This document shows positions 1 through 64,000 of a stretch of 64,000 bases of DNA, in pieces. The stretch is from NCBI GenBank assembly GCA_030141605.1, contig JAQGDQ010000037.1, positions 749,001 to 813,000 on the forward strand, given 5' to 3'. The stretch comes from Tubiluchus corallicola (taxonomy: Eukaryota > Priapulida > Priapulimorpha > Priapulimorphida > Tubiluchidae). The notes under the pieces are model-generated. The model ran no database searches. It saw only the letters and a program-made list of their open reading frames with translations, and had not been told where the DNA came from. A program made the translations under genes and the position numbers. Every line of letters starts with the position of its first letter. The stretch's first letter is position 1.

Positions 1-396
1 TTGGTTTTGAGATTATTACAATGACAACTAATGTGCATTGTAATAAGATTACCATTATGTGACGTGAAAGTTGAAATCTATGGTTTTTAATAACTTCTAG
101 AATAGTTTTCCTCGGTGTAATAGTAATGATGCAACAGATCAGATGCAAAAAAATCTTTATTAGGCCCTACTATTCTTGATTTCTTGACTAAACTGCATAC
201 GACTTGCCGGAATTGTGGGAAAGTTTAATGTGGCCCGTCTAGTCAGATAATTTGCACACCCCTGAGTTAAGTAAATGGTAAAATATTTCTTGTTTTCTTC
301 TCAAAATGATCTACAAGTGATGACAGTGTTCTAGGGCTTTATCGTAATATATCTAGTGTTAGCGAGTACCCGTAAAATAATTTTCCGATTTTTCAG

Positions 397-2505
397 TACG
401 AAGAAGCCAAACAAGCATTTCTGCAAGCTTGTGTAGTCACTCCTTCCTGTTTGTCTTGGCTTGGTGCTGGTAAAGCTTGTTATAGGGTAGGTGTGGGTAA
501 AGGCTGTGTAGAGATTGATGATTTATAATCCTAATTGCAAGATTACCTATTATTGTAGGTCTTAATTCAATCCTTATGTAGCTCAGTAACCAAATAGTAT
601 ACAGTATAATGGACTAATATTGAAGCCTGCTACAGTGAGTTTCTGGTTACTACGAGTAAATTTCAGTCCTGTCAAATTTAGGCTTAAATTCATATTTAAA
701 TCTTGCTTACAGCGAGCTCTGATATTGCGAGTTTTTGCTTATAACGAGGGAATTTTCCGGCTCCATGACTGTACTTCTCCAGTATATAACTAGCGTGAGT
801 TCAAAGACAATGGGCAAATGGACACCATTCACCAAGGGCAAAAAGACGTGGGGATTAATTTATTGGTCTCGCATAAAACTGTGTATTAAGTACAGCATAA
901 TCACGTAGGTGCGCTGGTTGGTCTGCAGTTACGTTTGCTGCTGTAATTGTAATTTACAGACTGGACAGTTACAATGAAGTGAGCACGATGATTCACACAG
1001 AAAAAAACGATTTCTCAACCGATTAACTAGAATGACGCAGTTGAAGTCTTTGCTAAACTTCAGCAATTTTTAAGTTATCACCTGCAACTCTTTTCAAACC
1101 TTTCAAAACTTGATAGCGCTTAAACAAAGCTGTGGTATAATTTAATGTGCAGTTGGCAAAAATAACTAAGTTTTTTTAAAAAAAGATGAATTGTTCTGCT
1201 TAGCAAAGTAGATAATGTGTGTTTATTCTCTATCATCTGCATTTGATTTATGTCTTTATTGCATTTGAATTTTGTAAATGAACATTTATACGACACATTC
1301 AGACTAACTGTAATTTTCTCTGACGGCAAATTTGCAAGTGTGAACTGCTTTACGAGAATATTCGCAAGAAATTGCAAACTCTTCGACGGTTGCTGCGAGT
1401 TGCTTTACTTTCTAATGTGAATGCATCCACAAGTTACTCTCGATTCTTTCTGCAGCAAATAGAGAAGCCTGTCATATCATGTTGACTCGGAAAGTAACTT
1501 GCAGCAAATTTTGCTCATTACTCTGAACACGCTTGTTAGTTACTTGGTGAGAAACCTAGCTAGCCTGAAAGAGCCGTTAAATTCCGTGTACCGTTAGCCT
1601 AAACACTTAAACCATTTGTATTTCTTTGTTCATTACAGTCATAATTAGCTCATAATAATCAACATAGTCATAAATTTATGTTGAATCTAATGCCTTTATT
1701 TTTTGTCGTTATAGTTGCTTTACAGTTTTATTTCTAATCTCTTTAATGAAGGTATGTTTAACAGATTTATTTTCTTTACAGCTCGATCAGTTTTCTGATG
1801 CCGAACAAGCCTTAACCGAAGCTAATCTAATGGATAATCTAAAACCAGAAGTTTGGGCTTACTTATCACTGGTCTCATTAAAACTGGGTCATAAACTAGA
1901 AGCAGAGCAATCATACAAGTACACACTGAAAGTAAACAGTATAAGCACCTTTTTTGTTTCAGTAAAGACATATATACATATAAAGTGAAGTATAAGCTAC
2001 TGTAGGCTATCTTTAGATATTACAATGAGAGCCATTTTAACATTATAACCTCTCAGGCTAAGTAGTGCACAGGCGACCCCTCCTACACAACTACTCATGG
2101 GTATAAAAATGTAAATGGCTGACAAAACTAAACATATATTTATTCTATTGATATTTCGAACAAAATCAGTGTTTAAACATTAAAAAACATGCTCTAAGCA
2201 AAAATTGATCAATACAAACGTTTGAACAATATATCATGAGCTTTCAACACACACATTGACAGCAAGGCGCATATTGATATACGTAGATTAGCATGGGGCC
2301 TTTATGCTCATGGGGCCCGCATGTCCATGTGTTAAGAAGGCCCTGACTTCAACGACAATTTGTTAACTATTAATATAACCTAAACACGAAAAAAGTTAAA
2401 ATGAACCATTTTTATTCATTGTAGTGCAGCCTAGATGATGAGACATTACTACAACAAATTCATGATGAACAAGAAAAAGTTGGTTTTGGAAATCCCCAGT
2501 TTTGA
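397..2505 (+). CDS. CFAP70: CFAP70 (TTC18) homologue, C-terminal three coding exons
   Basis: Three exons join in one frame: 397-486, 1782-1931 and 2425-2505 (TGA), all with GT..AG introns in phase 0; the 5' part of the gene lies outside the window. The peptide (106 residues) has tetratricopeptide-like helices ([46 protein letters not shown]) and ends VGFGNPQF. That order and the exact ending fit what I know of vertebrate CFAP70/TTC18, a cilia- and flagella-associated TPR protein of the axoneme. The acceptor at 2424 was preferred over the AG at 2429 because only it keeps the frame open. The second intron carries a MITE remnant. Family assignment is from recognition, not alignment; a related TPR axonemal protein is the main alternative. 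Confidence 0.85.
2055..2345. mobile_element. MITE remnant, same family as 26430-26778
   Basis: Lies in the last CFAP70 intron. It shares long runs with 26430-26778 (for example ATCAGTGTTTAAACATTAAAAAAC and the downstream AATACAAACGTTTGAA), in the same order and orientation. The right end reads GTTAAGAAGGCCCTG, matching the complement of the other copy's left terminal repeat. The left terminal repeat is not recognisable, so the copy is probably truncated or decayed on that side. Confidence 0.6.
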
Positions 2506-4917
2506 CTTTATGTGGCACTCAAACATCCATTACCAAGATACAAGGACTGCTGATGTCTGTGTTAACATGCAGTAAGGCACGTAGTAAATACATGCATTTG
2601 TTGTATTAAAGCATATGTATGCCTTTAATTCCATGTTTTTATTTATTGTTAATTTATTGTAGGTTTTTTCACTTCAGAATTATCAGTTCGTCTGTCTGTT
2701 GCCACTTTTTCTCAGTTGTGGAGTAATGTAGCAAGTTGAGATACAGGTAGAATATGGGCCAAACTCAGAGCCTGTTAATTTTTAGGTTAAGTGGCAGAGA
2801 TTTGAATTTTTTACAATTCTTGAAGATTTGTGTATACGTAACAAAGGTCTGTATAACATAATATGCCAGCCACTCAGGTGTAGGCGATTGATAACACCAG
2901 TGACAGCTAAACGAATAATGATTCGTTAGTGGGGTAGCAGATAACACTCAGTAACATATGTTAAGCACACACGGTAGGACGCTAGACCAAAGTTTTTTAA
3001 GTTAAAATTGTAGTCCGTGTCAATGCAGAAAGCACATTTGCAGTTAAAATAAGCTTTGTGTATGTCTGTATCTTGACTTAACTTCACATACATTATAATT
3101 ATGAAAACATGTACTCTTATTACAATGGTGGCTCTATACATTTTTGTAGTAATCTTCGTATACATTGATCTCATCAGGGCAAATTTGCCTCCTACCGAGG
3201 GCTCTGTAGTTTATTGTAATAAAGGCACACTGCAATAAACAATGTTCTGTATGCTTTTCTTAATGGTTTTTGTGTTTATTATTCAATAAATCCATCCATT
3301 ATTTATAACACTGCAGAAAAATCTATACATTGTTTTCTATTATTTTATCAGCAAACATTTATCAATATATGTGATAAAAAAAAATCGGTGTAGTCACATA
3401 ATTAAGCGGACTACACATACAAACACTTTTCTTTTATCTTTTATTGCTTCTGTTGAAAACAAATTACTAATATGACACAGCTATAAGAAAGTAGCCTTAG
3501 TTGTTATTGCACATGAACATGTTATTGCAAAAATGACATGAAAATTATACAAATATCAGTTTTGCAAAATAAGCCTTTCACAGTTTTAGCGATTGATGAT
3601 AATCATGAAAAGGTCAAAGGTTAAGTGTATCAGACAACGCATATGCATACTGTACACTTGACAATCCCTCGCAGCTGATGTTATTGTAATAGAAACAGTT
3701 TAACAGCTAGTTCATTTTTCCTTGTTCCCAAGAAAGATCCTGCTAGTAAATCACTCTACACACAGACTAATGCATAATGCAGACTAAGCCCATGTAAAAC
3801 CACCGAAGTTACTAATTGATGCGGCAAACGGCTTTGCTTTAAACACATCACGTGGCAGTGTAGTTAAGATGTGTTGGTGGCATTCACTTAACCTTTGACA
3901 AAATTGCTTTCACTTAACCTCTGACTTAATTGCACGTGTGCATAGCGAAACTATGAAAAAGCTTATTACACTTTTAAAATTGCTAAATTATGCTTTACAA
4001 GTAGAGAGCAAAACATGTAACTTTTATTTTAATGGTAAATTCCTATATAGATGAAAGTGACAAGTTTCTTATACTGATAACTCCACTATGAGTTTGCAGA
4101 ACTGTGAATACATGCTAATACAATGGCATAATAACACAAGATATTAATATACGTTATACCTTACTTCCTGATTTGTACATAACTAGTTAAGCTAAAACAT
4201 AAACACCAAAGCCTAAAACTTTAGTAATTAGTGCAAAGCACTTTCGTTCATTGAAGAACTCTCCTAGTTAAAATAAGGCAAAAGTATAAAAATATAAATC
4301 TCTCAAGTTTCAACAATACAGAATCATAAACTATATAAAACTTTAATGCATCACTTTTACCCTCAGATGTGAGGTAGACAACACAAAATTCTATCCTAAA
4401 TGTCCAGCAACACAAAGTTGTGTGTTAAATACAAAATTTACGTTGTTCTACACAAAATGCCTCAGAAATCTACAAACAAGCACAGGGTTTCATGCCATAC
4501 ATCACAATATGTTAAATGCACGACACAGCTTTTTCTCTGACCTCCAGAACCTACTTATAGGGTAGCATAATTCAAAGAACCTAGTTTATTCACAATGTCT
4601 GTTAAACAGAAATTCTAGGTACTAATTTTTCGTAATTAAATACAATTATAGTATACAACTATAAATAATAATGAATACACACAAAAAAAAACACGAAATT
4701 AGAATCAAGATGAGCCGAAAAAGAAACTTAGCAGCAAATGGCAAACTTCACCACTATTCCATATAGAAAGAAAATATAAAAATACACATTTAGGAGTAAA
4801 TATGGTTTCTACCAACTCTTATAGACAATTTGTACAGGCACTCACAGTATTGCAAAAAGAAAATTTTTATTAAAAGTATTAAGATACAAAATGTTAAAAA
4901 TGTCACATACATTTTAC
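2506..4917. other. Intergenic region between CFAP70 and MOCS1 3' ends
   Basis: CFAP70 (+) and MOCS1 (-) converge here. Possible polyadenylation hexamers for CFAP70 are the ATTAAA near 2606 and the AATAAA near 3218. I see no conserved coding segment; the short ORFs lack splice-consistent extension and recognisable motifs. Confidence 0.5.
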
Positions 4918-5236
4918 CTGCAGCTGCAGTCATCTTCAGTGTAAGATTATATAAACAGCCAGCTATATAGGCAGGGCTTACAGTACAAAAATTCACTAAT
5001 TATGTATTTATTGTTTTTTGAAATAAACAATCTTGTGTCTTGAATCGTAAATCTTGATACGAGGAAGCCAAAGATGTAGTGAATTAACAGACTTGCAGAT
5101 AAGAAGGATACACGGTAAAAGTAAAGCAAGCATTTATTTCCTTGTAATTAGTGAATTTCTGTACTGTAAGCACTGCCCATAAAATTTGTTCATTTGTATG
5201 ACCTCACACTGAAAATTAACTGCAGGCTGCAGCTGA
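4918..5236. repeat. Foldback element (long inverted repeat)
   Basis: The left arm (4918-5003: CCTGCAGCTGCAG, TCTTCAGTGTAAGATTATA, GGGCTTACAGTAC, AATTCACTAATTA) reappears in reverse complement in the right arm (5138-5234), with small indels and a central spacer of about 130 bp. It lies just 3' of the MOCS1 stop codon and may fall in that gene's 3' UTR or flank. No transposase ORF is present; it looks like a foldback/MITE-type insertion. Confidence 0.65.
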
Positions 5237-5261
5237 AACATGTGTGACATGTTTTTAACAT

Positions 5262-5299
5262 TTCATTTCTTAAAGCTTTTAATAAAAGTTGTTTCTTTT
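5262..5299. repeat. Short dispersed repeat, second copy at 20341-20378
   Basis: The core TTTTAATAAAAGTTGTTTC occurs here and at 20357-20378, with further similarity upstream (ATTTCAT.. and TTAAAG). Two matches of about 40 bp with an AATAAA hexamer could be 3' ends of one repeat family. No longer element was traced. Confidence 0.4.
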
Positions 5300-5403
5300 T
5301 GTAACTTTTATGGCATTTCATTAAAATATTTTTTGAGATGCGTCTTTGCAAGTGAATAAAATTTCACACTTCATGCATTTGTTGTCAAGTGCAAAACTAG
5401 AAA

Positions 5404-8400
5404 TCAATTACTGAAGTAATCTCCTCTCTGGCCTCCAGTCTTAGAGATCAGTCTTATATTATGAATGAGCATTTTATGTGTAACAGCTTTGCACATGTCA
5501 TACACAGTAAGAGCTGCAATGCTCACACCTGTCAGTGCCTCCATTTCGACTCCAGTCTTGCCATACGTGGCAACAGTACAGGTAATAACTACATCATACG
5601 TGTTGTCATCCAGCGTCAGCTTTACGTCAATCTTATTAATAGGTATAGGATGACATAGAGGAATAATATTGCTTGTTTGCTTAGCTGCCATAATACCAGC
5701 TATTTTTGCAACTGTCAAAACATCTCCCTTTTTCATTTTGTTCATAGATACAAGGTGGAAAACTTCAGAGGTCAATCGTACTTGCCCCATTGCAACAGCG
5801 GTGCGAAAGCTGGCAAGTTTCCCTCCAACATCCACCATTACAGCATCACCAGTACTATCGACATGAGTTAAATGCTTATCTGACTTGGAATACTGACCAT
5901 ATGCTGATAAATCCAGATCGTTATTGCTATCATCTTCCACATGGTTTTGTCTTTCTACACGTTCATTGTGTTTGATTAAATTCATCTCCAGCTTTGTGTT
6001 CACAAAATTTGATTTATTTTGGGCTTCACTGGAAAAGGTCTTATAATAAGAACTTTCCCAGTATTCCATTGTAGCTTCGTCAAGCCAGTCCTTGTGGTTG
6101 TCGCCTTTGAATGAGTATTTTTTGTACAACTCTTTTTGGCTGCCATTGTTAGTGTCCTGCTGATTATTAGGTGGATGATCTTTTTTCTCTGGGTGAAAAC
6201 ACCTAGACGATGTGCAAATTGTTCTAGTTTGAATGACTGTACAGTCGGGATAACTCCCAAAAGGAGACCCTGGAAAAGTGGAATAAAGTTAAGTGAGTAG
6301 AAACCTCCATGGATAAATATAAATATTAGCAATCCGATTTCAGCATTGAAGGTCAGATTGTTATAAAAATGTATTTATTCCTTATTACCAGTATTGTTAT
6401 CCTGTGGAGTTAAATAAAAAAACGTGTACGCTATTTATTTATTGTCAGTGAATGTGTACATAAAAATGGCTATCTATGATACTCAAACTTTTGATCAAGA
6501 ATATTCTCAACAGTTAAACACATAACTGTATCAGGTTTACTATTCATTGATTCAAGAGTGTTGTGCACCTTGTAAAGTCCTTTTACGAGGCTAAAAGCTC
6601 TTATCACTTAGGTGCATTTTCAGATGGTTGGCTTGTAAAAATTAGCAGATGCCTTTGAGTAGGCATGGAAAGATAGAAGATGTACTTTTTTTTATAAATT
6701 GGGGCTACACAGCTGACAAACCAGTCTAATGAGAAAAAGACCAGATTTTATTGATACATATTTAGCATGGGTACAACATAATATTGAGACCACAAGGAAA
6801 AGTTTGTACACATGTACACACCATGTTAGTGAGCAGTAAAATTCCTTAATGACGTTGTATGAGCTTTTTTCCTACAAGGTAGTTTCCTAAATTTTATGCA
6901 AATGAAAATGACCAACTTTTTTAAATCTCACTGACTTTACTGAACACGTCGCGCAAATTTACAGCTGAACGTGTGCATACAATTTAATAGGAAACATTCG
7001 TCACTTTTTAGTCTATAGAAGTCACATGAAACATATTTAATTAGATTTGAATGTACATCAAAGTAGCTGATACATAACAGCATCTTCTAAAACTACTTTT
7101 ATATCTTCTATGAAGCTACACATTGTACATAATTCATACACTTTTGTTATTAATAAGTGCTTGTCCATCTGGTAGTCATATATATATATATATATGACTA
7201 CCCGCATATGCTAATAGAGTACCTCGGTTAAAGAGCACTTTTTCTTAGGCCCCTAGCAGGTTTGCTACAATTATGTTATATTGTAAATACATTTTTATTA
7301 CAATCTATCCTTCAATGCAAACATTGCTAATATTGTAATTGTCTTTCACTTCCTCTTTCTCTCCTAAATATGATACATATTCGCTATTTCTTGCCATTCT
7401 TGGTAAAAAATGTGTCATTCTTGTGATAACACAAAAACATAAATGATGACACAGTCCTGAGTAACAAACAACAGTTTCTCCATAATTATGCTGTTCAGCA
7501 TTATCTACAAGAATATATGGACAAGTTTTTTTTCAGGTTTTTGTGTACACAAGCAATGTAAATGTAAGTGTGAAGTGAACAAAATCACATGCTTATAGAG
7601 TTGCAGTGCTAGCTAATAACTTACATGCAGAAGAATTTAGTCACCCACCAATGAGTATCATAGGACGATTCCTCATTTTAGCAATGTTTAACATTCCTGA
7701 AAAATAGTATGAAAGATATGTGACTATAGTGCAGAACAAAACATTTGATTGTCAGTGGCAACAAATGTAACGTCACTACCTTGACATAAAAGCTAATAAT
7801 GAATTTTGCAACAGACATGTTAATCATGCAACAACCATCCACTCATTCCTACCAATCCAAATTCTTGAAGAATATATATATATATATACAGCTGATACAT
7901 ATCACTTTACATTGAAGATATGTTAACTCATATTAATTCAATACAAATTTTAGAAGATGAAGACACCAGTGTGTAACAGTGTTAGTATATTATCATGTTA
8001 GGCAATGTGTGGTGACATCTGTTAATAAGAAAGATGAAGCATTAAAAGCTGGTGATCCTTTAAGAAAAACAACACAAAATTATATCTGGTGGTCATTAAA
8101 CTTCTTAGTGCATTTATATTCGTGGCCTGTGAATGCTACAAGTGGCAACTATCTTGTGAAACAATAGCAAAGCACAAACCAACACAAAAAACACTAAAAA
8201 TGTTTAATTTCTCGACTCAGCAAGTCAGAAGCAAACTACAGTATATCTCTCACTTAGTAACTTTGAAAAAGAAAATTGACCAGCACTCATTAATGGTGAT
8301 AATATGTACCACATATAGATGGGCATAAGTACTACATATAGATATAAGGCAGGACTAGTTGTACACTGTTAGGCATCATATGTTGGCTCTGGTTTCTATC

Positions 8401-11400
8401 TATGATTTTTGCTGTACAGTGGGATTAATGTTTGAAGCTCCAGTATGCACTTTCTAAGTTCAAAATAATACCTGTTCATTTCATTCACCCTCTAGGAACA
8501 CTACAGTGTGTCATGGAGCAAAAGGACTAATACTACTCTAATAGCAAGAAACACAAAAAGCCGCCTCTTCTTTAGAGCCAAGCCTTGAAATAAGCATACA
8601 CAGTAGGTGCCGCTTAATAGACTAACTTTGAATTTGAAGTAATTTGATGCAATTAACTGACTGAATCAATTAGCTAACGGATGTAGTATATTACTACTAA
8701 AGGAGTACGAGTCATGGCTCATCACCTTAGCACGCATTGTTTCTTCATGGCTGCTTTGTTTCTTTACAAAGAAATTGCTTTATGAACTACTGATCCTGAT
8801 AAAAACGTTGAAAATCTGTTGTTGTATACAATATATATTCACGCAAAACGCCTAGTCACCTAGCGCTTGAGCTGCAGTTGGTGATGACATTGTTTTCCCT
8901 GTGAAAAGCAGCAGGAGCTTAAAAGCAAATCACTGGGCAAGTGATTAGATATTTAGCTTCCAGAAACAATGAGGTTAATTGCAGCAGACCAGCGGGTGAC
9001 AAGCAGTGGCGGTTTTTATACATTTGAATAGGAGCAGTCCATACCAGGTATTTTTGAGTCAATTAAGCAACTGATTTTAATAACCATTAGTCTAATAAAC
9101 GATGCCTACTGTATTAGTAAAGCGTTTCTCTTGTCAACAGAAACCACACCTGCTGTGGCTGGCTTTCAAAAATGGGTAATTTGTTTAGTTTTTAAAAGAC
9201 TGGAGAACAGGCAAGAATGGCTCTATCTCACCTGCATGGCGCTTCTTCTTTCTCCCAACTGCTGCTCCTATGAGCTCAAGTAGCTCAGATTCTTCTACTC
9301 CGGATCTTATGGCATCTCGAAGAGATATCTCTGTATTTCCAAACAAGCAAACCTAGACAATACATTCAGAAATAAGTTATGTTAGTAGTGTAAATATCTT
9401 TTCAGCTTTTTTCTCTCTGACTTCTTTCAACTAACTGCTACATAAGCTCTTCTTTATTCTCCTCTCTCAAAGAATCTCTTGTTTCATACTATTCATTCTT
9501 CCTTCTTTAGTGCACATTTCAAGGTGGCCTAACATGGTCCCCTTCTTGGCTACCATACTTCAATAGCAAAGTATGTTTAGTTTGTCAAAGTTGTACACTT
9601 GTTAAATTTACTATAGTTTTGTTCTTTTCAATTACACAGTAATAATTTGTACATGTATTTGTAATTGTAGTTTCCTTGGTGAAATAAACTGAATTTAAAC
9701 TTGAAAAATATGCAACTCAATAAGATAAACTTTACGTTATGCAGCATCAGTTTATGTATAAAATGAACAAGTGCAGTTTCCTTCACTCATACCACAGAAA
9801 TGCTTAACCATACTTCTAGCTACAATGGCATCAAGCTATACGCATGCCAATGTACAAAATTAGAGAACTGGTTTATACAGTTGCATTACCTTTAAGTTTC
9901 CGTCAGCTGTTATTCGAAGACGATTACATGACGTACAGAAATGTTCACTCATGGAAGTAATGAAGCCGATTTGGCCACTAAATCCTGGCACTTCATACGC
10001 CTAAATGTTAACAAAGAATTTTTCTATTACTAAACTTTATGTAGTATGTAATTGTTAGAGTCCAGCTTTATATAGTGATTTATATAATATTTAATCATTC
10101 ATAATAATCTGTTTGAAATGATTTTTTACAAAAATTTATAGAGTAGAAAACATTTCAAGTGCTATAGAATAAACTTCTGCCCTCCCAAGAAAGTTCAGTA
10201 TTCAACTCACACTTGTTGTCTCCTACGAAAAAACTGACTTACTGTATCAATCACTAAATTCAGCCACTAAGCACTTACTTTTGATGTATCATTATGTCCA
10301 TCTTCCTTTTTCTTAAGTTCTGGCCATTTCTTTCTAATAATGCTTAGCATTTCTGCATACGAAACCATCTTTTTGTCATTCCATTTATTGCCATCGAATG
10401 GCATGTACTCGATAAACCGAACATCCAGTTTCTAGAAGAATCAATTTCACAGTTATTAAAATAAAACCCAGCCACAATGTACATGTTGTACATATACTAT
10501 ATAAAAGAGTATTATCAACTTTTATGTAAATAGAACTGGTGCCAACTGAAAAAGTACCTTAATAACCTATTTACAAGTTATAACCCAAGTAAAATGAAGT
10601 GTATGCAAAGAATGTTTAAGTCAATGGAAACATGGTACCACAAGCATTTAGACATTTATTTTAAAACAAAGTTTGGTTTCACTTGTTGCCATTGAAAACT
10701 CCCTAAAAGCCATTCTTTTAAGGTTTGTACTGTTTAACCAAACACATTTCTTAGGGAAGTTGAAGCCTGTACCATCATCCCGGGAAAATTTTTTTGTTGG
10801 TGTATTAGGATATCCTGTCTGCCACCAGAACATCACCTCATATGAGTCATGACCAGCATTCTTAGAACCTTCACTTAAACAAGAAGTACATGCAGAGCAA
10901 TGCGAAGCTTTGACATTTATTCTTGTAAAATTTTCCATGGTCCAGTAAAATTGGCATCCTACAATAGCACACTGTGGTATTTTGACGTTTTTTTCAAAAG
11001 AAAATACACATCGAATCAAAAAACAATAGTGTATATGCAAAGAGTTACTTAGTAGATACAAAGCTAGCAGGCACCATGGCATAATCTTGATCACCTGAAT
11101 TATCCACTATCCAAAACTGAATTCGGTAAACACAAAGGAAATGACACAACTACAATATTTGAATTTTACTTTACCGATAAATGTATGCCATGTACTATTT
11201 CATTATATTACGACTGTGAATGGATGAGGTGACCAGTGGAGTTCAACACTCCATCTTGGTAGTTTCAACTGCCACATTATTTCTAGCCATTCACCTCCCT
11301 GATAGAAGATGTATTGGAACTGTTGTCCAAAAGTCACTAAGACTTTCATTCAGTTCATTTTGTAGGATTAGCCTTGATAATGAAGACAGGTTCCTGTCCT

Positions 11401-14400
11401 GTGAGCTCCATCGATAATGAGTTAGCCTGCTGCTGAGTTCAACTTAAGTAACCAAAACTGAAATTGACTCTTGCACAGCTGCATTGTGAGGTAACAAATG
11501 ATATTTATTTTTAATTGTACCTTGTTTTCCGTAAATGACACAAAATCGCAAATTTCATCATCATTAAAACCTCTCATCACAACACAGTTGATCTAAAGAA
11601 CATAATAAATCCTGTCAGTAAAACTTAAAAAAAAAATTCAAATGGTAATCAGACCAAGTACAACATTAGGTGAGCATCCTCTGAAGAGAATGTGATAGTA
11701 CAAAAGGGGTAACTTTATCAGATTACTATTAACTAACGTAGTTCATGTCTACATCATTAAAATGGCACTGTAGTGCTGGTAGTTTAACATATAGAAAATC
11801 TCACATTAGTTTTGCTGCAAATATTTGGTATTTTAAGACCAAAAAAGTAACAGTGTACTTGTGCAGTGCACTTGTCTAGTTACACCATGTGGCAAGCTCG
11901 AAGAATTTGTGAAGGTTGTTTAGGACATTATTTTTAAAACTAGTACTAACCAGTTACACTTGTTACCTGTACAGGTATAATGAGGCATTAGTCATCTCTA
12001 GTGAAATATCATGTCAGTCTAGTTGACATTATTGCTAAAAACTAATCAGAATGAGGAGACAATATAAAAAGACTGGAATATAATACAATATACTGGAAAA
12101 GACAATATAATTAACACTGGAATTAAAACATTGCCGAAAGTCACTTGTCATGTTGCAGAAAAAAATGATAATAATTTTATCACAATTATGCACAAATAAA
12201 TTTTTACCTTCACCGGACTGTAACCCATATCCAGTGCTAGATCGATTCCTGCTAGAACCTTGTCCCATCCATTCCGTCTAGTCATGAACTGAAACTTGGC
12301 TGGGACAAGCGTATCAAGACTAATGTTCAGCTGATCGAGCCCAGCTTCCCGTAAAGCAGGCAGTCGCGACTTGAGCACAATTCCATTGGTGGTCATTGCT
12401 ATAGTTTCTAACCCTTCAAGTTCGTCTAACTGTTCTGGAAGGAAAACAATTTCAGGTATTTAAATACAAACTGAAATAAAATAAACAAGCGAAAAACTTA
12501 TATCATCAAAAAATAGCAATGATCAAGTTGATGATAGTTTCTATTTACAATTAATTAGACTATTAAATATGTAATTATGCACAACGACAACATTTATAGG
12601 TTCTCCATCAAACAAACAAATTTTTCTTATTGAGGATACCATAATTACATTATATGATGTTAGGAAAGGAGGATTAACTTTATAAATGGCTCAAATCCAA
12701 TTTGCAAGCATTTTAGCTAAGTTTACTCTTACCAGGAAACCTTGAAAGGTTCCGAGTAAATGGACAACTTATAATAAATTAATTGTCAAGTTTTCCACCA
12801 CTGAGTGAAGTAAACTGTGAGTATTATTTGAATATCATTGATTTTATTAATTTTTTTCAATTTAACATTGTTAAAGAATATAAGATTAAAACAAGCAACC
12901 AACAAATGAGCTAGGAACATAGGGGCCATCCACATATAACAATATCAAGTTTAGGATAGCTATGTGGCAGAAGATGTGATATGCCATTATAACACAAGGT
13001 AGGTAGGTGATTTAGTCACGATGTTGTTATCTGACTTCAAACTTTTTTCACAAGCAAAGGTACAAGGGTGCACCTATTTTGCACTGATCCCACTTTTGTC
13101 AGTTTCTCCATGAAATCTCGGTTCGCTGTGTTTGTTTGTGCTAAACTTCCTCAATAGCCACCACAGCTAAAATTTCTATTAATTAATATATGTTGTTGCC
13201 TGTCCTTTGGAAGAGGAAGAATAAAATGTGCAAAGAACTACATCGGTGTTAAATCGATATCAATATAAGGGGTAAGGTAGGTGGTGTGGTGTATGATGGT
13301 AACACCATCATAATGCGAGGTAGGTAGGTCCTCGAAATCCGCCGAAAACTTTATATCGTTATATGTGGATGGCCCCATACGCGGAAAAGTGATACTGATT
13401 AATCATATGAGCCTTTTCTATGAGTCTGCATCACCTGATCTTTCACAGTTAAAATTACCATAAAGTGGTGAGGCATGTTGAAAGTCAAATTATCTTAAGT
13501 ATGTGACTTACAATTAGCAATTCAATTACTAAGCAAACATACAACCAGAACAAATGTTTAGCTATACAAAAATTTAAAAACCAAGTACTGAAGATGACAT
13601 TTACTGATTATGGAAACTATATCAGGTCTGACTAGAGGTTCTCCTCCAGTGAGCCGAATCTTGGAAACACCCTCTTTTACAAACAAACGACTAAGTTGAA
13701 TTATTTCATCCCCAGTCAATAGCTTTTGCTTTGGAGACAATTCTACACCTTCTTCAGGCATGCAATAGTGACCTATGTAAAGAGGAAAATGAGACTCAGC
13801 AAGAAAATACTAAATTTCAGAATGCAATGCTAAAAATAAGTTTCAGCCTTACATGTAAAATATAAAACTGTAATTTCAAGAATATGAAAGTAGAAGAGCC
13901 TAATTAATCAAAGTCAGAAATATTAGTGTTGGGGACCATCATTGCAATACCACCTGTGCATCATATCATATAATTAGACAGTAGAATACATTGCAGCAGG
14001 AGCAAGGCTGCTCATTGAACATTCGAATTCGTGTTTGAATGTAAATTATCCAATTTGGGTCAAATTCAGTTTGGCTTTTACTATTTGAGTTTCCATTGCA
14101 AATAAGTTTAATGTTATCGTCAAATATCATACAATGCACAACATAAAAAAAGATTAAGTACTGATAATGATGATAACTACATCGTAAATTGCATTTTTCC
14201 GTAAGAGAAATCCTAAGATAGTTGTGCTTGCGACCATGGGAATCCACCAAAAACTCAGAAAATGGCTTTACATCTTCATCGGCAAAGAATTGATGTTTCT
14301 GAACATTACTATCCTGTGACAAAAAAATTATAATGGATAATGTACTTGTGCTATACTGATTGCATTATAAGGAAGCTGTGATAAAGCGGCACATTAAATT

Positions 14401-17400
14401 TTATCAAGTAATTTTCTAGCCATATAGATGATTAGGCCAATGTTGCTATCTTAGAAATTGCAGACTGGCAAAGTGATTTTTATATTATTGCAAGAAATTT
14501 GCCATTGTGCAACTCTTTGTGAGCCATTGGCCTCAACAATTTCTAATAATTTGAAAAATAGTATGACACAAAATTAATACTTGTTTGCCATTATGTAAAA
14601 AGAAGTACTTACTAACAATTTAGAAATGTTTATTTCTGATACAGTTTACTACGTTGTAAGCTTATATTGAGCACTTAACAGCTACACCTACTACCAATGT
14701 CGACTAGCTGTTGGACTAGGGCATTATCAAACATAATCTTTAACAATGTCTGGCAGCTGTGTCAATCCATTTCTAACCAGGCACAGTGCAGCTTAACTAC
14801 ACTATAGCTAGCTAAATACATACAGAGGCCATTAAGCTAGTTATACGTATACAATATAAAGTATTAGTATATACTAAAGTGAAAGTATAAAAAACTAGGT
14901 TAAATTTCTAGTATTGACATTCACGTTAACTTTGTGTGGGTGCCTGGTCATTGTAATATTATTGGAAATGATCTCACTTATTACTTGGCTAAAAAGGCTA
15001 CCTCTGATACTTAATTTATGGATGTAAATTCCTGTATTTACACTTTATTTGGAGGACTGGTGATATGCCTCGTGACTTTGTCAATGCTAACATCACCATT
15101 TTGTTCAAAAAGGGTGATCGCAGTGATTGCGGTAACTATCGTGGCATTTCCTTACTCAGTGTTGTCGGAAAGCTTTTTGCAGACATTCTTCTCGTTCGGC
15201 TGGACAAGATTTTGGAGCGTATCTACCCAGAGTCCCAGTCAGGGTATCGACGGGATCGCAGTACCATTGATGGTATTTTTACGATTCGTCAGCTAATGGA
15301 GAAAACGAGAGAGCATAGAACATCAATGCATATTGCCTTTATCGACTTTACAAAGGCTTTTGACAGTGTCAATCGCGAATTGCTGTACAAGGTGCTTTCA
15401 AAGTGTGGATGCCCGGATCGATTTACAAGTATGGTAAAAGCTCTACACACTGATATGCTAGCGCGTCTCTCTGTCAATGGCCAGCTTAGTGATCCTGTAG
15501 AATACAACAGCGGTGTGAAACAAGGCTGCAAGTTAGCTCCATCTCTTTTCGGACTTTTCGCTGCAGTCCTTTTGCAGGTAGCCTTCGGCAGACTTGGCTC
15601 GACGAAGAGCATTCATGTTCGATTCAGATATGATGGAGACATTTTTGACCTACGTCGACTCAAAGCAAGGACGAAGACACGAATGATGTTCCTGCGTGAA
15701 GCGCAATATGCCGATGACATAGCTATCTTCTCTGACAACCCGGAAGACCTTCAGGATCTCATCGACATTTACAATGAAACTGCAAAGAGAATGGGACTGC
15801 GCATTAACAAAAGGAAGACTGAGACAATGAGTGTCGGCTCTAGCGACAGTGTCAATTTTACCATTGACGGAGAACAGCTTGGAAGTGTGCAACAGTTCAA
15901 ATATCTCGGAAGTTACATCTGCTCAGATACTCGATTGGATACTGAGCTTCATGCAAGAATTAATGCTGCAGCCAGCTCTTTCGGCCGTATGAGGAAACGT
16001 GTCTTCGATAACCATGACCTTACCATCGCCACTAAACTGCAGGTGTACATGCATTGCATCATTCCCCAGCTTTCCTATGGTCAGGAAACGTGGACGCTCT
16101 ATCAAGATCAGGTCAGGTCTCTTCGTGCGGTTCAGCAGAGACATCTGCGTCACATCCTTCGTATTCGCTGGGACGACTATGTGCCAAACGAAGACGTGCT
16201 GGCTCGTGCCAAGATGGAAGATATCGAGGTTACGCTTACTAAGGCTCAACTTCGGTGGTTTGGGCATGTGGTCAGAATGAACGATAAGAGACCGACAAAG
16301 GCTCTTCTTCATGGAGAACTAACCAGTGGCTCTCGCAGTGTTGGTCGTCCTCTCCTTCGCTTCAAGGACAAGGTGAAGTTCTTTCTGAGGAAAGGTGGAA
16401 TGTTGGACAAGCTGCCTTTCGCAGTTCACGACCGTCCTGCATGGAGATCCCTAGTCAACAACTGTGCCGAAAAACTCGATGAAGAAAGACGGATGCTTGG
16501 ATATGCAAGAAGGTTCAAGTCGTGGATAAGAGATGGTTTCATGGACATCTGATTTGCACTGATTTAGCCGTATCGGCTTCGACGTTGTACATTTTATTTA
16601 CACTTTGCAACATGTCAGGAATGCAAGATGAAAAACTTTACATCATAAATGGCAGTTTCGGTGGAATCACTCTTCAAATGGTAGATTCTTCTAAAATTCG
16701 TGTTCTGCCCTAATCTTCAATAGAAGACTTGATTTTCAGTCAAAGTCACAGTTTTCTAAGCTCGCTCAGTTATGTACGGGTTATTCTAAACTTAACTACT
16801 ATATTCATAAGATTGGAAGCGTTGTTAATTCTCCAATCTGTCTGTGCGATCCAGTGGCATCTACAGAACATTTTTGTCTGAGTGTGTACTTTGTTCTAAT
16901 CAAAGTGATGTGCTGTTATACAACATTGCCTGGTATGCCGGCTTCTCTGACTTTAAGATAGTAGATATATTATCATGTGAATCAAAAAGATTTTGATGCA
17001 ATAATTAACGATATAAGATACAAAAGATTGTTCTTTCATAGATACAACTGAACGTTTAAACAAGCAGACACTATTACAGTGCACTGGTTTTGTCAGTGTT
17101 AGAGTCACATCACAGCAAACTTCCTTTTTAGTTTTTGTGAGAAAATGTTCCATTATGACAAACAACTCCTATGTGTTGATTAAAACATCTGCGTGAACAT
17201 TTTGTCGATAGACTTTGATGCTGAGATCTCGTGAAATGGGGATATTTCAATTGTATATTCTTTTCATAAAAAGTTTTATCATGATTTGCGGATCGAGAAT
17301 TACGAAGACACAATGGGGATTATAAAATAGAAAAATAAGGAAGGATTTCGAAGGAAGTGAGGCGATTTGATTCCGGTGTTTCGTATCAAGAACAATCTGC

Positions 17401-18099
17401 CTAAACTACAGCTTGGTCGTTATTTTGCTAATAATCTACGAGGTATTGGATATAAAGCTATTAAGCCCAGATGCAGAAACAGGAATAGGTTTATGTTCAG
17501 GACTGTCAATGATTGGAATTCATTAAATACTAAGGTATGGTGTGCCACTGATGCTTCACACTTTAAAACAAAACTGGATCAGTATTGGAAAAACCATCCT
17601 GAAATGTATCACGACCCATTTCAGCCTGAATGGACCCTATTAGCAGAGAATTAAAGACTCCCACCTGACTTCGGTTTTTTTTCGGTTTATGTAGTATTTA
17701 ACGTGTATTGCTTTGCCACATTGTATGTATTTGTGCGAATAAAACTGAAGTGAATTGAAATTGACTATACACCACAATACACCAGTATTAACAGTTACAG
17801 TGTTTAAGCGGATCCACAACATTATGTATACAATTAAGTATTACAACCAAGGGCAAAACGCTATTACTTAGCTTCGCCCTGATCACTGAAGCTAAAGGTA
17901 AGGTAATAATGAAAAGTACCTGGACGGCTGCTGGCATTGTTTTAGCAAATGTTGATCTGCATCTAACATCATGGCTTCTTGCTGATAATCGATATGCAAC
18001 CACACTTGAAAAGAGAGCACAGTTACCCAGCTTACAATACGCAAGTCCAAACTTTTGGCTTTTCAGCAAAAGTCTGGTATAAAATATTTTAGATATCAT
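5404..18099 (-). CDS. MOCS1: MOCS1: bifunctional molybdenum cofactor biosynthesis protein 1 (MoaA-MoaC fusion)
   Basis: Ten exons join in frame: 18099-17920, 14313-14181, 13772-13605, 12434-12208, 11592-11521, 10431-10279, 10000-9890, 9352-9232, 7696-7649, 6269-5404 (692 codons plus TGA). The MoaA half is a radical-SAM GTP 3',8-cyclase. It has the N-terminal 4Fe-4S motif KCNLRCHYC (C101, C105, C108, built across an intron), the LTGGEPL segment, and the C-terminal CX2CX13C cluster (C333, C336, C350). The MoaC half (about 538-690) has [25 protein letters not shown] and [12 protein letters not shown], the cPMP synthase core. Together they make cyclic pyranopterin monophosphate from GTP. Exon 1 is inferred: it is Lys/Arg/Ser-rich, nearly free of acidic residues, looks like a mitochondrial presequence, and its phase-0 donor fits exon 2. 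The other exons are very secure. Confidence 0.95.
7171..7202. repeat. Perfect 32-bp palindrome with (AT)n core
   Basis: GGTAGTC and GACTACC flank an uninterrupted AT run, and the 32 bases equal their own reverse complement. It lies in the intron between MOCS1 exons 9 and 10. A second (AT)n tract is at 7870-7886. Confidence 0.9.
7641..7696 (-). promoter_or_regulatory. MOCS1: MOCS1 exon 9 with alternative stop / fusion splice donor
   Basis: The exon encodes [16 protein letters not shown]. If the donor at 7648-7647 (ATTG|GTGGGT) is used, the frame continues into the MoaC exon. If it is not used, the next codons are GGT GGG TGA, so the product ends ..ILIGG at residue 406. In human MOCS1 the MOCS1A form ends in a double glycine needed for activity, and alternative splicing in the same exon yields the fusion form. 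The sequence here encodes the same choice. Confidence 0.85.
9500..9695 (+). pseudogene. Probable LINE 3' end fragment
   Basis: The segment ends GTGAAATAAACTGAATTTAAA, which resembles the tail of the LINE fragment at 17700-17760 (GAATAAAACTGAAGTGAATT) and follows a similar T-rich stretch. It lies in the MOCS1 intron between exons 8 and 9, antisense to the gene. The evidence is tail similarity only. Confidence 0.35.
10648..11094 (-). CDS. Unrecognised 148-codon ORF inside a MOCS1 intron
   Basis: An open frame on the MOCS1 strand within the intron between exons 5 and 6. It begins with a hydrophobic stretch ([13 protein letters not shown], residues 5-17) that could act as a signal peptide or anchor, then has several cysteines (CSACTSC near residues 67-73) and sequons. 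I do not recognise it. It may be a nested small gene, an eroded exon of another element, or chance. Its length is unusual for AT-rich intron DNA, which is the only positive argument beyond the hydrophobic start. Confidence 0.3.
   Translation of the reverse strand: MIKIMPWCLLALYLLSNSLHIHYCFLIRCVFSFEKNVKIPQCAIVGCQFYWTMENFTRINVKASHCSACTSCLSEGSKNAGHDSYEVMFWWQTGYPNTPTKKFSRDDGTGFNFPKKCVWLNSTNLKRMAFREFSMATSETKLCFKINV
12922..13376. mobile_element. PIF/Harbinger-like MITE with ATA target duplication
   Basis: The ends are near-perfect inverted repeats (left GGGGCCATCCACATATAAC; the complement of the right end reads the same for 19 bases), flanked by ATA on both sides (12919-12921, 13377-13379). It is 455 bp long with no transposase ORF. 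Related copies are at 38863-39227 and, partially, 20484-20600. Three-base duplications are typical of PIF/Harbinger elements; the superfamily call is inference. It sits in a MOCS1 intron. Confidence 0.75.
15047..16594 (+). mobile_element. 5'-truncated non-LTR retrotransposon (LINE) insertion
   Basis: The element is bounded by an exact 12-bp direct repeat, TATTTACACTTT, at 15035-15046 and 16595-16606. This is a target-site duplication of the kind made by target-primed reverse transcription. The left boundary cuts into the RT domain: the frame is already open before the first ATG ([10 protein letters not shown]..). The 3' untranslated part is only about 40 bp and ends TACATTT. The exact duplication and intact frame imply a recent insertion. 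Confidence 0.85.
15065..16552 (+). CDS. LINE reverse transcriptase, N-terminally truncated
   Basis: There are 495 uninterrupted codons. RT motifs: [15 protein letters not shown] (residues 17-31), FIDFTKAFD (92-100), [12 protein letters not shown] (151-162) and the catalytic [11 protein letters not shown] with YADD at 215-218. A long C-terminal part follows with [10 protein letters not shown], typical of RTE/Jockey-like invertebrate LINEs. The endonuclease and start of the RT are missing through 5' truncation, so the first ATG is internal and the ORF is unlikely to make an autonomous enzyme. The exact clade is not determined. It lies antisense in MOCS1 intron 1. Confidence 0.9.
   Translation: MPRDFVNANITILFKKGDRSDCGNYRGISLLSVVGKLFADILLVRLDKILERIYPESQSGYRRDRSTIDGIFTIRQLMEKTREHRTSMHIAFIDFTKAFDSVNRELLYKVLSKCGCPDRFTSMVKALHTDMLARLSVNGQLSDPVEYNSGVKQGCKLAPSLFGLFAAVLLQVAFGRLGSTKSIHVRFRYDGDIFDLRRLKARTKTRMMFLREAQYADDIAIFSDNPEDLQDLIDIYNETAKRMGLRINKRKTETMSVGSSDSVNFTIDGEQLGSVQQFKYLGSYICSDTRLDTELHARINAAASSFGRMRKRVFDNHDLTIATKLQVYMHCIIPQLSYGQETWTLYQDQVRSLRAVQQRHLRHILRIRWDDYVPNEDVLARAKMEDIEVTLTKAQLRWFGHVVRMNDKRPTKALLHGELTSGSRSVGRPLLRFKDKVKFFLRKGGMLDKLPFAVHDRPAWRSLVNNCAEKLDEERRMLGYARRFKSWIRDGFMDI
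17367..17654 (+). pseudogene. C-terminal end of a CR1/L2-like LINE ORF
   Basis: There are 95 codons, including [16 protein letters not shown] and FKTKLDQYW, the segment close to the end of many CR1/L2/Jockey-type RT proteins. An AT-rich tail with AATAAAACTGAAGTGAATTG follows the stop. The rest of the RT is absent, so this is a 5'-truncated or decayed copy. It is separate in sequence from the LINE at 15047-16594 and antisense to MOCS1. Confidence 0.7.
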
Positions 18100-18231
18100 A
18101 ATAAATAATAAGTTCTGGCAAAAAGCTTTAAACTACTTCTAATCTGCACCCAGTCTCTCAGATAAGCGTTAATAATATGTAATAAACTAATCATAATTTT
18201 GTACAGCACAGAAGGTCGTCCATCACAGTGG

Positions 18232-19143
18232 TGTTGGGAGCCGTTTGGACCACTGCGCCAAGTAGACTAATTGGTCTACTTGGGCTAGCCCAAGTAGGAC
18301 ACTAGAGACAGGTCGTGAATTGTACTGACACCGTCCGTTGTGCTTGTTTATGTAATAATAATAATTAAAAACGTTAATACACGTTGAATAATTTATTATA
18401 CATCTAATAAAATAAAAGAATTTTATTCTGAGCTGGTAGAACGGACAATATTAAATTTGGTTTCGATATTAATGTTGTTGAAGTGAAAAAACCCCACTTT
18501 TTTGCGAATTCAACATTTGTATAAGGTATATCATTTTTGATTTTGTCTCACTTCACAAACAGGTGATCCGTTTCACTACCTCTTGGGCAAATAATTGTTT
18601 TCTTATAAGTAAACGTTCTAGCGATCTATGTGTCCTACATGGGCTAGCGAGCCATGTAGGACAGTGCCCTACATGTTACAATACTACTGATAATATTAAA
18701 ACTAATTATCCTTGCTTTTCTTAAATGTTAAAAATTACTTTTTGGTGTTGTGAAGGCTTAGCAGCATCTGTCTCATTTTTAAATTTGCAATTATTTCTGT
18801 AATAACTGTGTGCAGAATTTCTCTCTTTAAAGCATTAGATACTAGGTTTAATGTTATGATATATTAGTGGAGTAACTGGAGTTAATCATAATGATGAAAT
18901 TATTGTAAGAAATGCATTTGTAAATTGCCAAGGAATATCCATTTCTTAAAGAAATTTTGTTTTATGCTTTATTATGTCATAACAATACTTATAAACAATG
19001 GTAATATAAACTGGAAACAAGTTTTGCCAGAGCAAGTTTCTCGACAAAAATCGCTAGTGTCCTACTTGGGCTGCCCACGTAGGACACTACTTTTAGCGCA
19101 TCAAGTGGTCTACTTGGCGCAGTGGTCGAAACGGCTCCCAACA
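18232..19143. mobile_element. Non-autonomous DNA transposon with palindromic modules
   Basis: Terminal inverted repeats of about 38 bp begin TGTTGGGAGCCGTTT and continue GACCACTGCGCCAAGTAGAC, with one mismatch. GTGG flanks both ends, with similarity up to AGTGGT, so a 4-bp or longer target duplication is possible. Inside are three palindromic variants of CCTAC-WTGGGCT..AGCCC-GTAGG: 18279-18300 (a perfect 22-mer), 18631-18660 and 19060-19085. No transposase ORF is seen. It occupies most of the space between the divergent MOCS1 and GADD45GIP1 starts. Confidence 0.75.
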
Positions 19144-19348
19144 GTGGTATTGAGGCACACAGAGGTATCTTTGGGCCTAACGTTAAACATGCGCAAATTG
19201 CCCAAAGGTTGCTCCTATTGCTACTCATACGCTGTTCATAAAGTAGAAAAATGTTTATTGTGAGATTTTCTTATAATATTATTAAGTGGTATCAGTGAAC
19301 CTTAATCGTATTTTGCATCATTTGTGCAGTTTTTCCAAGTCCTGTTAG

Positions 19349-21890
19349 ATGGCATTGTGTGGACGCCTGTTTATGCGGAAATATCGCTTAAATTATTTGG
19401 CTTTGAGTCAATCATTTGACAAAACTACATTCGCAATACTTGTCAGTAATTTATGTACGAATTCTACCGAAGTGGCTAGTCTTAACAATAGAGATGAATT
19501 AAGTGAGGAGGAGATTGAAAAACTTAGGAACATTTCAAGACTCAGTGATCATATGCGTTCTAAATTAGACCATGCTGCTAAACTTCAGCCACTTACAAAA
19601 ACATGGCACTTAGAGAGGAAATATCATCGAAGATTGTATGCTCAATTTGGCAGAGAATCTGGGATTAATCCAGGTATCATATGGCCAACAAATGAAGAAC
19701 TATCAGAGATGATTGAACATGAGAATGAATGGGAACCCAGTTTACATGATCGATTACAAAAATCGAAATCTAAAGCTGAAGAAGAAGAACAATATTATAA
19801 ACAGAAGTGAGCATGTAAAAATTCTTGTTTATTGATTAGACATAAGGCTATTCAACAGTGTAAAGAGCAGTTGTAATTTACTTGCATTGTGACACTATAA
19901 AGCTTCTGTCAGGAAATAATGATACCATAAAATTTGCTAATTTACGAAACCCTAGCTGTGATGCATATACTTTGTTTGCTCTGACAGAACAATAGCAAGA
20001 AAGACAGACACTAGAATATAACAGTACATAAAAGTCTGTCAGATTTTTATCTTGCTGTACATTATTTATTTATTTTTGTTTAATTTTTTAGCTCCAAAGT
20101 GTTATTCACGTACATTTAGGTATATATTACTAATACTAACCTGCAAAATACCTGCCTCAGCTAAACAAACAAGTTGAAAAATGTCAGAGTGACCTACATA
20201 GTTGTTATTCCCCATATAACGATTGATAACAGTTCACAAGATCCACATTACTAAGACTTTGTATGTTAAGAGAAGGCTTGTTAAGACACAAGGATAAATT
20301 TTCTTTTATTAATAGATCTTGGTATTAAAATGTTTTTAGTATTTCATATTTTAAAGTTTTAATAAAAGTTGTTTCTTTCAGTAGTGTGAGTGTCTGTTTA
20401 AGTTGAGAGGTTGAATGCATTTTCAAACTCCGTTAATTCCAGAGATTAGTTCAGTGGTTGGCACACATTTACATAAACAACAGTGGTTATGGTAGGACAG
20501 TTCATTATCAAGGATGTTCTTGTAAGATACCTACCTACCTACCCACGCTTATATTTGATGTTGATATCACACCAATGTGGATGGCTGCCTAGTCCTACTA
20601 TGATTCTGCAACTATATATCTTTTTTTGTTTGTAGAGAAGCCCTTGTTTTGGAAAATTTATCAAAAATGAAAGAACATGAACAGGAGGCCAAACGTCTGA
20701 AACTGGAGAAAGAAAAAGAAGCCATTAAGGCAGCTGAAAAGAAGCAGAAACTTATGGAAGAAATACAAGAAGAGTTTGGCATGAGGGTTGATCCCAGAGA
20801 TCCTAGAATTAAGGTGTGTGATTATTTTTAACAACTTTGTTGGCCTACTTGAATGTGATTGTTCATAAATGTAATGCAAGTTTAGTTTATGAGTTGTGAT
20901 TTTTAAGATATGATCATATACAACTCCTGCAGTGTCATGTTTTTCTTTCTCTGTATTGCACTTTCTTATGACATAGTGGACTGAAAGTGGCATTTCTTTT
21001 TGTAAATGCGGTTTTCTTCATGTTGTCATAAATTTTTAATTTTGGTAAAATTCATAGTTTATTTACTATAAACCCTATAAACACTTTCTAGTATTGAGAA
21101 TGATTACAGTGTTCCTTCACTTATCGAGGGTGTTCCGTTCCAGGCCCATATGCGATAAGTGAATTTCCGCGTAGGGACGCTATACTTATTTTAGTAGTTA
21201 TACATTATTTTAAGTCTTTATAAATCCTCCCCACACTCTTATACATAACGCTTTCCCATTTCCCTAATAACTTTTCCCGTACTGTACATGTACCTTTTAA
21301 AAAACTTTACTTAAATGTTCACCGCAGATGAAAACGACGTACACATGCTAACGTGAAATGGAAGAGTTGAGTGGGGGTAGTTGCGCACAGCGAAAGAAAA
21401 CTAATATTTTTAATATACTTTATACATTTTGTGATTTTTTTATGCAAAATTCATCAAATCTATACTTTACTGTACAATACGTACTGCGCATGTGCAAAAA
21501 TACTTTAGATGGAGTATCGCAAAAACCCCCGAAACAGCAAAAATACCGCAATAAATATTTTACATTAATATTTTTGAAAACCCGCAAAACAAACCCCGAA
21601 GTAGCGAACACTGTATTACCAATTTTTGTCGACAAAGTAACACAAAACGTTATTTTATCTTTCATATTAGTTTGTAAACAGTTATTAACAACAGTTTTCT
21701 AGATAATAACAAAACAAACAGAACCAGTACTTTTTTTTCAAAAAATAGCAGCTTGTGTAGTTTTTATTATGTTATCTAGGAATTGATGGAGAAGAAACAA
21801 AAAGAAGAAGAAAAAAGGTTGAAACAAGAAAGGAAAAAAGCCAAAGAAGCAAAAATGGTAGCAAAATTGTTAAGTGGACAAGGAAAGTGA
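19349..21890 (+). CDS. GADD45GIP1: GADD45GIP1 / mL64 (CRIF1), mitochondrial large ribosomal subunit protein
   Basis: Three exons join in frame: 19349-19806, 20636-20813 and 21780-21890 (TGA), giving 248 residues (human about 222). The N-terminus (MALCGRLFMRKYRLN) is basic and presequence-like. Then come SRLSDHMRSKLDHAA, WHLERKYHRRLYAQFGRESGI, WPTNEELSEMIEHENEWEPS, a highly charged helix with FGMRVDPRDPRIKELMEKK, and a lysine-rich tail. This order matches the metazoan GADD45GIP1 family, a mitoribosome large-subunit protein near the polypeptide exit tunnel. The 966-bp second intron holds a pogo-like MITE. The start ATG is chosen because it opens the presequence; no upstream exon was found. It is divergent to MOCS1. 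Confidence 0.92.
20484..20600. repeat. Fragment of the 12922-13376 MITE family
   Basis: In the first GADD45GIP1 intron. It contains the CTACCTACCTACC and TATATTTGATGTTGATATC segments and the AATGTGGATGGC end sequence of that family; the other terminus is lost. Confidence 0.5.
21107..21613. mobile_element. Tc1/mariner-pogo-like MITE, TA duplication
   Basis: Ends CAGTGTTC..GAACACTG are flanked by TA on both sides (21105-21106, 21614-21615). Subterminal sequences resemble the GATAAGTGAATTTCCGCG and CCCCGAAGTAGCGAACA ends common in animal pogo/Tigger-like MITEs. It is 507 bp, lies in the second GADD45GIP1 intron and has no transposase; the 114-codon ORF inside it has no recognisable domain. Confidence 0.7.
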
Positions 21891-22665
21891 GCTAATACGT
21901 ACAAAATTTTTATTTTAAGTATTTGAAAATGTCTGACTCTATTTAAACTTGAATACATTGCTATTGTTAAATCAGTACATTGCTGTTGTAATTTTCTATT
22001 TGGATGACAAGTTGTAAGTTGTAAGTCGATATATGCACGACAAGCTATGACAGAAATAACTTTTACCACAACTTCCTTTACGAAAATAGTATTTACAAAT
22101 TCTAAATGGTTACAATCTAAGTAGCTATAAACTTGTAAAACGCCTATCTTGTTTTCATGAATCAGCAAGTTTATTTTTCAAAAGTATGTACGTTATAGAC
22201 CATTAGCATATTCTTATAAATATTTTAATTATGGAAGTTAAATAAGTAACATCAGACTAAGCATACAATCAATGTGTATTTCAACAGGTAAATAAATAAG
22301 ACAAGCAAATAATTTTAATTTAAACCAGCATTCAGCAAAGAATTTTACAGAACTGCTCAATTTCATATTCAGGTACATGTAAATCTTTTTCTATTAACCA
22401 TCTTTCTAATTAGCTATTATGATTATCAATATGTTAAATACCTTAACACTTAGTTAACTCTTAATATTATGCAATAGTAAATAATATTTTATTAAACTAC
22501 GTTAAAAACCACATTTTAATCTACGATACAGCAATTGTCAGTAAATTGCTTAACATTGGAACTCAAACTCTTTCAAGCTTTTCATTTGTAGCTCACTGCA
22601 TTGTTTACTGCACACAGAATCTTGCTGGTTCATTTTTCTTATTAAATATGTTCATGGGAAAGTCA

Positions 22666-23790
22666 TTAGGAAAATTTTTCTGAGAGAAGAATTGGAGCAG
22701 AACGAGGCCTGACAGGTCGAGACATATCAAGAATTGTTGGCTCGGCTGAGTTAGTTCTGTTAAGTTTATTAGCATTAGTTGTATTATTGACATGTGATGG
22801 AGTGCTTAAATCACAGATGTTGTTTATCACATAATTTTTCATATCCACATTTTTGAATTTACTTTCGGTCTTGTATTGAGCCTGAAGTTTTGATTTGTGT
22901 TTGGTTAAGTTTGTAGCTGAATTTGCCATCTGCTGTGAATTTGTAACAGCAGGAAATGACCGTTTGTCATGCACATTGGGTAGCAGAGATGACCGAGGAT
23001 GTGTTGTTGATACATGCGAGTAATGGCTTCTTCCATCATATGTGCTGTGTCCACATTCTTCACAAACATAAATCTTCTCTCTTCTTTGCTTATAGCCACA
23101 TTTTATGTTAACTTGATGTACCTTGAGTTGATGTGACTCCAGACAAATGCGTTGCGTAAATGAAGCCTCGCAGTAATTACATTTGTATGGTCGAACACCA
23201 GTGTGAATGCGGGTGTGCCGTTTTAAATCGTATTTGTCATGGAAACCTTTCATGCAGAAAGAACAAACGTACCTCTTGATGTCCGAGTGACATTTTACGT
23301 GTCGGCGTAAATGTCTCCTACTTTTGAAAACTTTACTGCACTTTGTACATGACAAGTCTTGCTTTTCCGCTTCCTGTATTTTTTGCCTTGATTGCTTTTC
23401 TGGCACAGCAAGTGGATTTTCGATGCCAAAGCCTCCATTAATAACTCTGACTGGTTTGCTTGGAGACATTCCAAGCCTGTTATGTATGAAAGCAATATTA
23501 GGAAACGGTGCAAGTGGACTGAGCACTCCGGCAGCATTTTGACAGAGTGTGACATTTTGGTTTTTTGGATGGTCCAGTTTTTCTTTGCTGATGTTTGCAT
23601 TGTTGTGTGACGCATCTGACTTAATTTCGAAGCCATTGATTTTCATCTGTTTACAAGATGTCTCATCATAGTTTACATTTTTATGTTTTGTTACATTTGC
23701 TGGCTCATTTTCATGATTTTCTGTTTGTGAATTGCTGTATGCTCGTTGTGTTATGCTGGGATACTTGCGCACCAGAAATGACCTTGGCAT
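22666..23790 (-). CDS. OVOL: OVOL (Ovo-like) SNAG zinc-finger transcription factor
   Basis: There are 374 codons in one exon. It opens with a SNAG repressor motif, MPRSFLVRKYPS, which recruits LSD1/HDAC-type corepressors in Snail, Gfi1 and OVOL proteins. Four C2H2 fingers occupy about 148-264: C148/C151/H164/H168; C176/C179/H192/H196; C204/C207/H220/H225; C243/C246/H259/H264. The order and linkers (KRYVCSFCMKGFHDKYDLKR; HTGVRPYKCNYCEASFTQR; RREKIYVCEECGHS) are diagnostic of Ovo, a DNA-binding regulator of epithelial and germline fates. The C-terminal tail is Ser/Asn-rich with ILDMSRPVRPRSAP, function unknown. The start is fixed by the SNAG motif, which must be N-terminal. It converges with GADD45GIP1, 775 bp apart. 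Confidence 0.94.
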   Translation of the reverse strand: MPRSFLVRKYPSITQRAYSNSQTENHENEPANVTKHKNVNYDETSCKQMKINGFEIKSDASHNNANISKEKLDHPKNQNVTLCQNAAGVLSPLAPFPNIAFIHNRLGMSPSKPVRVINGGFGIENPLAVPEKQSRQKIQEAEKQDLSCTKCSKVFKSRRHLRRHVKCHSDIKRYVCSFCMKGFHDKYDLKRHTRIHTGVRPYKCNYCEASFTQRICLESHQLKVHQVNIKCGYKQRREKIYVCEECGHSTYDGRSHYSHVSTTHPRSSLLPNVHDKRSFPAVTNSQQMANSATNLTKHKSKLQAQYKTESKFKNVDMKNYVINNICDLSTPSHVNNTTNANKLNRTNSAEPTILDMSRPVRPRSAPILLSEKFS

Positions 23791-25523
23791 CGTATCTAAC
23801 GTGAATGTAATGGTAAATGCAACAGGTCTGATGTTTTTATGTAAAGTCAGAATTTTTCTAATTTCTCCAACACAGCCTGTTCTTTGCTCTGAAATGAAAG
23901 AATTATTTGATTACAGCTACATTGTTCGGCAGTCCTTGTATTACTGCAAGTTGTGTAAGTTTGACTGTCCATTTTTATTTTTAGCTAGTTATGTATTAAT
24001 CTAGCAAATCATTTGTGAATTTCACAAACATGAGCTAAATTGCAATGTGAATAGCAGAATAGGTCAAAAGTTGCAAGTACAAAGTTATAGTTGAAAAAGT
24101 AATATGAAACAGTGGATGAAGATTACATTAACATGTTCCATAGTTTCTGAGCTTTACAGTTGAGAACTATAGCTCATCCTAACCTGCCAAAAGAATAGGT
24201 AAAAGGTTGCTAATTTAACAAACCGTTTAAAAAGAATGCATTGAAATTGCATTAAATGTACACTTGGCTCAAGTTTTTAAAAACAGTAGCACACATCCAA
24301 GCAAACAAGCATAATTAAAAGCGCTACCGTATAGTCACGTGGTTATGGGAGTGGAAATAAACTAGTTGTGCACCTTGGATACTGTTTTTTTGAAATGAGA
24401 AATGTAGCAGTATTAGTGTTTGTCAGTGACAGCCCTCCCATAAAAATTGGTTCTTGACCTTCGACCTTTAGATCCCATAGATGCATCAATTCTAGTATAC
24501 GTCAAGGTCAATTATAATTTTGTTGTGCTACAACCCAGTGGGTAATTTGGCAGTTATAACCAATCATCCTAACTGAATGCAGGAGTACTGGAAGCTGAAT
24601 ATAAACTGAAGAGGTATCTCATGTTTCATACAGTAGTGCAGTAAATTCCTGAATCTTGTGAATTTTGTCAGACACTGCCCTTCTTTGAAGCGGCTGCACA
24701 AATCCTGTTCTCTGATATATACTTTTGGAAAAGACCCACTCCGTAGGGAAAACTATTTTGTGTCTTACAAGATACCGAAGATGTTATTTAATTTTTCAAG
24801 CATGGGACTAGGCATATATTTGAAGTAGTTTCGTAGGATTGGTTCATGTAAATCATATTAGGCTAGAATTGCCCATACATCCACTCCATTAAATGGGGTA
24901 GTACACTTCTTTCTTCTATTTGGTACAGCATGTTTTACCTTGCTATTTTAGTACTTTTTATCTTATGTATAGTACAAGCCGTTCAAGCAGTCCGTAGAGC
25001 CATATATATTGAGTGCTGACGAGTGATTATTACTAGTTGCTTCTGCTTTCAATGTTAGACTCGTTAATAAACAGTAACTGTTAGTTTTTAGTCTAAGGTA
25101 ATAACTAATAATATCTAATACATTTTTCAATAAGATTTTTCATTAAGTTCTTTGCACAGTGTACCATGTGAAGACGTTTACAGCACTTGTGTTTGCCATC
25201 TACTAAAGCCACAATTAAACTAGTTAGCAAAAACCAGATTATCGTTAATCGCTTTTGTAGTTTTTAAAATGGGCTAATGTTTCTAGTTGTTATTTTTGCA
25301 AAATTACATTAAACAATGTAATGTAACACGTGTAGTTTTGACATTTTGGTATATGTATACCGTCCCATCTAGCTATTTTATTGAATAGTAAAACTTTTAA
25401 TCGACTTGCTTAACATTAATTACTGGAAAGTTTTCTAGAAGTGCACGAATCTAGACTAGTAAAAATTATTTTCGCTAAAATATAAATTTTACGTAAATTA
25501 TGTACTGCAAATACGTGTATACG

Positions 25524-26317
25524 TACCTGTTCTTCTTCTTTAACAAGGAACAACAGTTTATGAAGCACTAAGGGAAGTAACATTAGCGCGTTTACCTGTT
25601 TATTTTGCCGGGTTTGCTACGCATGCCATGCTTTAACGTTACCTGTGCTATTTGTAAAACGCGAAGCAAAAACGGAAACGAAATGAGTTCTCGCTGTGTG
25701 TCTGTTCAATGATTACGATTGTTTTTGGTGTTTGCTACTTTTTTGTTTGTACTTCGTGGTTTGAAAATCTGTACAAAGGACCAGTATAACAACTATCTGC
25801 AAATGTGTAAATCAAAAAGAAACCCGTGTCTCCTGTCGAGCACAGAAGGAAAACCAGGTGCGTCTATAATTTCTTTTTCATCAATAAGGGCACTTGAAGC
25901 GTACCGCCAATAAAGTAAAAAAGCAATATAAATCTTGAAATTATAAAAAGTCAACTGATAGTTAATTCAAAAAGCTGTGCTTCAGTTCTATATGTTATCA
26001 AAGATATTCAGAAACTGTAATAACTTCATGATTTTTGTTCATCCACCTGGCAATGTTTGTTCTATATTTTACCAAAGCTGTTTCAGAAACTACGAGAATG
26101 TTGCGATTTTTTAAGTCCATCTAGCAAACTTCTTGCGAGGGATAAGACTAGCATCGTGTCGTGCTTTTCACTTCGGGTTTTCCAAAAGTTTAACGGTACA
26201 ACAGGTGCTTACCATAACAATAGAGTTCCAATCAAAGCAATCTGTGCACGGCTGACTGCAGGAACAGGTGGCAGGTGTTCCCGCTCGGCTGAGGAAATCG
26301 TTAACTACTGCCAGGTG
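25524..26317. promoter_or_regulatory. Cluster of CAGGTG / ACAGGTA motifs upstream of OVOL
   Basis: TACCTGT (ACAGGTA on the - strand) occurs at 25524, 25593 and 25640. CAGGTG occurs at 25855, 26202, 26265, 26272 and 26312, four of them within 116 bp. CAGGTG is the E2-box bound by Snail, ZEB and some bHLH factors. The site lies 1.7-2.5 kb upstream of the OVOL start and its local GC content is higher than the surroundings. A role as an OVOL enhancer or promoter is inference. Confidence 0.45.
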
Positions 26318-26429
26318 TTGCTTTTAACCGAACTGATTTATGAAACTTTTTTGTTACTCTGGATCTCGGCTAGGTTAGGCGAGGTACTATAGTACTAAAA
26401 ACAGTGAGATGCAGTGAAATTGCAAATAC

Positions 26430-26778
26430 CAGGGCCGTATTAATAGCCTATAGGCCCCAACGGGCAAAACAGTACACAGGACCCCCTAACTTCTTACACA
26501 ACTTCTCACAGGAATAAAAATGTAAATAATCAATAAAAAGCATTATATTTATTGTACTGATACTTCCAACAAAATCAGTGTTTAAGCATTAAAAAACTTG
26601 CTGTACAGCAAAGATGAATCAACACAAACGTTTGAATAATAAAACATGTCTTGAAAAACACAAAAATTTCAACATCAACAGTAAGTCACATTTTGATATA
26701 CATAGATTAGCACGGGGCCCCCTGTGCTTGTTGAGACCCCGGGCAACTGCCCAACATACACACGTTAAGACGGCCCAG
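26430..26778. mobile_element. hAT-like MITE with exact 8-bp target duplication
   Basis: GCAAATAC is repeated exactly at 26422-26429 and 26779-26786. The element starts CAGGGCCGTATTAA and its right end, complemented, reads CTGGGCCGTCTTAA. The 8-bp duplication and CAGGG start suggest the hAT superfamily. It is 349 bp with no transposase. A decayed relative is at 2055-2345. Confidence 0.8.
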
Positions 26779-28322
26779 GCAAATACTCAAACTTCTAGGA
26801 GTAATAATGTAAACAAAATTCATTTTTTAAATAAGCACCCATTTTGATTATTGGGAACACAAAAAATTCAGTGTCATATATGGGTAAGAGGTTTTTACAA
26901 TCCCTTTCAAATGCAAAACTGTGTCGAACACAAAACGTAATTCAACACTCTGCTATGTTTAACCTTTTCACATAATGAACTGCGATTGGATACATAGCCA
27001 TAACGTTTTCAATTTGCCTCCCACAATATTTTTCCAAGTTAGTTCACATTGCTCGTTCACGTGATGCCATATATAGCGACTACCTGGAATGACCAGCAGA
27101 TCCGTTCAAAGCACTTTGCGAATTCTACGCAATTGGTTCTGACCTATTGAGATTTTTATTGCAGTAGTCAACATAAATTATCATTTGTTGCTGCATTATT
27201 TCTTTTGTAACTATTTATGATTTTATTATTCACAATAATAAAAACAAGAAATGTATCAACTATAAGAACAACAAATGTTTTACACGAGTGAGTGAGGAGA
27301 GGAAGAGATCATGTTACGCACTCCAGCTTGTTTTTTTCTCAAATTTACCATTAATCTAAGCAGCACTAACACAAGATTTTCTTCCTGGTGCGGTCCAGAG
27401 GTATATCAGTAGCCTTACTAAAAATTCTGTATTAAGGTTTTCTGTGTAAAAATTTGTGTCAATACCTTCTGCGTAAATTGAACGCATTGTATGGTCATGG
27501 TAAATCTAATAATTCTAAAAAACAAATAATCACATACAACTTTATTACAACAAAACAACAACAACAGCAACAACAAAAGAAAAACATATTAATCTGAAAT
27601 AGTAGTGAAAGACATTTTGTATTTTGAAAGCAGTGCCGTGCTTAGTGACTAATATATTCAATGAAAGCAGACGTAATTTGTTTACAATATTTGCAGTAAA
27701 GCATTTGCATATGAAAGTTACAAAAAAGCGGTGATTCACATTGGTGTGATAAACTACGCACAATTATTGAAAAATTAGTCAAAATAGCAAGCATTTTACA
27801 ATAAGAAATTTTACTCTTACAAACAGCCAAAAATAATTTTTTACATTATTTGGTGCATTTGCCAGCATTTTTTTTAACATGACCAATAGAATAAAGCTAA
27901 AAGTAGTTGAACTATTACGAAGATAAAAACTTAACATATAACAATAATTGTAGAAACACACCTTTTCACGGTATACATATATCTAAATATAGTAGCAAAA
28001 ATAGATTCTCTTTGAGGCCAAATAATTTATCAAAAATATACTTGTCATTAATAGTAACAAATTAAACAATTTCCCCCATAACTGTGCTTCATAATAATGC
28101 ATATATTCTTGCAAAAATACCCCATATAGACAACTCTATTGTGTTTGCAAAACTATAAGTTTCCCATTACCATTGTATGATCATAATTTAAATAAATTTA
28201 GTATAATCAAATATAATTTTTGCACTTAACAAAACAAGTGTAATTGTATTAACTGTCCATGATCTAAAAATATCCATCTACTTAAGTTATTGGTAGCTCA
28301 TGGTTTTTCACATCTTCAATAT

Positions 28323-31300
28323 TTAAAGTGCTGGGCAGTTAAGATGTGAGCTCCCTTCATAGTTTCCTGCAAGACAAAAATATTATTGAAGTTAAGAATG
28401 AAAATAATTGGGGTAAAATCCCTCTATGAGGTAAATGGTGTAGAGTGAGAATTGAAGCGGTTCACCCATGCACCCACTGTATAGTCTTGGTGCCATCTTT
28501 ACTTTGGTAACCAAGATGCTGCTGTTACCATTGGACTCACAGATGCCCGTGTTATTCACTTGATTAATATCAAGGAAAAAATCAAGGCACAAATGCAGTA
28601 CTTACTAATGTGGCACCTTCTATTTAATTGCACTTAATAACACGCTTTCACGGGGGATACACATAAAGGCAAACTCTATAGTGCACTTGATAGTTGACCA
28701 ACGCTCGAGTGGAAAAGTACAGTTATCTAAGAGTAAACTTCTACGTCATTAAAAATTAAATTCAATCTAAACCCTCACCTAATAATAAGCGTTTACAACC
28801 TAAAATCCTAAAATCTTACACTCATTAAGAATTTTCAATTTATTTTATTATAAACTTACTATAAAACTTGTTTATTTTGATTTTTTGTCACTTTGTTATT
28901 AGCAGTATCAAATTTGAAAAAATGCCATTTTTGTTCTTGAGACAAATGATGTAATGAGTACAGTCACAATGTCACGAAAGATCGATAAACAAACATTGGT
29001 AACCAAAGACGCTTTCTGTACCTCGTACATTATCCTCACTCACTCTCACCAAAGACGCAAAGACACCAATGCACGTTAAAAAAATTCAATGTCTGTTGCG
29101 GCTTTATAGGTCTCTAAATGAGTTCCTTAACACCTTTACCTAATAAAGAGCAGACTCACAACCGACTAGAGAAAAGGATCTCATGATGGAAACGTCATAA
29201 ACTATCTGTAAAGTAACAGCTGAAGCAGGCATATCTTTTTATTTCTGAATTTTTTTGAAACCGCTCTTCAATTTCACATCTGGATGCTGAACACAGTTGT
29301 ACTGATTTTGTCTTAACCAATTTTCCTTACTTATTTGTTTCATGCATTATGCTGAGGATAGTCGCATTAATGTGGTACATTGATGGATACAGAAAGAGAC
29401 GTAGAGAAGACGTGCGACTCACCACTTATTACGGCATTATATACTTCTGAGTGCATACTGCTGTCTGGAGTTGAAACAATGAGTGAAACCATGTCATCAT
29501 GTTTTGAAACATGTACAGCATGCGCATCGGGTATAGCAATGTCGACACCATTGATGAATCCAGCCGCTCCTGTAAAACAATACATTATCACAAAACCAAA
29601 ATATCAGACTCAAAAAATGTCTTCCCAAACTCTAGAAACTAAAATTTCAACATTTATTTTACAAATAACTATGGCAGAATGACAGCCGAGTGGTGACATT
29701 CATATGTTTCATTCCGTGAACGGCATGTGATTCAATACCTGTTCTGCCATTTCACCTACCATACTGATTTTGGCTGTTTAACTCATGAAGGGAGGATGTA
29801 AACATATTCGAGTGGCTGAAATACTTCTATTGGGCCAGTAGCTCATTTACCAGGATGTCCTTGACAATGAGCTATGTTCTAGTCATGCCACAATCATCAC
29901 ATTAAGAAGGACAATGCCACTGTATGCTGGATTCCAGCTTGCAGTGTGCCAAAGACAATAATAAAATGCCTAAAGAAAATTTAAATACAAGTGTAGATTA
30001 GTAAGAGCCAAATAGAATCATACTGCAGCAACAGCAATAATGAATTTTAACAAGTTTACAAGGTTTTGTGGATAAACCTTGCATAAAATAATTTCTTACC
30101 AAGATACGGTAAAATTGTGACAAGTTGGTTCTTTTTCACTATGGCCAAGAAGATATCCGGTTTCGGTCCATATTCAAAAATTTCCAAATCAACTGCATCG
30201 CTATAATCAATTTTGAATTTGACTTCGAAGTGATCTTCAGCTTGATCATACTTTAAAATCTGAAACAAGATACTCACAAATAAGACCTAAGACAATAACA
30301 AAACAACTACAAATTATTTTTTGATGATTTTAACTAATTAAAAAATAAGATTTTGTGATATTAAACCTAAAACATGCCAATTTAAAAGTTTGTGCTTATT
30401 TGAATTTCTACCATACTAAGCATAAAAATTGGTTGTTTGCTTGCCAGACTTATTTTCCACTCATTGCAAAAAGGGTGAAACTGCAACACAAAACAAGAAC
30501 AACAAACAAAAATAAAGTAAATAAACATGTAAATATATAAGGAACAAGCATTAACATACCAGTAGTGTGTGCATATTAATACAATGTGCAGGACTTTATT
30601 AATTGTACAAAGCATTTTCAAACTTGATAAACCTAATCTTCTGTGAGAATGTTTTATTTACTAATTTTACTAATGTATTATTTTAATTGTTAAGTCTTTC
30701 ATAGTCTATATTGTACACTCATGCTTAATTTCCAGTGATATAATATTATGTAAATTCAAGTTAAACTTCTAATTTAATTTTTTTAACTAATGAATGCACT
30801 TACAAACTTTTTTGAGGATTTGTAAATTTTCAGAAATCAACAGAGCAGTGACAGCTCGTGTATAGGTACTGTGGTACTGCAGCATCCTCTGTTTTCACTC
30901 ATTATTGTCGATAATATTTAATATAATAATCTTTTTTCTTCAGTTCTTTCTTTATACTTGTGGGGAAGCAGAGCATGTGAGGGAAGTACAATTTGCTTTA
31001 CAGTCCAAGCAACGTGGTATTTGGCCTCTGTGCGCATGCGGCTATGCACACAGGTCTGAGATAAGACACTGTACTTTAGGTAGACAGAGTACTGTCGCTC
31101 ACTGCAGTACGTGTTGTCAGTTGTCACGTGTTTAAAAGCTGTGTATCAGCATATGCTTGAACTGCGACAATTTGGGCTATTCATAAGAAAACAAGATTTT
31201 TTGTTTAGAAGTTTATGAAGGTTAGGTTTAAATTAGTTTGTTTGTTTAAAATTACAATTACAATATTATAATTACCTATGTTTGTTTCGTTTTATATAGT

Positions 31301-34300
31301 ATTAAAACAATAGCTAAAATTTTTTAATTTTGTAGCACTCTCACTAATTTTTGCTATGAGCTGCCACTGCAACAGTGGTCTATAATAGCGGCATACTGAA
31401 CGCACAACTACAGGCATCTATATATTGTGTGAATGCTTTATTTCTTGTGAAATTTTGATATCACTGAGAATATTTCACCTTCAGGCAGTAAATATTGACA
31501 GCAGGTTTTCCTGAAATGAAGCCACTAGCAAAGTAGGACAATGTGTTAAAATAATCGATCAGGGAAGACCAGAAAAATTATGCTGGTGTGAAAAATATAC
31601 GCAGCTTGCTTTAGCTTACAGTACATTTTATATAGCTTTGTTGTGTAATTGTAAAAATTGACAATATATGAGCCTTACCAATACATGAAGTTCAGATTCT
31701 GGATTCAGGCAAGTAGAAAAGAAGAAGCATAATTCACCATCCAAAACATAATGTATAACATCCTTGTATAAATGTGTATCAGCCTCATTCAAATGCACAG
31801 AGACAAATTGTTTCTGAAAATACAAGATCATCAGCAGCCATCTGTCACACAGTTTGCTTTATTCAAATGATCATAAGCCAGTTGGCCTGAAAATAATATT
31901 CCTCTTCTCAGTCTCCAACCCAGATCATAAATGTTAAAAGTCAAACGTAGTAAAAATACTTACAGTCTGATGGTCGAATTTAAACAGCAATGAATGGTGA
32001 TCTTCTTTTTCGGGGATTTCACAAGCAAAAACCAAGAAGTAATCTCCATTGAATGCAGCTGCATCGACGGCCGTGATTTCTGAAAAAATGACATAAAACA
32101 TTACTACACTAATTTCAACGTAAGTAATAACTTTTTAGTTACTAATATTAATTTTTGAAATAAATTAGAAGTTTCACTTTTTGTTGATTCAGATGACACA
32201 GTTAAGCTAGGACTCCATTTGAGGGCAATGTGTGATCTGTGGCATACTGACTGTTTCCATGTGCCTGTGGAAAGCTATGCGTCTTAACAAAGCTCAAGGG
32301 TTCTTTTCACTATTTTTGGTTGCCTGTTCACGAAAACTGGGAATAATTTTTGAAATTTCAGCATGATAATTACAGCAGTGGCATTAGCTTATTACTGAAC
32401 TATTCAAGGCAAAGGAAGTTTTGGGTGAAAAACATTTTGAAAGAAGAGAAAAGTACAGCATGTATCATTGTTTAGTGAAATTAACTGTAAGTACAGATGC
32501 ATAGCATAGAATTATACGCTTCTTATTGCTGATTGTATGTCCCTAAGTGATCAAAATTTCACTTAACCCGAATTTCCAGTTAGCGAAAATCATTATCAGA
32601 AAATCTGAACTCGCTTGATACCATAAGCATCTGTGTATTGCTGCATCATGCATATTCAGACCTACACGAGTGAATACGTATCACAAATCACACATTACGG
32701 ATTATGTACACACTGAAACACTACAATGTATTTAAATACAAATTGTTGTATATGAGTTACATATCACGTTATACACATTATTTACACAAGGAGTCATAAC
32801 TTTACAACCAAAAGTAAAGAACTAGCATTAACTGTGTTCTACATTCCATTCTATGTGCTACCAGCACAGGCTCACATTAGTATGTACAAAGGTAAAACAG
32901 GATGTCCAATGTATTCACTCACTGTTAAAGTTAATTATCTGTTTTACTTCATACAATCCACTGGACTCATTGAAAAACATGACAGAAGAACTAGCATTAT
33001 CATCCTCCACTCCGATGACAATGTTCAGCTCATCACCAATGAAGAAAGTATCTACATCGGTTACAGTCGCATTTGTTAGGAAACCATGTAAATTGCCATT
33101 TGTATCTACCACAGTTGTCCCCTTTATGCCTGCAACGTAAATGAAGGTGATTAATTCAAGGTGAGTGTTTAGCTAATTTAAGCATGGTAAAGTGAGCTCT
33201 TACTAATCTAGGCAGCTTAAGAAAAGTGTAACTATGTTAACTATCAAGATTTGAATTGATTTTCTTTGCTAATCACGCAAGTCACTGAAGCATTAAGAAT
33301 ATAATAAAATAATTCGAAATAATACTGCCAGATGGGCTGAAAGACATAAGAAAAATTTGGATGTCTGCATCAATCATCTTGGTTAGTACTACCAACAACA
33401 GTACTATAGTATAGATATTTAAAAAATTTCTTGTTAATGAACTTCTGACAGCGAGACTTTTGTAAAAAGTTTCTATGCAATTTTCGCAAAATTGTTCAGG
33501 AAATTCCAATTCCAAAACAATAACTTTGCAACTTCACTAAATATTTTAAGATGCTGATTAGTTTGATTGATTTAGGTCCTGTTTAACTAATGGGAAGCAG
33601 AAAGTGTCTCTGCATGATAGTATATCATTTTGCTCCAATCTAGAGTCAGGGTTCCCCAGGGATCAGTGTTAGGGCTAATTTTAAGAGTATTTATGTTGCA
33701 TATTTAATATTTCAAAAGTAAAAATATTGTTAATACATGGTGACGAGAGTCGAGTATATTTTTCTCTTAAACCTAAAATTCCTCATTCTACAACAGCAAA
33801 CATCGAAAACTGTATATCTGATATTAGAGTTTGGATCACCTCAAACAGTTAAAACTGAATAAAATGAAAACCGAATGTCTGATTATAGGTCAAAGTTCAC
33901 ATTTAAATTTTGTTACTCTTGTTGGCATATATATTGGTGAATCATTGACATCTCATAGGCAGACCATCAAGAACTTGGGTGTAAAAATTTTTTGGTCTTA
34001 AGTCTTTTAATTAATATATAGTCACCGTTTGTAATAGTGCATTTTATCATTTATATAACTTTTACCATGAAATGAAGCATCTTCTAACTAGATCATCTGC
34101 TGAAACACTTGTGCGTGAATTTATATCATCCAGGCCTCACTATTGCAACAGTGTTCTAGTTGGTTTACCCATTATAAATTTTTTAAATTATAATTAATAC
34201 AAATTTCTGCTGCTCGATTTATTACTGGCACCAAAGACACTGGATTTTATTACCGGTACATCTTATACACATCTTGTATAATGCAGTTTGAACAGTTCCA

Positions 34301-37300
34301 TTGTTAAAGGATAATAAAAACTTGCATAATTATATAGTTATGTATATTTAGCAAGCAATAGAAGGAACAGATGAAAATTAAAAGTAAACAGACAGGTTGG
34401 TCATATGACATGATGCTGTTTGCTTAGACAATTGATTATTAACTGTTAGAAATGTAGAACACTAAATGGTAAAACTGTTCCAAACGTTGACCTAAAAGCA
34501 AATCAAATTTTCTAATTCAGAACTATTTTATTTTATCATTTGAACAAAAAAAAACTTCAATTCAGTGACAAAGACAATTTGAGAATATCTGGCATTAATA
34601 AAATTATTTACGGTTGATCACTAACCTTCACAGTCAAGTCCATTGTCAATAACAATCAATAACTGACGACCTCGGTAAGTAAAAGCATGCACCTTGGTAG
34701 AAGCTCCAGTATTAAATTCTGCAAAGCCTGTAATAAATGAAAACACAAACTGAGTTACAGTGTGTAATTAACTAATCAATGCAAACTGAATTAATATCAG
34801 TCCAATTCGAAATTTACTGTACAATTACTACTCAGGTTAAAATGAAGCAATTCTGTATTTCTAATATACTTGTAATTTTAGATACTGATTTGTAAAAATT
34901 TCAGCAAGAATTTTTTCTATGGTATGATAAAACTTTCACAGTGAGGAATTTTTTTCACGCTGTTAAAGCACTACTCTGTGGATTCTACCCAGCTCTTCAT
35001 TTTCTAATGAAAAACAGGACCATGAATTAATGACAGGACCATGAAGTGATGAGAAAAACTTTTATCATATCATTACCGGCATCAACAAGATCACCATGAA
35101 GCCACACATATCTCTTTGTGTTTCTGCACTGGCCAGGAACACCATATGACTGGTACAAGTACTGGTTGCCATCAATTGTAACAGTTTCAAAATTGTGTGC
35201 AGCTGGCAGCGTTGTGAAATGTTCAAAATACTGCAGAAAACTGACCGATTCTGAAACGACAAGAAATCAATGTCATGTTCTATTCTAAAGCAAGACCTAT
35301 ACAGGGGTGTTAAACAATACACATAGGCGATGCAATAGTGATAATGATGAGATACAATACTTTTTTCCCAAAAACAATAACAATAATATCCAACACTTTC
35401 TTCAAAAAAAATAGTGATAAGCTATTTTTTTTTGCAATAAGATACGATAAATTATTTCGAACAATAAAAACGATACCAAAGTTAGACAATCTATGCAAAA
35501 ACAGAGTGTCATTAACAATAAAGAACATTAAGTGCTCCACTGCATTCAGTGCTGTATACTTAAAATTTGGCTGCTAGTTAATTATAAAGCACAAGTTTGT
35601 TTGCCATAATGATTCGTAAATAAGTAAACTGCGACAGGTAAACATATAAAAATATTTATCTATGCGAGCTGCACATGACCGAGAAACTGAAAAATACCGT
35701 ACAGTGTATCCACGCGCATCAGTATGCAGATGGTCGTTATTGCCAGGCAAAATTACAAGAAAACGATTCCGCGTCTGACAAGCTTATAATTTTAATTAAT
35801 ACTTTTTTCTTTTTATCCAGTTCTTTGCACAATTACTGTCAATAAATAGAAAAGAAGGGTGAAGCGATTTTATATGGGTAAACGATAAGCAACAATACAT
35901 GCCAAATTCAATGCGATAGTGATATTCCCAAAGACAAATGCTGAAATGTTTAACACTAAAACGTACATTCGAATAATCAACTGGAAGTAGTTACAGAAAG
36001 ACATTTACCATTTAACAAGTTACTGTAATTAGCAACTCTGTTACACTGATCTGCCACACTTTGCTGAACCTTTGGTACCTCGCTTGCCAAAAATTCATCC
36101 AGATTGTAAACACTTTCATTCAAACTCTGAAAATGGATAACATATTAGTAAGATGGTTCTACCAAAAACATCTATAACATATAGGACCCTATAGTTCAAT
36201 AATTTAATTATAAGTAGTAGCACAGAAATACTCTAGCATAGCATAGGAATAGCATAGCAAATTCAATTACTTCTAGTGATACAAATCCCAGTGAATCAAA
36301 AAAGTTTTTGTTGCATTTAGATAGTTCACTACAAATGGCAAGCATGGGGCTAGAAAATCTTACCGAATTGGATGGATGTAGTATGCGGGACACTTCTCAA
36401 ATTAATAAAAGTTTCGATTTTTTCTTCTCTTTACAAGTAAAAAACGACAAAACTGTTCAATATTCTAATACTCACCAAAGTTACAATGTAATTATTACTT
36501 GAAGTAATATTTTTTGCGCGCTTGCATACGCTGCGATTTGTTCCTACATATTACTGCTATTGCGTTGCATTCAAAAACTTAGCAGCGGCAGAACATGCAG
36601 ATATAATGTATGTGCATAAAAATTATACAGTAACTGTAACTGAACTGTTATATTAGCGATCTTGTTCTATAAATAGGCGGCTTACTGCTATAAAGATGAG
36701 ATATATTGATTTTTTGCAGTACTCCAGTTAGCCATCTAAGCCTCACCTATGGTCAGTATTAAAATTCACTTCATAATAAGTGTTGTCTTGCTCTGACTCA
36801 ATGAGTTGTGCTTGTCTCCAAATTATGCTATTATAATTACCATAGCAACTTGTTTTGGCTTCAACCAGTACAAGACAAGTGCCAATATCTTAAAAACTTC
36901 ACAGTATAATTACTTTTTGGCACTCAGAAGAACTTCCTTCTGTAGGAAAGCAACATCAGACATAACAATTAAGTGCCTAGATGGGTGATGTATTGCAAAA
37001 TTATTGTTTGAAGTTGTCCTAGCAAAGTGATGGAACATGTGAGCTCCTTTCTTAGGACTCTTTTCTTAGTGCAGTTCTAAGAAATTTTGTGGAATAGTAA
37101 AGTCACTATTCTTGGTTCGTGTTCTTGGTGGGTATTACTAACTAATACTATGAGTGAGTGTGTAACAATAACTGAAATAATGTTTGAAGATACCAACTGT
37201 ATTAGCAGTGGGAATACAGATAAATAATGAAAATTCTAATAAAATTGATATTTTAGTAGTTCAACTTCTTAAATCTTCATGGGCTCTGTGGCCCTTTGCT

Positions 37301-40300
37301 GTTTTACCTATTACTTGTATTAGCTTGAGTTTAAAAAAAAATACGCGTTGTAAATGCCCCAGTGATCACGGTTTATGACAAACAGTTAAGATGACACACC
37401 TTAACATTAACCCCGTCCATTATTTTTGCATCGACAGTATCGTTCATAATCACATGATTCACAAATGTCCATTCTCCTGTCACATTTAGAGCCTCATCCG
37501 TATAAGCTATGTTTTCAGCCAGTGCTGCAAAGTCTTGTCCGAGTAATTTACCTAAAAATAGACAACTATTATTAACTGTGTCAAAACATGTTCTACCTAT
37601 TGTAATTATCTGGAGTCTGTTTTAAATAACGGAAGGTGTTGAGGCTGAGTGATATGGCGCATGCCTGCCAATCCAAAGTTCTGGGTTGCAATCTCACTCT
37701 TGTCAAAAGTTGCCGAGACATGCTCCACTCGAGGAGAACTCAACAGCTGCCTTCCTAAGTCTACTCAGCCTTACCATCTTCACTGCTACACAATTTCTAT
37801 TGTAGCTGGCAGAGGGGAATATTTTAAGAATAGAAAAATTGCTACTGCTACACATACTACTACAATCTGTACAATCTATAGATTATTTCAACTTTTGCTA
37901 TATTACCATCAGTCTTACTATCATTGCTACCACCAAAACTGTTAAACACAATATTTCAGCAATAGATCATCAAAACGATCTTTATCACATCATTTTAAAG
38001 TTAGATTTGTTTTATGTGGTATAGTTCAAAACTATTTAAAAATATAGGGTAGAAAACAAAAGTTACGGAACTGTACACTGCAGTGCACAGTTAATAATAA
38101 CAGCCCATCTAAATTCCTAGGTAACCACTGTCTGTTGAACTGCCCTTATAACCAATAACAGATGCCAGGAATCCAGTTCAGCCATATACACCAATTTTAG
38201 CAAATGTTAAACACATGGAAGAGCCAGCCTCTAGGAATCAACATGTTCATGTTCGCTCTACACTCTACATTATCATATACGCTCGATAAACATGTTGAAT
38301 CAGCAACATTCTTTCTTGCACCAAATTATGCTTAACAAAACTGAATTCCAATTCAGTGAAACTAGGGCTAATGAAGCTAATTAAACTCCCTTAATTTCCA
38401 CAAAAACATTACACTAAAGACAAAAGATGTTGCAAAGACTAACGATATTAGCCAAGTTTACCTGATACAAGTGTAAGAGCATCCATAGCATTAATGTCCG
38501 ATGTGAATGTTTTGTTATCGTTGATTGTGATGTTTGAGTCAAGCAGAATAGTTTGCCCGGATAAATTATTTATACCGTCTGTTTCTCCCAAAAAATCTAC
38601 ATTGCCTTTAAATATGACAGCCTCCTAGAAAAATGATAAAAACAGACTCTGCCTTAGAAGTTTGTCAGTCTGTTAGTACACTGCTAAATTCACAGAGGAT
38701 AGATTCAACTACAAATAGATGATCAAAATTTGCTAATTGTCAAATTTGCTAATTAAGCCATCATTCTTCGTTGCACAGAATGTCATGTTATATCATTACT
38801 GTCACACATTTAGGTTAAACTGACAAACTGTACTTCTGTCATAAGCGAAAGTATATAATAAAGGGCCATCCAGTTTTCGGCCGATTTCGAGGACAATGCT
38901 ACTTTGCGTTATAATGGTGTTATCATATGTCCCACCACCTACTTAACCCTTATATTGGTATCGATGTAGCTTTTTGTACATTTTATCTATCCTTCTCTCA
39001 AGTAAAGGCAACAACATCACTTTGTTATTTAATGGGAAACCATCAGTGGATTCTACTGGCATCGGCGGTAGTGTCGTCTGCTGCTGGCACGTACGTGTGA
39101 AAAAGCCATGAAGACAAATAACAATGTCATGACTGAATCATCTACCTACCTTGCGTTATAATGATGTTATCACGTGTCTGTCATGTACCTACCCTAAACT
39201 TGATATTGTTATATGTGTATGATTTCTAAAGCACATAACAAGACAGAGATTAACCTAAAAAAAAATTGACAGAGGATATATGGAATTTACTTACAGAAAA
39301 TACATATGTGCCATTAGTAGAATGATTTCCAGCTTTGTTAAGAGTGTTTGCCGATGTTGACTTAATATCGTATCCATTTACCGTACCAGATGATGAAATC
39401 AAGTCAATATTTCCAGTCACATTTAACATATCAAATGTTTTGTTGCCAGTAATGTTTGTTGCACCTAGTAATTTGAGCATAGGGTTATAAAACAATGAAA
39501 TGGAGAGAAAACAGTGAATGAAAAATTGAAAAGCTTTGATTTAGAAATTTGAAAATCTTTTCAATACATCAAGTCAAACTAACTAAGGTTTCCTACCAGC
39601 GTATGAGACCCAAATCCAGGGATGGATTATCATTTGGGCTAGTATAGGCTGCAGCCTAGGGCCCCTCAAGTTTTTGTAACAGTTGGTAAAAAATCTGTTT
39701 TTTCGTTTTGGAATAGTAAATATAGTAAAATAGTGGTATTTCTTAAAAAATATTTTTATTGATTAATAAAAGATAGCTATTCTAGCTTATTTAAGGAATT
39801 TGCAATAAGTTTACTTCAAGCTATGTAAATGTCGCTAAAACATATCAGGAGTAAAGGATTCAAGATGGGTGCGGTCAAGTTGGTAGTTGAGCGGGCCCCC
39901 AAAAGGTCATAATCTAGCACTGCACAAGTCATAACAATATAAGAATGTAGACCAAGCTTCAAAGATGCCAGATCTTAAAGCACTAAATATTTAAATGAAA
40001 TGTATATAATGGACAGATATTAATTTTGCAGACAACTCTGCAAACAATAAACATGATCTTTGTTACTAAATCCATGTAGTGGTAAACCACGTACAGTGAA
40101 CCCACACCGAGTACTCTAAACATTAAAATACTTGTTACACAGCAATAGTGACACAAACAGAAATATGAAAAAGGAATGGTACCTCATTTTGACTGAAGTG
40201 CATAAAAGAATAAAAACAAATAAATGCTTGTTGCAAACAAAAATAACAACATAAGCACGACTGAATTGCTTTAACGAACTGTTTAACAGAACATACCTGT

Positions 40301-43300
40301 CAATGTAATGACAGATTCCTGCAAGCGAATGGTGTTCACGGCATCTTCAACTTGTACATCTCCTACAACCTCCAAGTCACCCAAAAACTGCTTTGTATCT
40401 AAAGAGAGGAAAAAAATTATAGCACAAGTTGCCCTTTATTAAGGGCGAATTATCCACACACTGTGAAGATAAAAAACATTGAATAAAATTCATGTGTTTA
40501 ACAAGACAGTTTTAGTAATGCAAATAGAAAACAAAGATCACCACAGCTACACCTACAAAATTATATCTGATGGAAGTAAAATGTATAACTCTCCAGATTG
40601 CCTAGTATTTACTTACTACTGATGGTATGATTTTTGTGTATAAAAACAGCAGTATCAAAGTACTGGTCCACATCAACATTATTCACATTGCCTTCAACCA
40701 CCATGTTGTTATCCACAATCAATGCTTCAAATGTTGTTGAATCAGCAAAAGTCTGATTTGCTGTAAACTTCTGTAAGTTAAAATTGTGCAGTAAATATGA
40801 ATATTTAAGCAAGTACTATGATATTGTGTGAATTTTCTAGTAGTAATAATGTTTTACTCGATGGCGATAAAATGACAACAAAAATTAGTACAGATGAAAT
40901 GGCTTTGTAGGCAAATATCTAAACATCACAAACTTTAAAGTGTTCTCAGTTGCAAAACACAGTTCAGCATTAGATGACTGGAGCCAAAAATGTCGCATAA
41001 AATGAAATAAGATAAATTTTATGACAGACATAAGTTGGGGGATTAGCATGCAACTGTGCTTCAAAACTGCAACAGATTATATGGAGGATAAAAACCTATT
41101 TAGCCAATATGTTTTTAAATTATGCCCACCATCACGAGATCTAACCCTGCGAATAATAAAATATTCTAGAACACATTTAAGACACATTCATGTCACCTTC
41201 ACAATTGGGATATGAATATTAATAAATGATATTAATAAATGATGTTAATAATAATAATAACAATAATAATAAGATTTTGAATTATGCAACTGATACAAGC
41301 TTTTAAATTTTGTGTTCTAACAATACACTTGTCAAATTTTAAAAAAGTTAACACACATTTACTTCAACCAAACTCTGCAAAAAACTTAACTAAGTAAAAG
41401 TTCTAAAATGAGTCGACAGTCAAAACGAATAACTACCTTTTAACCTACGCCTTGAAACTTTAATGCTTATCTAACAATCGTATTCTTCACAGTATGATAC
41501 TTTTATTTTTTAGTTTTTATTTTTTTATTAAATGACAATGCAAAAAGAGAAAAATTAAAAGAAATAAATAAATAGCTTAAAGAACAGGAAGATTCAGCAA
41601 ACAAAAGAGCAAATTTTCTTACTGCAGCTTTATCATAGTGTACCATGTCAGCTTTTAACTCTGATAAGACCTTGCCATTAACTGTTCCATTCAAGGTGTT
41701 CAAATTTCCCTCAAATGAAATACCACCTGAAGTAAGAAAAAATTAGTGAAAAACATTTATAATAAAATATCGTTTGAAGAATAAGCAAAACTGTAAGTAT
41801 ACTAACAATAAAATTTGCTGTAAACCATCAACAAAAATAGTCAATATGTGACAAAACATTTGCTGAAGCAAGTGTCAACGAAAACAGTAGATGTAATAAT
41901 AACATCCTTTGAAATATTAACAAAATATTGACTAGTAACAAAATGGGGTGCATGCATGTCAACACATATTCCAATATTGAAATCGATATTATCATGGTTA
42001 CAGAAAAAATATCGATTATCAGTACAGGTAGTCGTCGACTTACTACCAAAATATGTTCTGGTGGATTGGTCATAAGACGAATTGAACCCAAGTCAGATCC
42101 GTATATTAAAGCGGTGTGCCCCTACACACAAGAGATTTGGTGTGTACAAGCATTAAGTATGGTGGTGCCTACGATGAATTTATCGAAACAGATAACGATT
42201 TAAAGTTAATTTGTTTAAAAAACTAGAGGTCGGGTTGTATAGCCAAACAATCATATTTCGCATAGGTCATAAGTCGACAACTGCCTATAACTGTTTCGGT
42301 ATATAGCCATCTCTTGTATCTACTTGTAAAACTTACTTGTAAAAGTTTTATTAGCTTCAATGCTAGCATTTTGATTAACGTATATAGCATCATTAAACTT
42401 TGCTTGAATGTCTTCTCCATTTATTAGAGCATCATCACCCAAAATTAAGTCACCGACAAGAAAAATATCTATAAACAGAATAATGACAAGTTATTCAAAA
42501 GCAATACGGCAAAGATACCTGGGACATTGTTCATAAATCAATTTATTTAAAAAATAGTAGATGAAAACACTACAAATTTTAAACTAAAGGCAATTTATAT
42601 ATTCATTGCTTCTAGTTTTATCAGAAAAGATTACCCCAATCAGTTTTGTTTGAAGGCACAAAAACTTCCGAATTAAATCAAATAAGAATTAAGTTTAGCA
42701 ATGCAAAAAAAATCACTAAAGTTCAAATACAGAGTACTTTATGAAGTTTTAGTTTTGAGCAAAAGCAGAAAGAAAATGCTCTAACTAAGATAGCCTGATA
42801 CTTGAATTTTTTCTTGGTGGTTTATATAAGATGAAATCGGGTCTGAAGGTGTCATTTCTGAAGAAAGTCTGGAGCTGGAATTCATGACTTGCTCTAACTA
42901 AGATTTTCTGATACTTTAATTTTTTTCTTGGTGGTTTATACAAGAGGAAATCTGGTTCGAAAGTGTCATTTCCGAAGAGTCTGGAACTGGAATTTACGAC
43001 TTGTTTTGTAAACTTCGAGGCTCAGTTTCATTAGGAGGGAAGCCATGAAATGTAATAAAATTAGTTTCAAATTTTAAGTTATGGTTAGCTCTTTTAATTA
43101 AAGAAATTTTGTTTTTACGTTAAATTTGACCATTAAGACTGAAACCAAGTAACACCAAAAAGTCAATAAGACACAGAGCTTGAAAGAATAAAGGTTACCA
43201 TTCTCGAAATTAATCAGATGAGTAACAATATTGTTTTGGTTGGTCTTCATGCTGTTATTGTAAAGATGGCTGATGTCCGTATCACTCACACGACTCGCAT

Positions 43301-46300
43301 CGTCCATAGTTATTTTATCTGCTGTTACATTCTCATTAACAGTGTAATTCCCTATTAAATAAAGAACATGTAAAGTGACAATAAAAAAATAAAAAAATAC
43401 TAGAACGCAATTACTTAAACAAGAACCAAACCAAAAACCAACAAAAACTATCAACAGATGTTATAAAATTTCTATAAGCTTTTTTGTTCAATGACGATTA
43501 CTGATGATGCGTAACAATGACTTTTACTGGAATGAATGCATGGGTGTCAGTATTTTACATTTTTATCATTAAATGCATCTACCATCGTCACAATACATGT
43601 AATTTTTATTTTACAATAAAAAGTAACCAAAAATAAACATTTGCATTATTAATGAATTTAGAATAAACAAATCTAACAAGGCACTTACCATAGAGAGTCT
43701 GCTCAGTATTTTTGGTCAGCAAATCTTCATGCACATGCAAACCATTCACAAGCGTAGCATTCAAGTCATTTGTAATGAAAATTGTGGTATTGCTTACCTA
43801 CATGTAAAGAAAATAAACACTAATAAAAATTCACAAAATTGAGTACTGGTATGAGAAACTTACTTCACAGCCATTCAAAAAACTCTTCAACCACATTTCA
43901 AATGGTAGTGTGCTCGCTTCCCACCCTGGAGGTTGTGGGTTCAACTCTTGAGCGAGTCATATTAAAGACAAAAAATAGCACCGCTGGTTTTTTGACCAAA
44001 CACACCGGCTTATTGAAACAGCGTGCAGGTAACATTAATTGGGAAATCGAAAAAACAAAAGGTGGCACTTTTGAATAAAATTATCGAGCGTTTGCATCGA
44101 CAAAATTCACTATTTGTCTGTCTAAGCTTAATAATGCTTGACAAAAACAAACATACCGTTTCGCCTGTTATTTCCTGGTCAGATTCTGGAACTAAGTAAA
44201 CAACATCATTTTCCAGTTCAGCCAAATCAACAGTATCTACTGAAGCAGCAGTTAGATTCTCATGGACAGTAATTGTATCTACGAATAACTAGAAATGCAA
44301 GAAAAATTTGCAAGACATAGGACTTTTCTCGTACACTACAGAGTAGAATAGAAATTGCAATAAACTATTCAAAGTGTATTATAAAAATAGAACACAAAAC
44401 AATTTTATAATAATAAAAAAATATACCGTTTCAGCTTCTATTGTTGTTTCCACATCCCTAAATGCTGCATCGTCAGCCAGCTGTTCTATGCTCACATTAT
44501 TAAATCCATTCACAGCTGTCAGAGAACCATTCACAGTAACAGTGCCTACATACATACAAAGTAATGACTGCAATGTGCTATTTAACAATACTAATCATTT
44601 ACCAAGCCAAGTGACAGGCAACGAGTTCTATCCTGCTAGCAATTAATGATATTATTGCCAAAAGAACTTATCAAAAAGTGGGGCTATGCAATAAAAGTTT
44701 ATACTACGTATTGATGAACTGCAAGCCATGGCATTGTTAAATTTGCTCATTCGGCACTTTTAGTGCAGGAGCCAAACCCATACAGGTTCAATTTCATTTG
44801 CTCAGTCTGGTAACCAATCTTTACTAATCGGTTGATAGAGGGGACTTTAATGCTTACTGCCTGGGTGGCTGAACTAATTTTAGGTGGGCTTTGAGGATTA
44901 CATGGACCTGTTTGTGGGACCACCCTCAAAAAACCACGTTAGTGCAAGTTTGTGTCTGGCACGCAATGTTGTACCCATGTAGGCCAGAACATTTACTTTC
45001 TCTAATTCCAATCCACTACATAATATTGGACTAAGGGATATTTTATCCGACATTTTATTCCTCATGCCTAGACTTTGTGCTCATTTGAAAGTGTAATTCA
45101 AAAATTGATTAAATTCCTAACTGTAATTCAGGGGTCACTATTTCTACAAATTTAAATTTTAGCTGATCATATATGCATAACATTCAAGATTATAATATTA
45201 CACCCTAGCCTGCAGCAGTAAGCATTTGATTTCTTTCTATCACATGCTATACTTAACTATGAAGTTTACAGGTTTACAAAAAATATAGAAAATTAATTTT
45301 GGAAAAACAACTTTTGAAGTTATGCCAACTGTTTGTCACTAATGGATTACTGACATACTGTAACAAGGCAAAGGTTAAGAAAATTGCTTTACACTGCAAA
45401 AAATAATAGCACATTTCTAGCATAATTACAAATTTTATGTCTACCAAATTATTTGCACATATCAGATACGAATGCAAAATATAAATAAAAAGTATTGTTA
45501 TATTACCAGTGAAATTGCTTAGACCAGTAACTGTTTGATCTCCAAACTTGAAAAGTACATCTGAAGCATATGACACAATATCTTCTCCATCTAGTAATCC
45601 AGCTAGTAGCAAGCTACCATCGATAATGACAAGTTTAGTAAAAGTAACTTGACTGTCCAGCACCTATAACAGAAAATGTAATGTGAAGCAGCATATGTTG
45701 CGTAAACCATGAAGTCGTCATAACACACACACAGCTATAAACCACACAAAATTTTACAAACAAGAATAAAAAATCAATAAAATCACATCAGGGAAACATG
45801 GTGTTTTTATAAGGCAACTAACAAACCTAACCTCGATAAGATAAGTGATTGATAAGGCAAATTCACTCAGTGAAATTTTGCAATTCTTTTTATGATTTGT
45901 CTAATGTTACACAATAACCAAATGTGGAGGGGAAGATGATAAGTGACCAGTCTAAAGAAGAGCGGGGGTTCAAAACATCTATGTTTTCCTCATCTACTTT
46001 GCAGCATCTGCATGTATTGCCTCATCTACTTTTTCCAGCATTTACATGTATCTAAATTCACTTTGGTCAAGGAAATTGAAATCTTCCTTGTAATTCATGT
46101 GTGCCAAGGTTGACATCAGATTAATCATATCAATAAAATTAGGCTGAAAATTGCTATAATTATACTTTCTGAAAAAATACTTCATTGGCATTTAACACTA
46201 CTAGAGCCTTTTCCAAAGTGCTGTTAGTATGTGCCTTGCGATTTGTTTGGCCACCGGATGGCGCCACATGCTTCTGCTAGTCTATGTGGTTAGGAATCTT

Positions 46301-49300
46301 ACAGTCTGAGATGTCGGTAGTAGAAATTCTAATTTTATTTATTATCGACTGTTTAATACTCTTATAATACAATATTAGTTTTCGTCGTGGTCAGTTTTTT
46401 GTATTGTCTCTAGTTTTTCAAAATTTCTCTCATTTCCTTACTGTATTATTGTAAATGCTTAAAATTTCATTTGTGTATTGAACAGCTGTCATTTGTGCAT
46501 TTCGTTTACATATCATGTATTGTGTACCAAACACAGGTCTACAGCCCTCTATCATGCGCTAATGCAGTGTACTGTCATAATAGACCATGGACCTAATCCT
46601 ACGTGTCTCCCCTTCTAGAGAACGTTTTATTCAAAACGATAATATGAAGGTATATTACCTTTGATTTCACACAAATTAATACTATGGAAAGCAATAGCTT
46701 TTAAATGAGTTCATGCTTATAAAAGCTTGGAATTTAGCTTTAAGGCAAACTTTTTTTTACAAAGTTCAAAATTGAAAATTATGGCAAGAATGTAAAAACA
46801 AAAGAAGTTGAACAAATTACATCAAAACACTAATACTGGTTAATGCCAATGCTGTACAACTTCTAACTATTAACTTTTAACTAAATAGCTAGTTAGCATG
46901 ACTAACATGCACCTCTTTAAGTTAGCAAGTTAACTCTAAACTTTAGCAACCTTTCGAAATGGTTAATGGCAAATGGATGTAGGCCTAACTTCTCGTTCTT
47001 TACTAAACTGCTGTACCTCATTTCCACTTCGAGATAACCGATTTGCGGCAAAAAATGAGATGTCCACATTATCAACTTTACCACTCAAGTTGACACTTTG
47101 CAAAACAGAGAGGTTGGCAACTACCAACTCATTTACAAATGTTATCTCACCTGTAATTTCAAAAAAAAATGTAAATAATTAAAGGTGTGTGTAAAATAAA
47201 CCAAGCACTGACTAAATAAAAAAACATCAAAATGTGTTTATGAAATAAACCAAGTGTTGACGCTTTCATTTCTTACCCAGTATTGGTTGAGGCGCAAGTC
47301 TGCGAACAGGATCTGTGCCAATATCAATACCATTGAGATCCTCAATTATAGCGAGATTTCCTTTAATTTCAACAGGCAATGTAAAATTCTAGAAAAAGAA
47401 AATAACAGAATTACATTACAAAAGCAAAAACCTGCATTCTGTGCGTTGCTTTATAACCTTTGCTCTAATACAGATGCGCGCTTATAAAATTAAAATTTCA
47501 GGAAATTATTCTATTTAAGATGATCTTTGTGAAAAAGTTTGTTAAACAAAATTAATTTAAAAAAGAAAAATGCAATAAATATAGCAACACATATAGCAGA
47601 ACCTTTAGCATGACTAATGCAACACAGTAATTACTAAATAATAGTGCAAGAAATGCAAGTAAGGTACGACAGCATAGAAGAGCAGCCTTATAAACATTTT
47701 TCATAAATTTGCTTCTTGTGCTTCTACCAGTACAAACATGTTCCAAGCACTAACCTTATTACCACCTATAATTTGTTCACCATATATAGTCAGGCAGGTT
47801 GCATTCAAATCTTCTATGTCTACACCATCCACATAAGTATCTACTCTTGCAATTTCGGTGATGGTGACAGAATTAGTAAACACATAGTAACCTGGCACAC
47901 AAATAACAAAACATAAATATGACAAACTAACGGATACTTATTATATGCTTAATTACATTAAAAATTGAGGTTTATATTCAAAAATGCATCTAAGTAAGCC
48001 AGCAGTGGTTGATTACTGATAATACAATAATTGAAAACAATACTAAATTTTAAACTGTGAAAAATTTTGACCCTCCATTGGGAGTATGGGTACCAAACCT
48101 AAGACTCTCTGGTTTGTGAGCAGCTGTGCAAAAGCACAGAGGCACTGGATTATCCAGACTACGAAGGCTCCACTAGATTCTAGCAGCGAGGAATCATAGT
48201 CCCTACTACACAGGACATGATGCGAGAACAATCCAAAAAACGTAAGAAAGCAATGATAAATTAGAAATTAATTATATCACTATAAACATCCTACCATCAG
48301 CTACTTGATCGCTGAAGTTATCTAGGAAGTCTTGTGTAATATTATATTCATTGACAGTCCCTCCAAGAACGACATTCCCTTCTACTGTCATGTCAAGAAA
48401 AGACTTGTGTCCAGTTATCAAGGCAGCTGAAATAAAATAGTTTGATAATTATTTTCTGTGAACAGTACGAGTTTTGTGACGTAAAAAGACAGACCTCAAA
48501 ACATTGCCTGTGAACTAATCTCTCCTTATAGACGACAACAAATGGCATTTTTACATAGTAACTACATTTTTTGCTACACGCATATTTAATCAATAGCAAT
48601 GTTAGTGTGCCAATTATTGTGCGAGTACTCGTATGGTTTCTCTTAGGAAAGATATTCAGGTGCTGTTTTATGATTCACGCTATGCCGCACATCTGAACAT
48701 GGCCGAATAGCGAAATCCCTTGATGACTTTGAATGTGGTTGCACTATGTACAAAGTAAACGACATCAGTATGAGTTACCTCGAGAAGTATTAACTCTTTT
48801 GATTTAATGCATTTGACTTTTGAGTTCTTGAAATATATAGTATTAATTTTTGGCTTTGCGCACACAGTAATATTCCTACTTGTAAGTAAACAACAGACAA
48901 GTGCAATCAACTATCTGCCCCAGCTATAGAAGCTTTTTTTCTAGCTTGGTACAATGACAGTTAATAGCAATAAATGTATATTGTATAATTAATGCATGGT
49001 AGCTCTCTAGAAACTTGCGTCTCCAGCATGCCGCACATTTTATTTATGTACTTCACAGCTCCATTTGTAGAGTGTTAAAGATTTAAACTCATGTACAAAA
49101 CTTACTCAAGAGATTACTATAATGGAGTTAATTCTGAATTGTCCAAACCATATAACATAGTGTTTATCCAATAGACTACTATTTGGTGAACATAAAGTCC
49201 TCTTTGGAAAATAATAAAAAAATACTTACAAGAATCTGAAAGCAGGATAGTGTCATTATAAACAGCAGATAAATCGAATCCATTGATCTTATAACTAGAA

Positions 49301-52300
49301 ACATCAGAAGCGAAGAACACGTCATCAAAAAATACAAACGCTCCTGAAATATAATGCTGAATTTTAACATCAATCTATATACATCAGAATAACAGACCTT
49401 CTGGTAAGACAGTTCAGCCATCTTTAATTTTTACACGTAAAACAAAGAGTGCTGTATAAGTCACATTACCTGTAACATTTTGTTCAGTAGAAAGCTTGAA
49501 GACAATTTTATCAAATTCGCTGATGTCCACAGATTGCACTGTCTTCAATTCAGCCATGTCCAAGTTACCCCAAATTGTAACAGGCCCAGTGAAGGTGACA
49601 GGAAAATCTATGGTATCATTTCCTGTTAAAAAGAAAACTTGAGATAAATTTAAATATTAGCTCGTAAATCATTTTACCTTGTTCAGGAACGACATTGGGC
49701 ACGTATGTCTCCTTGAGCAAGAAAAAAAAAGAATAATTTTTAAATGAATAAATAATCCATCAAATGAAAAACAAACTTATGCCACAGCACTAAAAAACAG
49801 CAAAATTCAAACTCTACTTATGTAAGACTCGAATTCCTAAATTTTTCATGCAACTAGTTACTAGACTGTAAAAATTTGCGAAAAAAACTTTCGATTAACA
49901 TTTGTGGTAGCAGTTGTAACGATTCCTTTTTTGTTAAGCATTGCTCATAGGACGAACAAGTAAAAATATTACATATTTGCTCAGTTAGTTCACAGTTGTG
50001 GCAAATCAGAAATTCTAACGATGTCAGAAGAAGGTGAGTGAAACAAATTTTTGCCAAAACAACCTCAGGAGAAATTTGAAAAATATTATTTCTTATTGTA
50101 AAATGTTATTTTAAATGTTTTGTTTGTTTATTTGTGTTTTGTTGGAGTCATAGTTCAACTACAATTAAAAGGGATTACCGGTAAGTGTAATAGCATCTTC
50201 ACTGAGGTCAACATACTCAACTGTTTTGCCAGGCGCAACAGTTACAGCTTCAGCAATTGTCACGTTGCCCAGAAATTTGTTAGAAGCCGTAATAGTCTGC
50301 GGTGCTGTTTGCAAAAAATAACAAAAATGCTACTAGCTTAGTCACATGATCTTCTTTTAACTAAAATATTAATGCTCATAAAAGATCAAACACAAAATAT
50401 GATTTTACTGAAGTTGAACATTCCACTGAAGGAGGATAAGTGAAAAACTAAAAATACAATCAACTATTAGGCCTGTAATAATACACCTAAGTCACAGCAT
50501 GATACACATCATAATACTATCCCTCACGATACGACCTGCTCACAGCATGATACACATCATGATGCTATCCCTCACGATACGATCTGCAGGCTTTAATAAT
50601 AAAACTAGATTAATCTGTCGATATATTATAAATATATCTTAGATATATTAAACAATTTCAAGATTCAGCAAACTGTTTGATTTCTTTTTATACTCTTGTA
50701 CTGTTTGCACTGTAAGCTACCAGAAATGTAAAACAATTCAATACTTTTGATTTAAAATATGCTGGTGAGTTGTCTAGTCCATATTTGCTGTAAGCCATTT
50801 CAGAAACATAAGCAAAAACATAATTAGCCTACTATAAATTATCATAAACACATTGCGCTTTCAACTGCTTCACCTTGGCTGCCTGGTTAAGTCTGGTCAA
50901 AGCTGAGTTCACTGCACTGAATCTACAATACATTCTTTAGCTGTGCTTTAATTATTTCACACTGTTTTTATCAGCGGGACAATCAAACATGTGCTAAATA
51001 TCAATGATTCAGGCTATCACTATACTGGTATTCACGTATCGACACAAAAAGTATCAGAATGTATCGAAGTAATTGTTACAGGTCTATCTACCAATAATGA
51101 AAATTTATGCCGATACTTACTTGATGTAGTCATATAGTCATTGATATCATGTCCAGCTAATTTTGCAAATCCGAGAACAATAATGTCTCCATAAATTTCA
51201 AGATCACCAAAATGACATTTAGTTGGAAACACAGCATCTTCATCAATAAAAATGGCTCTTGATAAAATATCGGTGAGGTTTAGTTTGTTTAACAATCCAT
51301 TTAAGTTGACATACTTTGCAATAACAGTCTGTTGAAAGTGCAAAGCTGAAAAAACGATTTTTTTTAAGTAACGGCAACTGTAACAAGTTACTTTTTTGGA
51401 CATTTTTACTGTAACTGTAATGACTCATAGCAAGTAGTAACTATAAGCATTAACAGTTACACTTACAAAAACAGACTTTTCCCACATAAACTATAAGTCA
51501 GTAGCCAACATGTAATGCATAGCATACTAAAGTTGGCATAGTGGCAGCACTGGAATCTAGCTAATTATCAAGGACAGTAATCTGAAATGAGACACTAAAC
51601 CAACATTGCACAGATAATTAAGCGCACAATGAGCATGTAGTAGACTCCTCATAAAATTGCAAGAGTTAATAATTAAGTGAAATAACAACTTACTTCTTAT
51701 ACTAGAAGCCTGTTAATTGACTGACACTATGCCTGAAAATTCTGAAGAAAACTTTAATACAATTTTCAGGCACAACATTAGACAGTTAACAAGCTTCCAG
51801 TATAAGATATAAATTATTAATTCACTTGATTATGAACTCTTGCAAATTTACAAGGAATCTATTACATGCCCATTGTGTGTCTAATGTCTGTGCTGCAATT
51901 TTATTGTACCCCATTTAGGTCCTATTTCTCACTTTTTAATATATTTCTACAAAGGTGTTTCTTCTCTATGACAGCTAATACCAGTAAAAGCACCAAAAAA
52001 AAAAAACAAGTCACAATTACATTACAATCACGAGTAAAATTGTAACATACTGGCATTTGTCACTACTTGACCACCAGATTTTCTGAGAATCTTCTTGTCC
52101 AAGTTCGTGATGTTATGACCATTGAACAAGCCAACCGCCGTATAATTTTCAACAATCAAATGCTTGAATACTTTTTTGCCTAAAATAATAAAATAAAAAA
52201 TGACACTGCAAATACCTGAACAGAATTTACTCGTGCAAATAAGTGCTACCAGGGAACTTGTGAAAAACAATTTTATACATCACATTTATGCATGTATTTT

Positions 52301-55300
52301 CTGCCAACACACTGACCACAAAACTGGATGCAAAAAAGTCACCCAGGCGGAATCTATTACGCTGTTGACAATAAAAAAAGACAAACAGCACTTTAGTCAT
52401 TAATCACGGTAAATAATCACATGCCAGGCCTTCTGAACTGTCTGTTTTTTTCTAGCGAAAAAATTAAAATATTGCTGCATCACATACATTAATATTAACA
52501 TACAAAAGCACAAGGGCATCTATTTCTTGGGACGAGTTTTTTAGTGATGTTCCAGAATGTTCTGAGCATGACATAATCAGGACAAGCAACAAGAAGACCC
52601 AAACATAATGTTGGAGCTATAAGAAAAAGTTAATAAAAAAAAGTCAGGGAAGGAAACTGAGAGGTGACCATGGCCCAGACTGTGTAATGTAATGAGGCTT
52701 GTGTCTAAATAAAGCAGTCAATAAGAGGAAGTCACTAAATAAACTATCAGGAAAGAAAACTGAGAGGTGACCATGGCCCAGACAAGGCAATATAATGTTG
52801 GTTTGTGAGGCTTGTGTCTAAATAATGCAGTCAATAAGATGAAGTCATTAAATAAACTCAGGAAAGGAAACAAAGAGGTGACTATGGCCCAGGCAATGCA
52901 ACATAATGATGTTTGTATCTAAATAAAGCAGTCATTAAGAGGAAGTCACTAAACAAACTATCAATGAAGGAAAGTAAGAGGCGACTATAAACAAACTATC
53001 AATGAAGGAAAGTAAGAGGCGACTATGGCCCAGACGTCCAATATAATGAGGTTTTTGTCTAAATAAAGCCACCAAAATGAATAAATATAACATGGTTATC
53101 AATACTCTCAGTAACAAATTCCATGGGTAGATTTAAAATCCTCATACACAGTAAATACAGGATTGCAGCCATTAGCAACTGACTCCAATGCTGATACAAC
53201 AAAATTTAAAATAGCCAAGTAAGATTTAATATTAATATGATTAACCTGTAATGAAATAGTAGTCAGCATCCAATTTGATAACATCTTTTCCAACATCAAT
53301 ACCATTGACATAGCCACCCACGTCTGCATCTCCATTAACAGTAGTATGCTTGCTGAATTTATTCACACCTAGTGAAATAAATAAAAGAAAAGTTATTAAC
53401 ATAGAACAAAGTCATAGAACAGTGTAACATACTGAGCAAAAGAGTAAGAAAAAAGTGAAGCCCCGGGCGGCAGCAAGCATTTAGTATATGAAAGGGTTCT
53501 CCCGAGACTTGCCATTTTAATATAAGAAAATGTCGAATGCCCATGCAGTCAGTCTCAAAAGAATTTTTTTATTTCATACAGAAGCTTTCACCCTAGCGGG
53601 CTTTATCAGTTGACAAATTACAGATAAAATGCTAAAAACAGTATATACCAGTATGAAACAAGGATGTTAAAAGCTAAATTAACATATCTGATTTAAGATA
53701 CAGTAAGTTGGAGAAAGATTAAAATTGACTGGATAGGAAGAAAAAAACAAGCACTATACAAGTGCTAAAATGCTTAATTAAAGAAAGTAAACAGTATAGG
53801 TATAACAAACATACACTCATATCTCGGTTTGCCGGACAAAAGCGGGTGAATTTGCGGATTGTCTGTATTTATCGATACTAAGCTAATACAGTAGGGTGCT
53901 GTGTATTAAACTCACGGTAATGTAGAATCAATTGCCTAATTGTCTCAAAAACATCTAGTACATACCGCTCCTATGCAAAAGTATATAAAAACTGTCTGCA
54001 ATTGACTCAAATAACTCCGCACAATTGATTATATTTTTCTGCACATGCTTTACATTGATGTAAACAAACTGACACCCCGTCAAGTAGTGGTCAGCTGACA
54101 AAACAATGGATTGTGTTCATAGTATGCGGGACTTTTTAACAGCCCAGATTTTGTCTGATTCTTCCAATATCCGTAAAAGCGAGGTTCGGCAAACCGAGAT
54201 ACGAGTGCACTTGCATAGGCCATGCTGACTGCAAGAAACAAAAATAATTATTTTGAGACTACAAGGGCATTCAACGTTTTCCTAAGCAGGTACTGTATTT
54301 TCGCTGTGCATTTTGTATTGGTAACGTGATTTCACTGTATCCCTTTTACACCGATTCTCACATTCACCAGTACAGCTTCCGTTACATGTATTACAGTGGC
54401 AGAGTTCAGACGAAAATGACAGTTTTGAAAGCTGTACACTATGTTCATACTGTAACTGAAAATATTAATCAACAAAAGTAAGGCACTGACATCCAGTAAA
54501 TATAAGTGAAAAATTTGAATTTTATGTGAAATAATAAGAAAAACTAATACAAAAATTAATTTCACTTGATAACATTCCACGATTATACACTAGAGAAATT
54601 CACTATTGTACCGGTTAGTACTTGTGAGCCTGATTTTGTGACAACTTCTTCACCAAAACTGATTGCATCAGCACTTGAAACATTGTCCCCATAAACTTTT
54701 CCAATAATGTTAACATTGCCATCTACATAAAGATTTCCTTGGAATATCTTTGGTCCAGTGATATTTCTGCTAAGTCTGTCATCCCTGAAGGTGATCAATA
54801 AAACATTTACATTCAGATTACCAATAAATCACACAATTTGTTTTAAAATAGAAAATATCGGTACAGCAAGACGGGCAGCTTAAATTTAAGGCATCACACA
54901 ATAACATTTACTTCAAGAAATAAATATTACAATAATACAATTAGATTTTCTGTAACGACGTTATAATAAATGCAGATGGCACTGATTCACTCAAGCTTTA
55001 TGTATATCCATCAGTAAGATGATTTCTTCTCAAGTAGAAATTTGAAATACAAACAACACTTGCCAGTAATCTTTTGAAGCAGGCTCCATGCAGTGGAACA
55101 GTGGCTGATGATAAAAAACAGAACTGATTAGGCCATTCAGGGAGATTGAAATGAATGAAATTTTGACCATGTTACACTATGATGTTATTCAAAAGTATTC
55201 CATTAAATTTGAAGTTAACAAGGTAATTTTAGCACTGCCTTGTTATGAAATAGCATTGCCAGAAACCACAAAATTCGAGTATTCCAGTTCTTTCCAGGAC

Positions 55301-58300
55301 CAAACTTTCTTAATACCGAAGTAGTGGGGTTTTTCAATAAAATAAACAAAAAATAACAAGAGAATCTTAACTAACCGTACGACTTCACTGTTAAGTTTGC
55401 TCATCGACACATTGTTAATTTCAGAAGTAAATAAATGGTGAGTGTGCAAATTGTAAAACATTTTTGGCCTGTCTTCGAATGTGATATTGCTTGTTGCATT
55501 TTGCCAAGTTGCATTCAGAAGAAAAGCATCTGAAATAAAATAAAATGTAGTATTCTCAATGGAATTCTATACAAAGCAAAATTTGATAAATATTTTGTAA
55601 TAACTAAATGCAATCTGCAAGGAGTAGCAACAGTATTAATTACCTTGCAGACGCAAATCAGTTTCATTGATAGCCGCCAACTGATTGTTCAACTGCTCCG
55701 TGAGTTCTTCCAGTGAAAAAGCATACTCTGATATGTTAAGAGTTTCATTTCTGCCGTCAACTGTTATCTTACCTGAAGTGTTAATTGAAAATTAATAGTG
55801 ATAGGATTTTAAATAAATAAGTAGTTCTGCTTTTAAATACACATAATAGACAGATTCCTGGCTGTTACAGCTTTAGTTTACCCTCAATAGGCCTACATTA
55901 GTATATGGTATCAATTATATTGTATTAATTTCACAGGCACAATAGCTTTATTTGCTTTGGAATTGTTCTCCTTATCTGGCACAGAATAATGACGAACAAC
56001 TCGCACTATTAAAATTATGATTAGAAACAGCATATCACAAAAACCTACTCGAAATGCACTAAATTTAACACTTTACAGTCTTGCCTATCATAACCTATAA
56101 CATACAAAAACAAACAGCCTTCAAAATATAAAACTAATTGAAGTATGTTTTTTATACATTTGCAAGTCAGAATCTTGGGGGTCCGTGCTTAGCGAGATAT
56201 CTGAGTGTGACTAAATCGTGGTTCATTATTAAGGATATCCTTCTAAAACAAGCCACTAGACCAGCAGAAGTGTCTCAGTGCCACATTCGGAGTTTAGACG
56301 TATATATCCTATATCTCAATAAGGTTGAGGTTGCTGATATTATTCATGAAGTTTACTAATGGTACTATATTATTATGGCCTTTAATTTTACAGTAATATC
56401 ATGTTGTACACACATTTTGGTATATCATATATTACATTTATATATTTTTTCATCTAACCTTATTAGCTTTACCTATACTGCTATTTATTGACTAATCCTT
56501 GTACATAATTTTGTTATTGTACTCGACTATGGATAAATAGTAATAATAATAATAACGATAACAAACTCGTGTAAAACCAAATGTGCTCATCCACTCAGTC
56601 ATGATTAAATCAATGAAATTTAAACAAGCGAAAAAAACTGTAGCTTACCAGCTTTACTTTATAAATTATATTAATTGACAGGTGGGTTATGGAACAGTTA
56701 TATATGACGACACTACAATAGCATACAGAAGCAACATGGCTATACAAACTTCTGTTTCACAAGTTATTCACTAGTTCAACTTCAAATTTTTTGTTCCTAT
56801 TCGACTAACGACGTTTATCTTGCGTCGTTCTCTTACTAAATACTTGGGAATGTTTTTGTAGCTCAGGTGGTAGAATGTTTGAGTACTAATCCCAAGTCTC
56901 GGGTTCAAATTCCAACTAGTCAACAATTTTTCAGTATCTGCTTTCTCCAACTCATTATCCGCAATGGGTAATAATTGGTAAAATGAACCGCAATGGTTTA
57001 TAAAAATTCTGGCAATCACAGTCATATTTAATAAATGTTTTTGAGTCTAGTTTTGAAGTTTTGTGCTGTTCTCTTCAGCTGTCATGCTGATTTGGGGCAG
57101 AAGTGTCAGACTGCATGAGCTCCTCGATCATACACAATGCCATGTATTTTTGTATAGCTGCATTAAGAGCAAGGTGACAAAATTCTCCCACACTATAATA
57201 ACAGATGAGAAATGTACCTCTGTTACTCACGAAGTGTTATCTAATGTCGATTAATCAAGCATGTGCAAAAAGTTGTTGGCTTAGTTTTTTTCAAAAAAAG
57301 GTGGCACTCACTTTTAGGAGCACAGCACTTGACATATAGCTATGTATGACTAACATCACCAAAATCCTCTTGAATCGTAGACTCGGTAACTAGATTGTCA
57401 TGTGGATCCCTATCGTAATTTCTATTTTATTAAACTTTTAAATGCAATGAGTGACTTACCAAACATTCTTTATACCGAGAAAAATTCTCAGAAGACAATG
57501 GTGACATTCGGATAAATTCATTAAACTTTAATACCTCCAGCCACAGACAAGTTGCTAGCTTTTAATTCTCTGTTAATAATAACAGGTTTCAAGATGGTGA
57601 GGTTCCCAGTAATGATCTGACTGCTGTTATCTTTGAGTGCATCATCAAATATTGTTCTTGTAAGGTTAATGTTTAGTTCATGTTGCTGAGTCTTCTCCTG
57701 GAAATCAAACAGCAGATATCACGAAACTCGAATTTCTACTAATTAGGGATATTAATCATAACGATATGTATCGATGCAAAAAACTTATTTTCATCACTAT
57801 CGTACCAATGTTATTTCACTAATGTCGTTATCGCATCGAATGTGGCACGTATCGTTGCTTCTCACTTACCTTGATAAAATCGCTTAACTTTTCTTTTCTA
57901 TATATTTACAATAATTACACAAAGAAGCGGATAAAACTATAAGCTTGTTAGACGCTAATTCACTTTCTTGTACTTTCGCCAGGCAATAAAGGCTATCTTC
58001 ATTCTGAATCATACTCACAAAGTATAGAGACACCTTTACACACTTTGATACTTACGCACGGATTATTAATGATACTTTTTCTGTTGTGGCTTAAATTGTC
58101 TAACTTCAGTACCATTTTTTAATATTCGAAATAACTTATCACATTATATCGTTATCGTCTAAAAAATAGTTTATCCTTATTGTATTGTTGGAAAAAATAC
58201 AGTATCATATTGTTATTGTATCGCAAAATTTGTATCATTTAACATCCCTACTACTAATGATAATAAACGTGAATGAATTAATAAATGAACTAGTGAACGA

Positions 58301-61300
58301 AAAAAAGGAATTAAAGCGTACAAATATACTTACAATAGCTTTGTCCACATTTTTCTTAACATCTAAAGCTTGAACCATTACTGGATCGGGAACTTCAACG
58401 ACATTAGCAAGAAGAGTATAAACATTAACCAGGGACACACCATTTGTAAATGGTAAATACACATGGGACTTGAAATTGCAAACGCTGAACTGAGGTATGG
58501 TTCCAACAACATCCAAATCTGTAAGAGCAATAAGAAAGTTGAATAGAAAAGTTGACATTCTATAAATATAATTAAAAACATACAATAAGAAACATGTTAG
58601 CAAAAATGACTAATGCTTGTTGTATACTCATTAAATATTATGTGTGAATAGAAAGAAAGGACCACTATGGTTATGACCGGTACATAAAGCCCACTCATTT
58701 AATTCCTGCATTAGTGCAAAAGCCAAAAATGTTATTTGTTCTGTTCGCATATTGAATACCAAACACTGCAACAGAAAGACCACAGTAAGTATAGATTTAC
58801 CTTGTTTTTCAGATATGACAAACGAGTTCTTCACAGCATCAACAGTACGAATAAGCACAGCAACAGAACTGTTGTACTGAACCAAGACTGCTACTTCTTC
58901 GTTCCAACCATAGTCAGGATTAAAGGCTGCTTTCACACTTCTTGCACCAGCTATCTCAATTTGTTGATGTTCGACAAATCTATACCCTAAAGTATAACAT
59001 TAATTAGTAGTATTAGCAGCAGAAGCACCAATAATAATAATAACATTAATTTTTGCACTGTGTTTAAAAATCAACTTCAACAAATGCATAATAAGATATG
59101 CAATAAATAAATTTATTCTAATTTGAGTAATATGACAGTATTCCAATAATGAACTGAGATCACTTTCCAGTTTATAAGAAGTGGGAAACCTTACAAAAAA
59201 GGATAAAAACATAAAAGAGACAAACTAAACCATCTGGTGTGGCAGGGGCTTTAAGTTTAAAAACTGAATAGACGAACGCTGTCCTAAATCTAACAACGTG
59301 CAAGGTAAAACTAACTGCAAAAGTTGCAGCAAAATGAATATATCAAAGCAAACTGTTAAATGTAGCGATAAAAGAAACTACCAAGCAACAAACCTTTGAT
59401 GAGCAACGGGTACAAAAAATTGATTTTAAAGGGTACTGATTGAGACTAACCTTTGATGAGCAACGGGTACAAAAAACTGATTTTAAAGGGTACTGATTGA
59501 AACTATCAGATTGGCAATATAATTTTGCAGTCTGTCAAATGAATTATGACAGAGAATGCAATAGCCGCTTACATATAGCGGATACTATATTCTCTGGTTA
59601 TTTTAAATAACGGATTAAGTGTCAGCCCCTCATTACTCGAATTTTTTTGGATAAAGTATTATACAGATAAAAAACCCTTTTATTAAATACAACTTATAAA
59701 AGATTGCAACAAACAGTAATAGATAGATAGATAGACAGATACATAGATAGATAAAAACTTTTTTCACCAACATTAAAACAACACATGCACAGGGCCACGA
59801 TGTATATAATTGTATTTTGCATCCACGGAAACAGCATATCAGCCAGCCACTATTATGACTGGACCGGTAGTTAGCAATAGCGTAAGACTATTCAAAGACA
59901 ATAACTAGCATAATCAAAACACATAATGTACAGAGCATACACGCGTAAAGAACATAATGGTTAGCATAATCAGAAATCAAGTCTAATTGCTGCATAAAAA
60001 AGGACTGAGTATAAAAGATATTTACAGTTTCCATATTTGATGGTTTGTCGAAATCGTGTCGATTGACAGGTATTGTAAATTTTTTTAGGATTGCACATTT
60101 TAATCCTGTTAATTCTTTTGCTATCTTTTACTACCTACAGTATAGTTTCTACTCACCATTCCACTTAAATACAATCAATGGGCCTTCACCTTGCACAATA
60201 AACAAGTGGTGTTTCAATCCAATAATTACATGGGCAACATCTATACACTGTTTTGCTGGAATGCTGAAAACAGAAGCAAAGCTAAGTGAAAGGAAGCTAA
60301 AGTAGCCGCAAGAACGAGGCACTGACTAAGGCATTAACTAAAATCATTAGATGCATGTCTGAAACAAACCCCGAATTAAGTAAAGTAAACCCTAAAGTAA
60401 TTTTGCTAAATTATTTTTTCACTAGTAATTGCCAAAGAATACAGTTGTAAAATTAACTGCAAACAACGCAATGAAGAGATGTTTCAAATCTGTGTATGTG
60501 CTACTGCAAGTATACTTCAGAATTCTTGTGTCTGTGGGCGTCCTTCTTATTTGGTGTGGGTAGCTTTTAATATTCTTTTTGGTGTTTTTGAATGTGCAAT
60601 TTAATGTGGGCATAGTGTTAAATTGTACAAGCGTAGGGTTAATGCTGAAAAGTATCGGCATAGTTTTTCACAAGCCGAAGTAATGCTGTGGAACTCATAT
60701 CGGAATCATTAGTTAGTGCGAATAATGTAAATAGTTTTAAGCATAAATTTGATTCAGAACTCCGTGCAAGAAACCTCCCATTTTAATACCAGTCGGTATA
60801 TTATGAGCAGAATTATAAACCAACAACGAACAACTGGACAAGGGTGTTCTTTGGATAGCTACACAGTGGATGAGAGATTGGCGCAAGAGACGAAAATCAG
60901 GGTTTACTCACTACAAAGATGAGTTACGAAGGTGAGTGAGCAATGCAATTAATAGAGTTTGTATTTTGTGCACTTGTGTATTGTGTAGTATTTTTTAGTA
61001 AATTACAAATATGGCAATAGTAATGCTGAAATAAAAAGTGAATTGAATTTTCACTGGTTCCCTAATAAAGAAATAACATTATGTAGCCCACACCGTTGGT
61101 ATTCAGTGAAAGTATTTGTAGAACCATCGAAAACGTAAACTACAGAATCGGCATCGACATTCCCAGTGGATCCCCTGTTGCACGCCACAGCAAGTAAGGT
61201 TTTGTGAATAAGTACTAATTCAATTTTCGAAGTGCCATTACTGGGAAATTCAGCAACAACTTGTGTATGGGTATATCCTGAAAGAAAAAAAATTTGTTTC

Positions 61301-64000
61301 ATTCATTAGAAGTATACCCCATCAGATTCAAATTATGCTAGTTCTATTCATCTAATACTTGTTCAGGTATTTGAACTTAGATTTCAGTACAAATAGACTC
61401 CTTTTTGAAAAATGTGGTAAAACAAAACATTCTTAACTGACAATACCTACAAAACTAATAACTCGTTTATTTAGACATTTCGGCTCACTTTGCATGTTAT
61501 GAGCACTGACACACTTTTAATTTGAATAAGATCAACTTGTGACTTGAATTTTTAACTTCCGTATTTCAAACTGAGAGTTGACATTATGACGAATGTGACT
61601 GCAGTTGAACATTCCAAAGATTATTATTACAATGTAATTCAACAATTTCATAGCTACAAAAAGATGTCAATTAAAATATTTTCAGAAAATTAAATGGCTA
61701 GAGTTGAAAATGCGTTAAAACCCATACCAATACAGTTTAAAGTAGAAGTATGAATTACAAATACCACAGAACAAAGTATCTTATACGCACCCATAGTGCT
61801 AAACAAACACAAGTAATTATGTGACTCATAAGGTCGTGCCATCACTAAATACCCTTTCCCTGTTTCCACTTCCTTGTAGCTCATAGATACAACACCTTCT
61901 AGTTGCAATGATTGCACGAGTTCATCCTACAATAACAAAAGCTGTGTGAAGTAAACTGTATGCTATTTTTGCTAGTGACATCTTGCTGTATAAATCAGAA
62001 AATTTTTTACATTTAATTTTAACAAATGCATCTATTTTTGTTTAACTTCATTTGAAAAAGAGAAAAAACAATAATTGTCTTATAAATAACGGTAGAGCAT
62101 TTTGCTGATAATATGACCCCTTTTAAGTGAAGCATTAACTACTGATCTCAAATGAAAGATGTTAAGCGAGTTGTAAAGATTGAACGCGAAATCTTTCAGA
62201 CACCCCATTTCAAAGCAATGTAACAACTAGAGAAAGCGAAAAAATTTTGATTTTTGAAAATAAAAACCTACGAGTTTTATCTTTGCATTATCAACTGATA
62301 CGCGTTTTACTATGACTTCACTGCCTGTTGCCATAACAACATACCGCTCTCCAGTGGCACCCGCATGAAAACTGTAAATGTCTGTAATCCCTGGAAAATA
62401 CAAAAACACATTGCCTAGAGATCCTGCAAATGTATAACACCTAATTTGAAAGTTAACTTATGCAACAAACGCAAGCTTAAAACAGCACTGAAAGCAAAAT
62501 ATGATTGGTATTGGTGTCAAAATGTAATTCAGATATTGCTGATGATCATATCATACTTAAAAGCTGACGAAAAAAATTTGTGCAGGCAGCAATAAACTCT
62601 ATTGATTTTGGCAGGACGTCAGTCATCACCGGTATCTCCAACTCCTTTAACTGCAACATTGGTTTTCCACAAGAGTGACATTACCAGTTCACAAAGTGTG
62701 CATGAATTTAAATATGCTGGTGATGGCAGTATTGTTGTGCAGCATTCATCTCCTGAGCAATGCCATAATAAAGCCAAAATTGTTGTGACACCGTACAGCA
62801 GTGGTGTTATAAATGGAGATTGGATATTGACTGTGCCCCCAATAAAACCGAAGTAGTCCCATTTGGATTTGATAATGCCCACCTGGCTCAACTTGAAAAC
62901 CCCACGATTGGAACCAAAAAATAAAATACGTGGAAGCCAGTAAAGTTCTAGGTATTATAATAGACAAACAGTTAAATTTCAGTAACCACGTGGATGAAGT
63001 TAAAAAGAGAGTCTGGCAGAGATGGCATCTTATCAAACAAATGCCATCAAACAATGTCGTAGACATAAAGGGCCAAGTCTTCAAGGTGTGGAAGCACTAC
63101 AAAAAGCTGTCATTTTACCAGTGATTGTCTAAGCATGTGTGGCATGGTTTAATACCAAGAAATCGTATTTTGATGGCATATTTTATGATTTAATGAAAAT
63201 GGTGGCAGGCACATTATTTAAACATGCAAGAGAAAAACTGGAACACATATTGGTTTAAAACATTAGACATAGAACATAACAGGTTAAAAATGCTAAGCTA
63301 TTGTGAAGATGATATGGTGCATCAACATATGGTGCTTATTTTCCAGGACAATAGACAAGTAGCTTACAAACATTTTATGAAATACCTCTGGGCAGAAACT
63401 AGTGAATATCTAAAAGAAAATAACTCAGTTATACAGTAGACCGCAGACATAGTACAACTCACATGTGATGTGCTGTTATACAAAAAATCTGAGAGTCATT
63501 CTTAATGAATCAATGGTACAGCAGATTTAGAACACAAGGACAATTATCAGCTAGCACTTTACGACCAAGAACTCTATGGTCAACCAGTAGGCACAGTTGA
63601 GGCACTTCATCAGAAAGAAAAAACAAACAACTACATGCTAGACATAACCTTTAATAGTGGTCCTTTACCAATTGATGCATACTTCACCAACACCACCAGT
63701 ACAAAGATATACCAACATATATATAAGCCCATCGGCCCATCAAAGAAAAAAAAACTATTCAAGTGGAGTTGATGACTACAGAGTCACAATTTGACCTTTA
63801 ACAGCCAGTCACTGTGATCTTTCGCAACAAATTTTTTGCTGGGAGCTAACAGTGATTAACAGACAGGTTAATTATGCCTAGTTTAATAAATGGATTAAAA
63901 AATGGTAAAGTAGTTATGCAGAGAATTTACACTCACCTGGGTAAATGTTGAGAGGAGTAGTAAATTCGACGTCACTCAAATTTGCATTCAACTGGTAAAT
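28323..64000 (-). CDS. Very large secreted repeat protein gene (partial, 42 exons), function unknown
   Basis: Forty-two exons join in one open frame from 64000 (gene continues beyond) to a TAA at 28325-28323: 5,835 nt, 1,944 residues plus stop. All introns are GT..AG and every phase agrees (28 phase 1, 11 phase 0, 2 phase 2). The three segment entries give exon positions. Architecture: propeller-like block (residues 1-327 of the visible part), degenerate modules (328-1544), a linker with two cysteine sites (1545-1641), and a second propeller-like block (1642-1944). N-glycosylation sequons are frequent, cysteines scarce, and no transmembrane segment is seen, so an extracellular protein is likely. 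The signal peptide should lie outside the window. Possible roles are extracellular matrix, egg or body coat, or adhesion; I cannot assign one. Several introns carry transposons. Confidence 0.88.
29676..29755 (+). repeat. tRNA-like (Leu/Ser-type) SINE candidate
   Basis: TGACAGCCGAGTGGT resembles a class II tRNA A box, and GTGATTCAATACC lies about 45 bp downstream where a B box is expected. There is no good acceptor-stem pairing and no terminator. It lies in an intron of the large gene, antisense. Confidence 0.3.
33640..34250 (+). pseudogene. Decayed CR1/L2-like LINE reverse transcriptase
   Basis: Frame-shifting translation gives recognisable RT landmarks in the correct order: SGFPRDQC (for GVPQGSVLG), IRVWITSN and EKPNV-like residues (for W-x-x-x-N-x-L-K-x-N-x-x-KTE), KHLLTRSSAETLVREFISSRPHYCNSVLVGLP, then a segment for the AAARLITG region. 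Stops and frameshifts are numerous. It lies in the intron between exons 36 and 37 of the large gene, antisense. Confidence 0.75.
35302..35939. mobile_element. hAT-like element, decayed copy of the 57744-58250 family
   Basis: The element begins CAGGGGTGTTAAACAATAC. Read in reverse complement, 35700-35925 matches 57845-58000 (GCATGTATTGTTGCTT, AAAATCGCTT, CTTTTCTAT, ATAAGCTTGTCAGACGC, GCCTGGCAATAA). It is therefore in the opposite orientation to that copy. AAGAC near both ends may be what is left of a target duplication. It lies between exons 34 and 35 of the large gene. Confidence 0.65.
37637..37710 (+). repeat. tRNA-derived SINE candidate
   Basis: TGAGTGATATGGCGCATGCCT resembles an A-box region, and GGGTTGCAATCTC about 40 bp downstream resembles a B box (GGTTCRANNCC) with one change. 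No clear acceptor stem. In an intron of the large gene, antisense. Confidence 0.3.
38863..39227. mobile_element. PIF/Harbinger-like MITE, inverted relative of 12922-13376
   Basis: The left end GGGCCATCC..TTTTCGGCCGATTTCGAGGAC matches the complement of the right end of the 12922-13376 element (with a 15-bp deletion), and the right end ..AACTTGATATTGTTATATGTG matches its left end. It lies in the intron between exons 31 and 32 of the large gene. Confidence 0.65.
39617..39922. mobile_element. hAT-like MITE
   Basis: The left end CAGGGATGGATTATCATTTGGGC and the complement of the right end (CAGTGCTAGATTATGACCTTTTGGG) are related inverted repeats. The flanking octamers CCCAAATC and CACAAGTC agree at six of eight positions, as expected for an old 8-bp duplication. 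It is 306 bp, between exons 30 and 31 of the large gene. Confidence 0.6.
42025..42287. mobile_element. Mariner/pogo-like MITE, TA duplication
   Basis: Ends CAGGTAGTCGTCGACTTAC and (complement of right) TAGGCAGTTGTCGACTTATG are inverted repeats, flanked by TA at 42023-42024 and 42288-42289. It is 263 bp with no ORF of interest, between exons 27 and 28 of the large gene. Confidence 0.7.
42778..43002. repeat. Tandem duplication, two copies of about 113 bp
   Basis: GCTCTAACTAAGAT, TTTTTTCTTGGTGGTTTATA and GTGTCATTTC..GAAG..GTCTGGA recur with a 113-bp offset and scattered differences. Intronic in the large gene. Confidence 0.8.
43895..43960 (+). repeat. tRNA-derived SINE candidate
   Basis: AATGGTAGTGTGCTCGCTTCC (A-box side) is followed by GGGTTCAACTC (good B-box match) about 40 bp downstream. 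The D-arm and T-arm spacing fits a tRNA, but the acceptor stem is not convincing. In an intron of the large gene, antisense. Confidence 0.4.
50492..50587. repeat. Tandem duplication, two copies of 48 bp
   Basis: TCACAGCATGATACACATCAT..CTATCCCTCACGATACGA is repeated exactly one period apart with three substitutions. Intronic in the large gene. Confidence 0.9.
51605..51900. repeat. Long intronic foldback (imperfect hairpin)
   Basis: The arms (about 51624-51741 and 51761-51878) are imperfect inverted repeats, e.g. GCACAATGAGCATGTAGTAGA against TCTATTACATGCCCATTGTG, TTGCAAGAGTT against AACTCTTGCAA, and GCCTGAAAATT against AATTTTCAGGC, with a loop of only about 19 bp. A transcript would form a long hairpin. 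It lies between exons 13 and 14 of the large gene. Confidence 0.8.
52640..53065. repeat. Minisatellite, about 4 units of 103-111 bp plus a 38-bp inner duplication
   Basis: The landmark GAGGTGACCATGGCCCAGA (or its GAGGCGACTA variant) starts at 52661, 52764, 52875, 52978 and 53016. The rest of the unit (GTCTAAATAAAGCAGTCA, GAGGAAGTCACTAAA) keeps the same order. It lies between exons 12 and 13 of the large gene. Confidence 0.85.
53814..54207. mobile_element. Pogo-like MITE
   Basis: The left end CACTCATATCTCGGTTTGCC and the complement of the right end (CACTCGTATCTCGGTTTGCC) match at 19 of 20 positions. TA precedes the left end. It is 394 bp with no transposase ORF, in the intron between exons 11 and 12 of the large gene. 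The CTCGG..-type ends suggest the pogo/Tigger group (inference). Confidence 0.7.
56853..56915 (+). repeat. tRNA-derived SINE or tRNA pseudogene
   Basis: TAGCTCAGGTGGTAGA is a near-canonical A box and D-loop (56859-56874), and GGTTCAAATTCC (56902-56913) is a canonical B box at tRNA spacing. The anticodon arm and acceptor stem do not pair well, so a SINE head or degenerate tRNA is more likely than a working tRNA gene. In an intron of the large gene, antisense. Confidence 0.5.
57744..58250. mobile_element. hAT-like element with exact 8-bp target duplication
   Basis: CTACTAAT is repeated exactly at 57736-57743 and 58251-58258. The element starts TAGGGATATTAATCATAAC and ends ATCATTTAACATCCCTA, imperfect inverted repeats of the hAT type. 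It is 507 bp with no transposase. It lies between exons 7 and 8 of the large gene. Confidence 0.85.
59391..59504. repeat. Tandem duplication, two copies of 57 bp
   Basis: AACCTTTGATGAGCAACGGG and TTTTAAAGGGTACTGATTGA are repeated one 57-bp period apart with very few differences, so the duplication is recent. Intronic in the large gene. Confidence 0.9.
59719..59752. repeat. (ATAG)n microsatellite
   Basis: Imperfect ATAG repeats, with GACAG and TACAT interruptions. Intronic. Confidence 0.85.
62590..63440 (+). pseudogene. Decayed LINE reverse transcriptase
   Basis: Pieces of an RT C-terminal half are readable across frames: a PNKTEVVPFG segment, EASKVLGIIIDKQLNFSNHVDEV (the thumb region of LINE RTs), then a stretch corresponding to the W-x-x-L..LLY region. 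Stops and frameshifts are frequent. It sits in the intron between exons 1 and 2 of the large gene, antisense to it. TE-like sequence may extend to about 63780. Confidence 0.65.

Follow-up and report, generated by a model that had tools for sequence, protein, structure and literature searches.

The locus considered here raises the question of what a very large protein could be that carries propeller-like blocks on both sides of a repetitive centre. It lies in the window, the whole stretch of 64,000 nucleotides that was analysed (C2279:749001-813000), in a genome of 343.5 Mb in 2,344 contigs. Answering the question depends on whether there is a single gene, on how its product is laid out, and on what its central modules resemble.

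The gene and its exons

Exons were sought with a gene finder based on codon log-odds and splice-site matrices (generic matrices), which was run on the minus strand of the window and then on the window plus 18 kb past its right end. The final chain was hand-picked from several of these runs, and the gene model comes from DNA sequence alone. It is a single minus-strand gene of 44 exons, in which all 43 introns are GT-AG and all phases are consistent; the introns have a median length of 705 bases (range 114-2,116). Its predicted start is an ATG at extended coordinate 67067 (C2279:816067) and stops at 28323-28325, which predicts a protein of 2,086-2,095 residues. The part in the window comprises 42 exons, wholly or partly, with 5,880 coding nucleotides, that is, 1,960 codons including the stop. 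The exons are listed below with their support ("chain", the hand-picked chain; "profile", the module profile; "finder", exact agreement with the re-trained gene finder).

C2279:816067-815930, minus: exon 1, 5' of the window, less certain (extended run; other ends in finder)
C2279:815386-815251, minus: exon 2, 5' of the window, less certain (extended run; missed by finder)
63937..64000, minus: exon 3, start of N-terminal EAR region, extending to 64134 outside the window (chain, finder; acceptor 6.9, donor 9.1)
62272..62390, minus: exon 4, N-terminal EAR region (chain; finder uses acceptor 62423)
61791..61926, minus: exon 5, N-terminal EAR region (chain, finder)
61094..61277, minus: exon 6, N-terminal EAR region (chain, finder)
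60157..60281, minus: exon 7, top EPTP match of the N-terminal flank (chain, Pfam, finder)
58801..58986, minus: exon 8, N-terminal EAR region, end uncertain (58678 in finder) (chain)
58334..58518, minus: exon 9, last of N-terminal EAR region (chain, finder)
57535..57697, minus: exon 10, stalk start, degenerate module (chain, profile, finder)
55644..55772, minus: exon 11, stalk, degenerate (chain, finder)
55376..55529, minus: exon 12, stalk, degenerate (chain, finder)
54612..54784, minus: exon 13, stalk module (chain, profile, finder)
53246..53368, minus: exon 14, stalk module (chain, profile, finder)
52051..52179, minus: exon 15, stalk module (chain, profile, finder)
51121..51345, minus: exon 16, two stalk modules within a single exon (chain, profile, finder)
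50179..50304, minus: exon 17, stalk module (chain, profile, finder)
49470..49622, minus: exon 18, stalk module (chain, profile, finder)
49230..49343, minus: exon 19, stalk module (chain, profile, finder)
48295..48426, minus: exon 20, stalk module (chain, profile, finder)
47755..47891, minus: exon 21, stalk module (chain, profile, finder)
47277..47388, minus: exon 22, stalk module (chain, profile, finder)
47017..47150, minus: exon 23, stalk module (chain, profile, finder)
45507..45663, minus: exon 24, stalk module (chain, profile, finder)
44427..44545, minus: exon 25, stalk module (chain, profile, finder)
44157..44288, minus: exon 26, stalk module (chain, profile, finder)
43689..43797, minus: exon 27, stalk module (chain, profile, finder)
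43199..43351, minus: exon 28, stalk, degenerate module (chain, profile, finder)
42337..42468, minus: exon 29, stalk module (chain, profile, finder)
41623..41726, minus: exon 30, stalk module (chain, profile, finder)
40617..40770, minus: exon 31, stalk module (chain, profile, finder)
40297..40398, minus: exon 32, stalk module (chain, profile, finder)
39295..39464, minus: exon 33, stalk module (chain, profile, finder)
38462..38624, minus: exon 34, stalk, degenerate module (chain, profile, finder)
37400..37551, minus: exon 35, stalk, degenerate module (chain, profile, finder)
36009..36126, minus: exon 36, stalk end, possibly helical by eye (chain, finder)
35077..35250, minus: exon 37, C-terminal EAR region, top EPTP match of the C-terminal flank (chain, Pfam, finder)
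34626..34727, minus: exon 38, C-terminal EAR region (chain, finder)
32923..33129, minus: exon 39, C-terminal EAR region (chain, finder)
31964..32079, minus: exon 40, C-terminal EAR region (chain, finder)
31679..31813, minus: exon 41, C-terminal EAR region (chain, finder)
30100..30286, minus: exon 42, C-terminal EAR region, acceptor 30259 looks likelier (chain, finder)
29423..29569, minus: exon 43, C-terminal EAR region or tail (chain, finder)
28323..28366, minus: exon 44, C-terminus and stop codon (chain, finder)

A finder re-trained on 49 pieces (2,811 codons) from the related loci described below and from two neighbouring genes scored 463.5 here, compared with 23.0 on the opposite strand and with 15.8, 20.5, 21.8, and 27.1 on four simulated first-order Markov sequences. 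It recovered 40 of the 44 exons exactly to the base, gave other ends to exons 1, 4, and 8, missed exon 2, and added three further exons (64300-64205, 62947-62630, and 54094-53966); its training is not fully independent, because this gene had supplied the training for the model that annotated the related loci. A reading of the region as several genes was rejected since the phases chain across 44 exons and the re-trained finder spans the region as one gene. Finder score and phases thus agree with the original prediction that one gene lies at this place, with exons that join without phase conflict. The 42 exons then counted are the in-window part of the present chain, whereas the predicted length of 1,944 residues differs slightly from the 1,960 codons found here with the stop; splice choices can explain this difference, for example, the acceptor 30259 of exon 42 over 30286.

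Several choices in the chain were matters of judgement. When introns were penalised only lightly, 201-208 exons resulted, mostly spurious, and a penalty of -12 gave 45; from the latter run, the exons 62891-62630, 54094-53966, 53190-53148, and 52323-52250 were dropped, as none of them holds a module or is needed to keep the phases consistent. The second of these, 54094-53966, which the re-trained finder also returned, could be a genuine exon. The chain was cut at ATG 67067 because the hydrophobic leader opens there, the finder itself having continued upstream to 81165. Exons 1 and 2, which sit 2.2-3.1 kb outside the window and supply the ATG, the leader, and the coiled coil, are our choice from the extended run and are less certain than the remaining exons: exon 2 is present in that run at penalties of -9 and -12 and absent at -14 and in the re-trained finder.

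The window also contains a probable MOCS1 gene (minus-strand frames 5404-6288 and 12148-12459; MoaC, E 1e-55; radical SAM, E 1.8e-11), an open minus-strand frame of 414 codons with C2H2 zinc fingers (22666-23910), a plus-strand frame that matches CR6_interact of the GADD45GIP1 family (19349-19810; E 3.8e-12), and an uninterrupted plus-strand reverse transcriptase frame of 514 codons (15008-16552; RVT_1, E 4.4e-37), by its look a non-LTR element, which may be young. Introns of the large gene contain short tandem duplications, each of two copies with a unit of 38-114 bases, at 42777-43003, 50492-50587, 52950-53026, and 59387-59505.

Layout of the protein and related loci

Residues 1-20 are, by hydropathy, the strongest hydrophobic stretch of the protein and are signal-peptide-like. 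Behind them, L38, L42, F45, M49, A52, I56, S59, L63, and L66 stand, by eye, in the heptad a/d spacing of a coiled coil, which is followed by R-L-R-R-S, a candidate furin-like site. Two EAR regions (residues ~86-469 and 1726-2075) then enclose a stalk of 1,256 residues (470-1725). EPTP repeats are found in both flanks (E 2.9e-5 and 4.5e-6; 24.5 and 27.1 bits, compared with the Pfam gathering score of 21), so the EAR/propeller-like blocks claimed for both sides of the centre stand. An EPTP family search of the genome lists nine exon-by-exon matches, none of them inside this window. EAR/EPTP repeat regions have a beta-propeller fold, and from family membership, both flanks are predicted to be propellers.

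Apart from the leader, the only strong hydrophobic stretch (mean hydropathy 1.81) is formed by a strand of one module at 1143, and its appearance is not that of a membrane helix. The protein carries 61 sequons, and its centre holds three cysteines in 1,256 residues. The sequons and the lack of a likely membrane segment beyond the leader bear out the extracellular signs first reported, and leader and sequons together suggest that the protein is probably secreted.

Known secreted proteins with EAR/EPTP repeats include LGI1-4, TSPEAR, and ADGRV1, which combine them with leucine-rich repeats, laminin-G, or seven transmembrane helices. The protein described here shares with them EPTP repeats over the Pfam cut-off and a leader peptide. 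However, it has two EAR regions with ~1,250 residues of modules between them, and it has no leucine-rich repeat, laminin-G, or seven-helix membrane domain in Pfam at E up to 1, where its other content is one DUF match below the cut-off. It is therefore an EAR-repeat protein by the repeat test, yet one that appears to fit no named subfamily by its other domains. Such a protein was not found described in the open-access literature searched; relatives without a name may exist in animal protein databases, outside this comparison.

Related loci in the genome were located with a hand-made module consensus. C1027 carries modules together with an EAR region on the N-terminal side (EPTP E 1.2e-23); on C231, more modules are accompanied by an EAR region on the C-terminal side (E 2.6e-9). 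The start of C231 (L010:1-1542) is a copy of C1027:32328-30792 with 98.1% identity over 1,542 bases, and it ends in a tandem-repeat stretch; the two are therefore probably one gene split by the assembly, or two near-identical copies. Past the overlap, C1027 continues into retroelement-like coding sequence (30691-30133). The third locus, C723, comprises a helix-like exon at the N-terminus, a region like the N region of C1027, modules, and a C-terminal EAR region (E 1.2e-11); the coiled-coil motif D-x-[YF]-L-E-x-K-L-x-x-F is, by eye, also present there.

The end regions of these loci could be compared with each other. The N region of the window gene matches that of C1027 at 1.7e-6 (best shuffle 0.017); between the C regions, the window gene matches C723 at 8.2e-4 (best shuffle 0.084; reciprocally, 0.0071 versus 0.015), the best shuffles across six region searches being 0.0044-0.12. 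The N region of C723 resembles that of C1027 (phmmer 1.7e-4); searched by itself, it does not match EPTP at E up to 0.1. The regions do not pair off cleanly: the N region of C1027 is nearest to the C region of C723 (3.2e-8), and single-sequence hhalign between regions gave no pair above 35% probability. It is nevertheless likely, on these comparisons, that two more very divergent loci (C723 and C1027/C231) share the layout of the window gene, as drawn from automatic-finder exons that we hand-picked. Two further contigs (C2123 and C1319) that matched the typed consensus gave no module-profile match at E < 0.05 and were dropped; the consensus-matching C473 and C2174 and the EPTP contigs C1921, C1312, and C2286 were left out of the profile comparison.

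The stalk module and its resemblances

The centre was originally described as degenerate modules carrying the motif [VIL][ND]G-x-[DN][ILV]-x-x-[LFY]. In this literal form, the motif matches only twice in the 1,256 residues (shuffles: mean 0.04, highest 2) and, in a looser form, seven times (mean 0.22, highest 3), and with so few literal matches, a plain motif count was rejected as proof. The module itself, however, is real by profile. When 21 modules were aligned from exon-bounded strings and each was scored by a profile of the other 20, 19 of the 21 beat all of their 300 shuffles and the other two beat all but one and two (p 0.003-0.010), although this test is favoured because the strings were cut by eye. 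The 21-module profile finds 21 strong copies at residues 627-1574, contiguous except at ~1309-1355, and weaker traces at 486, 1313-1352, 1576, and 1660. The stalk consists of at least 21 tandem modules of ~42 residues, and probably of about 25. Stalk sequences have no match in Pfam at E up to 1 and none under 0.15 in PHROGs; the centre has, as first noted, no place in a named family by these searches, and the Pfam search placed the modules in no characterised family with the same architecture.

An iterated profile finds 56 modules at E < 0.01 (21 in the window, 11 in C1027, 8 in C231, and 16 in C723), with the consensus GNKtFtGdVTVaGNLtVnGLVNGVDISeLanDaVtLsGDQTI. Each module has some four G-x-phi-x-phi-x hexads, a turn with the sequence VNGVDI, and a short segment that resembles a helix. 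The six-residue repeat is seen in columns 1-21 of 58 aligned modules, where 89-100% of the letters present in columns 5, 9, 11, 15, 17, and 21 are hydrophobic (columns 9, 11, 15, 17, 21, 24, and 26 in 84-100%; F5 in 43 of 45 letters) and where G, N, D, or S occupies columns 1, 7, 13, and 19 in 100, 64, 81, and 70%. Among 48 periodicity tests, a glycine period of 6 is clear in the window stalk (p 0.004), absent in C723 (p 0.50), and present in the C-terminal EAR region as well (p 0.014), which counts against the trimeric fibre proposed below.

Sequons are concentrated on the stalk, with 53 in the centre versus 19.8 in shuffles, compared with 4 versus 3.2 and 3 versus 2.4 expected in the two EAR regions. 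The related loci have 31 versus 19.4 (C723), 37 versus 16.5 (C1027, including its EAR region), and 7 versus 5.3 (C231), the last of which is not significant and counts against the trimeric fibre. Shuffles of the modules that preserve the columns give 35.8 sequons for 54 observed (p 0.0005). In strand columns 2-21, one count puts 29 sequons in even columns and none in odd ones, and the column-preserving test puts 28 and none (20.0 expected, p 0.013), Asn being found 21 times in odd and 77 times in even columns. This split is partly mechanical because the odd columns are hydrophobic; we take the pattern to suggest that sugars have been selected for on the side of a beta structure that faces outward.

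Searching the PDB with the module profile leads to phages. Profile A1 (21 modules) gave 13 matches up to E 5 among 177,635 PDB sequences, of which the first nine are phage baseplate or receptor-binding proteins, seven of the TP901-1 type (E 0.0041-0.0058); two matches are to "major structural protein 1" (E 0.26), presumably of phage Tuc2009, and the remaining ones (superoxide dismutase, aldehyde dehydrogenase) have an E of 0.28 or more. With profile A2 (49 modules), all nine matches up to E 2 are to the same phage proteins (best E 0.018 for the whole sequence and 0.37 for a single stretch), and the reversed A1 modules had no match in the PDB up to E 5. The hand-made consensus matches 3d8m at E 3e-4, with the alignment GNVVHKTGDETIAGKKTFTGNVEVNGSLT. 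Matched chain positions are 46-62 (33-61 with the hand-made consensus). One account of the TP901-1 receptor-binding protein describes a linker (31-39) leading into a beta-prism (40-63) with a six-residue repeat in which three chains are interlaced, and a helix preceding the prism (PMC3893620); the matches would fall in this linker and prism (31-63) if chain positions equal residue numbers. The comparison with phage tails suggested at the outset was apt, the best PDB matches of the module profile being receptor-binding-protein necks.

The iterated consensus has as its top Pfam match the phage lower baseplate protein BppL_N (E 2.2e-5; 24.3 bits versus a cut-off of 25.8), a match obtained from the consensus only and not from the real stalk sequences. 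In PHROGs, it has ten matches up to 0.1, the best to a tail fibre protein (E 5.9e-5), three of the ten being tail proteins and six of unknown function. A near-reversed consensus reached, at best, 8.3e-4 in Pfam and 2.2e-3 in PHROGs, one PHROG matching in both directions, and therefore a factor of about forty separates signal from control. Bactofilin, a single-chain beta-helix, matches weakly in both directions (forward 0.0071, near-reversed 0.012). Against the consensus, 8 of 94 candidate stretches were confirmed in viral contigs and 1 of 90 in prokaryote genomes; all that the confirmed viral contigs have in common is a short LSGDQTI-TGNKTFTGD-like stretch. Scored with the module profile, these contigs reach an E of 0.012 (L019) or 0.063 (L017, L018, and L024), and L020-L023 and L025 have no match.

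Like the TP901-1 neck (BppL_N), in which a helix precedes the prism (PMC3893620), the module has the hexad register G-x-phi-x-phi-x and a stretch like GDxTI-x-GxKTFTGxVxVxG. Unlike that single short neck, it is repeated at least 21 times, includes a turn and a helix besides, and belongs to a sequon-rich animal protein, and its consensus is just under the BppL_N cut-off. The apparent resemblance involves 16-30 residues, weak E-values, and few independent phage sequences, and it could reflect either shared ancestry or convergence on an easy repeat. AlphaFold2 models of two single module exons, with other exons as the alignment, have a pLDDT of 58.5 and 67.8 and a pTM of 0.29 and 0.30; strands in them are few and short, and both contain a short hairpin at the VNG position and then a helix.

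Alternative architectures and their meaning

The layout is well supported, and for the fold we infer a trimer. Our tentative reading, whose chances we put a little short of even, is that of a secreted, N-glycosylated fibre with an interlaced trimeric beta-prism stalk and EAR propellers at both ends, which acts as a cross-linker. The chain would run from leader through short coiled coil, first EAR region, module stalk, and second EAR region to a short tail. The coiled coil would gather three chains and start assembly; the hexads of the three chains would interlace into short triangular beta-prisms, as in the TP901-1 neck, and the prisms would stack into a long stalk with N-glycans outward, both ends of which would carry clustered EAR propellers. 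In LGI proteins, the EAR propeller binds partners, and by analogy, the heads could do so at both ends, with the glycosylated stalk setting their spacing; the protein would then cross-link over a long range within an extracellular matrix or coat. Counting against this trimer, a coiled coil sought at locus C1027 within 16 kb was not found.

Hexad repeats also form single-chain beta-helices, and the stalk might be a beta-solenoid of triangular coils, about two per module, which would make the protein a monomeric rod capped on either side by an EAR propeller. The in/out alternation and the outward sequons fit this equally well, and Bactofilin matches the consensus weakly; however, some four hexads followed by a turn and a helix-like stretch would interrupt the coils every ~42 residues, the highest-ranking matches come not from solenoids but from parts of phage tails or baseplates, whether in Pfam, PHROGs, or the PDB, and a coiled coil stands before the first EAR region. 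We regard the solenoid as rather doubtful, if a serious contender. Another possibility is that the modules are small independent beta domains, like beads on a string, without a continuous fibre fold. This would suit the 18 of 27 stalk exons that start in phase 1, the pattern of shuffled extracellular domains, and the AlphaFold2 models, which placed only the turn and the helix, with moderate confidence. It is made unlikely by the size of the module, ~42 residues being small for a free-standing fold in a centre with only three cysteines, and by the hexad register, which continues through the module.

A different kind of explanation concerns relationship rather than fold: the three loci could be the counterpart of Nasrat, Polehole, and Closca, proteins of the insect eggshell, arthropod eggshell proteins having been suggested for comparison at the outset. 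Two reports describe these as secreted members of a heterotrimeric complex, each of which needs the others (PMC10576393, PMC6303783), and the present genome likewise has three divergent loci, apparently of one layout, whose products we infer to be secreted. Transcripts annotated as nasrat are also reported for shrimp ovary (PMC6131155), which counts in favour, whereas a horseshoe crab transcriptome reportedly yielded neither nasrat nor polehole (PMC4711587). Moreover, no paper with both Nasrat and EPTP was found in the open-access literature searched. The arthropod cuticle domain PF00379 has no match in this genome, nor has PF14830, but control genomes are equally blank, so that absence is not implied; a search for COX1 in the genome likewise came up empty. 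Such a relationship seems quite unlikely. Decidedly improbable, too, is the more specific proposal that C2279, C723, and C1027/C231 form an obligate heterotrimer, with a phage-type woven stalk and six EAR propellers, three at each end.

These findings add to the EAR-repeat proteins a double-headed, fibre-like architecture and a repeat module absent from Pfam; the three loci that carry it form a set that appears to be old. If the woven trimer is true, animals use a phage receptor-binding-fibre fold, by descent or by convergence, and there would be a model, open to testing, for large coat proteins that depend on one another. If Nasrat, Polehole, and Closca share the modules, a heterotrimer would explain why each requires the others.
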